The notes beneath the pieces are model-generated. The model saw only the letters and a list, made by a program, of their open reading frames with translations, was not told the origin of the DNA and did no database searches. The translations under genes and the position numbers were made by a program. Of a stretch of 64,000 nucleotides of DNA, positions 1 to 64,000 are shown in pieces. Within the stretch, counting starts at the first letter, position 1. Each line of letters starts with the position of its first letter. Source of the DNA: Fredinandcohnia onubensis (lineage in GTDB: Bacteria > Bacillota > Bacilli > Bacillales > Bacillaceae_L); NCBI RefSeq assembly GCF_031181385.1, contig NZ_JAPSKV010000001.1, positions 496,001 through 560,000 of the forward strand. Reading direction: 5' to 3'.

Positions 1-1
1 A

Positions 2-97
2 AAAATGTTAATTCCTATGGTTGTTTTCATCTTTCCAACCTTGTTTATTGTCCTCTTAGGCCCAGTAGTCGTGAACCTCGTTACGAAATGGTTATAA
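2..97 (+). CDS. C-terminal end of a TadC-like type II secretion system F family protein (partial)
   Basis: The open frame enters from the left edge and ends with TAA at 95-97, giving 31 residues. The tail is a hydrophobic segment rich in F, P, V and L (KMLIPMVVFIFPTLFIVLLG) followed by a short end in KWL. This resembles the last membrane helix of TadC/GspF-type inner-membrane proteins of Flp-pilus or type II-like assembly systems. Only the last helix is visible, so the family call rests on this alone; another membrane protein cannot be excluded. Confidence 0.5.
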   Translation, partial: KMLIPMVVFIFPTLFIVLLGPVVVNLVTKWL

Positions 98-146
98 GAG
101 ATGGTTGAAGTAAATCTAAATTCAAGAAAAGCGAAAAAATGATGTG

Positions 147-190
147 ACCACCTGTTTTTGAGTTTATAAAATGGGTGGTTTATTCTATTT
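147..190 (+). terminator. possible terminator of the TadC-like gene
   Basis: ACCACC (147-152) pairs with GGTGGT (174-179) across a long AT-rich loop, and the right arm is followed by a T-rich run. The stem is short, so this is a weak candidate. Confidence 0.3.
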
Positions 191-217
191 AATTTATAAA
201 GGTAATAGAGTTTTTAC

Positions 218-421
218 TTATTTTTCCGATTCTTCAATATTACTCCCACAATTTGGACATCCTACTACTGAAGAATTCTTCAAGCAATCTCATCTAAGAA
301 ACCACACAAAGTTCCATTCATAACTCACCTTAGACATGCATATATTTTTACACCTACACATAATGTTTACAAATTTACATTTATAGCACGAAAAGCGGAT
401 AGTTGGGACGACTTTATCCAT
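218..421 (-). pseudogene. small zinc-ribbon protein gene interrupted by an in-frame TGA
   Basis: On the minus strand an ATG at 421 opens a 68-codon frame that closes with TAA at 218-220 but contains a TGA at codon 44 (plus-strand 290-292). The two halves read as one zinc-binding protein: C-x-x-C and C-x-C pairs lie before the stop (CYKCKFVNIMCRC) and a C-P-x-C ribbon after it (VVGCPNCGSNIEE). Conservation of protein-like sequence on both sides suggests a recently broken gene rather than two genes. There is no convincing ribosome site at 421, and a 29-bp palindrome lies directly upstream (429-457), which may have cut off the original 5' end. Readthrough is possible but unsupported. The family is not identified. 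Confidence 0.5.
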
Positions 422-428
422 TTTTTGT

Positions 429-457
429 TGGGACAAGGGACCTGTCCCTGTGACCCA
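429..457. repeat. 29-bp dispersed palindrome, type A
   Basis: Imperfect inverted repeat starting TGGGACAAGGGACC and ending CCTGTGACCCA. It belongs to the same family as the copies at 5135, 25155, 25198, 30434 and 49569. It lies just upstream of the broken zinc-ribbon frame. Confidence 0.75.
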
Positions 458-526
458 TCAATACCCCGCACCTTTGTAAATGTTGTTTACAAATTCACAA
501 TTTCTTCATATTTACTTAAAGAAAAA

Positions 527-556
527 GCAGGAATTGGGGAGGGGTGTGTAGAAATA
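527..556 (+). promoter_or_regulatory. SigH-like promoter of hpf
   Basis: GCAGGAATT (527-535), 12 bases, then GTAGAAATA (548-556) match the SigH consensus (RnAGGAwWW, 11-12 bases, RnnGAATww) with one mismatch in the -10 element. In B. subtilis the hpf (yvyD) gene is known to be transcribed by SigH and SigB. The expected start point is near 563, right at the base of the first leader hairpin. Confidence 0.45.
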
Positions 557-561
557 GTGTA

Positions 562-648
562 TATAACCTTAATTTAAAAAGGGTTATATTGTTACACAGG
601 TTGGTTACCCTAAAAAGGGTCTTGGCTGTGTCCAATGCATTAGAGTTA
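562..648 (+). promoter_or_regulatory. structured 5' leader of hpf (two hairpins)
   Basis: Hairpin 1: TATAACCTT (562-570) pairs with AAGGGTTATA (579-588). Hairpin 2: ACACAG (594-599) pairs with CTGTGT (626-631), enclosing an inner stem ACCCT (607-611) with AGGGT (616-620) and an asymmetric internal loop that holds TTGG on both sides; CCAA at 632-635 could pair with either TTGG, allowing an alternative fold. No T-run follows, so it is not a simple terminator. Possibly a protein- or ribosome-sensing leader controlling Hpf; this function is inferred. Confidence 0.5.
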
Positions 649-665
649 AAAGGAGGAGTTCATGT

Positions 666-1223
666 ATGAATTACAACGTTCGTGGTGAAAACATTGAGGT
701 AACTCCAGCATTGCGAGAGTATGTTGAGAAAAAGGTAGGAAAGCTTGAACGCTATTTCGATGGCACTCCAGATGCAAAAGTAAATGTTAACTTAAAAGTA
801 AATAATGCAAAGGATCATAGAATAGAGGTTACGATTCCGATGACACAGCTTGTGCTTCGTGCAGAGGAGTCTAATGAGGATATGTACGCAGCAATTGACC
901 TTGTGACTGATAAGCTTGAGCGTCAAATCCGCAAGCATAAAACAAAAGTCAACCGTAAGCTTCGTGAGAAAGGCTCTACGCGCACTTTGATTGAGAATGG
1001 TGGGGCGGCTACGGCTACTGCTGTTCAAGATATCGAGGATGAAGATTACGAATTAGTTCGAACAAAGCGTTTTGATTTGAAGCCGATGGATAGTGAAGAA
1101 GCGATTCTACAAATGAATATGCTTGGCCACAATTTCTTCGTTTTCACAAACGCGGAAACCAATACAACCAATGTCGTGTATCGTCGTAAAGATGGTAAAT
1201 ACGGCATCATTGAACCTAACTAA
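666..1223 (+). CDS. hpf: long-form ribosome hibernation promoting factor
   Basis: A 185-residue protein of the long HPF type. The N-terminal RaiA/YfiA-like domain (about 1-100, beginning MNYNVRGENIEVTPALREYV) binds the 30S decoding region and shuts translation down; after a flexible linker, the C-terminal domain (about 125-185, with RTKRFDLKPMDSEEAILQM) dimerises to form 100S ribosomes. Length and both domains match B. subtilis Hpf (YvyD). The start at 666 is set by AAAGGAGGAG at 649-657; an ATG at 662 is out of frame and soon stops. It has a SigH-like promoter, a folded leader, and a terminator at 1242. It is the usual left neighbour of secA, although here a GGDEF gene lies between them. Confidence 0.97.
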   Translation: MNYNVRGENIEVTPALREYVEKKVGKLERYFDGTPDAKVNVNLKVNNAKDHRIEVTIPMTQLVLRAEESNEDMYAAIDLVTDKLERQIRKHKTKVNRKLREKGSTRTLIENGGAATATAVQDIEDEDYELVRTKRFDLKPMDSEEAILQMNMLGHNFFVFTNAETNTTNVVYRRKDGKYGIIEPN

Positions 1224-1241
1224 TAGAACTAGCTTACGAGT

Positions 1242-1273
1242 GCACAGTCTGATTTTCAGGCTGTGCCTCTTTT
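1242..1273 (+). terminator. rho-independent terminator of hpf
   Basis: GCACAG-T-CTGA (1242-1252) pairs with TCAG-G-CTGTGC (1257-1266) over a TTTT loop, followed by CTCTTTT. Confidence 0.85.
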
Positions 1274-1401
1274 ATGAAAAGGACAAAGCTACTATACGAA
1301 AAATAGGGGAAATCCCCCATAGCCAAAAACTCCCACATCATAGATAATACAATTGAGGGACAATCTTCACTAAATGACCATTTAATAAAGCAGGGATCTA
1401 G

Positions 1402-2469
1402 ATGACAACTATCTTACAACCTACCCTTTCAAATATTGCCATTATCTTGTTCTTGTATATGTGTATCAGTCTATTAGTATCCAACCGGAAATCCATTCAC
1501 AAGTATCTGTTTTCAGCGAGTATTCTCATTCTTACTGCGGCTTGTGTGATATCTCTTTTCTATTTGCCAATCCGTTTTGAAGGTTATAAGTTCGACCTCC
1601 GCCTTGTGCCATTGGTGATTTTCTCACTCTTGTTGGGTTGGAAACATGCGATTCCTATCCTGATCATAACGGTTAGCTGGAGGCTTGGCATGGGTGGCGT
1701 GGGAGCTGTGCCAGGCGTGTTATTCGGAATGACCCTACCTGTATTATTGGCTCTTCTTTTTCATAAAAAGGATCGAGTCATGCCTAAACCACTTACTTTA
1801 TTCAGTATCGTGATGGCTAGCTGGCTCATATCGGATGTACCGATTATTTTTCTTGTGCCAAATGGTTGGGAATTATTTGATGAAATCCATCTCGTTCGAA
1901 TGTTGGCGCTTCAGGTATCCGCGTTTATTCTGTATTTTTTCATTAACCTGCTGAGCCGAGAAATAGAGTTGAAACGAAAGCTCCGGTTTTATGCAGAACG
2001 TGACCCTCTTACAGGTCTGTACAATATGCGCTACTTCGAAAGTCGCGTTAAAAAAGTTACAAGCCAACGTAATATTTACATTGTGATGATAGATATCGAC
2101 CATTTTAAAAAGGTGAATGACACTTTCGGCCACTTAAATGGCGATTCGATTTTAAAAAATGTCGCACAAACCTTATATAAAATTGTCCAACCCCATAAAT
2201 CGTTACTTGGAAGATATGGCGGAGAGGAATTTATTTTATGCTTAGAGACAGAATCGAAGGAAAGATTAATGAATATCGTTTCTGACATTCGTAGCGGGAT
2301 TGAGTCAACGCCGTTTTATGCGGATAACCAGAAGCTTACTGTTACTGTATCGATCGGTGTTTCAGAACTGAAAGATCCAGATCATCTTTATCAAGCGATT
2401 GAAAAAGCGGACAACTCCTTATACGCTTCCAAGCAAAATGGGCGGAATCAAATCAGTTATGCGATTTAA
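1402..2469 (+). CDS. membrane diguanylate cyclase (5TM-type sensor plus GGDEF)
   Basis: 355 residues. The first ~190 contain five to six hydrophobic helices in the style of the 5TMR-LYT sensor domain, with the conserved small-residue stretch around GMGGVGAVPGVLFGM. The C-terminal half is a GGDEF domain: DPLTGLYNMRYFE opens it, DHFKKVNDTFGH holds a metal-binding Asp, and GGEEF (273-277) is an intact active-site motif, so it probably makes cyclic di-GMP from two GTP at the membrane. No RxxD inhibition site precedes the motif, so product feedback is probably absent. It stands alone with its own terminator and breaks the usual hpf-secA adjacency. Ligand unknown. The start uses AGGGA seven bases upstream. 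Confidence 0.9.
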   Translation: MTTILQPTLSNIAIILFLYMCISLLVSNRKSIHKYLFSASILILTAACVISLFYLPIRFEGYKFDLRLVPLVIFSLLLGWKHAIPILIITVSWRLGMGGVGAVPGVLFGMTLPVLLALLFHKKDRVMPKPLTLFSIVMASWLISDVPIIFLVPNGWELFDEIHLVRMLALQVSAFILYFFINLLSREIELKRKLRFYAERDPLTGLYNMRYFESRVKKVTSQRNIYIVMIDIDHFKKVNDTFGHLNGDSILKNVAQTLYKIVQPHKSLLGRYGGEEFILCLETESKERLMNIVSDIRSGIESTPFYADNQKLTVTVSIGVSELKDPDHLYQAIEKADNSLYASKQNGRNQISYAI

Positions 2470-2504
2470 GTATCTCGTGAAGTGCGAGATACTGTTTTTG
2501 TCTT
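2470..2504 (+). terminator. terminator after the GGDEF gene
   Basis: GTATCTCG (2470-2477) and CGAGATAC (2485-2492) form a perfect 8-bp stem, followed by TGTTTTTGTCTT. Confidence 0.85.
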
Positions 2505-2540
2505 GTCGAAATGGCTCTAATCAAGAAACTCGATAATATT

Positions 2541-2568
2541 TTACCCTTGTCCTAATTAGTGTTAAAAT
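2541..2568 (+). promoter_or_regulatory. possible SigA promoter of secA
   Basis: TTACCC (2541-2546), 16 bases, TAAAAT (2563-2568). The -10 overlaps an upstream in-frame ATG at 2567, which argues that translation starts further down, at 2624. Confidence 0.35.
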
Positions 2569-2623
2569 GGTAAATATACATAATCCCGTAATGAATGAAT
2601 TTTACGATAGAGGAGCGTACATG

Positions 2624-5134
2624 ATGCTTGGAATTTTAAACAAAGTTTTTGATCCAAACAAACGCACAATCAAGCGCTTGGAAACACTTGCTGATAAAAT
2701 TGAGGCCCTTCATCCTGAGATGGAGAAGCTTTCTGATGAAGCCCTTCGCAACAAAACCGAAGAGTTCAAGGAACGATACCAAAAAGGTGAAAAACTTGAT
2801 GATTTACTAGTTGAAGCTTTCGCTGTTGTTCGTGAAGGTGCTAAGCGTGTGTTGGGTCTCCACCCATACCGCGTCCAATTGATGGGGGGGATTTCCCTTC
2901 ATGAAGGAAATATTTCTGAGATGAAAACAGGGGAAGGTAAAACATTAACTTCCACTATGCCTGTTTACTTGAATGCAATCACTGGAAAAGGCGTTCACGT
3001 TGTTACTGTCAACGAATACCTTGCAAGCCGTGATGCGCACGAGATGGGCCAGCTTTATGAGTTTTTAGGTCTATCTGTTGGGTTGAACCTGAACTCCATG
3101 TCTCGTGATGAAAAAATTGAAGCATACCGCGCGGATATTACATATGGTACGAACAATGAATTTGGTTTCGACTATTTGCGTGATAACATGGTCCTTTATA
3201 AGGAACAAATGGTGCAACGTCCGCTTTACTTTGCAGTAATTGACGAGGTTGACTCAATCTTAATCGATGAGGCGCGTACACCGTTGATTATTTCCGGTTC
3301 TGCTCAAAAATCAACATCACTCTACGTTCAAGCGAACGGATTTGTAACAACTCTTAAAAAAGAAGAAGACTATACCTATGATGTAAAAACCAAAAATGTT
3401 CAGCTAACGGAAGAAGGGATTTCCAAGGCTGAGCGTGTGTTCGGTATTGAAAACCTATTTGATATTGGAAATGTAGCTTTAATTCACCACATCAACCAAG
3501 CGTTAAAAGCGAATGCAAGTATGCATCGTGATATTGACTATGTGGTTGATGATGGACAAATCGTTATTGTAGACCAATTCACAGGTCGTCTCATGAAAGG
3601 ACGTCGTTATAGTGAAGGTCTTCACCAAGCGATTGAAGCGAAGGAAGGCGTCGAAATTCAAAACGAAAGCATGACGCTTGCAACGATTACGTTCCAGAAC
3701 TACTTCCGTATGTATGAGAAGCTTTCAGGTATGACAGGTACAGCGAAGACTGAGGAAGAGGAATTCCGCAACATTTACAATATGAACGTTGTTGTCATTC
3801 CAACGAACCGGCCGATAGCTCGTGATGACCGTCCTGATTTAATTTATAAATCCATCGAGGGTAAGTTCCGCGCGGTTGCTGAGGATATTGCTGAGCGTCA
3901 TGCGAAGGGACAACCTGTCTTAGTTGGTACGGTTGCGATTGAAACATCTGAAATTATTTCGAAGTACTTATTGAAAAAAGGCGTTAAGCATAATGTCTTG
4001 AACGCGAAAAACCACGCTCGTGAGGCAGAAATCATTGAGAATGCTGGACAAAAAGGCGCGGTAACAATCGCGACAAACATGGCCGGTCGTGGTACGGACA
4101 TCAAGCTTGGCGAAGGTGTTAAGGATCTTGGTGGACTTGCGGTAATTGGTACAGAGCGACACGAGAGCCGTCGTATTGATAACCAGCTTCGTGGACGTTC
4201 AGGTCGTCAAGGGGACCCAGGGGTAACACAGTTCTATCTTTCCATGGAAGATGAACTCATGCGCCGTTTCGGTTCTGACAATATGAAAAATATGATGGAG
4301 CGCCTTGGTATGGATGATTCCCAGCCAATTCAAAGTAAAATGGTCTCCAGAGCGGTTGAATCTGCGCAAAAACGTGTTGAGGGTAACAACTTTGATGCGC
4401 GTAAACAACTTTTACAATATGACGATGTCCTTCGTCAGCAACGTGAGGTTATTTATAAACAACGTTATGAAGTTCTTGATTCTGAGAATCTTCGTGATGT
4501 TGTCGAGAATATGATTAAGTCTTCACTCGATCGTGTGATTCACGCTCATACACCAAAGGATGAGGTAGAGGAAGACTGGAACTACAAAGGAATCGTTGAT
4601 CATGTGAATGCGAATCTTCTAAATGAAGGTGACATATCCATTGACGAACTTCGAGGTAAAGAGCCTGAAGAAATGTCTGAGCTCATTTTTGAAAAGGTTA
4701 AAGTGCGCTATGATGAAAAAGAAGCGCAAATTGAGCCTGAGCAAATGCGTGAATTCGAGCGCGTTGTTGTACTTCGTGCGGTTGACAGTAAGTGGATGGA
4801 TCACATTGACCAAATGGACCAGCTTCGCCAAGGCATCCATTTACGTGCATATGGTCAAAACGATCCACTTCGCGAATACAACTTCGAAGGTTTTGCGATG
4901 TTTGAAAACATGATCGCTTCCATTGAAGACGATGTAGCGAAGTTTGTGATGAAGGCGCAAATCCGCAGCAATCTTCAGCGTGAAGAAGTGGCGAAAGGCC
5001 ATGCCGTTCAACCAAAAGAAGGCGGCGAAGAGAAGCCAAAAAAACGCCCAGTCCAAAAATCCGTTGACATCGGCCGTAACGACCCATGCTACTGCGGAAG
5101 CGGTAAAAAATTCAAAAACTGCCACGGTCAATAA
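2624..5134 (+). CDS. secA: preprotein translocase ATPase SecA
   Basis: 836 residues from ATG 2624 (AGGAG at 2611-2615, 8-base spacing); the frame is open further up, but [14 protein letters not shown] is the standard SecA N terminus. It drives Sec-dependent export through SecYEG using ATP. Visible motifs: Walker A MKTGEGKT (100-107), DEVD box (207-210), NBD2 motifs around [10 protein letters not shown] and [10 protein letters not shown], and the C-terminal zinc-binding tail C-x-C-x8-C-H (822-834) that contacts SecB-like partners and ribosomes. Complete, no anomaly. It lies between the GGDEF gene and prfB; a 29-bp palindrome starts on the very next base after its stop, then a terminator. Confidence 0.98.
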
Positions 5135-5163
5135 TGGGACAGAGGGTCAGGTCCCTTGTCCCA
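5135..5163. repeat. 29-bp dispersed palindrome, type A
   Basis: TGGGACAGAGGGTCAGG with the right arm CCTTGTCCCA. It starts on the first base after the secA stop codon (TAA 5132-5134), in the opposite orientation to the copy at 429. Confidence 0.8.
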
Positions 5164-5177
5164 GTTATCAATATAGA

Positions 5178-5209
5178 AAAAGGTGAGAGCCAACTCTCAC
5201 CTTTTGTTT
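5178..5209 (+). terminator. secA terminator
   Basis: AAAAGGTGAGAG (5178-5189) pairs perfectly with CTCTCACCTTTT (5194-5205) over a CCAA loop, running into TTTTGTTT. Confidence 0.9.
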
Positions 5210-5303
5210 CGAAAAAAATCAGAGACTAATCCTATAAAAATGAGTAAGATAATGAAGTAGGAAACATGATATAAATTAGAGATTACATCTTGGAGGAAAA
5301 ATA

Positions 5304-6405
5304 ATGGAATTAGTAGAAATTAAGCATGAACTTGATAAAATGGCTAAGAAATTAGCGGGCTTTAGGGGGTCTCTTTGACTTAGAGGCCAAGCAAGCGCGC
5401 ATCACCGAGCTTGACGAAATCATGTCAATGCCCGACTTCTGGAATGACCAGAACGCGGCTCAAACTGTCATCAACGAAGCAAATGCATTAAAGGACCAAG
5501 TCAATGAATTTGTAAATTTAAACGATTCTTATGAGAATCTTGAGCTCACCTATCAGCTTGTGAAGGAAGAGCCAGATGCAGATTTGCAAGCTGAGTTAGA
5601 CGAGGAAATTCAACAGTTGTCTAAGAGCTTAAGTGATTTCGAATTGCAGCTCCTTTTGAGTGAGCCTTATGATAAAAATAATGCGATTCTAGAGCTTCAC
5701 CCAGGTGCGGGCGGTACGGAATCACAGGACTGGGGCTCCTTGCTTCTACGCATGTACACACGTTGGGCGGAGAAAAAAGGATTCAAAGTTGAAACCTTGG
5801 ACTATCTTCCTGGAGACGAAGCTGGGATTAAGAGTGTGACTCTATTAATCAAAGGACACAATGCCTACGGCTATTTGAAGGCTGAAAAAGGAGTACACCG
5901 TCTTGTTCGTATTTCACCGTTTGACTCTTCAGGCCGTCGTCACACATCTTTCGTGTCATGTGAGATAATGCCAGAGTTTAATGATGATATCGAAATTGAT
6001 ATTCGTAGTGAAGATTTAAAAATCGATACGTACCGTGCAAGTGGAGCGGGTGGTCAGCACATCAACACCACCGACTCAGCCGTTCGTATCACACACTTAC
6101 CAACGAATACAGTTGTAACGTGTCAAACCGAGCGTTCACAAATCAAAAACCGCGAACAAGCAATGAAAATGTTAAAGTCTAAATTGTATCAGCTTGAAAT
6201 TGAAAAACAACAAGCCGAACTAGACGAAATTCGCGGCGAACAAAAAGAAATCGGATGGGGTAGCCAAATCCGCTCTTACGTCTTCCACCCATATTCCATG
6301 GTTAAGGACCACCGTACGAATGTAGAGGTTGGTAACACCGGAAGCGTCATGGACGGCGAGATTGACATGTTTATTGATGCATATTTAAGATCGAAGTTGA
6401 ATTAA
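5304..6405 (+). CDS. prfB: peptide chain release factor 2, programmed +1 frameshift
   Basis: The gene reads as join(5304..5375, 5377..6405), 366 residues, the same length as B. subtilis RF2. The 24-codon first part starts at ATG 5304 (GGAGG at 5292) and ends at an in-frame TGA (5376-5378) preceded by the SD-like AGGGGG and the slippery CTT-T; a +1 slip on CTT TGA C continues at GAC. This is the known autoregulatory switch by which low RF2 raises its own synthesis. RF2 releases peptides at UGA/UAA: the SPF recognition motif (in [12 protein letters not shown]) and the catalytic GGQ (249-251) are intact. Annotation beginning at the internal ATG 5422 would lose the regulatory part. In related genomes it follows secA, as here. 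Confidence 0.97.
5361..5379 (+). promoter_or_regulatory. prfB frameshift signal
   Basis: The stretch TTTAGGGGGTCTCTTTGAC holds the internal SD-like AGGGGG, the shift codon CTT and the zero-frame stop TGA followed by C, the canonical RF2 autoregulation cassette. Confidence 0.93.
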
Positions 6406-6411
6406 TAAATG

Positions 6412-6444
6412 GAGAGGGGCAGCCGCGGGGTTGTCTCTTTTTTT
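6412..6444 (+). terminator. prfB terminator
   Basis: GAGA and a GC-rich arm (CAGCC) pair with GGTTG-TCTC, with a G-rich bulge, followed by seven T residues. Confidence 0.7.
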
Positions 6445-6479
6445 GAGCGGAAATGTGCTATCGGCCGAAAAAGTGAAAT

Positions 6480-6550
6480 AACAGCTATAAATGAAAATTA
6501 TTAGCCATATGGCTTGAGCTAACAGCCATAAATAAAATTTATCAGCCATA
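6480..6550. repeat. two 30-bp direct repeats
   Basis: Copies at 6480-6509 and 6521-6550 agree at 26 of 30 positions and both run from AACAGC to AGCCATA. They start 41 bases apart. A looser relative (GGCCATAAAGC after an AAATAAAT stretch) occurs around 23360-23392. Confidence 0.6.
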
Positions 6551-6590
6551 AAGCCAGTTTGGTCCACCCTTGAGCATGGAAAAGATAAGG

Positions 6591-6749
6591 TCATTCGCGG
6601 TCGTATACTAATTTATATTCATTTTCAAGTTCACTCAAACTCAATTCATAAAGATGTTTTTCATCTTTTTTGTAGATTCCTTGTTTAATTAGCTTGTTAA
6701 TCAATTCTTTCTTTTTTGACTGAACAGCGTATCGTAATAGATTTCCCAT
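6591..6749 (-). CDS. fbpA: Fur-regulated basic protein A (FbpA) family
   Basis: A 52-residue, Lys/Arg-rich protein read from ATG at 6749, with AGGTGA five bases upstream (plus 6754-6759). The sequence starts MGNLLRYAVQSKKKELINKL and ends in a Y-E-L-S-L-S-E-L-E-N-E-Y stretch, the pattern of the Firmicutes FbpA family. In B. subtilis FbpA is made under iron starvation under Fur control and helps the FsrA small RNA reduce use of iron-rich proteins. No convincing Fur box is visible upstream here. It follows a 44-residue membrane microprotein on the same strand, separated by 33 bases, so the two may share a transcript. Confidence 0.8.
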   Translation of the reverse strand: MGNLLRYAVQSKKKELINKLIKQGIYKKDEKHLYELSLSELENEYKLVYDRE

Positions 6750-6782
6750 TTTATCACCTCTATCTATTAAAAAACTATGTAT

Positions 6783-6917
6783 TTAACACTGGCTATTGTG
6801 CTTATTTTCTTTGACTTTGGAGATTTTATGACTTAACTGACTAAATGATAGATTCAACAGAAAAATTAAAATAAGCGAACCCAATAAATATATGCTTATA
6901 AAGTTAACGATATTCAT
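6783..6917 (-). CDS. 44-residue single-pass membrane microprotein
   Basis: Read from ATG at 6917 with GGAGG (plus 6927-6931) nine bases upstream, ending TAA at 6783-6785. Residues about 5-24 form one hydrophobic helix (FISIYLLGSLILIFLLNL) followed by a basic tail (SHKISKVKENKHNSQC). No family is recognised. Good ribosome site and position directly upstream of fbpA support it as a real gene; a role with FbpA in iron sparing is possible but unproven. Confidence 0.55.
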   Translation of the reverse strand: MNIVNFISIYLLGSLILIFLLNLSFSQLSHKISKVKENKHNSQC

Positions 6918-7000
6918 AAAAATTTACCTCCATTTTTCCTTTTCTAATTACAAAGGCGCTAAACAAATTTTGACTCCTAACCCTCTAACTCTTGTCATTA

Positions 7001-7029
7001 TATATAAGCATACCTTTAAATTTTGTCGA
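7001..7029 (-). promoter_or_regulatory. possible promoter of the microprotein-fbpA unit
   Basis: On the minus strand TCGACA (plus 7024-7029), 17 bases, TATATA (plus 7001-7006). Distance to the start at 6917 is about 80 bases. Confidence 0.35.
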
Positions 7030-7185
7030 TTTATCTGGAATTTACAACTCTTAAATGAATTGTTAACCTTCGTTAATAAACGAAAAACTTGTAATGATTT
7101 GTAACCTTTGTAATTTTGCGAAATAGGAAATCACTGTTATTTGTCCGAACAAACATAAACCCAAAACCTCTCAATCTTAATTTAA

Positions 7186-7213
7186 GTGACAGTTAAAAAT
7201 GACCTATGATAAA
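7186..7213 (+). promoter_or_regulatory. possible promoter upstream of the DUF4230 gene
   Basis: GTGACA (7186-7191), 16 bases, GATAAA (7208-7213), or TAAAAT at 7210 with 18 bases. A hairpin with a T-rich tail lies between it and the gene, so transcripts may be attenuated. Confidence 0.35.
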
Positions 7214-7299
7214 ATAACCATAAGAGAATTTGTAAAAAGTAGTAGAAATGACACAGAATATGACGAAAGTACTTCATATTAATATGCCATATATCGTTT

Positions 7300-7331
7300 G
7301 GCTACACCCCAGTTAGGTGTAGCCTTTCATT
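7300..7331 (+). terminator. terminator-like hairpin (possible attenuator)
   Basis: GGCTACACC (7300-7308) and GGTGTAGCC (7316-7324) form a perfect 9-bp stem followed by TTTCATTTT. It ends a short upstream transcript or attenuates the DUF4230 gene 60 bases downstream; no upstream rightward gene is evident. Confidence 0.65.
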
Positions 7332-7389
7332 TTGCATATTTAAAAAAATAGTAATCTATCATATTAAGTCAAAAAAGGGGTTGAATCCA

Positions 7390-8133
7390 ATGAGGAAAAA
7401 GGATGAAACAATAGCACAGTTGGAAGCTATTATAAAGGAACTTAAAACAGCAAATGATGAAAGTGCGGCGACTGCTGTTGTCGGCCAGAGAAGAGGAAAT
7501 AGCAACACATCTGGAACGCTAACTAAGTTGCTATTTCGAGTTCTAGGAGCAAGGATTCTTCTAGTTGCTGTCCTTCTCATTGTGGTTTCAGTAGGGAGCG
7601 TTTGGTTCCTATCTGGAAGTACATTTAAGAAAGAAACTACGGTTTTTGTTGAGGATATCAAAGAGCTGGCTACACTCGCAACAGCTGAAGCCTCTGTGAA
7701 AGTGGTTATGGAGCAAGAGGATAATAAATTGTTTGGAAATGATATACGGTTAAATCTCCCTGGTACAAAGAGAGAAACCTTATTAATTGTTCCAGCCACT
7801 GTTATTGCTGGTGTTGATTTAAAAGCAATCACCGAGGATGATTTAAAAGTAAATGAGAAAGAAAAAGTGCTAGATATTGTTCTCCCGCATGCTGAGCTAA
7901 TCCAAGATCCAGCGATACAGATGGATAAGCTAATCACATTTTCAGACGAAGGAATATTCCGTGGTGAGATGAAATGGGTTGAAGGCTTTGATTTAGTGGC
8001 TGAGGCCCAGGATAATATTCAGGAAGAAGCAATCGAGCTAGGTCTATTAGAAACCGCCGAAAAAAATGCTGAAAAAGTTTTAGTAGGCTTTTTTAACAAT
8101 CTAGGCTATACAGTGAACCTAACCTTTAAATAA
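7390..8133 (+). CDS. DUF4230 family membrane-anchored protein
   Basis: 247 residues from ATG 7390, set by AGGGG at 7376-7380; the in-frame TTG at 7381 directly abuts that site and is unlikely. Residues 1-40 are a charged, likely coiled cytoplasmic head, 55-75 a single transmembrane helix, and the rest an extracellular domain resembling DUF4230 (VPATVIAGVDLKAI, VLDIVLPHAELI, and a C-terminal helix ending near FFNNLGYTVNLTF). Function of the family is unknown. Single gene, no operon partner. Confidence 0.75.
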   Translation: MRKKDETIAQLEAIIKELKTANDESAATAVVGQRRGNSNTSGTLTKLLFRVLGARILLVAVLLIVVSVGSVWFLSGSTFKKETTVFVEDIKELATLATAEASVKVVMEQEDNKLFGNDIRLNLPGTKRETLLIVPATVIAGVDLKAITEDDLKVNEKEKVLDIVLPHAELIQDPAIQMDKLITFSDEGIFRGEMKWVEGFDLVAEAQDNIQEEAIELGLLETAEKNAEKVLVGFFNNLGYTVNLTFK

Positions 8134-8144
8134 CAATTCACTCC

Positions 8145-8214
8145 AAACAATCGCTTGTTTGAATTTCAAAACCCTTGCGCCAGTGAGCCTAATCCATTAA
8201 ACAAACGTTTGTTT
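8145..8214. promoter_or_regulatory. tandem palindromes, likely repressor operators
   Basis: AAACAATCGCTTGTTT (8145-8160) and AAACAAACGTTTGTTT (8199-8214) share the form AAACAA-N4-TTGTTT and are each followed by GAATYYCAAA; the second is a perfect 16-bp palindrome. They start 54 bases apart, about five helical turns, between the DUF4230 gene and the chemoreceptor gene. The layout resembles paired TetR-type operators. No such regulator is in the window. Confidence 0.5.
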
Positions 8215-8252
8215 GAATCCCAAATTCCCATAATTACTATATTCAATCCTCC

Positions 8253-8280
8253 TAAAAAACGGTAAAATAGAGGGAGATAT
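8253..8280 (+). promoter_or_regulatory. SigD-like (motility) promoter of the chemoreceptor gene
   Basis: TAAA (8253-8256), 16 bases, GGAGATAT (8273-8280) against the consensus TAAA, ~15 bases, GCCGATAT (6 of 8 in the -10). A SigD promoter fits a chemotaxis gene and would place the transcript start near 8287. Confidence 0.4.
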
Positions 8281-8300
8281 TAAAAATGGGGGACAACCTT

Positions 8301-9797
8301 ATGAACGAAACGGTTTTATCTATTGAGGAGTTAAAACGAGAGGATCTAATCCGAAAAAACAAATTGGTCGGCATTGTTTCACTTATTTCTATCATTCTAG
8401 CAATAATCGTAGAGGTTTCGATCCAGCAGCCACTTCAGATGATTCTTACGATTGGAATCGGTGGGGCGATTTTTCTTGCCATATTATTTTTACTAATTTA
8501 CAAGAATCTACTATTAACACAAACACCTTATATTTCAGTCGTAGGGATTGCGGTAGTAATTTTTGTGATTATGTCTAGCTCACAGTCGGCGCCAATCGTC
8601 CTTTTACCTTTATACCTCTTGACAACGGTTGCAATCTATAATAAGCGAAAAACGCTAATCTTTGGCGTGGCTTGTGCCATTGCCTTAACGGTTTTATTTT
8701 TTATAACAAGTGGACATGAATTCAGCTATACTTCAAAGGAAATCGTGATCTACTATTTGATCTTTGCGGTGATTATTGCGACCCTGTTTTTCCAGAGTAT
8801 TGTTACTGGAAGGTTGACTCAGGATATTCAAGCAACGCATAAGCACACTGAGCACCTCCTTGAGATGAGAAAGCATCATGCGGCTCAGCTTGAGGAAAAC
8901 TCACAAGTGATCAGTGAGAACATCACAAATATCCGTCGCCAAGGTGAGGAGCAAATGCATTCCTTTAACGAGATGACAATCGCCGTTACGGAAATCTCAT
9001 CCGGAATGAACACGCAAAATGAGGCGGCTACAACCATTACTGAATCTATCGAAGATCTTAATCGAATTGTCCAGGAATTTGTAAAAGGCTCGAACCACCT
9101 TAGTAATCAGACCGAGAACACGAATCTAGCAGCTGACAATGGCAATGAATCCATCGACCTTTTACTCTCAAAAATTACGGACTTTCAAGCATCCGTACAT
9201 TCGATGTCTGAAACAATGAATCTCTTAGTCGAAAAGATCAATGAGACAAATGGGTTTACGGACCGAATTCAGGAAATTGCCTCACAAACGAATTTACTAG
9301 CACTGAACGCTTCGATTGAAGCGGCCCGTGCAGGTGATAGTGGTAGAGGTTTTGCGGTAGTTGCATCTGAAATTCGTAAACTTTCAGAGGTGACATCTAA
9401 TACGGCGAACCTCATTTCTGAGAACTTAATGGAAGTAAATGAAAGCACAACATTAACGCAGAAACAAATGGCTGAAAATGCAATAAAAATGGACGAAAGT
9501 GTCCAACTTACAAAGGATACAAAAGGCATTTTCACTGTTATCGATGACACAGTGTCCGAACTAAACGAAGCCGTTAAGCATTTCGAGAAAATTTCAAACC
9601 AAATCAGTCATTCATCGGTTTCCATTGAAACATCAGTCAGTGAATTCGCTGCAATCATTGAAGAAACAACAGCATCCCTAGAGGAAATTACAGCATCCAT
9701 CGAAAACCAGAACGGCCAAATGCAACACCTCGTCTCCTACGTCCAAAACACAGACGACGCAACAGCCGAACTGATGGAAATTTTTAAAGAAAAATAA
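8301..9797 (+). CDS. methyl-accepting chemotaxis protein with polytopic membrane sensor
   Basis: 498 residues from ATG 8301 (GGGGGA seven bases upstream). An ATG at 8286 also has a plausible site but would sit at the transcript start of the SigD-like promoter. About six hydrophobic helices fill residues 20-170 in place of the usual extracellular sensor. The rest is an MCP signalling domain with the conserved hairpin tip near 327-347 ([20 protein letters not shown]), which binds CheA/CheW and controls flagellar rotation. No HAMP domain is clear. Polytopic sensing suggests it reads something in the membrane or a small permeant molecule. Single gene, followed by a terminator. Confidence 0.93.
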
Positions 9798-9843
9798 GAG
9801 CATAAATTGCTGAAAAAGTAGTTATACTAGTACAGCGCATAAT

Positions 9844-9889
9844 AAAAGGGGAGAAACCTGTGGTGATTAGGTTACTCCTCTTTTATTTT
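9844..9889 (+). terminator. terminator after the chemoreceptor gene
   Basis: AAAAGGGGAG and AACCT pair with AGGTT and CTCCTCTTTT; the right arm runs into TTTTATTTT. Confidence 0.75.
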
Positions 9890-9918
9890 GAACCAGAGGG
9901 ACGGTTCCTCTGGTTCCC
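9890..9918. repeat. 29-bp dispersed palindrome, type B
   Basis: Begins GAACCAGAGGGACGG and ends CTCTGGTTCCC. Paired with the copy at 9928 in inverted orientation, so the pair can fold into a larger cruciform. Confidence 0.75.
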
Positions 9919-9927
9919 ACCTTGGAT

Positions 9928-9956
9928 GGGACCACGAGAATCGTCCCTCTGGATAC
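9928..9956. repeat. 29-bp dispersed palindrome, type B
   Basis: GGGACCACGAGAATCGTCCC followed by TCTGGATAC; partner of 9890-9918. Confidence 0.7.
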
Positions 9957-9989
9957 CTGGACGAATGAAGGTAACCCCAAATATTTTAC

Positions 9990-10874
9990 TTAGTGATTCC
10001 GGATAAAATCTACAAAATGTTGCAATCCTATTTTTGGAAAACGATGTGGTTTTTGAACCATCCAGAGTGAACGTGTGAGTGAAAAATTGGTCACGTTAAT
10101 CTGACATAATGTTCCTAGTTCTAATTCTTTTAAAACAGTAATCCTTGGGAGTATGCTGATGCCGAGGCCTGCTTCAACGGCACTTTTAATAGATTGAATA
10201 CTCCCGAGTTCCATTTCACTCTCAATGTCGTCAAGGATTCCATGTTCACGAAGGTAGTTTTCAACAATCAGACGAGAACCGGATTCAGGCTCCCGCCAAA
10301 TCATTTTTTCTTCTACCAATTCATTTATCGTAATTGTTTTTCGATGCTTCCAATGGTGGTCATTCGAAGTGACTAAAATAAGCTCATCTTCCGCAAATTT
10401 TTCAATTCTTAATATTGGATTTTCTACATGACTTTCTACAAGAGCAATATCAATTTCATTGTTTTCAAGCATTGCTATCATATTAGGGGTATTTCCTATT
10501 GTAAGACTGAACGTTATATGTGGATAACCTTTTTTTATCATTCCAAGAATTTGAGGTAATAGATATTCACCGATCGTTAAACTTGCGCCTATATGTAAGT
10601 TGACTTCCTCATTGCCAGTCATTTTTTGAACTGCATCGAATGATCTTTTGATATTTTCAATAACGTCTTTTGCATACGGATAAAGGACTTCCCCGGCCTT
10701 TGTTAGTTCAAGTCTCCCACCGTTTCTCTCAAAAAGCAGGGTGCCATATTCATTCTCAAGCTGGCTTATCTTTTTCGTGACAGCTGGTTGAGAGATATAA
10801 CTTATCCGTGCAGCGTTTGTAATACTTCCCTCTTCTACCACGAGGCAAAAGAGTTTAAGATTCTCAATGTTCAT
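9990..10874 (-). CDS. LysR family transcriptional regulator
   Basis: 294 residues from ATG at 10874, where MNIENLKLFCLVVEEGS is the standard LysR N terminus and a run of six G lies just upstream; an ATG at 10919 would add 15 unrelated residues. Residues 1-60 are the winged helix (QPAVTKKISQLENEYGTLLFER), 90-290 the effector-binding domain. It is divergent from a TauE/SafE exporter 182 bases away, the classic arrangement for a LysR regulator and its target, so it probably controls that gene in response to a sulfur compound. It resembles the CysL/CbbR branch, but the ligand is not known. Confidence 0.92.
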   Translation of the reverse strand: MNIENLKLFCLVVEEGSITNAARISYISQPAVTKKISQLENEYGTLLFERNGGRLELTKAGEVLYPYAKDVIENIKRSFDAVQKMTGNEEVNLHIGASLTIGEYLLPQILGMIKKGYPHITFSLTIGNTPNMIAMLENNEIDIALVESHVENPILRIEKFAEDELILVTSNDHHWKHRKTITINELVEEKMIWREPESGSRLIVENYLREHGILDDIESEMELGSIQSIKSAVEAGLGISILPRITVLKELELGTLCQINVTNFSLTRSLWMVQKPHRFPKIGLQHFVDFIRNH

Positions 10875-11056
10875 GGTATCCCCCCTTTCAAACGTAATTT
10901 CTATAGCCTTTACAATCATTATATAAGATTGAGTTCGTATTATTCTATATCACAAGCAGTATTACGTTTTGTTATGACCTATTATACATTGTTATTTTAC
11001 TACTACTTGAAGATTTGATAGGTTAATAGAGAGTCATACATAGGGGGAACGTAATC

Positions 11057-11881
11057 ATGGATATAGTAACAGGGGTTTTACTTGTTGCAATCGGGATATT
11101 TGCTGGCGGGTATGGGGCAATTGTTGGGGCTGGTGGAGGTTTTCTATTTGTACCGGCACTCTTGCTTCTTTTTCATGTTGATCCCGTTCTTGCTGCAGGA
11201 ACAGGGCTAGTCATTGTACTAATTAACTCATTGTCTGGTGTATTTGGATTTGCAAAGCAAAAACGGATTGATTACCGAACCGGAATCATGTTAGGAATGG
11301 GTGCGTTCCCGGGAACTTTTATCGGTGTGCAACTTCTTCAAACCTATTCCTCTACGTATTTTTACTTTTTCTTTGCAAGTGTACTTGTCTTTTTGGGCTG
11401 CTTTTTAGTGGTGAAAAATACGAATCTGCTAAAAAAGAAGAATATGACGAAGGAAGCGAAAACTGAAGCCGCGGCAACGGTAGAATCATCAAATAACGTC
11501 ACCTCTAATCTTCAAGCAAATACAAGATTACAGGGTAAATGGCTCATTCCACTTGGTTTTTTCATGGGAATTCTCTCAAGCTATCTTGGGATTGGGGGAG
11601 GCTGGCTGCTTGTTCCGATATTGGTATACATCTTTCGTGTTCCAACCCATATCGCAACCGCAACCTCAATCTTTTCCTTATGCTTATATTCTTCTGTAGG
11701 TGTTTTTCTTCAGGTCTGGCATGGGAATATCGATTGGATGATTGTTGCATTTGGTGGAACCGGGATTATCATTGGTTCACAGCTAGGCGTCTTCCTCTCA
11801 CAAAAGATCCCAAGTCGAGTCATTATGCAAATGTTATCTTTTCTATTAATCATCATAGGGTTTCGAATGTATTTTCATTAA
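11057..11881 (+). CDS. TauE/SafE family sulfite/anion exporter
   Basis: 274 residues with about eight membrane helices in two repeated halves, each opening with a glycine-rich helix (GAIVGAGGGFLFVPAL near residue 20; GILSSYLGIGGGWLLVPIL near 175), the hallmark of TauE/SafE permeases that move sulfite, sulfonates or organic anions. A charged loop (about 125-160) links the halves. GGGG 11 bases upstream of ATG. Divergent from the LysR gene; the 10875-11056 spacer should hold the operator, though I could not define one. Confidence 0.9.
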   Translation: MDIVTGVLLVAIGIFAGGYGAIVGAGGGFLFVPALLLLFHVDPVLAAGTGLVIVLINSLSGVFGFAKQKRIDYRTGIMLGMGAFPGTFIGVQLLQTYSSTYFYFFFASVLVFLGCFLVVKNTNLLKKKNMTKEAKTEAAATVESSNNVTSNLQANTRLQGKWLIPLGFFMGILSSYLGIGGGWLLVPILVYIFRVPTHIATATSIFSLCLYSSVGVFLQVWHGNIDWMIVAFGGTGIIIGSQLGVFLSQKIPSRVIMQMLSFLLIIIGFRMYFH

Positions 11882-11924
11882 GAACTGAAGGGCTGATATC
11901 TTGATCCCTTTGGTTCTTTTTTTT
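11881..11924 (+). terminator. terminator after the TauE/SafE gene
   Basis: GAAC and AAGGG pair with CCCTT and GTTC, followed by eight T residues. Confidence 0.8.
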
Positions 11925-11928
11925 GAGT

Positions 11929-11957
11929 GGGACCAGGAGAACCGTCCCTGTGGCACC
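11929..11957. repeat. 29-bp dispersed palindrome, type B, with degraded right end
   Basis: GGGACCAGGAGAACCGTCCC followed by TGTGGCACC. The last bases merge into the 9-bp tandem array. Confidence 0.65.
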
Positions 11958-12005
11958 CCTGGCACCCCTGGCACCCCTGGCACCCCTGGCACCCCTGGCA
12001 CCCCC
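11952..12005. repeat. 9-bp minisatellite, six units of GGCACCCCT
   Basis: Five exact units from 11952 to 11996 plus a sixth with one change (11997-12005). It appears to have grown from the right arm of the adjoining 29-bp element, probably by polymerase slippage. Copy number is likely to vary between isolates. Confidence 0.9.
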
Positions 12006-12016
12006 TGGTAGAGTGC

Positions 12017-12045
12017 TTTAAATTTTAATATAATTCTGATATAAT
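12017..12045 (+). promoter_or_regulatory. SigA promoter with extended -10 for the YesN/YesM genes
   Basis: TTTAAA (12017-12022), 17 bases, TGATATAAT with TATAAT at 12040-12045. A second TATAAT is at 12029-12034. Confidence 0.5.
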
Positions 12046-12096
12046 TTTTCGAAGGAGATCCTTTTTATTATTTCGCTTCTATGAGGAGTTTTTTAT

Positions 12097-13701
12097 ATGT
12101 ACAAAGTAATAGTTGTCGATGATGAAAAAAATATTCGTGAGAGATTAACTCATTTTTTCCCATGGACGGAATTGGGGTTTGAAGTTGTTGGTACTGCGGA
12201 AAATGGCTATGATGGATTGGAACTTGTAAAAAAACTTAATCCAGATGTAGTCTTAACGGATGTACGTATGCCAATAATGACGGGTTTGGAGCTTGCTAAA
12301 GAAATCCAAGCATCTTTCCCTGAAATAAAAGTTATTATTCTAAGTGCTTATGATGATTTTGAATATGCTCAAGGAGCCATTCGATATGGTGTAAGGGATT
12401 ATTTACTAAAGCCTGTCATGAGAGAGGAATTCTACAAAACCTTTAGAAAAATAATTGAAGAGTTACAAGTTGAGAAAAAAAGGAAGACGTTCTCCAATCT
12501 CAATAAACAACTAAATAGAGAAGAATCCATGCTATTGAAGTTAATTAAAGGAGAAAAAATTGAATCAATTGAGAAACAAGTTCAAGAACAGACCGATTAT
12601 TTCCGAGTAGCGATTATTTCATTTGGAAAATTAATAAAAGAGAACTCCACTTTTTCATTTCGTCAAAAAATTACAGAAATTTCGGCAAACTATTGGAAAA
12701 TGCACCAGGTGAAAATATTATTTTATGACAACAATTTAATTCTCTTACTCACTGAACGTACTATTGCTTCAAAGCAAATAATAAAGAAAAATATTCATTT
12801 GTTTATCGAAGTTTTACAAGATAAAATAAATGAACTAACTTTTGATGAGAAATGCTTTTTTATTGGGGTAGGTAACACTTATTATCATATTGAAGAAATT
12901 AGCCATTCTTATAATGAAGCTATTTTTGCTTATAATTATAAATACTTTAATGAAGATGAAACCATATTTTTCTATGAAGATTTACCTATCCGAAATGAAT
13001 CTATCCAAAGCTCTTTAAATATTGATTTACAAGACTATGTAAACAGAATTGTGGAAGCGTTAATGAGGTCTTTACAGATAGGGGATAATTCCGAATTGAT
13101 TGAACTAGTGTCAAACCTTTTTAATTCAACACAAAGGTTCTACGGGGCAAATATTGCGGGCATTCGGACTTTTCTTATAGAACTGGTTATTATTCTTTTT
13201 TATAGAATCAATGAAAAAGGTGTAGACACCTCATCGATTAATCATAAAGAAATGTTACAAAATATAAACGAATTAAATTCGTTAGCAGAACTAAAACGAT
13301 ACTTGGTAAGAATTTTTGAAATTTTTACGAAAGATATGAGTTCAAAGTATGAAAAAAGTGTGGATCGCTATGTTTTGTTAGCTCAAGAATATGTATCAAA
13401 AAATTACAGGAATAAGATTACTTTGGAAGATGTTTCAAGTTATCTTTTTCTTAATCCAGCCTATTTTAGTGCATTTTTTAAAAAAGAAACAGGAGAAAAT
13501 TTTATTGATTATGTAAATAAAGTTCGGGTTGATAAAGCTAAGGGATTATTAAGTAAGGCTCACCTTCAAATTAAAGTTATATCCGATCGAGTAGGTTTCC
13601 AAAATCATTCGTATTTTATCAAAGTGTTTAAAAAGGAGACAGGACTTACACCTCATAATTTTCGCAAACAACAGAGTAAAATGAGTAGGAAAAATTCATG
13701 A
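12097..13701 (+). CDS. YesN-type response regulator (REC plus AraC HTH)
   Basis: 534 residues. Receiver domain 1-120 with acidic pocket VVDDE (D8, D9), phosphoacceptor D55 in LTDVRMP, and K105-region LLKP. A middle linker of unknown fold is typical for this family. C-terminal AraC-type double helix-turn-helix at about 430-527 (ITLEDVSSYLFLNPAYFSAF and VGFQNHSYFIKVFKKETG). Such regulators switch on neighbouring LplABC-type sugar importers. It overlaps the kinase gene by 4 bases (ATGA). Expected target: the promoter region before 16672. Confidence 0.93.
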   Translation: MYKVIVVDDEKNIRERLTHFFPWTELGFEVVGTAENGYDGLELVKKLNPDVVLTDVRMPIMTGLELAKEIQASFPEIKVIILSAYDDFEYAQGAIRYGVRDYLLKPVMREEFYKTFRKIIEELQVEKKRKTFSNLNKQLNREESMLLKLIKGEKIESIEKQVQEQTDYFRVAIISFGKLIKENSTFSFRQKITEISANYWKMHQVKILFYDNNLILLLTERTIASKQIIKKNIHLFIEVLQDKINELTFDEKCFFIGVGNTYYHIEEISHSYNEAIFAYNYKYFNEDETIFFYEDLPIRNESIQSSLNIDLQDYVNRIVEALMRSLQIGDNSELIELVSNLFNSTQRFYGANIAGIRTFLIELVIILFYRINEKGVDTSSINHKEMLQNINELNSLAELKRYLVRIFEIFTKDMSSKYEKSVDRYVLLAQEYVSKNYRNKITLEDVSSYLFLNPAYFSAFFKKETGENFIDYVNKVRVDKAKGLLSKAHLQIKVISDRVGFQNHSYFIKVFKKETGLTPHNFRKQQSKMSRKNS

Positions 13702-16442
13702 GAAATAAACCAGTTCCATTTTATAAATATTTATTAAGATTTTCCTTAGCTACATTATTTTGTTTTCTTATATTGTTAAGTTTTCTTTATTATTTTAAAA
13801 TTCATACCTTTACACAAGACATCAAAGAGTCAACAATTCAGCTACGAATGAATCAAATTTCTAATGAATTAGAATCTGAATTTAATGATGTTTATCATAC
13901 ATTTTATAACCTGAAAAACAATGAGATGGTGTTAAGCTATATTGATGAATTGGAAGGTGCTGAGCTAAGTCCTTCAGCGAAATATCGACAACTATCCAAT
14001 TTAGAGAACTACTTGGACACCTTTCGACATAGTAGTAAATTAATCGATAATATCTTAATCATTACTCCAACAACTCAATATAGTTCAGATCATAAATACG
14101 TAGATTTCTTGTTTAATGGAATGCAACTAAAGCCTGAAGTTGAATCAAGTTTTTATTTTATCAATAAGGGCGAAGCGAATAATAAAATTTGGCTTCCTTC
14201 AAGCGACGTGAAAGATGACAAAGATCGATACAATTCTTCAAATTTGAATAATGAAATTTTCTTTGGTGGAAACTTAACTTCTCATGATGGTACACATAAA
14301 GGTGTAATTTTGGTTTTTCTTAATCCGGCAGTTCTTGGTGAATTGGTTTTTTACGCGGATCAAATTCATTTATTAGATAAAAATGGCGCTATCATTTATC
14401 GTGGTGAAAATGTTGATGGTTTGTCTAAGTTACAACATGGAGAAATCAAATTAAATAACCTAAGAGAAAATGGAATGATTGTAAGGAATGACGATATTGG
14501 AGTTTTTTATTCAACGGTACCTCATTATCAATTCCAATTAATATATGAGGAATCATTACTATTTTATAAAAGGCAAATTTGGTTAATGATCCGAAATATT
14601 GTTATCACATCCATTGTTGCAGGCTTACTTACCTATATTTTATCTAGAATTGTTGGTCGTAGGATATTAAAACCCCTTCACCAATTAATTAGTTCCATTA
14701 AAAGATACGAGTCAAACCAGGATTACAAAAGCCTATTACAAGGAAAAATAAATAGAAACATCTCTATCAGTTTACGAGACCGCTTCTTTTTTTATTTGAT
14801 AATAACTGTTATGGTTCCATTAGTTATATATTTTTTAATGCTTTACGGACAAACGTCCAAACTTATTTCCGAAGATTTAAGACAAAGTAACTTTTCTGTC
14901 CATGAAAAAACGGCTCGGTTAGTCAGTAATGAAATTACGGACCGGGAGACAACAATTGCTCGGATTTCCCTTAATAATGAGATTAAGCGTTACCTATTGG
15001 AAAATGATTTTGATAAATTAAGACAAGAACTTATTAATAATGAACAGTATTATAAATTAAGGAATTACAATGTAAGAATCTATAATGAACAAGGTGTATT
15101 AATTTTTGGTCAAGAGGAGAATTCTTCACCATCGTTCTTAAAGGAAATCGAAGAATCCAAGCATAAAATTACTTATACCATTGTAACGGACTATTTTGAT
15201 CAAAAAAATATCATACTGGGAATGCCAATTCTCTCGTCTAATGATTATAAAGATGTGATTGGCTTTATTACGGTTGATATTGTAAGCAATGAACTTGCCG
15301 ATATTTTTTCAGAATCGGAAAGAACAGACCTTAATTTTATGCTTATTAATAAAAGCAATGTCATTCTTTCACATCCAACACCTGATGAGATAGGAAATAT
15401 TGTTCAAAAAGAAAGTTTACTTAATCAAAATAGCAGAGATCAATTTGTAAAGCTTACAGCCTTGCCTAATTTAGATTGGGAATTTCTATCAATCTCCAAT
15501 TATCAGGATATTCAAAAAGAAGTTTATCAATTATTCATTAGCGATTTGTATATATTTTTAATGATCCTACTATTTCTGTTGTTCCTCGCTTACTGGTTTT
15601 CTAAGCGAATTTCACGGTCTTTTGATTACTTAAATCAATTGATGGAAACATTTGATTTGAAAGGTATCCATGACCATTTATTAGGTAAGAAATTATCTGG
15701 ATTTGAAGAGGTTGATTTTCTCAGTAATAACTTTAATCAAATGATAGTGCGGTTGGAAGGATTAATGAATGAATCGATAGAGTCTAACCAGGAACGGATT
15801 AAACTGGAATATGAAAAACGGGATTTACAGTTAAATGCTCTTCAGTCGCAGGTCAATCCTCACTTTTTATATAATACATTAGACAATTTAATTTATCTCG
15901 TGGAAGCAAGATCTACGGATAAAGCGGTAGATATGATTGCATCTTTGAGTAATTTCTTCCGTTTTATCACCAATCGGGAGAGAAATTTGATTTCGCTAAG
16001 GGATGAAATTACGTATGCAAAAACCTATGTCAAGATAATGACATACCGCTTTGAGAACTTTGAATGTATTTGGGACATTGATGAAGATATTCTTGACTGT
16101 AAAACAATTAAATTAATCATCCAACCATTGATTGAAAACGCAATAAACCATGGCGTTAGAAAAACACGGAAAACAGTCGTTATCACTGTTTCTTGTAAAC
16201 GGTATAATGATGAAATTTGGATTCGTGTGAGTGATAATGCTAATGGTATTAGGCGAGAGGAGCTCCTCTTAATCAAAGATCAAATTGAAAAAACTTCTTT
16301 AACAAAATCAGGGATTTACAATGTGAACGCTAGGATCCGATTGCATTATGGGGATGCATACGGTTTAAGTATCGAAAGTGAACCTGAAATCGGAACAAAT
16401 GCCATCATCAAATTTCCGATACAAAAATCGAACAATAATTGA
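13698..16442 (+). CDS. YesM-type sensor histidine kinase with duplicated sensory module
   Basis: 914 residues, against about 580-600 for usual YesM kinases. Order: TM (about 10-30), extracellular region, TM (297-320) with a short juxtamembrane piece; then a second TM (363-385), a second extracellular region, TM (617-636), HAMP, His_kinase motif with H722 in QSQVNPHFLYNTLDNLIYL, and an ATPase domain (N in LIENAINHG, then SDNANG). The duplicated TM-sensor-TM layout suggests fusion of two receptor modules. It should detect a sugar outside the cell and phosphorylate the YesN partner. Translationally coupled to it and closed by a strong terminator. Confidence 0.92.
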   Translation: MRNKPVPFYKYLLRFSLATLFCFLILLSFLYYFKIHTFTQDIKESTIQLRMNQISNELESEFNDVYHTFYNLKNNEMVLSYIDELEGAELSPSAKYRQLSNLENYLDTFRHSSKLIDNILIITPTTQYSSDHKYVDFLFNGMQLKPEVESSFYFINKGEANNKIWLPSSDVKDDKDRYNSSNLNNEIFFGGNLTSHDGTHKGVILVFLNPAVLGELVFYADQIHLLDKNGAIIYRGENVDGLSKLQHGEIKLNNLRENGMIVRNDDIGVFYSTVPHYQFQLIYEESLLFYKRQIWLMIRNIVITSIVAGLLTYILSRIVGRRILKPLHQLISSIKRYESNQDYKSLLQGKINRNISISLRDRFFFYLIITVMVPLVIYFLMLYGQTSKLISEDLRQSNFSVHEKTARLVSNEITDRETTIARISLNNEIKRYLLENDFDKLRQELINNEQYYKLRNYNVRIYNEQGVLIFGQEENSSPSFLKEIEESKHKITYTIVTDYFDQKNIILGMPILSSNDYKDVIGFITVDIVSNELADIFSESERTDLNFMLINKSNVILSHPTPDEIGNIVQKESLLNQNSRDQFVKLTALPNLDWEFLSISNYQDIQKEVYQLFISDLYIFLMILLFLLFLAYWFSKRISRSFDYLNQLMETFDLKGIHDHLLGKKLSGFEEVDFLSNNFNQMIVRLEGLMNESIESNQERIKLEYEKRDLQLNALQSQVNPHFLYNTLDNLIYLVEARSTDKAVDMIASLSNFFRFITNRERNLISLRDEITYAKTYVKIMTYRFENFECIWDIDEDILDCKTIKLIIQPLIENAINHGVRKTRKTVVITVSCKRYNDEIWIRVSDNANGIRREELLLIKDQIEKTSLTKSGIYNVNARIRLHYGDAYGLSIESEPEIGTNAIIKFPIQKSNNN

Positions 16443-16447
16443 AGTAA

Positions 16448-16494
16448 GGGCATCCAAAATGTAAAATCATTCATTTTGGGTGTCCCTTTTTTTA
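16448..16494 (+). terminator. terminator of the two-component pair
   Basis: GGG-CATCCAAAATG pairs with CATTTTGGGTG-CCC around 16448-16485, followed by seven T residues. Confidence 0.92.
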
Positions 16495-16617
16495 TTTCAA
16501 GAATCATTCATTTTTAGTACCTCTTTTTGCTCCTTAAAACCAACATCCATAATTCGTTCAATTTTCGCCTAAAAATAATGAAACTCTAATTCGACAAAAT
16601 GTACTATTCTAAGTTTA

Positions 16618-16631
16618 GGGAAACGGTTACA
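16618..16631 (+). promoter_or_regulatory. cre site (CcpA operator) before the sugar importer
   Basis: GGGAAACGGTTACA matches the cre consensus TGWAANCGNTNWCA at 12 of 14 positions, including the central CG and the right arm. It lies 41 bases before the importer start, so glucose repression of the sialoside operon is expected. Confidence 0.6.
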
Positions 16632-16671
16632 TTCAAAGTTTTCACTTAACATAAGAGAGGAGGAAGTTATT

Positions 16672-17631
16672 ATGCAACAGGTTGTATCTGTAAAAAATCC
16701 AGAGACAAAAGTGAAGACAAAAAAGTCAGAATCTACATGGGCTCAAGTCAAAAAAATGAAAGCGTTATATTTCATGCTTTTGATTCCAGCAGGTTTATTA
16801 TTTGTATTCCATTATATACCGATTTATGGAATTACCATTGCTTTTAAGGATTTTTCCCCTGGATTAGGTATTCTTAATAGTCCGTGGAATAACTTTGAAC
16901 ACTTTAAACGATTGTTTGATGATTTCTTATTTATACGAGCATTAAAGAACACTTTTATCATTAGTATATTAAAAATTTTGATTGGGTTCCCGGCACCCAT
17001 TATTTTCGCCCTATTACTGAATGAAATCAAAAATCGAACCTTCAAAAAGGTCACTCAATCTATTTCATATTTACCTCACTTTATGTCATGGATTGTATTG
17101 TCAGCGATAGTTATGGAGGTTATGTCACCTCAAAGAGGAATCATTAACTATATCATTGTCTTATTTGGTGGTGATCCGATCCATTTCATGGCGGATCAAA
17201 GTTCCTTTGTTCCACTTTTGATTTTAACTGATATTTGGAAGGAAATGGGTTGGGGTGCCATTATTTATTTGGCAGCGATTTCTTCAATTGATCCTCAATT
17301 GTACGAAGCAGCAGAAATGGATGGGGCAGGACGATTTAAAAAGATGATTCATGTAACCCTTCCATCTATTATGCCAATAATCGCAATCATGTTCATTTTA
17401 CGTCTAGGAAGTGTCTTGCAAGCAGGGTTTGACCAAATTCTTGCTATGTATAACCCGGCAGTATATGAAGTTGCCGATATTATTGATACGTATGTATATC
17501 GGAGTGGTCTTGTCGGTTTCCAATACGACTACGCAACGGCTGTAGGAGTATTCCAAAATCTTGTTGGGTTAGTATTGGTCCTAAGTGCCAATTGGATTAT
17601 CACAAAAAGAAATGGAAACGGTATTTTCTAG
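16672..17631 (+). CDS. ABC sugar importer permease, LplB type
   Basis: 319 residues, six membrane helices, first of two permease subunits. The EAA loop YEAAEMDGAGRFKKMIHVTLP (about 207-228) docks the ATPase. The N terminus with a helix starting FMLLIPAGLLFVFHYIPIYG is typical of the LplB/YtcP family that imports oligosaccharides. GAGGAGG lies 8 to 14 bases upstream. No ATPase gene is in the locus, so a shared MsmX-type ATPase encoded elsewhere is expected. Substrate by context: sialylated or galactose-containing oligosaccharide. Confidence 0.93.
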   Translation: MQQVVSVKNPETKVKTKKSESTWAQVKKMKALYFMLLIPAGLLFVFHYIPIYGITIAFKDFSPGLGILNSPWNNFEHFKRLFDDFLFIRALKNTFIISILKILIGFPAPIIFALLLNEIKNRTFKKVTQSISYLPHFMSWIVLSAIVMEVMSPQRGIINYIIVLFGGDPIHFMADQSSFVPLLILTDIWKEMGWGAIIYLAAISSIDPQLYEAAEMDGAGRFKKMIHVTLPSIMPIIAIMFILRLGSVLQAGFDQILAMYNPAVYEVADIIDTYVYRSGLVGFQYDYATAVGVFQNLVGLVLVLSANWIITKRNGNGIF

Positions 17632-17646
17632 AAAGGAGGTTACAAC

Positions 17647-18543
17647 ATGGCTTCAACAACACTCAAGAATAGAAAAAAGATTTCAGTATTTGACATCTTG
17701 AACTATACCGGAATGGTACTCTTATCTATTTTGGTACTTTATCCTTTTTGGCAACAAATTGTTTTATCCTTTTCGGATGCGGAATCCGCATCAAGTTTAG
17801 GTATGAATCTTTGGCCGAGTAGTTGGGCTACAGATGCGTACGAGTTTGTATTCTCCTATGAAAATATATTAGTTGCATACGGTAATACTATTTTTAGAAC
17901 AGTAGTTGGAACAGTTGTTATTTTAATTTGTACGATTTTGGCAGCATATCCACTCTCAAAAAGAGATTTACCGTTTCGAAAAACCATATCTTCGTTTTTC
18001 ATTGTTGCAATGTTTTTCTCAGGCGGAATGATCCCTACTTATCTTTTAGTTAAGCAGGTAGGTTTACTTGATTCATTAATGTCACTCATTTTACCTGTGG
18101 CTGTAAACGTCTTCAATATTATTATCATGAGAAACTATTTTGAATCAATTGATATTGGACTAGAAGAGTCAGCAAAAATGGATGGAGCAGGGTATTGGAC
18201 AATTTTAACAAAAATTATTCTCCCAGTTTCTAAACCTGTTATTGCAACTATTGCTCTTTGGGCAGCTGTCTATCATTGGAATGAATGGTTCCATGCCTTA
18301 ATTTATATTCAAGATGATATGAAAAATGTTTTACAGATTGTTGTTAGGGATATGATCTTAGCAATGGACATTACCCAAATGAATGCAGCAGGTGGTGGTG
18401 GAGGTTCATCGAACGCGGAATTATTACTCAGCAACGTTCGTGCGGCAACGGTGATTATATCCATTGGTCCAATTGTATTAATCTATCCGTTTGTTCAGAA
18501 ATATTTTATTCAAGGAATTATGGTAGGGTCAGTTAAAGGATAA
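17647..18543 (+). CDS. ABC sugar importer permease, YtcP type
   Basis: 298 residues, second permease, six helices. EAA loop EESAKMDGAGYWTILTKIILP (about 176-196). A glycine run (AAGGGGGSSNAELLLSNVRAATV) near 250-270 is typical of YtcP-like proteins. AAAGGAGG precedes the ATG; 15 bases separate it from the first permease gene, so the two are co-translated subunits of one transporter. Confidence 0.93.
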   Translation: MASTTLKNRKKISVFDILNYTGMVLLSILVLYPFWQQIVLSFSDAESASSLGMNLWPSSWATDAYEFVFSYENILVAYGNTIFRTVVGTVVILICTILAAYPLSKRDLPFRKTISSFFIVAMFFSGGMIPTYLLVKQVGLLDSLMSLILPVAVNVFNIIIMRNYFESIDIGLEESAKMDGAGYWTILTKIILPVSKPVIATIALWAAVYHWNEWFHALIYIQDDMKNVLQIVVRDMILAMDITQMNAAGGGGGSSNAELLLSNVRAATVIISIGPIVLIYPFVQKYFIQGIMVGSVKG

Positions 18544-18561
18544 TGAGGAGGAATATTGGTT

Positions 18562-20268
18562 ATGAATAAATTTGGGAAAACTTTATTCGCGGTTGGTATG
18601 TCGGCTAGCTTACTATTAGCTGCTTGCTCTAGTGAATCAGGAAGTAAAAAAGCTCCAGAGAAGGTTGATGTTGCAAGTTTACCTGAACAAGGTGATTTTT
18701 CGAAGGAACTTGAATTAAATTTATCTGGTTCTGTTACAAGAGGGAAAGCAGAGGATGGTAACTGGGTTCAAAAGAAACTTGAGGAAAAATTTAATGTAAA
18801 AATTGAGAATACAAAAGTAGATACTTGGAACAAAGACCAAGTTTCAGTGATGGTTGCTTCAGGCGATCTACCAGATACATTTGCATTTACTGGTGAACCT
18901 GTTATGACCCCTAAAGAATTTTATGAGCAGGGATTAACACGAACAATTCCAAAAGAAATGATTGAAAAATACGCACCAAATTATGCAAAAATGCTTGATG
19001 AACATACTCCTGGTTGGCAAATGCACCGACTTCCAGGTACTGATGACGAATATTTAGGTTTAACAGGTCTACAAGGACACACAGAAGGAATTCTCTGGGC
19101 ACCAACTTTCCGTTTGGACTGGCTTGAAAAACTAGGGATTGAACCGCCAGGTGAAATAAAACCTGTTGGAGAAGAAGGTGCACTGAGTCAGATTTATTTT
19201 ACAAAAGAGGCTTACACATTAGAGGAAGTAGAGGAAATTTTAAAGGCCTTTACATTTAACGATCCAGATGGAAACGGAAAAGATGATACCTATGGGATTT
19301 CACCGCACAATACGAACATGGACTGGGCGGTCACATTGTTAGGATCGTTTGGTCTTGCAGATAAATATAACTTGATGGAAGATGGCAAACTTGTTATGCC
19401 ACAAATTTCCAATCAGTATAAAGAATTTTTAAAGACAATGGCAAGATGGAATGACATGGGATTAGTTGACCCTGAATGGACTACTATTGATTTACAAAAG
19501 AGCTGGGAGAAATATAATCAAGGAAAAATTGGATATGTACCAGCACAACGTTCTTACTTAGCAATGGAAGATTGGACACTTGGAAGAGCACCACATAATC
19601 TTGCTTCAGGTAATGAAAATGTGAAGATTTTAGCAACTGCTCCAGAAATAGGTCCAAATGGCCTACAAGGTCAAAAAGCATTTACACCAGTTAATCTATT
19701 AAGTGATCAAGATGTATTCCATGTTTCGAAAGACGTTACTGACGAAGAATTAGCACGTATTCTTCAAATCTTTGATTTTATTAATTACGATAGTGAAGCC
19801 GTTTGGACTTTATTTGGAGAAATCGGAACACATTCTGAATGGACAGGTACACCTGGAGAATCAGCAATTAAAGTTAAAGAAGGTGTTACGAGAGAAGAAG
19901 GCGACACTGGATTCTGGGCATATAATTTCAGAACATATACACCAGAGCGGGTACAATGGATTACTTCTGAAACTACCTACAAATTAATGAGTGATTTCTT
20001 TGCAAACCCAGAATATTATAAGGACTTAGAAATCCGTCCATATCGCTTTGACTTATTCAATGAAACCGAATTCAAGGATATTGAGAAACGTCATGCAGCA
20101 CAATTGGAAACAATTGTTGAAGAGTTCCGTATGAAAGCAATCACTGGTGAAATCGACATTGATAAAGAATGGGATAGCTATGTTGAAAACTGGCTAAATA
20201 ATGGTGGAGCCGATATGCTTGCAGAACTTGAAAAGGCACCGTTAGTTACTGAATTACGTGGTGAATAA
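18562..20268 (+). CDS. sugar-binding lipoprotein of the ABC importer (YtcQ/LplA-like)
   Basis: 568 residues from ATG 18562 (AGGAGG at 18546-18551, 10-base spacing; a TTG at 18556 is too close). Lipoprotein signal with lipobox LAAC, C22 lipidated. Typical large LplA-type solute-binding protein: a Ca-binding-like loop DPDGNGKDDTYG sits near 235-245 as in relatives. It captures the oligosaccharide outside the membrane and hands it to the two permeases. Followed by a hairpin before the sialidase gene, which probably sets higher levels of binding protein than of downstream enzymes. Confidence 0.92.
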   Translation: MNKFGKTLFAVGMSASLLLAACSSESGSKKAPEKVDVASLPEQGDFSKELELNLSGSVTRGKAEDGNWVQKKLEEKFNVKIENTKVDTWNKDQVSVMVASGDLPDTFAFTGEPVMTPKEFYEQGLTRTIPKEMIEKYAPNYAKMLDEHTPGWQMHRLPGTDDEYLGLTGLQGHTEGILWAPTFRLDWLEKLGIEPPGEIKPVGEEGALSQIYFTKEAYTLEEVEEILKAFTFNDPDGNGKDDTYGISPHNTNMDWAVTLLGSFGLADKYNLMEDGKLVMPQISNQYKEFLKTMARWNDMGLVDPEWTTIDLQKSWEKYNQGKIGYVPAQRSYLAMEDWTLGRAPHNLASGNENVKILATAPEIGPNGLQGQKAFTPVNLLSDQDVFHVSKDVTDEELARILQIFDFINYDSEAVWTLFGEIGTHSEWTGTPGESAIKVKEGVTREEGDTGFWAYNFRTYTPERVQWITSETTYKLMSDFFANPEYYKDLEIRPYRFDLFNETEFKDIEKRHAAQLETIVEEFRMKAITGEIDIDKEWDSYVENWLNNGGADMLAELEKAPLVTELRGE

Positions 20269-20271
20269 TTT

Positions 20272-20310
20272 AAAAAAGTGTGGGTCTGTTTTGGGCCCAC
20301 AACTTTTTAA
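20272..20310 (+). terminator. intra-operon hairpin after the binding-protein gene
   Basis: AAAAAAGTGTGGG and its complement CCCACAACTTTTT form a long stem with a T-rich right arm. In this position it is probably a partial terminator or mRNA stabiliser, since no promoter is evident before the sialidase gene 19 bases on. Confidence 0.65.
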
Positions 20311-20328
20311 GAAGGGGCTAATTTTTTA

Positions 20329-21669
20329 ATGGAAACTATAGAAAAACAAGTAATCTATTATCCTAATATGGCGAATTCAAAAGCGTATCGTATTCCGACA
20401 TTAATTACAACAACAAAAGGGACTCTAATCGCAGGAATTGATGCAAGGATCGTCGATCATCGGGATAACCCAAACAAAATTGATATTACCATTCGGCGGA
20501 GTGAAGATAACGGTGTAACTTGGGGGCCTGTTCAAAAATTAGTTTCCTACCCTGGTGAAGGATTAGATGGCGCAGCTACAATTGATACATGTCTTTTAGA
20601 GGATGAAGAAACCGGGACGATATTTGTGATTTTTTGCCATACACCTGGGGGAATTGGTTTGTGGAATAGCGAAAAAGGAATTGGTTTTGATCCAGCTGGT
20701 CGCAAGGAGTTATTCGACCAAGATGGAAATTGTTATTTTGTTGAACAGAATGGCCATGTTGTGAACGAAGATAATCAACCCACTACTTATTTTGTAGACG
20801 AAAACGGGTATGTTTTTAATAAAGACGAGCCAAGAGGTAATATCTTTTATAAAAAAGGGATCGATCCGAAAGAAAGTTTACTAGAGGCAAGAACATGCTT
20901 TTTACAGATCATTCATAGTACAGACGATGGCTTAACATGGTCTGAGCCAAGAGATCTTAATTCAATGGTAAAGGAAGAGTGGATGAAGTTTATCGGCTCT
21001 GGCCCAGGACGCGGCATCCAGTTAAAGCATGGGGAAAAGAAGGGGAGACTTGTGTTTCCAATTTATTTCTCTAATGAAGAAGGGTTGATGTCTTGTTCTT
21101 GTATCTATAGTGATGACCACGGGCTTACTTGGAAACGGGGAGAGTCACCTAATGATGGAAGAAATCTAGATGGAGAAATCCTAACGGCTAGGACTCTTTC
21201 TGAAGATAAACAATGCCTAACTGAATCTCAAGTAATCGAATTACCAACAGGTGAATTGCGCTATTATATGCGGAATCACTATGAGTTAAAAAGAACAGCG
21301 ATTACACATAGTGAAGATGGTGGAGAAACTTGGGGATCCGTTGATTTTGATTCAACCCTTGTCGATCCAACTTGTCAATCAAGTGTAATCGTTTATCCAG
21401 ATATGGGTGACGGAAAAGTACGCATTATATTTTCCAATCCTGCTGATGAAAAAGAAAGAATAAAAGGTACGATTCGACTAAGTGAAGATGGTGGGCAAAC
21501 TTGGCCATACAGCAAGGTGATTCATGAAGGTGGTTATGGTTATTCATGTCTGACCGCATTAAAGACAGGTGAAATAGGTGTTCTTTATGAGTGTATGTAT
21601 GATTCGAGTGACTGGAACAAAATGGATACACAGTTTATGAAGTTTTCATTAGACTGGTTGAAGTCTTAA
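20329..21669 (+). CDS. exo-alpha-sialidase without signal peptide
   Basis: 446 residues, GH33-like six-blade beta-propeller. The YRIP motif gives the first triad Arg (R21). Five Asp boxes of form S-x-D-x-G-x-T-W are at about 58-66, 198-205, 261-268, 328-335 and 385-392. An extra Gly/Asn-rich insert lies near 110-185. No signal peptide, membrane helix or sortase motif is seen, so it should act in the cytoplasm and release sialic acid from imported oligosaccharides. It is in the importer operon, before yesL and the sialate lyase gene. A related intramolecular or 2-keto-preferring activity cannot be excluded from sequence alone. Confidence 0.9.
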   Translation: METIEKQVIYYPNMANSKAYRIPTLITTTKGTLIAGIDARIVDHRDNPNKIDITIRRSEDNGVTWGPVQKLVSYPGEGLDGAATIDTCLLEDEETGTIFVIFCHTPGGIGLWNSEKGIGFDPAGRKELFDQDGNCYFVEQNGHVVNEDNQPTTYFVDENGYVFNKDEPRGNIFYKKGIDPKESLLEARTCFLQIIHSTDDGLTWSEPRDLNSMVKEEWMKFIGSGPGRGIQLKHGEKKGRLVFPIYFSNEEGLMSCSCIYSDDHGLTWKRGESPNDGRNLDGEILTARTLSEDKQCLTESQVIELPTGELRYYMRNHYELKRTAITHSEDGGETWGSVDFDSTLVDPTCQSSVIVYPDMGDGKVRIIFSNPADEKERIKGTIRLSEDGGQTWPYSKVIHEGGYGYSCLTALKTGEIGVLYECMYDSSDWNKMDTQFMKFSLDWLKS

Positions 21670-21696
21670 TTTAGTACAAATAAAAGAGGTGGGAAT

Positions 21697-22329
21697 ATGT
21701 TTCAGGCAGCGAACATGGAAAAGTTAAACAGCGTATTAGAATGGATTTCAAGATTATATATTTTGCAATTAGTATGGATATTGTTCTCTTTAGCAGGGTT
21801 ACTGTTTGGAGGCGTATTTCCTGCCACTTTTACAATGTTTGCAATGTATAGAAAATGGTTGAGGAACCCCGATGAGCAATTTCCAATTATTAAAACATTT
21901 TTGACTATGTATCGGGAAAATTTTATCAAAACAAACCTTCTCGGTTGGGGCATGTTGATTACTGGTTTCAGTATATATTACTATTTTCAATTATTTAAGG
22001 GACCGGATGATATCATTCAGCTCCTTTTATTCGGAATCGTTATCCTGATTGGGATTTTATATGTACTCACAGTTTTATATATCATACCTATTTTTGTACA
22101 TTATGATGTAAAGATCATGACAATGGTCCGTTACGCTATTGTCATTGCCGTTGCAAATCCATTGCACATTTTGAGTATGGGAGCATTGATCGTTGGAATG
22201 ATACTGGCGATGAGTCTCTTTCCAGCTTTACTACCTTTTTTCAGTATTAGCCCATTAGCATGCGGCTTAATGTGGATAGCATTAAGTACCTTTAACAAGG
22301 TAGAGAATAAAGTCGTGAAGAAGGAATAA
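21697..22329 (+). CDS. YesL family (DUF624) membrane protein
   Basis: 210 residues, about five membrane helices, with the typical N-terminal helix followed by GGVFPATFTMFAMYRKWL. YesL proteins accompany YesMN/LplABC-type sugar loci; their role is unknown, perhaps assisting the transporter or sensor. AGAGGTGGG lies upstream of the ATG, 27 bases after the sialidase gene. Confidence 0.88.
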   Translation: MFQAANMEKLNSVLEWISRLYILQLVWILFSLAGLLFGGVFPATFTMFAMYRKWLRNPDEQFPIIKTFLTMYRENFIKTNLLGWGMLITGFSIYYYFQLFKGPDDIIQLLLFGIVILIGILYVLTVLYIIPIFVHYDVKIMTMVRYAIVIAVANPLHILSMGALIVGMILAMSLFPALLPFFSISPLACGLMWIALSTFNKVENKVVKKE

Positions 22330-22392
22330 TTAAAACCATTTTCAACATGTGAAACAACATTAGAGATAATCCATGAAGAAGGAGCTTGAAAT

Positions 22393-23325
22393 ATGAAAGC
22401 CTATGATTTAGATCGTTTTCGAGGAGTTTTTGTTGCATTTTATTCTGCCTATGATGAAGCAGAAGAGGTTTCAATTGAAAGAGTGAAGAAACTTGCGCGT
22501 TATTATGCAAACACTGGAATAAAAGGTTTATACGTTGGTGGCAGCTCTGGAGAAGGTCTGCTTCAAACTGCTGAAGAGAGAATGAAAGTTGTTGAGGCTG
22601 TAATGGAGGAAGTTGGCGAAGAGTTAACAATCATCGTCCATGTCGGTGCAAATTCCACAAAAGAAAGCATCCAATTAACTAAACATGCAGAAAAATACGG
22701 TGCTCACGCGGTTTCAGCCGTACCATCCATTTATTATCGCCTATCCGAAGCTGCTGTTGAAAAACATTGGAAGTCTATGATAGAAAGTACTTCTTTACCA
22801 TTTATTATCTACAATATTCCACAATTAACTGGATTTAACTTAACACAGTCATTATTCAAAAAAATGTCTTCCCTCGATCAAGTAATCGGCTTAAAAATGT
22901 CTGCTGAAAGTGTATATGAATTACAGCAGTTTAAAGCAAACGCTGGAAAAGACTTTTTAATCTTTAATGGTCCAGACGAACAGTTTTTAGGTGGTCTCGT
23001 AATGGGAGCCGATGGAGGAATTGGTGGAACGTACGGTGTGATGCCTGAGCTATTTGTCGCTTTACACGACTATTATAGAAAAGGTGAAATAGAAAAAGCA
23101 CAACAATTACAAGTTAAAATTAATGACGTTATCACAAAATTAATTAGTTATTCATCCCTTTACGGTGCATGTAAATATATTTTATCGTTACGTGGTATAG
23201 AAACAGGTGAACCAAGAGGTCCGCTATTACCCATCCCAGCTAAAGATTATGATTCGCTCGAACAGTTAAATAACCATATTCTTGAAACCATCGAAACGTA
23301 TACAAAAGAAACAGTTTCTATTTAG
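22393..23325 (+). CDS. nanA: N-acetylneuraminate lyase
   Basis: 310 residues, class I aldolase barrel of the DapA/NanA family. K168 in IGLKMSAES is the Schiff-base lysine, Y140 in IIYNIP the partner tyrosine, and GGSSGE (about 56-61) binds the ketoacid carboxylate. The context with sialidase, NanE and NanK points to cleavage of N-acetylneuraminate to N-acetylmannosamine and pyruvate rather than dihydrodipicolinate synthesis. AAGGAG sits 8 to 13 bases before the ATG. Last gene of the importer transcript before a 259-base gap. Confidence 0.93.
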   Translation: MKAYDLDRFRGVFVAFYSAYDEAEEVSIERVKKLARYYANTGIKGLYVGGSSGEGLLQTAEERMKVVEAVMEEVGEELTIIVHVGANSTKESIQLTKHAEKYGAHAVSAVPSIYYRLSEAAVEKHWKSMIESTSLPFIIYNIPQLTGFNLTQSLFKKMSSLDQVIGLKMSAESVYELQQFKANAGKDFLIFNGPDEQFLGGLVMGADGGIGGTYGVMPELFVALHDYYRKGEIEKAQQLQVKINDVITKLISYSSLYGACKYILSLRGIETGEPRGPLLPIPAKDYDSLEQLNNHILETIETYTKETVSI

Positions 23326-23426
23326 TAATAAAGTTTGCTTATGAATAACGGGCAGGTTATAGAAATAAATCGTCAGGCCATAAAGCAACCTTGAATTGGA
23401 TGAGATAGATAATAGTTATGACAAAT

Positions 23427-23467
23427 TAAGGTACGGGGGCTCAATCAAATTGTTCTTTCGTACCTTA
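23427..23467. other. inverted repeat between nanA and nanE
   Basis: TAAGGTACG (23427-23435) and CGTACCTTA (23459-23467) form a perfect 9-bp inverted repeat with a 23-base loop and no T-run. It could be a weak terminator of the upstream operon or a dimeric operator for nanE-nanK. Confidence 0.45.
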
Positions 23468-23584
23468 TATTAATTATTAAACTATATGGACCTGAGAATA
23501 ATTGTATTGTTGTATTTCCATAGCTTAATAGATTTTCCCGTTTACTAGTTTGAAAGAATATAAACAAAAAACGGAGGGATTGTA

Positions 23585-24268
23585 ATGAGCAATCATACTT
23601 TTTTTGATACAACCTATAAAAACATCATTGTTTCCTGCCAGGCTCTTGAAGATGAGCCCCTTCATAGCTCCGAAATTATGGCTAAAATGGCACAAGCTGC
23701 CAAAGAGGGAGGAGCTTGTGCTATTCGTTGTAATTCTGCAACTGATACAGCAGCGATAAAAAAACAAACAGGTCTTCCTGTAGTTGCAATCGTAAAGCGG
23801 GATTACCCTGATAGTGAGGTGTTTATTACCCCAACTTTAAAAGAGGTAAAAGAACTGCTAGAAGTGGGAGTAGAGGTAATAGCACTTGATGCAACAACAC
23901 GAAAACGTCCAAATGGGGAAAACCTAAAAGATTTAGTAGAGTATATCCACGAAAATAGTCATACTTTAGTCATGGCTGATGTCGCAACAATTCAGGATGC
24001 AGAATATGCAGTCGCTTGTGGTGTTGATATGGTATCAACGACCCTATCTGGTTATACAGAAGATAGTCCGAAGCAAGAAAGCCCAGATTTTTACTTAGTT
24101 GAAAAACTAACAAATCAATTACAAGTACCTGTTATTGCTGAAGGAAGAATTAATACACCTGAGGAAGGTAAGAAAATGTTGGAACTTGGCGCCCACGCCA
24201 TTGTAGTTGGGAGTGCAATTACAAGACCCCAATTAATTACGAAAAAATTCGTAGAAGGAATTATCTAA
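23585..24268 (+). CDS. nanE: N-acetylmannosamine-6-phosphate 2-epimerase
   Basis: 227 residues, TIM barrel of the NanE family, with IVKRDYPDSEVFITPT (near 60-75), ALDATTRKRPNGENL (near 100) and the C-terminal phosphate site EGRINTPEEGKKML / GAHAIVVGSAITRP. Converts ManNAc-6-P to GlcNAc-6-P in sialic acid breakdown. ACGGAGGG lies 7-14 bases before the ATG. nanK starts two bases after its stop. Confidence 0.93.
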   Translation: MSNHTFFDTTYKNIIVSCQALEDEPLHSSEIMAKMAQAAKEGGACAIRCNSATDTAAIKKQTGLPVVAIVKRDYPDSEVFITPTLKEVKELLEVGVEVIALDATTRKRPNGENLKDLVEYIHENSHTLVMADVATIQDAEYAVACGVDMVSTTLSGYTEDSPKQESPDFYLVEKLTNQLQVPVIAEGRINTPEEGKKMLELGAHAIVVGSAITRPQLITKKFVEGII

Positions 24269-24269
24269 A

Positions 24270-25151
24270 ATGGAGAACTATCTGTCATTTGATATTGGCG
24301 GGACTAAAATAAAATATGGAATTGTGACTAGTACAGGTCAAATCATTTATCACTGGACAATAGACACCGAAGCACATCTTGGTGGGGTATCAATCATTAA
24401 TAAAGTAATAGATATCAGCAAAATCATTGTTGAACAACATCCAGTTAATGGTATCGCGATCAGTACAGCTGGCCAAGTAAATCCACATACAGGAACAATC
24501 GTAGGAGCCGGAGACACAATTCCATCTTATGTTGGTGTCGAAGTGAAAAAAATGATCAGTGAGGCTCTTGGATTACCAGTAGAGGTTAGAAATGATGTGG
24601 ATTGTGCAGCACTTGGGGAATTGTGGCTTGGTAATCACCATGTGAATAATATGATTGCCTTAACAGTAGGAACGGGTATCGGCGGAGCAATTGTAATCAA
24701 TGGAAACCTGTATTCTGGACACTCATTTAGTGCTGGTGAGTGGGGCTATATGTTAATCGATGGTGAAAGTTTTGAAAAAAATGCTTCAATAACTGGACTA
24801 ATTCGATTTGCTAATCAATATAAAGAAGAACGTAATTGGAATGGACAGCAGATTTTCGATTTATATGATCAGGGTGACAAAGAAATCCAAAGAGCTGTAT
24901 CTAGTTTTTATCGCTATTTGGCAATTGGTATTTCTAACTTAATTTATATTTTTAATCCAGAAAAGGTCATCATTGGTGGTGGCTTAACAGCGAGGGGAGA
25001 ACTGTTTTTAAATGAACTTAAAACAGAAATCCAAAAATATTTACAACCATCTTTTTATCAAAATACAGATATTGAACTTGCGAAACTATCAAATAACGCT
25101 GGAATGATTGGCGCAGTCAATCACTTTTTGAATAATAGAAATCTACTTTAG
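24270..25151 (+). CDS. nanK: ROK family N-acetylmannosamine kinase
   Basis: 293 residues. The ATP site FDIGGTKIKYGIV (about 6-18) and ROK motifs ALGELWLGNH, TVGTGIGGAIV and the second phosphate loop IIGGGLTARGE are present; D in NDVDCAALGE is the catalytic base. The zinc-binding C-x-C-G-x-x-G-C cluster of many ROK kinases is missing, as in some Firmicutes NanK. Should phosphorylate ManNAc for NanE. Tightly coupled to nanE; two 29-bp palindromes lie directly after the stop. Confidence 0.88.
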   Translation: MENYLSFDIGGTKIKYGIVTSTGQIIYHWTIDTEAHLGGVSIINKVIDISKIIVEQHPVNGIAISTAGQVNPHTGTIVGAGDTIPSYVGVEVKKMISEALGLPVEVRNDVDCAALGELWLGNHHVNNMIALTVGTGIGGAIVINGNLYSGHSFSAGEWGYMLIDGESFEKNASITGLIRFANQYKEERNWNGQQIFDLYDQGDKEIQRAVSSFYRYLAIGISNLIYIFNPEKVIIGGGLTARGELFLNELKTEIQKYLQPSFYQNTDIELAKLSNNAGMIGAVNHFLNNRNLL

Positions 25152-25154
25152 AAG

Positions 25155-25183
25155 TGGGACAAAGGGACAGGTTCGCTGTCCCA
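25155..25183. repeat. 29-bp dispersed palindrome, type A
   Basis: TGGGACAAAGGGACAGG ... CGCTGTCCCA, three bases after the nanK stop. Confidence 0.8.
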
Positions 25184-25194
25184 TTCGACAATAA

Positions 25195-28395
<3,201 letters not shown>

Positions 28396-28401
28396 ACCGT
28401 T

Positions 28402-28430
28402 GAGCCTGTCAAATGACAGGCTCTTCCTAA
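28402..28430 (+). terminator. strong hairpin after lacZ
   Basis: GAGCCTGTCA (28402-28411) and TGACAGGCTC (28414-28423), a perfect 10-bp stem with a two-base loop. No long T-run follows, so it may protect the lacZ mRNA end rather than stop transcription. Confidence 0.6.
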
Positions 28431-28474
28431 ATGATTTGGGATCAACAGTTTCACTTAAAGAGGAGGAAGTTGAC

Positions 28475-29146
28475 ATGTTAAGCAAATGGACAGGAAAAAA
28501 GTGGCTAGCTATTGGTGATAGTATCACCGAACATAACTTTAGAACTAGTAAAAACTATCATAATTACATTGCCGAAAAAATCGGTTGCACTGTTATAAAT
28601 GAAGGTCATAGTGGAACGGGATGGAGAACGCCTAATCGTGAAGGTTCACTTCCTATTTATAAGAGGATTAGTGGATATACTTTAGATTGTGACCTCATCA
28701 CTGTATATGCAGGAACTAATGACTGGGGGCAATCAGGCATATCACTTGTAATGGGCACTTTTGGTGATACCGACCCAGCGGCAAGTTTTTATGGATCCGT
28801 TGATTATGTTATTAAACAGTTAGTAGCTAAATATCCAACAAAAACAATCGCTGTTTTTACACCGTTGCAGAGGTCAGATGGTTTTGTCGCGAATTCGGCA
28901 GGAGTAACATTAGAACAAATTGCAGATGCAATTATTAAAGTAAGCAATCATTATGGTATACCTGTTTTAGATTTATACAGATTAGCAAACCTAAATGTTT
29001 GGAACTCAGAGAGTAACAACTATTATTTCACTCCTTCTGGTAAAAATATCCCAGTTGATCTGGAATCGGCAGACGGATTGCATCCAAATGATAACGGACA
29101 TAAAGTGTTAGCTGATAAAATTCTATCATTTTTAAATAGTTTGTGA
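28475..29146 (+). CDS. SGNH/GDSL hydrolase (probable carbohydrate esterase)
   Basis: 223 residues from ATG 28475 (AGAGGAGGAAG upstream). SGNH blocks: nucleophile S16 in IGDSITE, the Gly block GHSGTGW, Asn block AGTNDWG and D200/H203 in DGLHPNDNGH. No signal peptide, so cytoplasmic. Between lacZ and galK in a sialic acid/galactose locus it could remove O-acetyl groups from imported sialosides or galactosides; this substrate is inferred from position only. Confidence 0.85.
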   Translation: MLSKWTGKKWLAIGDSITEHNFRTSKNYHNYIAEKIGCTVINEGHSGTGWRTPNREGSLPIYKRISGYTLDCDLITVYAGTNDWGQSGISLVMGTFGDTDPAASFYGSVDYVIKQLVAKYPTKTIAVFTPLQRSDGFVANSAGVTLEQIADAIIKVSNHYGIPVLDLYRLANLNVWNSESNNYYFTPSGKNIPVDLESADGLHPNDNGHKVLADKILSFLNSL

Positions 29147-29172
29147 TGGACAGGATACCCACGCTCTTATAT

Positions 29173-29195
29173 TTTTAGTAAAACTTTAACTAAAA
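29173..29195 (+). promoter_or_regulatory. candidate GalR operator of the gal operon
   Basis: TTTTAGT (29173-29179) and ACTAAAA (29189-29195) flank nine bases; the whole 23-bp site is symmetric at 10 of 11 base pairs about its centre. It ends four bases before the -35 box. LacI-type repressors bind sites of this kind, and a LacI-type gene closes the operon at 34098. Confidence 0.6.
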
Positions 29196-29199
29196 TTAA

Positions 29200-29228
29200 T
29201 TGACCTTTTTTACTTGCGCATCTACAAT
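29200..29228 (+). promoter_or_regulatory. SigA promoter of the gal operon
   Basis: TTGACC (29200-29205), 17 bases, TACAAT (29223-29228): one mismatch in each box and ideal spacing. Confidence 0.8.
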
Positions 29229-29264
29229 TAAATTAGAAACCAAAGTATGGGGGGCATATTCAGC

Positions 29265-30428
29265 ATGGAACTCAAGCATCTTTCAGATAAATTTATAGAA
29301 TTATTTAACGAAACCGATTACAGACGCTTCTTCGCGCCTGGTCGTATTAATCTCATTGGCGAGCATACCGATTACAATGGCGGCCATGTTTTTCCGGCTT
29401 CGATTACAAAAGGTACCTATGCGCTCGCAAGAAAACGTAATGACGAAAAAATTAGAATGTACTCGATGAACTTTGAAGAGCTTGGGGTAATCGAATTCAA
29501 TCTAAGAAACCTTGACTACAATAAAGAACATGATTGGGCGAATTATCCGAAGGGGATGCTGCGTTATTTACGTGAAAAGGGCTTTGACATTTCAACTGGG
29601 GTTGACGTGCTTTTTTACGGGAATATTCCAAATGGCGCTGGCCTTTCGTCATCCGCATCGATCGAGCTCGTGTCGGGTGTGATGTTCGAAAAAATATTTA
29701 ACCTTGAAATTGACCGTGTCGAACTTGTAAAAATTGGTCAACTTGTAGAAAATAAATTCATTGGTGTGAACAGTGGTATCATGGATCAATTTGCAATCGG
29801 AATGGGTAAAAAGAATGCAGGAATTTTACTAGATTGTGATACATTAAAATATGAATATGCGCCAATCGAGTTGGACGAACATCTCATTTTAATCATGAAC
29901 ACGAACAAGCGCCGAGAGCTAGCTGAATCTAAATACAATGAACGTCGCAGTGAGTGCGAACAGGCACTTGTCAAACTTCAAAAGGAACTGGATGTTCAAG
30001 CGCTTGGTAATATCACCAGCGAGCAATTTGAACAACACAAGCATCTAATCGAAAACGAAACCTTGCAAAAGCGAGCAAAACATGCGGTTTACGAAAATGA
30101 AAGAACGTTAGATGCGCTAAAAGCCCTGAAAGCAGGGGACCTCCTCGAGTTCGGTCGTTTGCTAAATGCATCACACACATCATTGCGTGATGATTATGAA
30201 GTAACCGGCAAAGAACTTGATACTTTAGCAGAAGCAGCATGGGCGCAGGAGGGCGTACTTGGTGCACGAATGACAGGCGCTGGCTTTGGTGGCTGTGCAA
30301 TTGCACTCGTCGAAAAAGAAAAAGTGCAAGCAATCACCGATGCAATCGGAAAAAACTACGAAGAAACCGTCGGCTACCCGGCTTCCTTCTATGAGGTAAG
30401 CATCGGCGACGGCGCAAAAGAACTATAA
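29265..30428 (+). CDS. galK: galactokinase
   Basis: 387 residues from ATG 29265, with GGGGGG nine bases upstream; an ATG at 29247 has no ribosome site and adds six odd residues. GHMP kinase: FAPGRINLIGEHTDYNGG (near 22-39) is the galactokinase signature, PNGAGLSSSASIEL the ATP loop, and GARMTGAGFGGCAIAL the C-terminal motif. Phosphorylates galactose to galactose-1-P, first step of the Leloir pathway fed by LacZ. Confidence 0.96.
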   Translation: MELKHLSDKFIELFNETDYRRFFAPGRINLIGEHTDYNGGHVFPASITKGTYALARKRNDEKIRMYSMNFEELGVIEFNLRNLDYNKEHDWANYPKGMLRYLREKGFDISTGVDVLFYGNIPNGAGLSSSASIELVSGVMFEKIFNLEIDRVELVKIGQLVENKFIGVNSGIMDQFAIGMGKKNAGILLDCDTLKYEYAPIELDEHLILIMNTNKRRELAESKYNERRSECEQALVKLQKELDVQALGNITSEQFEQHKHLIENETLQKRAKHAVYENERTLDALKALKAGDLLEFGRLLNASHTSLRDDYEVTGKELDTLAEAAWAQEGVLGARMTGAGFGGCAIALVEKEKVQAITDAIGKNYEETVGYPASFYEVSIGDGAKEL

Positions 30429-30433
30429 CAAAG

Positions 30434-30460
30434 TGGAAGCAGGGCTGTCTCTCTGACCCA
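30434..30460. repeat. degenerate type A palindrome between galK and galE
   Basis: TGGAAGCAGGGCTGTC ... CTGACCCA keeps the arms and spacing of the 29-bp family in a 27-base, decayed form, five bases after the galK stop. Confidence 0.5.
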
Positions 30461-30479
30461 CAAAAGGAGCGATTAAGAT

Positions 30480-31469
30480 ATGAGTATTTTAGTATTAGGT
30501 GGAGCGGGTTATATTGGCTCGCATGCGGTTTATCAGTTAATTGACGCGAACGAGGATGTTGTGGTTGTTGACAATCTTCAAACTGGTCACAAAGAGGCAG
30601 TTCACCCGAAAGCGAAGTTCTATCAAGGTGACATCCGTGACCGTGCGTTTTTACAATCTGTTTTTGAAAAAGAAAATATTAATGCGGTGATCCATTTTGC
30701 GGCAAATTCGCTTGTCGGCGAATCAATGGTTGACCCATTAAAATACTATGACAACAATGTGTTTGGAACTCAAATCGTACTTGAAACGATGAAAAACAAT
30801 AACGTGAAATACATCGTTTTCTCATCAACGGCAGCAACTTACGGCGAGCCAAAGCAGGTGCCAATTACGGAGGACATGCCGACTGTTCCAACAAACACGT
30901 ACGGTGAAACGAAGCTTGCGATGGAGAAAATGATGAAGTGGTCTGAGATTGCACATGACATTAAATTTGTGTCACTCCGCTATTTTAACGTAGCTGGGGC
31001 TCGTGCAACTGGTGAAATCGGGGAGGACCATGATCCAGAAACTCATCTGATCCCAGTTATTTTACAAGCAGCAATAGGAAAAAGAGATGCTATCACGATC
31101 TTCGGTGAGGACTACGATACTCCAGACGGCACATGTATTCGTGACTACATCCATGTCGAGGACTTAATTAATGCGCATATTTTAGCCCTAAAATATCTGC
31201 AAAACGGTGGCGATAGTAACTATTTTAACCTTGGAAGTAACAGTGGATTCTCTGTAAAAGAAATGGTTGAAGCAGCAAAAGAGGTTACTCAGCGCGATAT
31301 TCCTGTCAATATTGGTGAGCGCCGCGCGGGTGACCCAAGCATTCTGATTGCATCATCAGGAAAAGCGAAGGAAGTCCTTGGCTGGGAGCCGAAGCGTACG
31401 TCAATCAACGAAATCATTAAGGATGCGTGGAACTGGCATGTAAACCACCCAAATGGGTATGAAAGCTGA
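30480..31469 (+). CDS. galE: UDP-glucose 4-epimerase
   Basis: 329 residues, short-chain dehydrogenase fold. NAD site GGAGYIGSH (7-15), catalytic S in FSSTAATYG and Y-x-x-x-K in YGETKLAME. Interconverts UDP-galactose and UDP-glucose. AAAGGAGCG precedes the ATG; its end overlaps the open frame upstream of the galT start by coding distance only, with galT starting 11 bases after the stop. Confidence 0.96.
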   Translation: MSILVLGGAGYIGSHAVYQLIDANEDVVVVDNLQTGHKEAVHPKAKFYQGDIRDRAFLQSVFEKENINAVIHFAANSLVGESMVDPLKYYDNNVFGTQIVLETMKNNNVKYIVFSSTAATYGEPKQVPITEDMPTVPTNTYGETKLAMEKMMKWSEIAHDIKFVSLRYFNVAGARATGEIGEDHDPETHLIPVILQAAIGKRDAITIFGEDYDTPDGTCIRDYIHVEDLINAHILALKYLQNGGDSNYFNLGSNSGFSVKEMVEAAKEVTQRDIPVNIGERRAGDPSILIASSGKAKEVLGWEPKRTSINEIIKDAWNWHVNHPNGYES

Positions 31470-31479
31470 GGGGAGCAAC

Positions 31480-32967
31480 TTGACTATCTACGGAACTGTT
31501 CAGCAGTTAACAGAGCAGGCCATCAAGGTCGGACTTATTGAAAAAGAAGACGTGATCTACGTCCGCAATCAGGTCCTATCCTTACTTAATCTAGAGGACT
31601 TCTCGCCAACTGAGCAAGTCTCACTAGAAAAAGACATCCCAACTCTGGTTGAGGACCTAGTAGAATACGCGTGTGAACAAGGTGTTATCGAGGACTATTT
31701 TAATGCGAAAGAAATTCTTGCAAGTAAAATCATGAACGTGATGATCCCACTGCCGTCCGCGGTGACACGTCATTTTTATCAATTACACCAAAAAGACCCT
31801 GCAGCTGCAACAGACTATTTTTACGAGTTAAGTAAAAATAGCAACTACATTCAAATGAAGCGGATCGAAAAAAACATTGAATATAAAGTGGAAACTAAGT
31901 ACGGTGAGCTTGATATCACCATCAACTTGTCTAAACCTGAAAAAGATCCAAAACAAATTGCGCTTGAAAAAGAGACAAAAACAGCTGGTTCGACGTATCC
32001 AAAATGTTTACTCTGTGTAGAAAATGAAGGGTATGCGGGCCGCATCGGTCATCCGGCTCGCTCGAATCACCGCATCATTCCGGTACCACTTGAGGGTGAA
32101 AACTGGTATTTGCAGTACTCACCATATGTGTACTACAACGAGCATAGCATCCTGCTTTGCGAAGAGCATCGTGATATGAAAATCAGCAGTGAGACATTTG
32201 GGCGATTACTTGGCTTTGTTGAAAAGTTTCCACACTATTTCATTGGTTCAAATGCAGATATCCCAATTGTGGGGGGCTCGATTTTAACCCATGATCACTA
32301 TCAGGGTGGAAACTATGAATTTGCGATGGCAAAGGCAGAAGACGATATCAAATTCACGTGGGACCGTTATGACAACATCGAATTTTCAACGGTAAACTGG
32401 CCAATGTCTGTTCTTCGCCTAAGAAGCACTGATAAGGATGGCCTGGTTGAAGCGGGAGACCACATTTTACAAGCATGGCGCAATTACAGCGACCCGGAAG
32501 TCGACATCATTGCGTTTACCGGAGACATACCGCATAACACAATTACGCCGATCGCTCGGAAACGAGACGGCAAATACGAGCTGGACCTTGTTCTCCGTAA
32601 CAACCGCACTAATGACGAGCATCCACTCGGCATTTTCCATCCGCATGCCGATGTGCACCATATTAAAAAGGAAAACATCGGTCTCATCGAGGTCATGGGA
32701 TTAGCGGTGCTTCCAGCTCGACTCAAGACTGAGTTGCAAGAGGTTGAAAATTACCTAATCGGCGAAGCAGACTCAGTCAATCCAATTCACCAACAATGGG
32801 CCGATGAACTGAAAGCTTACAACCCAACAAAAGAAAATGTTCATGAGCTTGTAAAACAGGAAGTCGGCAAAAAGTTCATGCGTGTGCTAGAAGATGCCGG
32901 GGTATACAAGCGTGATGAAGATGGCCAAAATGCATTTAAGAGATTTATAGACGACTTTACGAATTAG
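31480..32967 (+). CDS. galT: galactose-1-phosphate uridylyltransferase, Firmicutes type
   Basis: 495 residues from TTG 31480, chosen because GAGGGGAG lies just upstream and the alternative ATGs at 31453/31459 sit inside galE without a site. Family-2 GalT, unrelated in length to the 350-residue E. coli enzyme. The sequence contains a CLLCVENEGYAGRIGHPARSN stretch and the C-terminal HPHADVHHIKKENIGL region typical of the family. Transfers UMP between UDP-glucose and galactose-1-P. Confidence 0.93.
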   Translation: MTIYGTVQQLTEQAIKVGLIEKEDVIYVRNQVLSLLNLEDFSPTEQVSLEKDIPTLVEDLVEYACEQGVIEDYFNAKEILASKIMNVMIPLPSAVTRHFYQLHQKDPAAATDYFYELSKNSNYIQMKRIEKNIEYKVETKYGELDITINLSKPEKDPKQIALEKETKTAGSTYPKCLLCVENEGYAGRIGHPARSNHRIIPVPLEGENWYLQYSPYVYYNEHSILLCEEHRDMKISSETFGRLLGFVEKFPHYFIGSNADIPIVGGSILTHDHYQGGNYEFAMAKAEDDIKFTWDRYDNIEFSTVNWPMSVLRLRSTDKDGLVEAGDHILQAWRNYSDPEVDIIAFTGDIPHNTITPIARKRDGKYELDLVLRNNRTNDEHPLGIFHPHADVHHIKKENIGLIEVMGLAVLPARLKTELQEVENYLIGEADSVNPIHQQWADELKAYNPTKENVHELVKQEVGKKFMRVLEDAGVYKRDEDGQNAFKRFIDDFTN

Positions 32968-32978
32968 GAGATTATCAA

Positions 32979-34040
32979 ATGGAAGTTACTGTATATCCCT
33001 ACGGAAAGCATGATAATAAAGAAGTCCAGGCTTTTACGTTAAAAAATGACCACGGGCTAAGCGTTACCTGCATTGACTATGGTTGCATTATCACTGAAAT
33101 TCTCGCTCCAGATCGAAACGGTGCACAGGAGAATGTCGTGCTTGGATTCGAAAACCTTGATGGATATCTTTCAGATCAAACCTATCAAGGGGCGATTGTT
33201 GGTCGGATTGCAGGTCGCATAAGAGGTGGGGAATTTGAGCTGAACGGCAAAACCTATTCATTAGATAAAAATGAAAAAACCAACCATATCCATGGTGGAG
33301 TAAAAGGGTTCAGCAAAGTCGTGTGGGATTCTACTATTATAAAGGAAGAAAATCATGTCGGCGTTGAGTTTAAGTATGTCAGTAAAGACGGTGAAGGTGG
33401 CTATCCTGGAACTGTTGAAATGACTGTCACTTATTCACTCAATAATGAAAATGAATTTTTGATTTCTGTAAAAGGTGTTCCTGAAGCAGACACTATTTTA
33501 AATATGACAAACCATGCTTATTTTAACCTATCAGGCAACATGAAAAATGACGTGCTTGATCATGAACTTTCTATTAAAAGCAGTAAGTTTCTCGAACTAG
33601 ACCAAGAATTTCTTCCTACCGGTGAACTCCTTGATGTCACTGGCACTGTTTTTGATTTTCGAAAGGGTCGAAAAATCGCTGACGGACCAAATTCAAAGGA
33701 TGAGCAGATTGCCCTTGTTGGTCAAGGATACGATCATCCATTTTTGCTCGATGAAAAATTGGTTACACTTTATGATGAAGCATCTGGCCGCCTATTAAAG
33801 GTAGAAACAAACCAACCGGCTGTTGTCGTTTACACAAGCAACACAATGGAAGGCTTTGAAATGCGCGGTGGCAAGGCACGCCCGTATTTAGGCGTATGCC
33901 TTGAAACACAAGTACCACCTGATGCAATCCAGCACCCGAACTTCCCATCCACGATCGTCAAAAAGGGTGAGGAATACCACTGGGAAACGAAGTACACATT
34001 TTATAGGGACCAAGGGGACGGTTCTCCTGGTCCCGTATAG
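32979..34040 (+). CDS. galM: aldose 1-epimerase, with a repeat-derived C terminus
   Basis: 353 residues. Catalytic H in NMTNHAYFNLSG (near 175-186), H in NHIHGGVKGFSK and catalytic E in VCLETQVPPDAIQHP (near 307-321). Interconverts alpha- and beta-galactose so that LacZ product can enter galactokinase. The normal family end is near KYTFY; here the frame then runs into a 29-bp palindrome starting at 34006 and finishes with RDQGDGSPGPV and a stop derived from the repeat. Enzyme activity is probably unaffected because the extension is terminal. Confidence 0.93.
   Translation: MEVTVYPYGKHDNKEVQAFTLKNDHGLSVTCIDYGCIITEILAPDRNGAQENVVLGFENLDGYLSDQTYQGAIVGRIAGRIRGGEFELNGKTYSLDKNEKTNHIHGGVKGFSKVVWDSTIIKEENHVGVEFKYVSKDGEGGYPGTVEMTVTYSLNNENEFLISVKGVPEADTILNMTNHAYFNLSGNMKNDVLDHELSIKSSKFLELDQEFLPTGELLDVTGTVFDFRKGRKIADGPNSKDEQIALVGQGYDHPFLLDEKLVTLYDEASGRLLKVETNQPAVVVYTSNTMEGFEMRGGKARPYLGVCLETQVPPDAIQHPNFPSTIVKKGEEYHWETKYTFYRDQGDGSPGPV
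34006..34034. repeat. 29-bp dispersed palindrome, type B, inside the galM 3' end
   Basis: GGGACCAAGGGGACGG ... CTCCTGGTCCC. It overlaps the last coding bases of galM and supplies its final residues. Confidence 0.8.
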
Positions 34041-34050
34041 TGACCAGGAG

Positions 34051-34079
34051 GGGAACCAAGAGAACCGTCCCTCGGTTCC
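34051..34079. repeat. 29-bp dispersed palindrome, type B
   Basis: GGGAACCAAGAGAACCGTCC ... CTCGGTTCC. Paired with 34006-34034; ends five bases before the AAAGGAG of the LacI-type gene. Confidence 0.8.
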
Positions 34080-34094
34080 ACAGAAAGGAGATGA

Positions 34095-35102
<1,008 letters not shown>

Positions 35103-35683
35103 GATTCCGTTTTAATAGGAAAGAAAGATTACAAAATCCCCTGCAACAACCACGAAATTCCTAGAGAATTTAGTCGATTCATCGTACCTTTTCCTTACCT
35201 ATCCACCAGCATTTACCACTCCAAACAACCATTCTTCGAAAATAAAATCCTATTTTACAAAAACATTACTTCATTATAAGGGGAAGAGAATTTTTAACTT
35301 CGTATCAATGAAAGTGCTTACAATCAACCGAAGACCGCGGAGTCTCGTCAAGTTACATTTATGTTACAAGCATTAATGATAAAAGGACTAATTTCCTACT
35401 AATTGTAATAAAGGGAGTCAAGAGGCTTGAAATCAAGATATTATGTCGAGGGATATCAACGTTCTTCTGTTTTATTAATTTCTCAAAAGTACTAGACGGG
35501 TAGTACATCTTAGGTAGTAAGGGACTCCGATAGGAACGACAATTTGTAGAAAAATGTAGAATAAACAGGTCTTTCGTCTCGGTTACTAAGTTGGTTGAAT
35601 ATTCTGCAAAAATTGACCTAATCCAAAATATCGAGTAGTTTTTAGTATATATCTGGAAAAAATGTGACCGTATTATGTCAATT
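35103..35683. other. long intergenic region before the type VII secretion locus
   Basis: About 580 bases, AT-rich, with no frame that combines a ribosome site and protein-like sequence on either strand. It separates the sugar locus from the secretion locus and may hold its regulatory sites; I could not define any beyond the promoter candidate at 35684. Confidence 0.6.
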
Positions 35684-35713
35684 TTGCCCCATATAAGGGC
35701 ATTGCACTATATA
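35684..35713 (+). promoter_or_regulatory. possible promoter of the type VII secretion locus
   Basis: TTGCCC (35684-35689), 18 bases, TATATA (35708-35713), 30 bases before the first WXG100-like start. Confidence 0.4.
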
Positions 35714-35743
35714 AAACTTATTTATGATAAGCAGGTGAATTTT

Positions 35744-36088
35744 ATGGGAATTAGTGTTTCGGCCGCAATTTCACAGGCAAACCAACTTCGCAATTATGCC
35801 ACACAGCTTCGCAATCTAAAAAGCTCTTTAAATGGGTTTCAAGGTAATATCAATTCAGCTTGGCAGGCAACCGAGGTTCAATATATCAACCAAGCGATCG
35901 CTGAGATTAACCGAGAATTAAATTCAATTGCCTCTAAACTAGACTCTGTTGCACCAGACATCATATCAGTTGCAAACCAAATCAAGCGAGAAGAAGAGGC
36001 AGCTGCTCGTGCAGCAGCGGAAGCGAGAAGAAAGGCTGAAGAAGAAGCACAAAAAAGAGCTGACACTAGAGCTCCTCATCTACGCTAA
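35744..36088 (+). CDS. WXG100-like protein with charged C-terminal tail
   Basis: 114 residues from ATG 35744 (AGGTG upstream); an in-frame ATG at 35675 has no site. Two predicted helices around W40 (SAWQATE, a W-x-A form of the WXG turn), then a long Glu/Arg/Ala helix (REEEAAARAAAEARRKAEEE) and a basic end. It opens the locus just before the ATPase. Similar YwqI-type proteins act as helical partners or substrates in Firmicutes type VII systems. Confidence 0.75.
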   Translation: MGISVSAAISQANQLRNYATQLRNLKSSLNGFQGNINSAWQATEVQYINQAIAEINRELNSIASKLDSVAPDIISVANQIKREEEAAARAAAEARRKAEEEAQKRADTRAPHLR

Positions 36089-36169
36089 GACTGCTAGAAT
36101 GAGATATTTTATAATCTTTGCTGACAACTATGAAAATAGACAACCGCAATTGTTAATACCTACGTTAGG

Positions 36170-36200
36170 AAAAAGACGTGATAGCCTTGCGCTTTTTTTA
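36170..36200 (+). terminator. possible terminator or attenuator before the EssC-like gene
   Basis: AAAAAG and CG pair with CG and CTTTTTT; the right arm is a seven-T run. The ATG at 36200 lies directly at its end, which argues against that codon as a start. Confidence 0.4.
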
Positions 36201-36217
36201 TGAAGGAGAGATTTGCT

Positions 36218-39200
36218 TTGATATTAACTCTATTTGATCGGGAAAAGGCTTTTACATATGTGCTGCCAGAACGCATCACGGGCCGCTATATTTTAACCTC
36301 TGAAGATGCTCACGGGGAACCCAAAGACTTAATCGCCATCGAGGCAGAGGATGGCAAATGGTTCTTGAAGTCGAACAAGTCGGCATTCCTGGCAAATGAC
36401 AAGCAAGAAATACTTGTTAAACAGGAAATTGAGCCATTTAAGACATACTCTATTTCTCGCAATAATGATGCATCTGCTCTCCTCTATGTGGAGCCACCGA
36501 CAAACGATCGAAATGAGTTTACAAAGCATGAGGTGACAGGAAGTAGTATTCGGGTTGGTCGCGGTAATGATTGCCACATCCGATTCTCGAATAAGCTTGT
36601 CTCTAGCTCCCACTGCGTGATTCAGTATGATGCACAGGGTCATGCGATCATCCGTGACAACAATAGCTCGAACGGTACATATGTCAACGGAGAGCGTGTG
36701 ACTGAAAAAGTTCTTTCAACCGGTGATGTCATCTACATCATGGGATTAAAAATCATCTACAATGGCAAGTTATTATCACTAAATAATCCGCATCAATTGG
36801 TATTTTTAGACCGCAATGCCTTTCGTCCGTTTGAGGTGCAAAAACCGATTATAGAAGAAGAGGAACCACTTGACGATTTCGATACCGAAGAATTAAATGA
36901 TGACCTCTTTTATCGTTCTCCACGTTTTAAGCGAGACATTAAGCGGACTGAAATCAGAATCGACCCACCACCATCGAAGCCGAACATCGATGAAACTCCA
37001 TTGATGTTTATCCTCGGACCTTCCATCACAATGGGGATGGCGTCCATGTCCATGGGGATATTTATGCTAAATAACGTATTGGCACGTGGCGAAAGTCTTA
37101 CATACGCGATGCCGACATTAATCATGTCATTTAGCATGTTGGTCGGAACGGTGCTGTGGCCGATTTTAACGAAGAAATATGAGAAGAAGCAGCGGATTAA
37201 GCAGGAAGGCAAACGCCAGGAAAAATACTCAAAATACATCGAAGAAATGGCGCAGGTGATTGAGGAAGAATGTCAACGTCAAAGCGAAATTCTTCATGAA
37301 AACCATGTGGCCCTGCAGAATTTAATTTCACGAATTACGATGCGAAAAAGAAATCTGTGGGAGCGTGCTATTGGTCAAGATGATTTCCTTAAGGTTCGCC
37401 TCGGAATCGGCGATCTTCCATTAAATGCAGAACTGAAATACCCTGAGAAAAAATTCACCCTAGAGGACGACAATCTCCAGGATGATCTTTATAAATTGGT
37501 TGAAACACCTCACATTTTAAAACAGGTGCCCGTAACCTTAAGTTTTGTTGAGGAGTATGTCAGTGGTGTGATTGGGCGCCGCAGTCGCGTACAGGATTTT
37601 GTAAAGGGACTTATTTTTCAATTAACGGCCCTACATAGTTATGACGAGCTGAAGCTTGTGTTTCTTTACGATAAAAATGAGGAAGAGTATTGGAAGTTTG
37701 CGAGATGGCTACCGCATGTGTGGGATGAAGCGATGCAGATTCGCTTTATCGCAACAGATGCGACAGAGGTAAAGGAGCTGTCTTCCTATTTTGAAAAGGA
37801 AATCGCCTACCGCGCAAGCCTTGATGAGGAACAGATAAAGGATCTTGACCAGCATTATTTAATTTTCTCGATGAGTAAGTCACTCGCGTCAAGGGCTGAG
37901 ATGATCAACCTCCTTTTAGAGGAAAATAAGGACATCGGCATTAGCCTCGTCACTTTATACGATGAGCTTAAGAATCTACCGAAGGAATGTACGATGGTTG
38001 TTGAGCTTGCGGATGACATGTCCAAAATTTATGACAAGGACGACATTTCCGGCTTGTACACAGCATTTGATGCGGAATTTTATGAGCGTGAGGATGCTGA
38101 AGAGGTTGCGATTCGCTTGGCCAATATTCAGCTTGCATCTTCTGTTGACGCATACACGTTACCAGACATGATCACGTTCTTAGAGATGTTTGGCGTAAGT
38201 AAAATCGAGCACTTGAACGCATTGACGCGCTGGAAGGAAAACAACCCAGTGCTCTCCATTGAAACGCCAATTGGGATTGACACAATGGGTGAGTCGTTCA
38301 AATTAGACCTTCATGAAAAATACCACGGTCCACATGGGCTGATTGCCGGTATGACGGGGTCTGGTAAGTCTGAGTTCATTATGACGTTCATTTTATCGCT
38401 TGCTGTGAACTATCACCCAGATGAGGTTGCCTTTATTTTAATCGACTACAAGGGTGGCGGAATGGCGAATGCCTTTTTAAATCTGCCGCATTTAGCTGGT
38501 ACGATTACAAACCTCGATGGGGCAGCCGTAAAACGTTCCTTAATTTCGATTCAAAGTGAGCTAAAGCGTCGCCAGTCCATTTTCAGTGAGACGAGTCGAC
38601 GTATGAATACAAGTAATATTGACATTTATAAATACCAAAAGCTGTATCGTGAAGGCTTAGTGAGTGAGCCACTTCAGCATTTATTCATGATTTCCGATGA
38701 GTTCGCCGAGTTGAAAACACAGCAACCTGAGTTCATGGAACAACTGGTGAGTGCGGCTCGTATCGGACGAAGCTTAGGAGTCCACTTGATTTTAGCCACA
38801 CAGAAGCCTTCTGGTGTCGTGGACGATCAAATTTGGAGTAACTCGAAATTCAGAATCAGTCTGAAGGTACAGGAAAAAGCCGATAGTATGGAGGTCATCA
38901 AGCGACCAGATGCTGCCGAGCTATCAACGACCGGTCGTTTTTACCTACAGGTTGGGTATAACGAGTTGTTCGAGCTTGGTCAATCGGCATGGGCAGGGGC
39001 ACCGTATTATCCATCCGATAAGATTGAAAAACGGGTAGATGAAAGCATCCGTGTCATTGACCACTTAGGTCGTGTCATCAAGAGTGCAAAAGTTGACCGA
39101 AGAACGATGGTGAAGAATCCACCGAAGCAAATTGATGAAGTCACAAAGTACTTAGAAACTCTAGCAAAACAGGAAAATATCAAGGTCAAGCAGCTATGGC

Positions 39201-40828
39201 TCGAGCCAATACCTGCAAGGATTTATTTAGATCAGTTAGTTGAAAAATACAGTGAAGAAACAACGAATCGCTTTGAACTGAACCCTGTAATTGGGGAATA
39301 TGATGACCCGGCGAACCAACGCCAAAATGTTATGAGACTACCAATCACTCAGGATGGCAATACTATCATCTATGGAGTCGCCGGTAGCGGTAAGACAACG
39401 TTCATTGCTTCGTTGATGTACTCGCTAATGGAATCCCATACGCCTGATGAGCTACATGCCTATTTACTAGATTTTAGCTCAGAGACGTTGAGTTGGTTCC
39501 GTGAAGCACCACATATCGGGGACGTTCTTTTATCCCATAATAGTGAGAAGATTGATAATCTCTTTAAAATGCTAAACAGCGAGATTGAGAAACGTAAAAA
39601 GCAGTTGTCCAATTATGGCGGAGATTTGCAGACATACAACCGCCTGTCTGAGGATGTACTGCCATCGATTGTGATTGTGATTCACAACTATGCCGCTTTT
39701 TCTGAAATGTACGAGTCACACGAAGAGGCGATTTCGTACCTCACCCGTGAAGGCACGAAGTACGGCATTTATTTTATCGTGACAGCAGCTCATACGGGTG
39801 CGGTTCGCTACCGATTGATGCAAAACTTCAAGCAGCTTTATGTGTTGCAGCTTAATGACACATCTGAATATTCAGCGGTACTCGGAAATGTGGACGGCGT
39901 CTTCCCATCGAAGCACAAAGGTCGAGGCATTTTCAAAGCAGACAGTGTGTATGAATTCCAAGTGGCCCTCATTACCGAGGGTGTTGAGGACATGTACCAA
40001 TATATCACGGACTACTGTCGTCGCCTGAGCGACAATTGGGGCAAAGGTGCTGCGAAACGAATTCCTGTCTTGCCTGAAAAAGTGGACATTGAGTATCTAC
40101 ATGATGAAATTCAGTACAACAAGTCAAGTAAACTACCAGTTGGTGTTGAAAAAGAGTCCCTTGCAATCACGTACTTTGATTTCGGTGATTCGCCTGTAAA
40201 TCTAATCCTTGGCAGTAGCAGCGATGCCTGCTCAGGTGTGATGCAGGGAATTTCAGAAATTGTTACTAAGAATGAGAAAAATGAAGTGGTCGTAATTGAC
40301 CCGAATGGGGAACTTATTGAAGTTGGCGGGAAGTATGTTTCTAGTCCAACGGAGATTGAGGAAACCATCGTAGAGTTGTTTAGCACATTGGTGTTCCGTA
40401 ACAACACAACGAAGGATGCGATTGCGGAAGGTGCGACACCACCAATATTCGAACCGCTCTACTGCATCGTTCATTCCTTCAACGACATGCTACTGATGTT
40501 ATCCGAGGATGGTCAGGATAAGCTGAAGGTATTCCTAGAACGAATCGACGGACTCAATGTCTTTATGATCATCTCAGACCGTGCCGATGCACTGAACTCT
40601 ATTGCATTCGAGCCTTGGTTTAAAAAGCAAGTCTCGCTCAGCGACGGCATCTGGGTTGGAAACGGAATTACCGATCAATTTTTATTAAAAGTTTCAAAAG
40701 TCACAAACAGCATGTACCAAGAGATTCCAGAAGACTTCGGATATGTGCTCACTAAGGGAAAACCAAAGTTAGTCAAGTTACTGACGGGATCGGCAGTTCG
40801 TGAAGAGGAGGCAGTTTTCAATGGATAA
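36218..40828 (+). CDS. essC: EssC-like FHA-FtsK/SpoIIIE ATPase of type VII secretion
   Basis: 1536 residues from TTG 36218, with AAGGAGAG eight bases upstream; ATG 36200 lies in a T-run without a site. Order: degenerate FHA-like region (1-90), canonical FHA (about 109-170: RVGRGNDCHIRFSNKLVSSSHC, SSNGTYVNG), linker, two membrane helices (about 262-286 and 292-314), then three P-loop ATPase modules. Module 1 has Walker A GMTGSGKS (711-718) and IDYKGGGMAN; module 2 GVAGSGKT (1053-1060); module 3 (near 1325) has LGSSSDACSG, lacking the GK[ST] motif. It powers export of WXG100/LXG proteins. A functional FHA should read phospho-threonine, matching the kinase downstream. Confidence 0.95.
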   Translation: MILTLFDREKAFTYVLPERITGRYILTSEDAHGEPKDLIAIEAEDGKWFLKSNKSAFLANDKQEILVKQEIEPFKTYSISRNNDASALLYVEPPTNDRNEFTKHEVTGSSIRVGRGNDCHIRFSNKLVSSSHCVIQYDAQGHAIIRDNNSSNGTYVNGERVTEKVLSTGDVIYIMGLKIIYNGKLLSLNNPHQLVFLDRNAFRPFEVQKPIIEEEEPLDDFDTEELNDDLFYRSPRFKRDIKRTEIRIDPPPSKPNIDETPLMFILGPSITMGMASMSMGIFMLNNVLARGESLTYAMPTLIMSFSMLVGTVLWPILTKKYEKKQRIKQEGKRQEKYSKYIEEMAQVIEEECQRQSEILHENHVALQNLISRITMRKRNLWERAIGQDDFLKVRLGIGDLPLNAELKYPEKKFTLEDDNLQDDLYKLVETPHILKQVPVTLSFVEEYVSGVIGRRSRVQDFVKGLIFQLTALHSYDELKLVFLYDKNEEEYWKFARWLPHVWDEAMQIRFIATDATEVKELSSYFEKEIAYRASLDEEQIKDLDQHYLIFSMSKSLASRAEMINLLLEENKDIGISLVTLYDELKNLPKECTMVVELADDMSKIYDKDDISGLYTAFDAEFYEREDAEEVAIRLANIQLASSVDAYTLPDMITFLEMFGVSKIEHLNALTRWKENNPVLSIETPIGIDTMGESFKLDLHEKYHGPHGLIAGMTGSGKSEFIMTFILSLAVNYHPDEVAFILIDYKGGGMANAFLNLPHLAGTITNLDGAAVKRSLISIQSELKRRQSIFSETSRRMNTSNIDIYKYQKLYREGLVSEPLQHLFMISDEFAELKTQQPEFMEQLVSAARIGRSLGVHLILATQKPSGVVDDQIWSNSKFRISLKVQEKADSMEVIKRPDAAELSTTGRFYLQVGYNELFELGQSAWAGAPYYPSDKIEKRVDESIRVIDHLGRVIKSAKVDRRTMVKNPPKQIDEVTKYLETLAKQENIKVKQLWLEPIPARIYLDQLVEKYSEETTNRFELNPVIGEYDDPANQRQNVMRLPITQDGNTIIYGVAGSGKTTFIASLMYSLMESHTPDELHAYLLDFSSETLSWFREAPHIGDVLLSHNSEKIDNLFKMLNSEIEKRKKQLSNYGGDLQTYNRLSEDVLPSIVIVIHNYAAFSEMYESHEEAISYLTREGTKYGIYFIVTAAHTGAVRYRLMQNFKQLYVLQLNDTSEYSAVLGNVDGVFPSKHKGRGIFKADSVYEFQVALITEGVEDMYQYITDYCRRLSDNWGKGAAKRIPVLPEKVDIEYLHDEIQYNKSSKLPVGVEKESLAITYFDFGDSPVNLILGSSSDACSGVMQGISEIVTKNEKNEVVVIDPNGELIEVGGKYVSSPTEIEETIVELFSTLVFRNNTTKDAIAEGATPPIFEPLYCIVHSFNDMLLMLSEDGQDKLKVFLERIDGLNVFMIISDRADALNSIAFEPWFKKQVSLSDGIWVGNGITDQFLLKVSKVTNSMYQEIPEDFGYVLTKGKPKLVKLLTGSAVREEEAVFNG

Positions 40829-41072
40829 AGTGTTGGTTGAAGTATTCATTCCAGCCGCCGGTGAATCCTACGATGTCTTCATCCCGGCCCAAAGCAAGCT
40901 CTATGAAGTAACCTTTTTACTCGCAAACACCATGACTGAGCTATCTAACGGCTACTTCGTCGCAACCGACACTACTGTGGTATGCGACCGCGAAACCGGT
41001 AAGATTTTTGACATTAACCAAACAGTGGAAGAATTAGGATTTATGAACGGGAAGAAATTGATGTTGGTTTAG
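40821..41072 (+). CDS. YukD/EsaB-like ubiquitin-fold protein
   Basis: 83 residues from ATG 40821, overlapping the ATPase gene by 8 bases, with GAGGAGG upstream in the ATPase coding end. Beta-grasp pattern: VLVEVFIPAAGESYDVFIP, a central helix (LYEVTFLLANTMTELSNG) and a final GKKLMLV strand. EsaB/YukD is a cytoplasmic component or regulator of Firmicutes type VII systems; the fold and tight coupling support the call. Confidence 0.82.
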   Translation: MDKVLVEVFIPAAGESYDVFIPAQSKLYEVTFLLANTMTELSNGYFVATDTTVVCDRETGKIFDINQTVEELGFMNGKKLMLV

Positions 41073-41078
41073 GTTTGT

Positions 41079-41199
41079 CTAGGGCTAAATTTAGGCTTAG
41101 GGCACAATTAGTTGGAGTTAGGGCAGAATTCCCAGCGGGTAGGGCACAATTATTGAAAGTTAGGGCGCAATTCGATCGGCTTAGGACACAATCTGAGCC
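41079..41199. repeat. 21-bp-period tandem array (first locus)
   Basis: Imperfect units starting TTAGGGCACAATT begin at 41097, 41118, 41139, 41160 and 41181, exactly 21 bases apart, with a partial unit before. Bases 41140-41166 are identical to part of the array at 63503-63627. Confidence 0.8.
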
Positions 41200-41276
41200 A
41201 CCGGCCTGGCCGGAAATGACGGCTTTGTCCGATATATTCAAAACTATGTCCGATATATCAAAAAAAGCTGGCCTGG

Positions 41277-41292
41277 GCCACTACATAGTGGC
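41277..41292 (+). terminator. perfect short hairpin downstream of the yukD-like gene
   Basis: GCCACTA and TAGTGGC separated by CA. No T-run follows, so it is at best a weak terminator before the lipoprotein gene. Confidence 0.35.
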
Positions 41293-41365
41293 AGAGACCA
41301 ATTATTAAATCAACTAGACCAGCATACTAGGAATCAAAGTCATTTTTACGTAAGGAAGGTGCCAA

Positions 41366-42139
41366 ATGAGGTTACAAAAGAGGGTAGTCTTATTCCTTCT
41401 TCTATTCATTCTCATAATAGGAGGAACAGGGTGTATGAGTTCAAGTAGTGCGAGTACCGAGGAAAAAGCAATCCAGTATTTAGAAGAGAAGTATGACAAA
41501 GAGTTTGAGGTCATGTATGCCAAAGAGGGAAGTAAGCTTTTTGAAGATTTGTATGGTGGCGACCTCATTACTGTTCACCCTAAAGGTGAACCGGAAATCG
41601 TGTTTACTATTCAGGAGGATGGGGATGGGTTTGTTGAAACATATCTTCCTGCAAAATGGGCTCAGGAATTACAGGAAAAGTTAACAACTGACATTTCAAA
41701 AGAGTTACCGCCTGGAACTGAATTTAAACTTGTCTTAAACAAAACAAGATTCAAGGAAGATATGAGTGTTGAAGAATTGTTAGAAAAAAACAAAGCCATG
41801 GGTGTTGATTTAATAGTTGGAATAAAGACATCGGGTGAACCAGAAATAAGTCAATATAGTCAAGGCATCTATAATCTATACAATCTTTTAAAAGATTTAG
41901 GATTAAAGAATTATTTACTCTCAGTTGGATTTGTTGATGAGTCTGAAGACATTTCTGAGTTTATTACGACTTCTTACGTTAATAATATATCGTGGTCTAA
42001 TCTAGACGCTAATGTATACGGAGAATTGGGGATTGATGAAAGACATAATCCTAACAATCCTAGTTCCATTGTTGATTCTAGTTTGATTCTTCACGATGTT
42101 GATAATGTAAAAGAGCATTATATGCCTTTAGGAGAGTGA
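41366..42139 (+). CDS. lipoprotein, likely immunity protein of the lipase effector (paralogue 1)
   Basis: 257 residues. Lipoprotein signal with lipobox ending GGTGC, C23 lipidated, so it should sit on the outer face of the membrane. The mature part starts with a short helical stretch EEKAIQYLEEKYDKEFEV and GSKLFEDLYGGD, and ends DVNVYGELGIDER-like strands. It is clearly homologous along its length to the lipoprotein at 43550, on the other side of the lipase gene. In the S. aureus TslA system, surface lipoproteins (TilA) neutralise a type VII lipase; this layout suggests the same role. No named domain recognised. Confidence 0.75.
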   Translation: MRLQKRVVLFLLLFILIIGGTGCMSSSSASTEEKAIQYLEEKYDKEFEVMYAKEGSKLFEDLYGGDLITVHPKGEPEIVFTIQEDGDGFVETYLPAKWAQELQEKLTTDISKELPPGTEFKLVLNKTRFKEDMSVEELLEKNKAMGVDLIVGIKTSGEPEISQYSQGIYNLYNLLKDLGLKNYLLSVGFVDESEDISEFITTSYVNNISWSNLDANVYGELGIDERHNPNNPSSIVDSSLILHDVDNVKEHYMPLGE

Positions 42140-42143
42140 TCAC

Positions 42144-43547
42144 ATGTCTCTCACTGAGCTTAATGATAAAGAAAAATATCTATTGTTAGAGCTTTCTTAC
42201 CTTGATGTAAATAGCAAAAGGCCCATTAGTGAAAAGAATCCAATGACTATTTCGGAAATGCTGGACACCATCAACCCCGATAAATTAGGTGAAAAAGCAC
42301 AAACGAAATATTATGAGATTTATGACTATATTCATTCTGAGGAAAATGATTTTTCACCTCTTAAAGAAATAAAGTTAGTTGGATACCAAAATCATAATCC
42401 TAATGGTGGTAATAACACGGAGGGAGAATCCTACTCAGGTTTCGTGGGCTATGCATTCACCGACAATGACGGGAACGGTACAGCTGTTTATCGTGGCAGT
42501 GAAGATTTAACAAATGTCGCTCACATCGCAACAGACTGGGTATCCAATGTTGAGGCTGGTATTGGAGTAACGATCCAGCAGCAAAGGGAAGCAAATGAAT
42601 TTTATGAACGATACATTAAAGGTCTGAATGGGGAGCAGTATGTATTTGGCCACTCGAAAGGTGGAAATTTGGCGGAATACGTACTTGTCAATAATCTAGA
42701 GGATGAAAAACTAACATCTTACATTGTGAACGGAGCCCCTTTATATTATTGGACTCTAACACAGGAACAAAGAGATGCATTAAGGGATCGAAATACGTTT
42801 ATTGTACACGAGGGTGACTTCGTTTCATCTCTTGGGTACGCACCTTATGTAGATAAAACAGTTAAATTAAATAGCAATGAAGAGGGCCTGATGTATGCAC
42901 ATGGCTTGGAAAGTGTTGATTTTACTCCAGGCGGGGACTTTAAAAATGCATCTGATGGAGCATCACTCGTACGAGATATTGGTAATCCAATTGCAGCAGC
43001 TATCGTTTTAGCAGCCTCACTTCATCCAAAAGTGTTGGCATATCGAGCAGCAGCAGCGATTCGCGATGCCACTTTATACATCCTAGAAGCTGCACAAAGA
43101 GGACTTGAAAAAGCAGTTAACTGGGTGAAAGAACAAGCAACAAAATTCATTGCAAAAGTAAAAGAACTAACACAACAGGTGAAGGACGAAATTAACCAAT
43201 TCATCACGAATGTGGCAACGAAAGCGGCAATGCTTTTTGTAAAAGTAGTTGCAAAGCTCGGGGGCTATTTCCCGGTAGAGCCATACCTGAAAGTCAATGT
43301 AGCAAGGCTCTACTACTATGCACAACGACTGGAAAGTATCAAACGCCGAGTGAATGCACTTAATAATCAGATTGACTCTTTATACTGGGAGGTTGACCTT
43401 TTAGATATCCGTCATGTGTTGAGCGCCGATATTTTAACGTCATTCTCATACAGGCTCAATCAAAACATTAACTATCTAAATACGGCTGCCCGATTGCTAG
43501 ATGCGAACGAAACAAAGCTAGTTGGAAAGGCTAAGATTATTCAATAG
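42144..43547 (+). CDS. type VII lipase effector with N-terminal toxin domain (TslA-like)
   Basis: 467 residues. Residues 1-300 form a DUF2974/Mbeg1-type alpha/beta hydrolase: nucleophile S171 in FGHSKGGNLAEY, with D225 (HEGDFVSS) and H253 (MYAHGLESV) fitting the triad. Residues 300-467 are long amphipathic helices (VNWVKEQATKFIAKVKELTQ ... RRVNALNNQIDSLYWEVDL) that resemble an LXG targeting domain placed at the C terminus. No Sec signal. TslA of S. aureus has this reversed order. Four bases separate it from the upstream lipoprotein gene and two from the downstream one. Probably a phospholipase exported by this locus and aimed at rival cells. Confidence 0.82.
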   Translation: MSLTELNDKEKYLLLELSYLDVNSKRPISEKNPMTISEMLDTINPDKLGEKAQTKYYEIYDYIHSEENDFSPLKEIKLVGYQNHNPNGGNNTEGESYSGFVGYAFTDNDGNGTAVYRGSEDLTNVAHIATDWVSNVEAGIGVTIQQQREANEFYERYIKGLNGEQYVFGHSKGGNLAEYVLVNNLEDEKLTSYIVNGAPLYYWTLTQEQRDALRDRNTFIVHEGDFVSSLGYAPYVDKTVKLNSNEEGLMYAHGLESVDFTPGGDFKNASDGASLVRDIGNPIAAAIVLAASLHPKVLAYRAAAAIRDATLYILEAAQRGLEKAVNWVKEQATKFIAKVKELTQQVKDEINQFITNVATKAAMLFVKVVAKLGGYFPVEPYLKVNVARLYYYAQRLESIKRRVNALNNQIDSLYWEVDLLDIRHVLSADILTSFSYRLNQNINYLNTAARLLDANETKLVGKAKIIQ

Positions 43548-43549
43548 CT

Positions 43550-44317
43550 ATGAAAATAGTGAAAATAACGATGCTACTATTTTTCTTTATAGGAATTGTT
43601 GGCTGCAGTAACTCTGAAGAAAAAGCACTTCAGTATTTGGAAGATAAATATGGTGAAGAATTTGAGGTTATGTGGTCAAAAGAGGGCAGTAAGCTTTTTC
43701 AAGATTTATATGGTGGGGATAAGGTTATCGTCCATCCTAAGGGAGAACCAAATATGGTTTTCATTGTGAAAGAGTATAACGATAAAGGTGAATGGGTTGA
43801 TGATTATTTATCAGCAAAATGGGGATATGAATTACATCAAATACTAGAAGCGGATATCGCTAAGGAACTTCCAAGAGGAACCCAATTTAAGGTGAACTTA
43901 TCAGTTGGTAGTAACGAGGTTGATGAAACAATGGCTACTATTTCAGTTAATGAGTACCTCAGTAAAAATAAAAATGTCAAAATTTCTCTTACCGCTGGGA
44001 TAAAAACAGATGGTCCGCCAGATATAAACCAATATAGCAATGGAATCTACAATCTTTTCCAATTATTTAAAGGATTAGGTGTAAAAATTTATGCTATTTC
44101 TATTGGATTTATTGACCAGTCTGAAGACATTTCCGAATACATTCAAACGTCTTTCGTAAATAATCTTCAATGGTCAAATTTTAATGCGAAGGTTTACGGA
44201 GAAGTGGGTGTAGACGATAGACTTGACCCTGATGATCCGAGTGATATTGTCGATCCAAGCGTGATCCTTCATGGACCTGAAAACATTATTGATAATTACG
44301 AATCCTTCATGGAATGA
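43550..44317 (+). CDS. lipoprotein, likely immunity protein of the lipase effector (paralogue 2)
   Basis: 255 residues. Lipobox ending GIVGC, C19 lipidated. Shares with the 41366 protein EEKA-QYLE-KYGEEFEVMW-KEGSKLF-DLYGGD, the VHPKGEP block, the QYS-GIYNL segment and SEDISEYI near the C terminus; the middle (95-125) has diverged. It has no good ribosome site of its own and starts two bases after the lipase stop, so it is probably translated by coupling. Two immunity copies around one effector suggests duplication with divergence. Confidence 0.75.
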   Translation: MKIVKITMLLFFFIGIVGCSNSEEKALQYLEDKYGEEFEVMWSKEGSKLFQDLYGGDKVIVHPKGEPNMVFIVKEYNDKGEWVDDYLSAKWGYELHQILEADIAKELPRGTQFKVNLSVGSNEVDETMATISVNEYLSKNKNVKISLTAGIKTDGPPDINQYSNGIYNLFQLFKGLGVKIYAISIGFIDQSEDISEYIQTSFVNNLQWSNFNAKVYGEVGVDDRLDPDDPSDIVDPSVILHGPENIIDNYESFME

Positions 44318-44352
44318 TTTTATTAGAAATACAAATCCAAAGGAGGTAACCC

Positions 44353-44544
44353 ATGAAACCTCATGTTCGACGAAAGATTAATAGCATTATTTATGAGATT
44401 AATGCCATCTCCAGGGAACTCGATGAAATTTCAAATGGTCTTAACCGCGAATTCAAAGGGATTGGCTCTACCAAGAGTGCATCAAGCTTGCAAAGTGCAG
44501 CTGACAAATACCGTAGAGTCGGCAATGACCTGAGAAGGATTTGA
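44353..44544 (+). CDS. 63-residue helical partner protein of the effector region
   Basis: Strong AAAGGAGGT upstream of the ATG. Two short helices (INSIIYEINAISRELDEISNGL and SASSLQSAADKYRRVGNDLRRI) joined by a Gly-Ser turn, the look of small WXG100-like partners encoded beside LXG or TslA-type effectors. No tryptophan turn. A targeting-partner role is inferred. Confidence 0.65.
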   Translation: MKPHVRRKINSIIYEINAISRELDEISNGLNREFKGIGSTKSASSLQSAADKYRRVGNDLRRI

Positions 44545-44597
44545 GTTATATAGATTACTAGACCACTAGACGACTGTTAAATACAATTCAAAGTTCT

Positions 44598-44613
44598 CTC
44601 GGCCAAAACCGAG
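44598..44613 (+). other. small hairpin before the WXG100 genes
   Basis: CTCGG (44598-44602) and CCGAG (44609-44613) with loop CCAAAA, 41 bases before the first canonical WXG100 start; perhaps mRNA processing or stability. Confidence 0.3.
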
Positions 44614-44653
44614 TTAACTCATACATATCGCATTTTAAGGAGGTGAAAAAACA

Positions 44654-44956
44654 ATGGCACGTTCAATTACTGTTGATCCAGCGAAATTAGACACTGCGGC
44701 TACTAAAATTGACCAACAATCTGCTGACTATGAGAGACTTTACAAAGCTCTTTACACAGAGGTTGAAGGCATGGGTGCTGCGTGGCAAGGTACTGATAAC
44801 CAGGCATATGTTTCTCAAATCAAGGGTTTCATGGATGACTTCCAAAAAATGACGAACTTGATGAGACAATACTCTGAGTTCTTAAAGCTTAGCGCAAAAA
44901 CATACCGTGAAACACAAAGCGAGGTAGTGAACCAAGCTCGTCGCTTAACTAACTAA
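44654..44956 (+). CDS. WXG100 protein (EsxA/YukE-like)
   Basis: 100 residues, the family length. W44-Q-G46 in GAAWQGTDNQAY is the turn between two helices; the C terminus carries Y-R-E-T-Q-S-E, a Y-x-x-x-[DE] type export signal. AAGGAGGTG precedes the ATG. Expected to be secreted as a dimer by the EssC-like ATPase. Confidence 0.93.
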   Translation: MARSITVDPAKLDTAATKIDQQSADYERLYKALYTEVEGMGAAWQGTDNQAYVSQIKGFMDDFQKMTNLMRQYSEFLKLSAKTYRETQSEVVNQARRLTN

Positions 44957-44996
44957 TCTCCATACCTATAAAACTACCAAAAAAGGAGGTGGCACG

Positions 44997-45299
44997 ATGT
45001 CAGTTGATGGAATCAAGATTTCCCTTGGCGAGGTTAGTAAAACCGCTGGGCAAATCCGTAACCTAAACCAACAGCTTGCAACTGCATTAGAAGACATTAA
45101 GAAGGAAATGAATGGCTTATCTGCTACATGGAACTCTGATGCTTCTAATACAATTCGCGGAAACTTCAATGCGTTGGCTCCACGTTTTGAGGAGTATCGC
45201 CAAGTTATTGATAGCTATGCGAAATTCCTAGATAACACAGTTACAAACTACAACGCTGCAGAAACTGCAATCAACAATAACGCTAGCGCATTTAAATAA
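44997..45299 (+). CDS. second WXG100 family protein (W-N-S variant)
   Basis: 100 residues, helical hairpin with W45-N-S47 in SATWNSDASNTI instead of WXG, and a C-terminal NYNAAETAINNN carrying a Y-x-x-x-E type signal. AAAGGAGGTGG upstream. Forty bases after the first WXG100 gene, so the two may form a heterodimer, as ESX pairs often do. Confidence 0.9.
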   Translation: MSVDGIKISLGEVSKTAGQIRNLNQQLATALEDIKKEMNGLSATWNSDASNTIRGNFNALAPRFEEYRQVIDSYAKFLDNTVTNYNAAETAINNNASAFK

Positions 45300-45303
45300 T
45301 CCA

Positions 45304-45337
45304 TGAGGAGGGCAATTGGCCTCGCCGGTTGTCCTCA
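45304..45337 (+). other. long nested hairpin after the WXG100 pair
   Basis: TGAGGA (45304-45309) with TCCTCA (45332-45337), CAA with TTG, and GGC with GCC form one stem with internal loops. It is not followed by a T-run. It probably stabilises the abundant WXG100 message or reduces read-through into the FHA gene. Confidence 0.5.
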
Positions 45338-45407
45338 CCAACTTTACTCAGTAATGGCGTGAAAAAATCTGAAGTACGCATTTGATAAACAATGGGAGTG
45401 CAAGAAA

Positions 45408-46664
45408 ATGATTAAACATGTTGATTTACATATTGAAAATTACGGTGTTTCGAAGTTCATATTTTACAAGGTGCCACCTGCGATTCGTGTTGATTTTACA
45501 GAGGCGGATAAGCTGAAAAACAACAAGGTTCCCGGGCTTTTGCCATGTGTTGTGATTAACAAGGAAGATGAGGCGTATTTTCGCTATGACTTAGTATCTG
45601 AAGTGACTCTTAGCCAACAGACAACGATTTCACTTACAAAGGACCAGCTCCATAGCTATTTTTCAAACATCATCGAAACATTAATTGAATCCGAGCGACT
45701 TGGGTTAAATGTGAACAACTTTGTTTTTGATGAGAACTACATCTTTATTGATAATTTTTCAAACAGATTAATTCTACTGTACATGCCGATTAAAAATAAT
45801 ATTTTTGAAAAGGTATCAATCCGGGAATACTTCACCAGTTTCTTACACTCCCACTCCTATGATGAAAATGATGAACTTGCTTTTTTTGTGAAGCTACATA
45901 ATTATTTCGCGACATCAGAGGAAATCAATTTATATGCGCTTCAACAAAAGCTGAATGAGTTGCTCTTGAATAAACCAACTTCACCTCAGAGTTTCAGAAA
46001 GCTGCCAATTCAGGACGAAGAACCCAAAACACCGAACTATTATAGTCCTAGCAGTGAAATCAAGGCATCCGAAGAAAACGGCGTGATTACTTCAGAATAT
46101 AGCAGTAAAAAGGTAGATAAAAAGACAAAACAAAAGCTTGAAATCGAGGAAGAGGTTCAGTACAAGCGAATCACTCGCACCGAACTTGGCGAAGGAAATC
46201 CACTCCTATCAGGAGGAACTTCCATTAACATCAAGCCGAATGTGGGAAGTCCGATTTCGTTTGATACGGATGAGCCTGAGGAGGAAGAGGGTACAACTGT
46301 CCTCACCGCGTATAAAGAGCCGGAAGAGGAAGAAGGAACAACGGCGCTGGGTGTGGGCACAAGCTTCCAACAGCAGCAGCCATTCCTACTAACGTCTACT
46401 CAGGAAAAAATCGTCCTTTCCAAGCGAGTGTTCAAAATTGGCCGTGATCCAGGGGTTACTGATTATACATCCAACAATAAAGTCATTGGGCGTGTCCACG
46501 CTGAGTTGATTACCGAAAACGGGGAATATTTTATCGTCGATCAGGAATCGCGAAACGGCAGCTATGTAAATGGCGTCAAGCTCGTCCCTAGAAACAAGGT
46601 GAAAATCAAACACGAGGACAAAATCAAGCTAGCAAATGAAGAATTTGTATTTAGGCTTTTTTAG
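45408..46664 (+). CDS. DUF6382-like plus FHA domain protein
   Basis: 418 residues. Residues 1-170 resemble DUF6382, a region that precedes FHA domains in Firmicutes and recalls the EssB/YukC pseudokinase head (an alignment-free impression). The linker 190-330 has two acidic Thr motifs, EEEEGTTVLT and EEEEGTTALG, of the kind that bind FHA domains once phosphorylated. The C-terminal FHA (about 340-415) has FKIGRDPGVTDY, VIGRVHAEL and SRNGSYVNG. No membrane helix is visible. Likely adaptor between the kinase and the secretion ATPase, possibly replacing EssB. Confidence 0.82.
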   Translation: MIKHVDLHIENYGVSKFIFYKVPPAIRVDFTEADKLKNNKVPGLLPCVVINKEDEAYFRYDLVSEVTLSQQTTISLTKDQLHSYFSNIIETLIESERLGLNVNNFVFDENYIFIDNFSNRLILLYMPIKNNIFEKVSIREYFTSFLHSHSYDENDELAFFVKLHNYFATSEEINLYALQQKLNELLLNKPTSPQSFRKLPIQDEEPKTPNYYSPSSEIKASEENGVITSEYSSKKVDKKTKQKLEIEEEVQYKRITRTELGEGNPLLSGGTSINIKPNVGSPISFDTDEPEEEEGTTVLTAYKEPEEEEGTTALGVGTSFQQQQPFLLTSTQEKIVLSKRVFKIGRDPGVTDYTSNNKVIGRVHAELITENGEYFIVDQESRNGSYVNGVKLVPRNKVKIKHEDKIKLANEEFVFRLF

Positions 46665-46689
46665 GATTCGAAGATAAAAAGGTTTTTAA

Positions 46690-46807
46690 TGTCTAGCTTC
46701 AGGCGCCATCGGCTCGAGGTCACAAGCCAATCGCTTCGGAAGGCAAAAAGCGCCTTCTGTCAGCGCGTGTCTTGTGCTTGTCGCCGATAAGCGAGGCGCC
46801 TTACGCA
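46690..46807. repeat. Bacillaceae-type interspersed hairpin repeat
   Basis: Starts TGTCTAGCTTCAGGCGCC and ends with GCGAGGCGCCTTACGC. AGGCGCC-ATCGGC near the left end pairs with GCCGAT and GGCGCCT near the right end, with further pairing inside (CTTCGGAAGGC / GCGCCTTC). Elements with this start and the ACAAGCCAATCGCTTCGGAAGG core recur between genes in many Bacillaceae genomes as I recall them. It lies between the FHA and phosphatase genes. Confidence 0.65.
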
Positions 46808-46828
46808 TTTCAAATTGAGGTGAAATAA

Positions 46829-47596
46829 GTGTCGTTCATACATGCTTACCACACTGATGTGGGAATTAAAAAGAAAACAAACCAGGATGCGTTGCTCGTC
46901 AAGACGGCAAAAACGCCGAATGGATATGTGGGGATGTTCGTTGTGTGTGACGGAATGGGCGGACTCGACCATGGGGAACTCGCTAGTGCAACAGTAGTTC
47001 GAGGGCTCTCCGACTGGTTCGAACAGGAGCTGCCAGAACTCCTTCATTCTGATCATCAGGATGAAGACATTCGCAAAGCTCTCGAAGCCTGTATTAAGGA
47101 GCAAAATGAAAAAATCTTAGAATATGGGGACGAAACAAACACCCAGGTCGGAACAACGGTGACAGCCCTCCTCATCATTCATTCGCGTTATTATATCGTA
47201 CATCTCGGTGACAGCCGAGCGTATCAAATTCAGCAGCAGGTGACAAGGCTGACAAAGGACCAAACCTTGGTGGAACGTGAAGTGGAACGCGGAAACATTA
47301 CACCTGAGCAAGCCTTGAAGGACCCGCGACGCAATGTCCTTTTACAATGTGTTGGTGCAACAAGGGAGCTAGATGTTGTGATTATGACTGGCGAGACAGA
47401 ACCAGGAACCGTGTTCTTACTTTGTACAGATGGATTTTACCATAAAATCACGGATACGGAAATTCTTGAGGAACTCCGTCCGAACCAATTTTTAAATGAA
47501 AAACAATTAAAATACAAGGCGATTAAACTCGTCGATGCGGTGAAAGAACGAAAAGAGGTCGACAACATCTCAATCGTTCTTGCGCATGTAGTGTGA
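46829..47596 (+). CDS. PP2C-type Ser/Thr phosphatase
   Basis: 255 residues from GTG 46829 (GAGGTG upstream). PP2C/PppZ-type metal-dependent phosphatase: TNQDALL (motif 1), VCDGMGGLDHGE (motif 2), HLGDSRAY (motif 8 region), LCTDGFYHKI and C-terminal VDNISIVLA all hold metal-binding Asp residues. No membrane segment: cytosolic. Directly upstream of the Ser/Thr kinase gene, so it should reverse the kinase's phosphorylation of FHA-ligand motifs in this locus. Confidence 0.95.
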   Translation: MSFIHAYHTDVGIKKKTNQDALLVKTAKTPNGYVGMFVVCDGMGGLDHGELASATVVRGLSDWFEQELPELLHSDHQDEDIRKALEACIKEQNEKILEYGDETNTQVGTTVTALLIIHSRYYIVHLGDSRAYQIQQQVTRLTKDQTLVEREVERGNITPEQALKDPRRNVLLQCVGATRELDVVIMTGETEPGTVFLLCTDGFYHKITDTEILEELRPNQFLNEKQLKYKAIKLVDAVKERKEVDNISIVLAHVV

Positions 47597-47627
47597 ATGG
47601 TCGAGGCCATTCATAGGAGGAATTACG

Positions 47628-49568
47628 TTGATTAAAATCGGAAGTTTTATAGATGACAGATACGAAATATTGAAGGAAATCGGGCGCGGTGGAATGAGTA
47701 TCGTCTATTTGGCGATGGATAACCGACTCAACAAGTCTTTGGTCGTCAAGGATATCCGTAAGCGCGACAACAGTAACAACGAGCTCCTCATTAATAGTCT
47801 AGTTGTCGAGGCGAACATGCTCAAAAAACTTGACCACGGTTCACTTCCAAAGATTTACGACATCATCGAATCTGAGGGTGACATTTATGTGGTCATGGAC
47901 TATGTCGAGGGTGAGTCGCTCAAGCAAAAGCTGAAGCGGGAAAAAGTTATTTCGGCGAAACTTGTAATTAACTGGGCAAAGCAGCTTGCAGAGGTTCTCC
48001 ATTATTTACATACGAGAAAGCCGCATCCGATTATTTATCGCGACATGAAGCCGGACAATATCATGCTTACGCCGGAAGGGAAAATCAAACTGATAGACTT
48101 CGGGATTGCGCGTGAGTTCAAGGATGAGAGCCTGACAGATACGACAAATCTCGGAACGAAGACCTATGCGGCACCTGAGCAGCTGTCCGGTAAGCGAACA
48201 GACGCCAGAACTGACATATACAGCTTGGGTCTAACCCTGTATCAGCTCATAACTGGTAAAAGTCTAGCAGACCCGCCGTATGAGGTAAGGCCGATTCGCC
48301 AGTGGGATCCAACCTTACCAGAGGGACTCGAGCATATCATTTTAAAATGTACCCAGGCAGAACCGGAAAATCGCTACCAAACCAGTGAGGAGCTTCTATA
48401 CGATCTTGAAAACATCAACAAGCTCACGGCAGGCTACCGGAAAAAAATGATGAAGCGGCTCTATCTCTTTTTGGTTCCAGCCGTATTATGCCTTGGTTTT
48501 TCAACGACATCAGTACTCGGCTATCAAGGTATGCAAAATGAGCAGTTTCAGGATTACATGGGGCTAGTCAATGAATCTAGTATTTCGTTAATCGAGGGCA
48601 ATGATACAGAGGCAATCAAGCTTCTTGAGCAAGCAATTAAAGTCGACAAGGGACGTGCAGCTGCTTATATCAATCTGCTTGATGTTTACATTAACCGAAA
48701 TGAAGTGGACACGGGTCTTTCGAAAATTGAGGCCTATGTAAATGACGAATACGGCAATATCCATAAAAACAGTGAGGTTCTTTTTAAACTTGGGATGACG
48801 TATTTTGACCGGAAACGCGATTACCCTGTGGCACTGAAGTATTTTAAACAGGTGAATGAAAAAGACATTCCGGACGCGAGTTACTACATCACGCTTGCGA
48901 CAACATTAGGCGGCATGAATATTGATTATGACCAGTTTTCTACGAATCTCTTAGAGTTTGAATCGTTCAATGACAATCTTCCGAACCACGCGAAAAAGGT
49001 AGATAACTATAATTCGCTTGCGAACATCTACATTTCCTATAAAGGTCAAATCGCGGATGCCAATACGAAGGCAATCACAGTTGTTCAGAAGGCGCAGAAG
49101 GTGCTCGAGTTAGCTCCAGATGAGCAACTACAGTTAAAATACGAGATTGAGTTCGAGCAAAAGCTCGCGCAAGCCTTTTACTCAAGAGGCGTGAACTCCG
49201 AAGATCAAGTAGCAGCACGAGACGATTTCGAACAGGCGACACAGCACTACAACAATCTTCTTGATTTGAACGTAGCGAATAAGGAAGAGGTAATGAACAA
49301 TATCGGTGTGATTTATCAGGAGATGGGTGAGCATTCCCAAGCGGTTGAGCAATTTGAAAGAACGATTAAGGAATATCCGAAAAGCCTGAACGCGTACGTG
49401 AAGCTAGGCAATCTCTTGCTAGACATTGAGCAAGGAAAGCAAGAAGACCAGCGCAACTACAACAAGGCAAAAGAAGTCTTTGACAAAGCAGGAAAATTTG
49501 AAGGTGCTAAAGACAACGAAGCCTACAAAAAGCTATCCAGACGTATGAGTAATCTAAATATCAAATAG
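47628..49568 (+). CDS. membrane Ser/Thr protein kinase with TPR domain
   Basis: 646 residues from TTG 47628 (AGGAGG upstream). Kinase domain 1-270: glycine loop GRGGMSIVY (19-27), K41, catalytic D139 in YRDMKPDN (Y replaces the usual H), D157 in DFGIA, then APEQ. A membrane helix lies at about 278-298; the outer part (300-646) has TPR-like helical repeats (EAIKLLEQAIKVDKGRAAAY, HSQAVEQFERTIKEYPKSLN). It lacks PASTA repeats, so it should sense protein partners rather than cell-wall fragments. Active-site residues are complete. Likely phosphorylates Thr ladders in its neighbours. Confidence 0.94.
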   Translation: MIKIGSFIDDRYEILKEIGRGGMSIVYLAMDNRLNKSLVVKDIRKRDNSNNELLINSLVVEANMLKKLDHGSLPKIYDIIESEGDIYVVMDYVEGESLKQKLKREKVISAKLVINWAKQLAEVLHYLHTRKPHPIIYRDMKPDNIMLTPEGKIKLIDFGIAREFKDESLTDTTNLGTKTYAAPEQLSGKRTDARTDIYSLGLTLYQLITGKSLADPPYEVRPIRQWDPTLPEGLEHIILKCTQAEPENRYQTSEELLYDLENINKLTAGYRKKMMKRLYLFLVPAVLCLGFSTTSVLGYQGMQNEQFQDYMGLVNESSISLIEGNDTEAIKLLEQAIKVDKGRAAAYINLLDVYINRNEVDTGLSKIEAYVNDEYGNIHKNSEVLFKLGMTYFDRKRDYPVALKYFKQVNEKDIPDASYYITLATTLGGMNIDYDQFSTNLLEFESFNDNLPNHAKKVDNYNSLANIYISYKGQIADANTKAITVVQKAQKVLELAPDEQLQLKYEIEFEQKLAQAFYSRGVNSEDQVAARDDFEQATQHYNNLLDLNVANKEEVMNNIGVIYQEMGEHSQAVEQFERTIKEYPKSLNAYVKLGNLLLDIEQGKQEDQRNYNKAKEVFDKAGKFEGAKDNEAYKKLSRRMSNLNIK

Positions 49569-49597
49569 TGGGACAATGCACCTGTCCACATGTCTCA
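49569..49597. repeat. 29-bp dispersed palindrome, type A, decayed
   Basis: TGGGACAATGCACC ... ACATGTCTCA, beginning on the first base after the kinase stop codon (TAG 49566-49568), as at secA. Confidence 0.65.
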
Positions 49598-49631
49598 AAC
49601 TTGCGCATTTCGAATGAAAGGGGGCTCTCAA

Positions 49632-50201
49632 TTGGAATACCAAATCATGTTTTACGGGGGATTAGCGGGCGCAGTGGTAACGCTCATCATCTCGATCATC
49701 GTCTATATGAAACTACAAATCTCTCAAGTATTTGCGGACATTACGGGAAACCGATTTATGAAAAAGAAGACAAACAATCGAGTGTCCCTTGAGGCTCAGG
49801 AAACGAAGCGAACAACAAGTGAAATCAAGCTTCGGAAAAAAGAAGATCCAGTTGCAGCATCAGTTGAGGACACAGCCCTCATGAGCCAGGGACTCGAACC
49901 GACCTCTTTACTTGAGGAAAGTTCACACGCACCGACGGAATTGTTGGTAGAAAGAAAAGCTACCCGAGACACTTCATTACTGGAGGAGACCTCACTTTTA
50001 TCAGAGGAAACGGCCCTATTACAAGATGACGATGAGACGACATTGCTGGTCGGGGGTGACGAAACAACGATTCTCCTTGAAGGCGATGGCGAAACCGCAA
50101 TCCTCACTGAAAAAGAGGAAGAACCCGACTTTCAAATCGAAGTCGATGTCATGATAGTCCATACAAATAACGTGATTGAAAAAAGGAGCGTAGTAAAGTG
50201 A
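49632..50201 (+). CDS. membrane protein with a Thr-motif ladder (FHA-ligand-like tail)
   Basis: 189 residues from TTG 49632, set by AAAGGGGG seven bases upstream. One membrane helix (about 7-27), a basic stretch, then from about 80 to 160 a series of acidic motifs with T-[TSA]-x-[LI]: EDTALMS, EPTSLLEE, RDTSLLEE, ETSLLSEE, ETALLQDD, DETTLLVGGD, ETTILLEGD, ETAILTE. Such repeats look like multivalent phosphorylation sites for the adjacent kinase and binding sites for the FHA domains of EssC and the 45408 protein. Its end overlaps the next gene by 4 bases (GTGA). No known family. Confidence 0.72.
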   Translation: MEYQIMFYGGLAGAVVTLIISIIVYMKLQISQVFADITGNRFMKKKTNNRVSLEAQETKRTTSEIKLRKKEDPVAASVEDTALMSQGLEPTSLLEESSHAPTELLVERKATRDTSLLEETSLLSEETALLQDDDETTLLVGGDETTILLEGDGETAILTEKEEEPDFQIEVDVMIVHTNNVIEKRSVVK

Positions 50202-53200
50202 TAGCAATGATTTCAAAAAGCTACCGAAAAAACAAATCGGTACTCTGGTTACCGATCGCATTTGTTTTGGTGCTGTCGGTGGTATTCTTTAGCCTGAACG
50301 TATCATCTCAGGTTGAAACAAAACAGTATATAAAATTTAACAATGAACAATGGGAAATCGGCCAGGGTTTTTCAAATGAATGGTACATAAATGGAGATAC
50401 CCTTCAGTTCCAGGTTGATTTAAGTGAGGACTATGAGAATTATCTGAAGCCAAAAGAGACACCGGAGGAGCCGGAAAATCCTGAAGGATCTGAAACAGCG
50501 GGGGAAACGACCCCTGAAAATACAGCGACAACTCCAGTTGCAGGTGAGGAACCTGAAGGCGGGTTACCTTTTGACGTAACACTATCTAAGGGACCTGGAG
50601 AAGCAACTATAACTCCAATTACAGATGGCGGGTTCAAAGGTCTGTATAAAGTAACCATCTCTGGTGTTAATAAAGATGGTGTAATCCCGGTGACGATCAA
50701 CTTTGAAAAAGACACATGGGTGAATGAACCACCAACTAGCCAAACAACATTTACCGTTCAAAAAGACACACAGGCTCCAGTCGTTAATCTGTCTGGTCCC
50801 AAGGATGGAGAATTTTATCGGAAAGATGTTGACCTAGGTATCGAAGTAGATGAAGAACACTTTTTACAAGACAAAGTGACTATTTCAATTAAAAAGGACG
50901 GTTCGGATTTCGATTTACAAAATCCTGTTCAATGGGATGGAAAAAGAACGTCCATTAGATTTGATCAAGTTGGCCATTATGAAGTAACGGTAACTGCTAC
51001 TGATAAAGCAGGTAACGTGAGCGATGCAAAGTCCATTTCATTTGCCAACGTAAAAACAGATGCGATTTTGTACATTAAAGATAAAACAGAAAATAATTTT
51101 TATAAAGATAACGTAAATATCGTAGTTGAAAATCCACTTTCTATCCACTCTGCAAAGCTTACTTATGTCAAGGATGGCGGCGAGCCACAGACTGTGGATA
51201 TGGAAATCAAAAATACTCTGTTTTCAAAGACAGCAACATACTCCCTATCAGAAGAAGGAACGTATGCATTTAGTGCAAAGATAACAGATTATTGGAGACC
51301 AACTGGGTTTGAACTTGGAACCTATGAAAATATCATTATCGACAAGACATCACCTGAACTAAAAATAACTGGAGTTACAAATGGTGGTCAATATACAGAA
51401 TCTAAGGATTTAGTTGTTTCAGCAACAGACACATTTTTGGATGAAAACAAATCGGTGTTAAAGCTAACGAAAAACGGAAAAGCCGAAACCTTCACCGGAA
51501 AAGATGCTCTTGAAAAACGCAACTTAACAGATGGAGTATACGCTGTTGAACTAAGTGTGTTTGACAAAGCTGGGAATGAAACGAAAAACCCAGCAATCAA
51601 CTTTACAATTGATACTCAGAAGCCAGAGTTAGAGATTTCTGGAGTTGAAAATGGGAAGTTTTATCCTGAAGATCAAACCGTTCATTTTTCAGTAAAAGAC
51701 TTAACACTTGATTTGGCGAAAACAACTCTTGTCGTAAAGCACAACGATACCAACTACGCAGAAGAAATCAAATTCAAACAGAACGGTACAGTGGCAGAAG
51801 CAAGTCATACGTTTAAAACTGAAGGTAAATACACAATTGAGTTAAACGCGACTGACCAACTTGGAAATGCTGCAGACAAAATTACGAGAACATTCACACT
51901 CGACAAAACGAAGCCAACTGTTTCTCTTACTGGTGCTGAGAATAATAAGAAGTACAACCGCCAAGTAGACGTGGAAATTGTTGGAGAAGACACAAACAAA
52001 GATGATAGCAAGACCATTTTAACAGTAACAAAAGATGGGGAATCAGAAACGTTTGAAGGTAAAAACGCACATGAGAAACATAGCTTTACACAAGAAGGTG
52101 TCTATGAAATCAATGTAGACTACTTTGATAAAGCCAGAAACAAGGCTGATTTTTCAACGATTACATTTGTTATCGACAACTCTAAGCCAGAGGTTGATAT
52201 CACAGGTGTAACTGAAAATGAATTTGCGAATACAGACAAAGAAGTCAAGTTTACGGTTGAGGATTCACATATCGACCTAGACAACATTGAACTGACGATT
52301 ACGAAGGATGGCAAAGCTTATCCGACGGACGCCATCAAATTCAAGAAACAAAGGAACCGATATGCTGAGGCGGAGCATACTTTTACTGACGATGGTGTTT
52401 ATGTTGTAAAACTAAAGTCGACTGACGAAGCAGGAAATATTTCAGCTGAAAAACAAATTCGTTTTACCATCGATAAAATCAAACCTGAGATCGTTGTGAC
52501 AAACATCGGTGAAGATGGCAGATACAATGATGATCGTGAAGTAACGATCACGGTAACTGATCTAAATATGGGTGAGTCAAATGCAACAGTAAAGTACAAT
52601 GGAGAGTCATTTGAGATTGACCCACTCGTGCTCGAAGGTAAAATGGCAACAACTAAACACACCTTCACTGAAGAAGGAGTTTACGAGCTGCAAGTCATTT
52701 CAACGGATAAAGCCGGAAACGATACTACTAAATACATTAAATTCACGGTCGATAAAACAGGACCTGCGATTAAGTATTCAATTAAAGATGGTACGTATTT
52801 TAATGATGAAAAAGTGAACCTAACTGTTACTGTCGATGACTACACACCGTTCGTTCCTGAAATCACACTAAAAAATGGGGAAAAAGTCATCAAGGTTCCA
52901 ACAGACGGATGGATGAAAAAAATCGTCTGGTTAATCACTCAAGAACTAACTGTTGAACTTGAAGATGAAGGTGTTTATTCAGCTCAAGTAAAAGCGAAAG
53001 ACTACTTTGGCGCTGAAAGCACAGAGGACCTTGGCTTTACGATTGACCGCACCTCACCTGAAATCCAAATCAGCGGGAACATCCCGAATGGTGGATTTGT
53101 CCAAGGTGACAACGAGTTAACCGTAGACATCAATGACCTACATTTTGACGAAAGTAAAAATGTAGTCCTAGTAAACGGTAAACCGGTTAAGGATGCCCAG

Positions 53201-55603
53201 TGGAAAGAAACAGCAACTGGTTATCAGTTCAAGCAAAGCTACCCAGAGGACGGAGAATATGAAGTAACCGTTCGTTCTGAAGACTTTGCAGGTAACAAAG
53301 CAACGGAGAAAAAACACAATTTCACAGTGGACAACGTAAAACCAGTTATCACAATTGAAAATGTAAAAGACGGAACATTTTACGATAAAAAGCAAACAGC
53401 TACGATCAAGGTAAACGAGCTGAACTTTGCAAACAATGAAGTAGAAGTCAAAGTCAACAATAAGCCGTACGAGTGGAAAAACCAAGGCGTTGAATCAAGT
53501 CTTGTGATTCCGTTTAAGGAAGATGGCGACTATGTGATTAAGGTGTCTTCGACGGATGCAGCTGGAAACATTGCTGACGCAAAAGAAGTGAAGTTCACGG
53601 TAGATGAGAGCTTCCCGACGCTGAAAATCACTGGTGTCGAGCATATGACAAACTACAATATTAGCAAGCCAGTTACTTTCGAAGTAACCGATGCGAACAT
53701 CGATCAAACTTCATTACGTGTGACGAAGAACGGCAAGGCATATGAAGTTGGTCCGCTCAACCAAACGAGAACAAAAGAGAGCTTACAACACAATTTTGCA
53801 GAAGAAGGCAGCTATGTACTTTACTTCAATGCAACGGATAAATCAGGTAACAAAACAACGCATGAAGAGATTGCGTTTATCATCGACAAAACAAACCCAG
53901 TTGTAAAAATTGACGGTGTCGACCACCAGTCCTTCAATCCAACTGGCAAGCGCGTAACTGTTTCTGTTGATGAATTGAACTTCGGTACGAATTACGTTGT
54001 GCTTTCTGTAACAAAGGATGGCAAGGTATTTAATATTGGAACTTGGAAAAACAACAACAAGCTTTCAAGCTTAGGCTACAATTTTAATGATGATGGCTTG
54101 TACACCATTGCAATTAGCGCTGAAGATAAGGCGGGTAATGGTCCAATAACAGCGAACAAGACTTTCACAATTGATAAGACAAAGCCAGCAATCGAAATTA
54201 CAGGTGTTGAAAATGCAGCACATTATAATGTTGATAAGCCAGTGAGTGTTGAAATTCGTGATGTGAACTTAGATGTGAACCGCATCACCGTGACACGTAA
54301 TGGTAGAGGGTATAATGCTGGTGGATTTGGAGTAGCGAATCAAACTGCTCGACTTAGCCACAACTTTAGCCAAGAAGGTGACTATGCGATCAACGTAGAA
54401 GCGATTGACAAAGCGGGTAACCAATTCAGCAGACAGATTGCTTTTACAATTGATAAAACAGCTCCAGTCATTACACCGAAATTTAAAGGTCAAAGCCGTG
54501 TAATCAAGAATGGCGAATATATTAATGAAGTATTCACACCTGAATTTACGCTTGACCAAGGTGAGGACACTATTGTTTCAGTAACCATGAATGGTTCAAA
54601 TGTAACAGGTCGAATTCCAACGGCTACATTGGAAATGAAGTACGATTTCAGTGTGCTTGCACGAGATAAAGCAGGAAACGAGTCAACAATTGATATTAAT
54701 TTTATTCTTGATACGACAAAGCCGAACTTGAATATCACAGGTGTTATTGATGGATTCTTTAATAACAATCAAATGCCAACTGTGACTTATTCGGATCGTT
54801 ACCTTGATTCAAGTCGTTCAAGTGTCACATTAAATGGCCGCCCGTTTGTAAATGGGGTGCAGCTAAGTGAAGAGGGAGATTACATTTTAAAAGCTGAAAT
54901 CTATGATTTAGCCAACAATGTTTCATCCCGAACAATTGTGTTTACGATTGATAAAACTGCACCAGTTATTAAATTTAAAGAAGCTATTTCTGAAGGGTAT
55001 TTCAAGGAAAGCTTACTTCCTGAATTGCTAATTGAGGATTTAAATGCTTATGACATCATCTCACAAACCTTGAACGGTCAGCCTTATAATTTTGGTGACC
55101 CAATTGAGGAAGAAGGAAAGCACGTGCTCTTCTTCGAGGTAAAGGACAAAGCAGGAAATATCCAACAGCTAAGTGTTGAATTTATTATTGATAAAACTCC
55201 TCCGAAAGTCGTTGTCGATGGAGTCAAGAAAAACGAAACATATCGTGACCCTGTCACACTCTCAATCAGCCTTGATAATCCTAGTGATACACTCAAGTCT
55301 GTCATGATTAATGGAGAGCTTTTCAATGGTGACGTAAAAGACGTAAACGGAACAAAAGTTATTTCCGTAACACTTTCTGATATCAACAAGTACAAGGTAG
55401 AAGTATTAGCCGAAGACGTAGCGGGTAATGAAATGAACGAAGTAGTTGAATTCGAAATCGTTGAAAAAAGCGTACTCGTAAAGTTCTATGAAAACAAACC
55501 ATTATTTGCGGGCGCAATGGTAGGTCTTGTCGGTATTGCAGCAGCAGGTGCTGTCGCTCTACGCAGAACCATCATCCGCAGAAAAGACGCGAAAGATATG
55601 TAA
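50198..55603 (+). CDS. giant bitopic protein with about 17 Ig-like repeats
   Basis: 1801 residues from GTG 50198 (GGAG nine bases upstream, 4-base overlap with the previous gene). N-terminal membrane helix (about 18-38), an acidic Pro/Glu/Thr stretch near 85-115, then about 17 tandem Ig-like domains, each closing with F-T-I-D-K-T-x-P and containing D-K-A-G-N. A C-terminal membrane helix (ENKPLFAGAMVGLVGIAAAG) and basic tail (RRTIIRRKDAKDM) anchor the other end. It could span the cell wall as a stalk, the place taken by EsaA/YueB in canonical systems. Repeats are diverged, so this is old expansion rather than recent copying. Followed by a strong terminator. Confidence 0.85.
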   Translation: MIAMISKSYRKNKSVLWLPIAFVLVLSVVFFSLNVSSQVETKQYIKFNNEQWEIGQGFSNEWYINGDTLQFQVDLSEDYENYLKPKETPEEPENPEGSETAGETTPENTATTPVAGEEPEGGLPFDVTLSKGPGEATITPITDGGFKGLYKVTISGVNKDGVIPVTINFEKDTWVNEPPTSQTTFTVQKDTQAPVVNLSGPKDGEFYRKDVDLGIEVDEEHFLQDKVTISIKKDGSDFDLQNPVQWDGKRTSIRFDQVGHYEVTVTATDKAGNVSDAKSISFANVKTDAILYIKDKTENNFYKDNVNIVVENPLSIHSAKLTYVKDGGEPQTVDMEIKNTLFSKTATYSLSEEGTYAFSAKITDYWRPTGFELGTYENIIIDKTSPELKITGVTNGGQYTESKDLVVSATDTFLDENKSVLKLTKNGKAETFTGKDALEKRNLTDGVYAVELSVFDKAGNETKNPAINFTIDTQKPELEISGVENGKFYPEDQTVHFSVKDLTLDLAKTTLVVKHNDTNYAEEIKFKQNGTVAEASHTFKTEGKYTIELNATDQLGNAADKITRTFTLDKTKPTVSLTGAENNKKYNRQVDVEIVGEDTNKDDSKTILTVTKDGESETFEGKNAHEKHSFTQEGVYEINVDYFDKARNKADFSTITFVIDNSKPEVDITGVTENEFANTDKEVKFTVEDSHIDLDNIELTITKDGKAYPTDAIKFKKQRNRYAEAEHTFTDDGVYVVKLKSTDEAGNISAEKQIRFTIDKIKPEIVVTNIGEDGRYNDDREVTITVTDLNMGESNATVKYNGESFEIDPLVLEGKMATTKHTFTEEGVYELQVISTDKAGNDTTKYIKFTVDKTGPAIKYSIKDGTYFNDEKVNLTVTVDDYTPFVPEITLKNGEKVIKVPTDGWMKKIVWLITQELTVELEDEGVYSAQVKAKDYFGAESTEDLGFTIDRTSPEIQISGNIPNGGFVQGDNELTVDINDLHFDESKNVVLVNGKPVKDAQWKETATGYQFKQSYPEDGEYEVTVRSEDFAGNKATEKKHNFTVDNVKPVITIENVKDGTFYDKKQTATIKVNELNFANNEVEVKVNNKPYEWKNQGVESSLVIPFKEDGDYVIKVSSTDAAGNIADAKEVKFTVDESFPTLKITGVEHMTNYNISKPVTFEVTDANIDQTSLRVTKNGKAYEVGPLNQTRTKESLQHNFAEEGSYVLYFNATDKSGNKTTHEEIAFIIDKTNPVVKIDGVDHQSFNPTGKRVTVSVDELNFGTNYVVLSVTKDGKVFNIGTWKNNNKLSSLGYNFNDDGLYTIAISAEDKAGNGPITANKTFTIDKTKPAIEITGVENAAHYNVDKPVSVEIRDVNLDVNRITVTRNGRGYNAGGFGVANQTARLSHNFSQEGDYAINVEAIDKAGNQFSRQIAFTIDKTAPVITPKFKGQSRVIKNGEYINEVFTPEFTLDQGEDTIVSVTMNGSNVTGRIPTATLEMKYDFSVLARDKAGNESTIDINFILDTTKPNLNITGVIDGFFNNNQMPTVTYSDRYLDSSRSSVTLNGRPFVNGVQLSEEGDYILKAEIYDLANNVSSRTIVFTIDKTAPVIKFKEAISEGYFKESLLPELLIEDLNAYDIISQTLNGQPYNFGDPIEEEGKHVLFFEVKDKAGNIQQLSVEFIIDKTPPKVVVDGVKKNETYRDPVTLSISLDNPSDTLKSVMINGELFNGDVKDVNGTKVISVTLSDINKYKVEVLAEDVAGNEMNEVVEFEIVEKSVLVKFYENKPLFAGAMVGLVGIAAAGAVALRRTIIRRKDAKDM

Positions 55604-55612
55604 CAAAAATGT

Positions 55613-55646
55613 AGGCATTCGCTGTTTTGCGGATGCCTGTTTTTAA
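55613..55646 (+). terminator. terminator after the Ig-repeat gene
   Basis: AGGCATTCGC (55613-55622) pairs with GCGGATGCCT (55629-55638) over TGTTTT, followed by GTTTTTAAAA. Confidence 0.88.
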
Positions 55647-55681
55647 AAAAGTAGTTTGTTAGAATAAAAGGAGGCATCGTT

Positions 55682-56881
55682 TTGTCTAGAATCACGATCA
55701 AGCCGAATCAAGTTATCGGAATCAGTCCCATGGTAGGGTCTGTAGCCTCAAAACTTTCACAGGTTGAGGGAGGCGTGGCTTCTGTCAGAAATTCCATTGA
55801 TTATCGAATCTTGGCTAGAACCTCCATCCGGCCGCAACTAACAGAGGTAACTTCTTCAATTGATCAATTGGAAGAAAAAGTAAGGAAACTACAGTCCTTT
55901 TTAAATTTAGCTGTTACTCGTTATTCGTCAACAGAGCGATATTTAAATAGTTCGTTCATGGCGATGGAGGCAGTTCGGGGTATGGCCCCGGCAAATCAGC
56001 CAGCAAATGGTAAAAATGTTGAATCCTCAAGCAAGGATACATCTTCACTAGCACATAAAATCCTTTCTTACTTTGACTCCGTTAATAAAGGGTTAAGTGC
56101 AGGGGACGTTGCATTAGTAGGGTCACAGTTATTGTCTGTGGCAACCTCTTCTTTTTTAATGCGCAATTTAAAAATAAACTATATTGGCGGAAAGCCAACT
56201 ATAGGGCAAAGATTTCGCGGTCAATATAAATTCACTGTAACAGCAAAGCCTTCCTGGACTAGTCGAGGTGGATACAGCTCGAGAATAGCAAGACTTATCC
56301 ATAATTTTTCAAGGTCCACGCCGACAAATGCAGTTACAAGAGCCATGCATTCATTTGTTAGCTCCTATAATGGGCCATCTGCCCTATTAAAGCATGCAGC
56401 AGGTTTTTCGAAAAATGTAAATGCAGCCATGCACGGAACAACACTAATGGGACGCTTCCATCAGAGGATTACAATTGGCTCAAAAGAAGTAGTACAAAAC
56501 TTGGCGAAAGCAAGAGGATTTACCGCTGTCGCGAAACGAATCCCACTTCTATCAGGTTTTATCTCTGTAGGGGCTAACGCCACAGAGTTTGTAGACCCGA
56601 AAAATGCCAATTTATCAACAGGTGAAAAGATTGGTAGATTCAGTGCAGGTGTAGGTGCCGACATTGCGGCAATCGCTGGCGGTGCTAAGGTTGGTGCAAT
56701 GATTGGTAGCTTCGGTGGCCCAGTAGGGGTCGTTGTCGGTGGAGCTGTTGGTGGACTTGTTGGAGGTGTTTTAAGTTCAAAATATGGAAATCAGATTAAA
56801 GATGTTGGTCAAAAAATTGGTGGCGCAATTGAAAACGCGGGAAAATCGGTCTTCAATTCAGTTAAAAGTTGGTTTAACTAA
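55682..56881 (+). CDS. probable type VII effector with glycine-zipper C terminus
   Basis: 399 residues from TTG 55682 (AAAGGAGG upstream). Residues 1-105 are helical and LXG/WXG-like (IDYRILARTSIRPQL, QLEEKVRKLQSFLNLAVTRY), fitting an export-targeting domain; no Sec signal. The C-terminal part (about 325-385) is a glycine-zipper membrane segment (GPVGVVVGGAVGGLVGGVL), as in pore-forming toxins and in the membrane-depolarising effector TspA of S. aureus. A small polytopic membrane protein follows 24 bases on, a typical immunity arrangement. Not matched to a named family. Confidence 0.65.
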   Translation: MSRITIKPNQVIGISPMVGSVASKLSQVEGGVASVRNSIDYRILARTSIRPQLTEVTSSIDQLEEKVRKLQSFLNLAVTRYSSTERYLNSSFMAMEAVRGMAPANQPANGKNVESSSKDTSSLAHKILSYFDSVNKGLSAGDVALVGSQLLSVATSSFLMRNLKINYIGGKPTIGQRFRGQYKFTVTAKPSWTSRGGYSSRIARLIHNFSRSTPTNAVTRAMHSFVSSYNGPSALLKHAAGFSKNVNAAMHGTTLMGRFHQRITIGSKEVVQNLAKARGFTAVAKRIPLLSGFISVGANATEFVDPKNANLSTGEKIGRFSAGVGADIAAIAGGAKVGAMIGSFGGPVGVVVGGAVGGLVGGVLSSKYGNQIKDVGQKIGGAIENAGKSVFNSVKSWFN

Positions 56882-56905
56882 ATCGAAATTGATAGGATGA
56901 AGAAA

Positions 56906-57247
56906 ATGAATAATGCTGCAGGAATGATTGATACAATCACACTTGTACTCGGCGCTTGGTTAGCACTTCAGTTTACCATCAGCCTGGTTACAGTTTTACT
57001 AGGAAATGTTATGGTCGAATACGTAGAATTAGGGATTTTCAGAAATACAAACAACCCCTTTCTCAAATTCTTTACCTTCATTACTCTATTTGTATTCGGT
57101 CTAGGTCCTTTTATCTTTGAAAAACTAAGCAAGTTCTCCTGGCTTGTGAGGAGACTCCTCATGCTTGTCATCACACTCGTCATGGGAATTCTATTCATGA
57201 TTATCTATTACATTATAAAAGTGTCATTGCAGGCGGTGTTTTTATAA
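56906..57247 (+). CDS. small three-helix membrane protein, possible immunity protein
   Basis: 113 residues from ATG 56906, with AGGAT six bases upstream; ATG 56897 has no room for a site. Three membrane helices (about 8-32, 52-72, 78-110). Directly after the glycine-zipper protein. TspA-type depolarising effectors are neutralised by polytopic membrane proteins (TsaI), which this resembles only in layout. Family unknown. Confidence 0.6.
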   Translation: MNNAAGMIDTITLVLGAWLALQFTISLVTVLLGNVMVEYVELGIFRNTNNPFLKFFTFITLFVFGLGPFIFEKLSKFSWLVRRLLMLVITLVMGILFMIIYYIIKVSLQAVFL

Positions 57248-57268
57248 AAAACAAAGGAGGTACAAGTC

Positions 57269-58072
57269 ATGAACCATGCTTTAACATGCACAACGGAGGA
57301 ATTGGCATTATTGGTAACAGAGTGTGGATATCCAGCTGTTGCGAAAGGTATCGCAGAGGCTTCGTACGGCGAAAAGTCTCCTGCAGAATGGGATGCCATC
57401 ATGGAATCCACAATCCACCAGCTGGTAATCAAATCTCTGTGGGATCCTGATAAAAACGGTGAGGATGAGCATCCTCTTAGCGAAGAAATGCAGATTTTTA
57501 TCAAGCAATATGTAGAATCCAAATGGATGATCCGTTGCTCGAATATGATGGGTCGAAACGTATTAATGATCCATCATTTTGAGGAAGACATTTGGCTTGC
57601 CCATGTCATCGCAGAAGACATCATGCATGAATTTGCATTATTATCAAATGATGAAATTCCAACAGTGATTAAAGACTTTTATTCTTTCGAAGGTACAAAA
57701 ACAGAGGAAACTCAGGAGTTCTTCCTCACAGATAATCTGTTCGATTGGTTAAGTGACCAGTCAAAAACAGAGAAGGTCCGGAAGAAAGCAAAGTTTACAC
57801 CAACAGAGGAGCAGAGCTTCAATCTATTCATCAAGGACCTAGAAGAGCACGAGTGGTCACTTTATAATATTTCAAATTTCGAAATCCCGAACATTGAAGG
57901 TGATTTTCTCCTTGCAAATATCGTCTTCTTTTTACCATCAACAAAAGGAATGTGGATTGTGGAATATAAAGAAGATGCTAAAAATCCAGTCCACATTAAA
58001 CTAAATACGTACGAAGAATGGCACGAAATGCTCGATGCTGTAGGCACCGTGGCAGCCGCAATAGAAGTATAA
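57269..58072 (+). CDS. hypothetical protein, possible EspG-like secretion chaperone
   Basis: 267 residues, soluble, acidic, no signal. It opens LTCTTEELALLVTECGYP, which recalls the start of EspG-type chaperones (a helix after T-x-x-E-L), followed by mixed alpha/beta segments (MIRCSNMMGRNVLMIHHF, FLLANIVFFLPSTKGMWIVEY). EspG proteins bind ESX substrates and keep them soluble. The similarity is only by eye, so the role is tentative. AAAGGAGGT upstream; last gene of the locus, closed by a strong terminator. Confidence 0.5.
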   Translation: MNHALTCTTEELALLVTECGYPAVAKGIAEASYGEKSPAEWDAIMESTIHQLVIKSLWDPDKNGEDEHPLSEEMQIFIKQYVESKWMIRCSNMMGRNVLMIHHFEEDIWLAHVIAEDIMHEFALLSNDEIPTVIKDFYSFEGTKTEETQEFFLTDNLFDWLSDQSKTEKVRKKAKFTPTEEQSFNLFIKDLEEHEWSLYNISNFEIPNIEGDFLLANIVFFLPSTKGMWIVEYKEDAKNPVHIKLNTYEEWHEMLDAVGTVAAAIEV

Positions 58073-58101
58073 AAGATGACTTTCATAAGTCGTCTTTTTT
58101 T
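58071..58101 (+). terminator. terminator at the end of the type VII secretion locus
   Basis: AAAAGATGACTT pairs with AAGTCGTCTTTT over TCAT, followed by seven T residues. Confidence 0.92.
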
Positions 58102-58205
58102 ATCTCCAGAACTAGTCCTTTTTGCTTATTTCACACTTGTTTGTACATCATTTTATAAGCAATTGGCAAACTAAGGTTGGAAAATAATTCTGGAGGGTAT
58201 GCTGT

Positions 58206-61200
58206 ATGATTTTTTGGCAACACGTGCTGAAAATAGCGGTTCTATTTATTCTACTTTTAACAACTACAGTAAGCCCAGACGTGGTAGTTGCACAACGGGA
58301 CACAAAAGCGCCTGTCATCACACACAAACCTAAAACAACAAGTGAGCCACTATTACCCATCAAAATTAAGGCTGGAGCAACGGATGACACCGCCATACAA
58401 CGAGTGACGCTTTTTTATAAAACGGGTGACTCAGACGAATTCAAAGCAATCCCGATGAAATTGTACGAGGAAACATACATTGCTGAAATCCCGGGCTTCC
58501 ACGTATATGATGAAATCATTTATTATATCGAGGCGAGCGACGGGACCAATACGGAAAAAACGGAAGAGAACACAATCCAAGTTGTTCAAAAAGAGATTGA
58601 TTTTACAAAAATGCCTCAGCTTCTTGTGACGGAGGTTCTTCCCGACTCAACGAATGTGGGCAGTGCTGATGGATTTGAGTTCGTAGAAATCTACAATAAC
58701 AGCAACAAAGCAATCAACTTTAAGGATTATAAGCTTTACTATCGATACGGAAAGAATGGCCGAACAGATGTGATGTGGCCTTCTGTTAAAGAGAATGTGG
58801 TCATTCCTGCCCGCAAAACGCTTGTGCTATGGATTATAAATAGTGAAAATAGCGAGCAGACGGTGGAGGATTTTAATGCGCATTATGGAACTGATCTGAA
58901 AGAGTATCAAGATATAGTGCGGGTTCACAGTGGCGGTATGGCAAATAATAGCATGCGCGGTGTCGTGATTGGAACGAATACGCATCGCGAAATTTCCGTC
59001 GCCTACTATAACAAGACGGAAGTTGACAAGGCAATTATATACCGATATCCAACCAACAAATCCTCGGTCTCTAAAAGAATCGGCACAAAGGATGCGACTC
59101 CTGGTAAGGTGGAAAGTTACCAGGTACCGAAAAAGCCCGTTCAAATGGAGGAAGATTCTGTCCCACCGAGTATTGAGGACCTAACATTAAATTCTGAAGT
59201 CGATCAAAAAGACAATCTGGAACTCATCGTAAATGCAACAGACAACCATACCGTTAAATCTGTTAAGTTGCATTATAAAATCGACCAAGATGACGACTTC
59301 AATGAAGTCGTGTTACATGAGAGTTACGATGATTTACTTTATCATCACACCATTCAGTCACCAGCATTAATTGGACGCGAGTATATTGATTATTACTATG
59401 TCGTATCCGATGGAAGCAATGAGGTAAAAAGTAAGACTTATCGGATAAACATCAACAATGAACTCGACCACTCAAGTCTAAGACTTAATTTAAAAAATGA
59501 AGTAATGCTTCGTGGGGAAAAAATCATCAAGGCTACTTCAGAAGAAAACACGCCATTGAAGCTGATGATTGATGGAAATGAGGTTCAAGAGGGCATCTAT
59601 CGTTCACTTGAACACACCGCCTATTTTGCGTTTGAGGCAAATGGTTTGAATACGTATTTTCAAAATGCTGTCACGATGGGCAAGGAAGTTTTACATGTAA
59701 TGGACCAGGATTGGCTCACGGAATGGAAAACATTCACGATTCCGATTGAGTCGGAGCAACTTCCCGTTGGCAATACAACGATTACGATTCGTTCCGGAAA
59801 CAAGGCTTCACCGTTTGAACTTTGGTCGAGGGAAAATCGCGATGACTTTCAATTGCGTAACGTGCGACTCATCCTTGGCGATGGAACGGTGATCAAGGAT
59901 CCAAATTATAGCGACCCCGATCGCGTTCTGAACATGGGTGATCAACATAAGCATGCCGATTTTACCTTTACAATTACGGAAAAAGAGGCACGTTCACTCA
60001 CGTATAAATGGAATACTACTGAGGTACTCGACAAAAAACATTTGGTCACAGTTCAGGCTGGTGATCAAAAGGTTACATCACGAGTTTTGGTGGATAATAG
60101 AGCTCCAACTATCAAAACAAACCTGAAAAAGAAACCATACAAGGGTGCCTTTACAATTGATGTGGACGTGAAGGATAAGCTTTCTGGTGTTGAAAAAAAG
60201 TCGGTAACCTTGGATGGAGAGGAAATTGAGGTTCCGTTTGAAACATCGTCCGCAAAGCTAAAACCAGGTAAACACAAACTCAAGGTACATGCGATTGACA
60301 AAGTAGGCAATGAAACAAAGGATGTCTTCTATTTTAAAGTTGTGAATGAAAAACCGAAAAAACCAGAGCGTATTTCACCGAAGGGTAAGATTGACGGCGA
60401 TCCACTTTTACAAGTGAAGGTGAAGGATCCGACAAAGGATAAGCTCGATGTAACCTTTTATGAAGCCTACAAGCATGACGTGAATTCGAGTGTAAAAGGG
60501 TTTAAAAATGCTACTGATTTCGAACCGCCAAGTTTGATGGTTCCAGAAGGGGAGGAAGCTTTCACACCAGAGGATATCTCGCTTGTTTCAAAAGAGGATG
60601 GCCGCTATTTGGTCACGGATTCTGATGCGAAATTTCCGTATCACCGTTTTGATGTCACGGTTGATGAGTCTCTCGGTGACAATGACAGGGTTGAGCTTTT
60701 ATGGAAAGGGAATTCACTTAAAGGTCGGAAGGTTTCAATGTATGCATGGAATCACAATGAGGACAAATGGGTTATGCTTGATTTTAAGGTAGCAGGCTCT
60801 AAGGATTTTTCGTTGACCTCGGATGTGCTGGTCCGAGATTATGTGCGGAATACGAAAATCAATGTCCTGATTCAAGACGAAATTGCAGAAGAATTTGATT
60901 ACACCTTCGTCTGGATGTCCGACACCCAATTTTACTCTGAGAGCCATCCGGAGATTTTCAAGGAACAAACGGAATGGATTGCAAAAATGAAGAAAAAGCT
61001 TAACATCAAGTATGTGTTTCATACCGGTGATTTGGTCAATCAATCGAGGAAAAAGAAACAGTGGCAAAATGCAGATAAATATATGAAGGTATTGGATGAC
61101 AATAACATTCCATACGGTGTGTTAGCTGGGAATCATGACGTTGACCAGGTGAATAATGATTATTCCGAGTTCTATCGGTATTTCGGAGAGGACCGTTTTA

Positions 61201-61961
61201 GAAATAAACCTTATTATGGCGGTTCGTACCGAAATAACCGTGGCCATTACGATTTAATTTCAGCGGGTGGCAATGATTTTATCATGGTATACCTAGGTTG
61301 GGGTATAACAGATGAAGGCATTCAATGGGTAAACGATGTACTAGCTGCCCACCCAGATCGCAAGGCGATTCTAAACTTCCATGAATATTTGCTTGCCACA
61401 GGGACAAGGCATCCGATAGGTGAGAGGCTTTTTAATGAAATTGTTGTGCCAAACAAAAATGTCATTATGGTGTTGTGTGGCCATTACCATGAGGCACAAA
61501 CCTATATCGATGAAATTGACGACGATGGTGATGGTGATCCAGATCGTACCGTTACGCAAATGCTAGCTGATTATCAAGCTGGTCCAGAAGGTGGCCAAGG
61601 CTATATGAGGCTCCTGCATTTTGACCAAGTTAACAATCGAATTTTGGTTAAAACATACTCACCTTATATGGACGACTACAATTTTTACGACTTAGATATC
61701 TATCCGCAGAAAGACCAATTTGTCATTGAGATGGATTTAGCACCAGTGACCAAGCGGGTCGCAACCGATTACTTTACGGTCAATGTTTATACAGATCGGG
61801 TAATCGGTACTGATAAAGCCAAAAGCGGCAAAACCGCAAAGGCCTTGTGGACGGGGCTAGAAAGTGACCGATTATACTCGTGGTATGCTGTTGTTGAAGA
61901 CAAGTACACAGGACGAATAGTCTCAGATATTTGGACATTTCGTAAAATTTCAAGCCACTAA
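58206..61961 (+). CDS. secreted lamin-tail and metallophosphoesterase multidomain protein
   Basis: 1251 residues. Sec signal peptide (1-30, cut near VVVAQ). Order: Ig-like domain (30-130), lamin-tail domain (LLVTEVLPDSTNVGSADGFE onward, 138-290), a second Ig-like domain (310-420), a carbohydrate-binding-like region (430-620), a further Ig-like unit, then a calcineurin-type phosphoesterase (about 900-1200) with SDTQFY, GDLVNQS, GNHD, and GHYHEAQ metal ligands. A D-D-D-G-D-G-D-P-D loop near 1110 looks Ca-binding. No wall anchor is seen. Role likely in scavenging phosphate from external esters or nucleic acids. GGAGGG upstream of the ATG. Confidence 0.88.
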   Translation: MIFWQHVLKIAVLFILLLTTTVSPDVVVAQRDTKAPVITHKPKTTSEPLLPIKIKAGATDDTAIQRVTLFYKTGDSDEFKAIPMKLYEETYIAEIPGFHVYDEIIYYIEASDGTNTEKTEENTIQVVQKEIDFTKMPQLLVTEVLPDSTNVGSADGFEFVEIYNNSNKAINFKDYKLYYRYGKNGRTDVMWPSVKENVVIPARKTLVLWIINSENSEQTVEDFNAHYGTDLKEYQDIVRVHSGGMANNSMRGVVIGTNTHREISVAYYNKTEVDKAIIYRYPTNKSSVSKRIGTKDATPGKVESYQVPKKPVQMEEDSVPPSIEDLTLNSEVDQKDNLELIVNATDNHTVKSVKLHYKIDQDDDFNEVVLHESYDDLLYHHTIQSPALIGREYIDYYYVVSDGSNEVKSKTYRININNELDHSSLRLNLKNEVMLRGEKIIKATSEENTPLKLMIDGNEVQEGIYRSLEHTAYFAFEANGLNTYFQNAVTMGKEVLHVMDQDWLTEWKTFTIPIESEQLPVGNTTITIRSGNKASPFELWSRENRDDFQLRNVRLILGDGTVIKDPNYSDPDRVLNMGDQHKHADFTFTITEKEARSLTYKWNTTEVLDKKHLVTVQAGDQKVTSRVLVDNRAPTIKTNLKKKPYKGAFTIDVDVKDKLSGVEKKSVTLDGEEIEVPFETSSAKLKPGKHKLKVHAIDKVGNETKDVFYFKVVNEKPKKPERISPKGKIDGDPLLQVKVKDPTKDKLDVTFYEAYKHDVNSSVKGFKNATDFEPPSLMVPEGEEAFTPEDISLVSKEDGRYLVTDSDAKFPYHRFDVTVDESLGDNDRVELLWKGNSLKGRKVSMYAWNHNEDKWVMLDFKVAGSKDFSLTSDVLVRDYVRNTKINVLIQDEIAEEFDYTFVWMSDTQFYSESHPEIFKEQTEWIAKMKKKLNIKYVFHTGDLVNQSRKKKQWQNADKYMKVLDDNNIPYGVLAGNHDVDQVNNDYSEFYRYFGEDRFRNKPYYGGSYRNNRGHYDLISAGGNDFIMVYLGWGITDEGIQWVNDVLAAHPDRKAILNFHEYLLATGTRHPIGERLFNEIVVPNKNVIMVLCGHYHEAQTYIDEIDDDGDGDPDRTVTQMLADYQAGPEGGQGYMRLLHFDQVNNRILVKTYSPYMDDYNFYDLDIYPQKDQFVIEMDLAPVTKRVATDYFTVNVYTDRVIGTDKAKSGKTAKALWTGLESDRLYSWYAVVEDKYTGRIVSDIWTFRKISSH

Positions 61962-61968
61962 TTATTAT

Positions 61969-61999
61969 TTTGTAATATTAATTTATTTATCATTACAAA
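61969..61999. other. AT-rich inverted repeat after the phosphoesterase gene
   Basis: TTTGTAAT (61969-61976) and ATTACAAA (61992-61999). It could be a weak terminator; no T-run. Confidence 0.3.
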
Positions 62000-62169
62000 C
62001 TAATGATGTAGGTGTATTTTGTTACTTTACCACGTTATTTTGCTGGCGTTTACTTGCTTTTGAAGCCGTGTTATACTTCCAAAGGTTATTTGGGCGCAAA
62101 TACGCAAGACAAGTAGCATCTGTCATTTGAACGGTGCTAGTTGCTAGGATTGTATACGGGGGTAGTTTC

Positions 62170-63036
62170 ATGAATAGAAGAAGACGTCAGCACGAAGTTC
62201 ATCCAACACTTCAAAAGGTAAAGGAATTCATATACATACTGCTGGGTTCGGCCACAGTGGCTCTATCGTTCAATTTGTTTCTACTGCCGAACAAGGTGGC
62301 ATCTGGTGGTGTGAGTGGGATTAGTACCATCCTGAACTCCCTTTTCGGTTGGGAAGCAGCCTATGTTCAGTGGGCATTTAATATCCCATTATTCATTGCA
62401 GGAATCATTTTTCTCGGAAAGATGTATGGTGCCCGAACGTTAATTGGCACTCTTTTCTTACCATTTGTTGTTTATCTTTCTAGAAATATGGAACCCGCAA
62501 CGTTGGATCCATTACTGGGTGCTTTATTCGGAGGAATTGGAGTCGGTTTGGGACTCGGTATTACTTTTCGAGGCAATGCGTCGACAGGTGGGACAGACCT
62601 CGCCGCTCAGATTGTTCACAAGTTTACAGGAATCTCCCTTGGGAAAAGTGTTGCTTTTATTGATGGCTTGATTGTTTTGACCGCGGCAATTGTGTTCGAT
62701 ATTGAGAGTGGGCTCTATGCGTTAATTGGACTTTTCGTTACAAGTAAAACGATTGATTTGGTACAGGTAGGTTTAGGTAATTCGAAAATGGCTCTCATTA
62801 TTACGAATCGTCAGGACGAAGTGCGACAGGAGATTTTTGACAAACTGGACAGAGGGGTGACCAAACTCTCTGGATATGGGGGTTACACTGACGATGAGCG
62901 ACCGATGCTCATGTGTGTAGTCGATCAAAAAGAGTTCACAAAATTGAAACAAGTGGTTCAAAGCATTGATACATCTGCATTTGTCGTCGTTATGGACGCA
63001 GCGGAGGTATTAGGAGAGGGTTTTAAAAGAGTCTAA
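62170..63036 (+). CDS. YitT family (DUF161/DUF2179) membrane protein
   Basis: 288 residues from ATG 62170 (GGGGGT upstream), not the frame's first ATG at 62134. Five to six membrane helices with the family motif ASGGVSGISTIL (near 45-56) and GNASTGGTDLAAQI, and a cytoplasmic DUF2179 domain at 200-285. Function of YitT proteins is unknown. In B. subtilis a protein of this family (YvjA) is encoded near prfB and cccB, supporting that this is the core region resuming after the insertion. Confidence 0.9.
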   Translation: MNRRRRQHEVHPTLQKVKEFIYILLGSATVALSFNLFLLPNKVASGGVSGISTILNSLFGWEAAYVQWAFNIPLFIAGIIFLGKMYGARTLIGTLFLPFVVYLSRNMEPATLDPLLGALFGGIGVGLGLGITFRGNASTGGTDLAAQIVHKFTGISLGKSVAFIDGLIVLTAAIVFDIESGLYALIGLFVTSKTIDLVQVGLGNSKMALIITNRQDEVRQEIFDKLDRGVTKLSGYGGYTDDERPMLMCVVDQKEFTKLKQVVQSIDTSAFVVVMDAAEVLGEGFKRV

Positions 63037-63091
63037 AAGGGGTATAATAAAAATTGTATAATGGAAAAATTTATTACAGGGGGTAAATTCT

Positions 63092-63436
63092 GTGAAACGT
63101 AAGCTATTCAGTATTCTATTAGGAACATCACTTGTATTCGCGTTAGCTGCATGTGGCGGTGGGGACGACAATGCAGGAGACGCACCAGCAAGTGACAATG
63201 GCGGCGGCGGAGAAGCTACCGTTAACGCTGAAGAAATTGCTCAACAAAACTGTGCATCTTGTCACGGACAAGATTTTGGTGGTGGAGCAGGTCCTGACCT
63301 TACAAAGATCGGATCTAAATACAGCCAAGATGAAATTGCCGGAATCATCGAAAATGGTCAAGGCTCAATGCCTGGTGGCATCATCAAAGGTGAAGAAAAA
63401 GACGCAGTAGCTGCATGGCTAGCTGAGAAAAAATAA
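63092..63436 (+). CDS. cccB: cytochrome c-551 lipoprotein
   Basis: 114 residues from GTG 63092 (AGGGGG upstream). Lipobox LAAC (C21 lipidated), a Gly/Asp linker, and one haem c site C54-A-S-C57-H58; the axial Met is in [10 protein letters not shown]. Membrane-attached electron carrier on the outer face, as B. subtilis CccB. It follows the YitT gene by 55 bases, with two -10-like TATAAT boxes in between (63045 and 63056 region). Terminator directly after. Confidence 0.93.
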
Positions 63437-63448
63437 TAAGTATGTCAG

Positions 63449-63480
63449 GCCTTCCGGGTGAACCGGAAGGCTTTTAATTT
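63449..63480 (+). terminator. cccB terminator
   Basis: GCCTTCCGG (63449-63457) and CCGGAAGGC (63463-63471), perfect 9-bp stem, then TTTTAATTT. Confidence 0.93.
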
Positions 63481-63502
63481 TGATTTTTGTTGTATTTTGG
63501 GA

Positions 63503-63627
63503 TTGGGCACAATTATTAGGGGTTAGGGAACAATAAATCGGGCTTAGGGCACAATTATTGAAAGTTAGGGCACAATTATTCGAACTTAGGGCACAATTAT
63601 TAAAACTTAGGGCATAATCACAAAATA
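63503..63627. repeat. 21-bp-period tandem array (second locus)
   Basis: Six units of TTAGGGCACAATTATTNNAAN start at 63503, 63523, 63544, 63565, 63586 and 63607. The three central units are nearly identical. It shares a 27-base identical stretch (63545-63571) with the array at 41140-41166. Confidence 0.88.
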
Positions 63628-63721
63628 ACCATCAAATTTCAAAAACAATTTGTCCAAATAGAAGAAGGATTAACCGACTATTTTGTCGAATAACCCATAA
63701 AAAGGAAAGGAGTAGATGTAT

Positions 63722-64000
63722 TTGATAAAAAAAGTACGTACAGTACCAATTGAAATTTTAATCCTTGAAGCACTTTTGCGGAGATTACGGCCAGACTATC
63801 CAAAAATAACACAAATTCAAGCAGAATTAGCGAAAAGAAAGAAGGGATACCGCGGAGAGCTTTCATTAAATTATTATTTCGACCTAATTGACACACCTGG
63901 ATACCTCATCTTACACAATATCAGGATTTATGACGGTAAATCCTACTTCCAAATTGATACTCTTATCATAACCTCAAGTTTTTATCTAATCATAGAAATA
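63722..64000 (+). CDS. NERD-domain protein, 5' part (runs off the window)
   Basis: 93 codons from TTG 63722 to the edge, with AAAGGAG (63706-63712) nine bases upstream; ATG 63716 is in frame but too close to the site. A basic N-terminal helix (EILILEALLRRLRPDYPKIT) is followed by G-Y-R-G-E-L-S-L-N-Y-Y-F, the Gly-x-x-Gly-Glu signature of nuclease-related (NERD) domains, then YLILHNIRI and FQIDTLIITSSFYLIIEI strands with the expected core Asp. Bacillaceae carry many NERD proteins of uncertain role. Confidence 0.8.
   Translation, partial: MIKKVRTVPIEILILEALLRRLRPDYPKITQIQAELAKRKKGYRGELSLNYYFDLIDTPGYLILHNIRIYDGKSYFQIDTLIITSSFYLIIEI

What the first reader, a model, noticed from the sequence alone, without database searches (positions are those of the whole stretch)
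35744..58072. Type VII secretion locus wired to a phospho-threonine signalling set, without EsaA/EssA/EssB
Seen: an EssC-like FHA-FtsK ATPase, YukD-like protein, three WXG100-type proteins, then FHA adaptor, PP2C phosphatase, Ser/Thr kinase with TPRs, a Thr-ladder membrane protein and a giant Ig-repeat protein. Known: canonical Firmicutes systems need EsaA/YueB, EssA and EssB/YukC. None is recognisable here. Inference: the FHA adaptor and Ig stalk replace the missing parts and secretion is switched by phosphorylation.
Basis: partly seen in the sequence, partly recalled or inferred. Interest (0 to 1): 0.8.

Follow-up and report, generated by a model that had tools for sequence, protein, structure and literature searches.

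The report
Phospho-threonine-wired type VII secretion locus (T7SSe)
A Bacillus-like bacterium carries a recently described kind of protein-export machine in which a kinase, a phosphatase and phosphate-reading proteins sit around the export motor, and a repeated threonine tag in two of its parts looks like the switch; related switch genes also turn up beside a quite different machine, the Tad pilus.

Summary
Window 35744-58072 is a type VII secretion locus; EsaA, EssA and EssB profiles find nothing in its genome. It is not an unknown system: it matches T7SSe of Garrett, Higginson and Palmer 2024 (PMC11217815), except TseK, which I could not find.

Not found in print: (1) The tail of TseH is a ladder of T-x-Phi-L, 366 copies against about 26 expected in 57 distinct TseH. 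It is Thr-specific and Leu+3-specific (Ser version 0.8-fold, other aliphatics at +3 1.0-fold). The motif also lies in the linker before the FHA domain of 77 of 85 J proteins. (2) DUF6382 of TseJ is predicted to have a protein-kinase fold. (3) J-type genes also sit in Tad pilus loci, in 11 of 13 cases without EssC over the cut-off. Six loci carry an EssB/YukC homologue; in three others a T7SSe-type phosphatase-kinase-H-I cassette stands there instead, by at least two captures.

Best reading: a kinase-written, FHA-read, phosphatase-erased assembly switch. No biochemistry was done.

The parts
35744..36088 (+). WXG100-like helical protein upstream of the ATPase (start taken at ATG 35744)
   Evidence: weak PF06013/PF25547; present in part of the relatives, in some on the other strand
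36200..40828 (+). TseC: FHA-FtsK ATPase (EssC family)
   Evidence: TIGR03928 1130 bits; FHA pocket residues R121, S135, H138, N158, T160 kept in 39-41 of 42 distinct homologues
40821..41072 (+). TseB: YukD/EsaB ubiquitin-like protein
   Evidence: PF08817 E 0.0035, below cut-off; conserved position
41366..42139 (+). lipoprotein-like, candidate TilA-like immunity protein
   Evidence: hydrophobic N-terminus then GTGC, a poor lipobox, by eye; next to the lipase in relatives
42144..43547 (+). reverse lipase: N-terminal Mbeg1-like lipase, C-terminal helical domain; candidate secreted antibacterial effector
   Evidence: PF11187 E 2e-7, NF047388 E 6e-11, below cut-off
43550..44317 (+). second lipoprotein-like paralogue, candidate immunity protein
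   Evidence: hydrophobic N-terminus then IVGC by eye; HMM of the pair
44353..44544 (+). 63-aa helical protein, candidate Lap/TlaA-like targeting partner
   Evidence: conserved next to the lipase
44654..44956 (+). TseA: WXG100
   Evidence: PF06013 E 2e-14
44997..45299 (+). TseA2: WXG100
   Evidence: PF06013 E 3e-12
45408..46664 (+). TseJ: DUF6382 (predicted pseudokinase fold), linker with EGTTVL and EGTTAL, FHA
46829..47596 (+). TseF: PP2C/PPM phosphatase
   Evidence: PF13672 E 5e-14
47628..49568 (+). TseD: Ser/Thr kinase, TM near residue 280, extracytoplasmic TPR superhelix
   Evidence: PF00069 E 3e-52; TM; catalytic residues kept; model pLDDT 90.8, TPR hits
49632..50201 (+). TseH: N-terminal TM, tail with nine T-x-Phi-L, C-terminal DVMIVHT motif
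50198..55603 (+). TseI: giant Ig-repeat stalk, N-terminal signal-like and C-terminal hydrophobic segments
   Evidence: PF19077 E 1e-71, 13 stretches; hydropathy
55682..56881 (+). candidate second effector: WXG/LXG-like N-terminus, glycine zipper
   Evidence: NF035934 E 0.005, PF13488 E 0.002, both below cut-off
56897..57247 (+). 116-aa membrane protein of the second cargo cassette
   Evidence: four hydrophobic segments; found with its neighbours in four further loci, two of them the same contig
57269..58072 (+). 267-aa protein of the second cargo cassette, no family

Best explanation
The locus is a T7SSe. Working model: the transmembrane kinase TseD senses the envelope through its outer TPR superhelix and phosphorylates threonines of T-x-Phi-L motifs. 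These form a ladder in the cytoplasmic tail of the membrane protein TseH and one or more copies in the TseJ linker. The FHA domains of the ATPase TseC and of TseJ read the phosphothreonine, so a multivalent platform gathers or releases the ATPase at the membrane under the Ig stalk TseI. The phosphatase TseF resets it. In most TseJ the motif lies about 25-55 residues before its own FHA, as in GarA/OdhI, so TseJ may also close on itself. Cargo: a TslA-like lipase with its partners and a second LXG-like protein. Shown by calls: gene content, conservation, mostly intact active sites, the Thr- and Leu-specific motif, the predicted kinase fold of DUF6382. Inferred: topology of the tail, every phosphorylation, binding and secretion step, and whether phosphorylation turns the system on or off.
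For: All T7SSe parts but TseK. The operon recurs in most T7SSe-type J loci examined. Ladder: 366 observed against 25.9 expected in 57 distinct TseH, 56 of 57 with at least one; thinned to 41 rows, 236 against 16.3. S-x-Phi-L 0.8-fold and T-x-Phi-[IVMF] 1.0-fold, so Thr and Leu+3 are selected, as an FHA reader would. J linkers: 137 against 17.1, 77 of 85. Controls on other proteins of the loci: TseC 1.34, TseD 1.25, TseF 1.78, TseI 0.68, TseB 0.39, lipase 0.73, Tad YukC 0.25-fold. FHA pocket kept in TseC. TseD catalytic loop in 55 of 57 and DFG in 56 of 57. GarA/OdhI precedent: phosphorylated ETTS motif in the N-terminal region of FHA proteins and a TPR kinase, PknG (PMC8546545, passages).
Against: No phosphorylation, binding or secretion was measured. 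A Thr-preferring kinase could also give a Thr-only ladder. TseH has one rung or none in some clostridial rows (L120, L123, L127 one; L128 none). Eight of 85 J linkers lack the motif, and in a few of the 77 the only copy is far from the FHA (L107 160 residues, L142 76). In 29 of the 85 J rows the FHA start was not matched by the pattern and was set at 85 residues from the C-terminus. TseF is itself at 1.78-fold. The strict PP2C DGMGG pattern fits only 37 of 69 TseF, though D-N at the end is kept in 69 of 69; the N-[GKR]-[TS] step of the J FHA fits 68 of 83, and its S is often G in the window's clade. Shuffles keep composition, not ancestry. In clostridial loci order and neighbours vary, and EssC passes its cut-off in only 7 of 14 such or related genomes checked, of which no completeness was given.
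Confidence: 0.65

Rival explanations
1. Same T7SSe, but the phospho-module controls only assembly of the envelope stalk (TseI) or cell-wall status, and the ATPase runs constitutively; the ladder recruits TseJ alone.
For: J-F-F-D-H-I sets exist in Tad loci of two genomes with no EssC over the cut-off (G074, G108), so the set can be kept without TseC.
Against: TseC keeps a pThr pocket in 39-41 of 42 homologues, which a non-reading FHA would not need; T7SSb FHA domains have lost it according to PMC11217815.
Confidence: 0.2
2. The FHA adaptor TseJ is the hidden EssB: its DUF6382 pseudokinase docks on the TseC FHA as YukC docks on YukB, without any phosphorylation.
For: DUF6382 model (pLDDT 87.7) gives only protein kinases in the 50 PDB matches shown; weak collinear profile match to YukC (probability 33.6%); in 396 genomes of the order TseH and canonical YukC share no genome, 0 of 24 against 105 of 372. 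In T7SSb the YukC pseudokinase contacts the YukB FHA (passages of PMC13037476).
Against: TseJ has no TM or outer domain; Tad loci carry both a DUF6382-FHA protein and a separate YukC, so they are not alternatives there; EssB structures are not among the 50 matches shown and TM-scores are low (0.38-0.55); 4 of 10 genera with strong TseH also have species with canonical YukC, so the exclusion is by genome, not by genus.
Confidence: 0.2
3. The Thr-rich repeats in TseH are a low-complexity spacer or a glycosylation or localisation signal, not FHA ligands.
For: Repeat number varies from 0 to 16.
Against: Ser is not enriched and Leu at +3 is required; the same motif lies in the linker before the FHA of TseJ; kinase and phosphatase genes are neighbours.
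Confidence: 0.1

Closest known systems
T7SSe (Garrett, Higginson and Palmer 2024, PMC11217815)
   Same: TseA, A2, B, C with FHA and pThr residues, kinase D, PPM F, one-TM H, giant Ig I, DUF6382-FHA J; reverse lipase also reported at a Neobacillus T7SSe locus
   Different: TseK not found here; the Thr ladder, the J linker motif, the kinase fold of DUF6382 and the Tad-linked J sets are not in the sections and passages I read (the supplement could not be read here)
T7SSb (EsaA, EssA, EssB, EssC, EsaB)
   Same: EssC-family ATPase over the NCBIfam cut-off, YukD-like protein, WXG100, TslA-like lipase cassette
   Different: no EsaA, EssA or EssB match in the genome; FHA of the ATPase keeps its pThr pocket
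T7SSj and T7SSd
   Same: share D and I (and H in d) by PMC11217815
   Different: j lacks H, d lacks B and has no F or J listed; no sequence labelled T7SSd was examined here
GarA/OdhI-PknG switch
   Same: ETT-type phosphorylated motif in an FHA protein, TPR-bearing kinase
   Different: metabolic enzyme inhibitor, not secretion; no ladder protein
T6SS Thr-phosphorylation pathway (PpkA-Fha-PppA names recalled; Agrobacterium case cited in PMC11217815)
   Same: membrane kinase and FHA protein control a secretion machine
   Different: unrelated machine
Myxococcus Kil Tad-like apparatus (PMC8460266, passages)
   Same: Tad-type machine with several FHA proteins, its ATPase fused to an FHA domain; signalling cascade suggested there
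   Different: no DUF6382, TseH, TseI or YukC mentioned in the passages seen

Membership tests
T7SSe | TsxC ATPase with N-terminal FHA keeping the pThr consensus | tested here: met
T7SSe | two WXG100 proteins TseA and TseA2 | tested here: met
   44654 and 44997
T7SSe | ubiquitin-like TseB | tested here: met
   PF08817 E 0.0035, below cut-off, plus conserved position
T7SSe | membrane Ser/Thr kinase TseD and PPM phosphatase TseF | tested here: met
T7SSe | TseH, single TM with short unstructured cytoplasmic part | tested here: met
   one TM by hydropathy, alignment; disorder judged by eye
T7SSe | TseI, large Ig protein with signal peptide and C-terminal TM | tested here: met
T7SSe | TseJ, DUF6382 plus FHA | tested here: met
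T7SSe | TseK, second one-TM small protein | tested here: inconclusive
   no second such ORF in the gaps; whether the ladder protein is the paper's H or K cannot be told without its supplement
T7SSe | TsxC falls in the TseC clade of the published tree | not tested
   reference sequences were not at hand
T7SSb | EssB/YukC | tested here: not met
   PF10140 0 matches in the own genome
T7SSb | EssA and EsaA | tested here: not met
   PF10661 and TIGR03929 0 matches in the own genome
T7SSb | EssC equivalog | tested here: met
   TIGR03928 1130 bits

The most novel reading that the evidence does not exclude
Phosphatase-kinase-TseH-TseI is a portable phospho-threonine and Ig-stalk chassis that plugs into unrelated envelope machines. 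It drives T7SSe, and it has been captured at least twice by Bacillaceae-type Tad pili, where it took the place of a kinase plus an EssB/YukC homologue. Both machines then share one Thr-only, Leu+3 FHA code, and EssB is one of two interchangeable ways to link an envelope machine to an FHA reader.
Probability: 0.5. Interest if true: 0.8.

Novelty: new member of a known kind. Interest (0 to 1): 0.58.

Why it matters
T7SSe was defined by gene neighbourhood and ATPase phylogeny, and how such systems run without EssB or EsaA is open. A Thr-only ligand ladder shared by two components gives concrete phosphosites, readers and an eraser to test. The Tad loci offer a natural swap: the same position holds either a kinase plus EssB-like protein or the phosphatase-kinase-ladder-stalk cassette, which bears on what EssB does and ties type VII secretion to Tad (type IVc) pili.

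Tried and rejected
Canonical T7SSb hidden elsewhere in the genome: no match. DUF6382 as an EssB relative by sequence: no PDB chain matched the profile at E up to 10, and hhalign is weak. TseD outer domain as an EssB-like ectodomain: the 50 Foldseek matches shown are other proteins, mostly TPR or similar helical repeats, no EssB. TseK: not found. A plain FHA pattern over TseC was too strict (2 of 44) and was replaced by an alignment. A genus-level Fisher test (p 0.016) is withdrawn: it took the TseH and YukC genera as disjoint, but 4 of the 10 genera with strong TseH (g14, g30, g55, g68) also hold species with canonical YukC. In the second kinase tree I left out six loci with long-branch or broken rows (L108, L113, L128, L132, L135, L138) and, by score and length limits, the short kinases of the other Tad loci; the first tree holds them.
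Full report
WHAT IS THERE. The locus lies on contig C5 of a 4.26-Mb genome of the same genus as genomes whose contigs match, by length and identity, the records of Fredinandcohnia onubensis, Bacillus timonensis and B. sinesaloumensis. Upstream is a galactose operon with a LacI-type regulator (by eye). The order is WXG100-like, TseC, TseB, lipoprotein-like, lipase, lipoprotein-like, small helical protein, TseA, TseA2, TseJ, TseF, TseD, TseH, TseI, then a second cargo cassette. Three mechanical ORF starts look too early: 35744, 40821 and TTG 49632 fit the relatives better, the last with a ribosome-site-like stretch.

NO CANONICAL T7SSb. EssB, EssA and EsaA profiles found nothing in the genome, while each rang over its cut-off in the B. 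subtilis control. FtsK/SpoIIIE found two other ATPases and this one. In 396 genomes of the order, TseH is in 25, one of them weak. YukC is over its cut-off in 113; I take 105 of these as canonical, leaving out eight whose best match has 41-87 bits. None of the 24 strong TseH genomes has canonical YukC (Fisher p 0.0006 by genome). These genomes are related, so the p-value flatters the result, and by genus there is no exclusion: 4 of the 10 strong TseH genera also hold species with canonical YukC. An earlier genus-level p-value assumed otherwise and is withdrawn.

CO-OCCURRENCE. DUF6382 is in 8 of 17 genomes of the family, 8 of 9 in the genus, and in 37 of 396 of the order, 34 over the cut-off. 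I fetched 20-kb stretches around 21 J genes of the T7SSe type (L036-L055, L056). All nine core genes lie together in 18, and the lipase, lipoprotein and small-partner genes are in 19. The three others: L053 lacks most of the set nearby; L054 has its ATPase further along the contig (L077); L055 has TseH upstream of the ATPase. Of 65 named loci found with TseJ, 30 have all nine and 46 the run J-F-D-H-I; the rest include short contigs, Tad loci and clostridial variants. In 14 genomes behind such loci EssC is over its cut-off in 7; the 7 without it are two Tad-type loci (L121, L131), a decayed locus (L113) and four clostridial records (L120, L125, L130, L135), for which no completeness was given. 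Some named loci are the same genomes as unnamed ones, so motif counts below use distinct sequences only.

THE PUBLISHED KIND. PMC11217815 (abstract; sections 9, 12, 13, 14, 15 and 16 whole; the first of three parts of section 6; passages) defines T7SSe as TseA, A2, B, C, D, F, H, I, J, K in Bacillota, notes the intact pThr consensus in TseC, suggests control by Thr phosphorylation, compares the Ig protein (of T7SSd) to EsaA, and reports a reverse lipase at a Neobacillus T7SSe locus. The locus here meets every listed part that I could test except TseK, which I did not find. Searches for DUF6382 and for T7SSe each returned only this paper.

CARGO. The lipase has an Mbeg1-like N-terminal domain (PF11187) and a below-cut-off match to NF047388 (SA1320 family). 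TslA of S. aureus is a reverse lipase neutralised by the lipoprotein TilA and needing two small helical partners (PMC10730906, passages). The two lipoprotein-like genes and the 63-aa protein fit those roles by analogy. A second cassette (55682-58072) lies upstream of TseC in L043, L095, L096 and L102 (L043 and L096 are the same contig), so it changes place relative to the core.

THE THREONINE LADDER. TseH has one N-terminal TM, then repeats such as DETTLL, EETSLL, GETAIL, then a conserved D-x-M-x-V-H-T end. In 57 distinct TseH the motif T-x-[LIVMF]-L occurs 366 times against 25.9 expected from shuffled tails; 56 of 57 have at least one. Serine in place of threonine is not enriched (12 against 15.0), nor I, V, M or F at +3 (36 against 37.1), and with an acidic residue before the Thr the enrichment is 42-fold (210 against 5.0). 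After thinning to 41 rows the picture is the same. FHA domains read phosphothreonine rather than phosphoserine, with a strong say at +3 (recalled). Selection for Thr and Leu+3 is what an FHA reader would impose; a Thr-preferring kinase is not excluded. TseJ carries the same motif, in the window's order relatives mostly GTTVLG, usually 25-55 residues before its FHA: 137 against 17.1 anywhere in the linker, in 77 of 85 J proteins, Tad-type ones included. Columns T296, T297, V298 and L299 are invariant in 11 diverse TseJ. In the window the second copy is EGTTAL, which the pattern does not count. GarA and OdhI carry a phosphorylated ETTS motif and an FHA, and their kinase PknG has TPRs (PMC8546545, passages).

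WRITER, READERS, ERASER. TseD keeps the catalytic loop in 55 of 57 and DFG in 56 of 57; its outer part is predicted as a TPR superhelix (pLDDT 90.8). The TseC FHA keeps R121 in 39, S135 in 39, H138 in 41 and N158 in 40 of 42. The J FHA keeps [ILV]-G-[RK] in 81, [SG]-[RK]-x-[HL] in 82 and the N-[GKR]-[TS] step in 68 of 83. TseF keeps the final D-N in 69 of 69, but a strict DGMGG pattern only in 37 of 69.

DUF6382. A model of TseJ 1-196 from 55 sequences has pLDDT 87.7 and pTM 0.85. The 50 PDB matches shown are all protein kinases (E 4e-6 to 1e-4, but TM-scores only 0.38-0.55 and mostly large rmsd). In the family alignment only P127 is invariant, so no catalytic residue is kept throughout and it is a likely pseudokinase. 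A specific link to EssB is not shown: hhalign probability 33.6%, no sequence match to any PDB chain.

TAD PILI. In 13 further genomes with DUF6382 (L057-L060, L063-L071) J is longer, 469-575 aa, with two hydrophobic segments in 11 of 13 (one in L064, none over the threshold in L059). It lies next to a prepilin peptidase gene in 11 of 13, with lipoprotein genes between in L057 and L063, and Tad genes precede it; in L071 only the peptidase was matched by my Tad HMMs. Those HMMs come from L057 and L058, where Pfam gives T2SSE, T2SSF, Peptidase_A24, TadE and, for the TadG-like gene, DUF5702; one TadE-like gene has no family. Eleven of these 13 genomes have no EssC over the cut-off (G215 is only 80% complete, and G162 has a partial 82-bit match); G066 and G051 have one elsewhere. 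Ten loci (call them Tad-3) have J with some of phosphatase, short kinase and a further protein. In six of the ten the further protein is a YukC/EssB homologue (PF10140 E 6e-24 to 1e-27 in the four given to hmmscan; all six by genome search). In three loci (L057, L058, L063) J and the first phosphatase are nearest to the Tad-3 type, but the second phosphatase is nearest to T7SSe (44-53% against 29-33%), and kinase, TseH with ladder and TseI follow. The kinase tree puts L057 with L063, and L058 alone, at two starred places inside the T7SSe clade; none of 200 bootstrap trees joins all three (one search agrees for the kinase domain). So the phosphatase-kinase-H-I cassette has most simply moved from T7SSe to Tad loci twice, standing where kinase and YukC stand in others. 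The reverse direction, and loss of YukC before the capture, are not excluded, and three loci are few. Searches (listings and starts of abstracts) gave no paper that I could see on such Bacillota Tad sets. There are precedents for the separate ideas: TraF of a T4SS is an EssB-like pseudokinase (PMC13037476, passages), and the Myxococcus Kil Tad-like apparatus has several FHA proteins and an FHA on its ATPase, with a signalling role suggested (PMC8460266, passages).

VERDICT. The locus is a new member of T7SSe. The mechanism offered is inferred from anatomy and from the motif statistics, at about 0.65.

Noticed in passing
L057 1-19 kb, L058, L063: Tad pilus loci with a T7SSe-type phosphatase-kinase-TseH-TseI cassette; no EssC over the cut-off in two of the three genomes (G074, G108), while G066 has a T7SS core 0.35 Mb away.
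   Followed up: partly
L059 6888-8177, L060 13259-14767, L064, L065, L067, L070: YukC/EssB homologue as the last gene of a J-(phosphatase)-kinase set behind Tad pilus genes.
   Followed up: partly
G385, G195, G172: Further low-scoring YukC-like genes (41-77 bits) whose neighbourhoods were not looked at.
   Followed up: no
L075 2906-10602, L076 9615-19445: T7SS cores (ATPase, YukD-like, two WXG100, LXG-like) without YukC and without kinase-TseH-TseI in the stretch; L076 has a short J-like gene and a phosphatase upstream of the ATPase gene.
   Followed up: partly
L055 and G396:C1:3816207-3816662: TseH lies upstream of TseC rather than downstream of TseJ: rearranged locus. In G084 TseH lies about 0.26 Mb from TseJ.
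   Followed up: no
window 58206-61961: Calcineurin-like phosphoesterase with lamin-tail and Ig domains just downstream of the locus.
   Followed up: no
L123, L126, L129, L136 about 13.4-14.0 kb: Clostridial loci have a 145-164 aa multi-TM protein between TseH and TseI that has no counterpart at that place in the window.
   Followed up: no
L069 12-19 kb, L057, L058, L063: Tad loci hold runs of lipoprotein genes (one, in L057, tested: DUF4352), in L069 with a repeated J fragment and phosphatase copies.
   Followed up: no
L091: Record titled Chryseobacterium sp. ISL-80 carries a Mesobacillus-like T7SSe locus: probably a mislabelled or mixed genome.
   Followed up: no
L113: Kinase gene split into two pieces in Neobacillus sp. 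PS3-12, in a genome with no EssC over the cut-off: probably a decaying locus.
   Followed up: no
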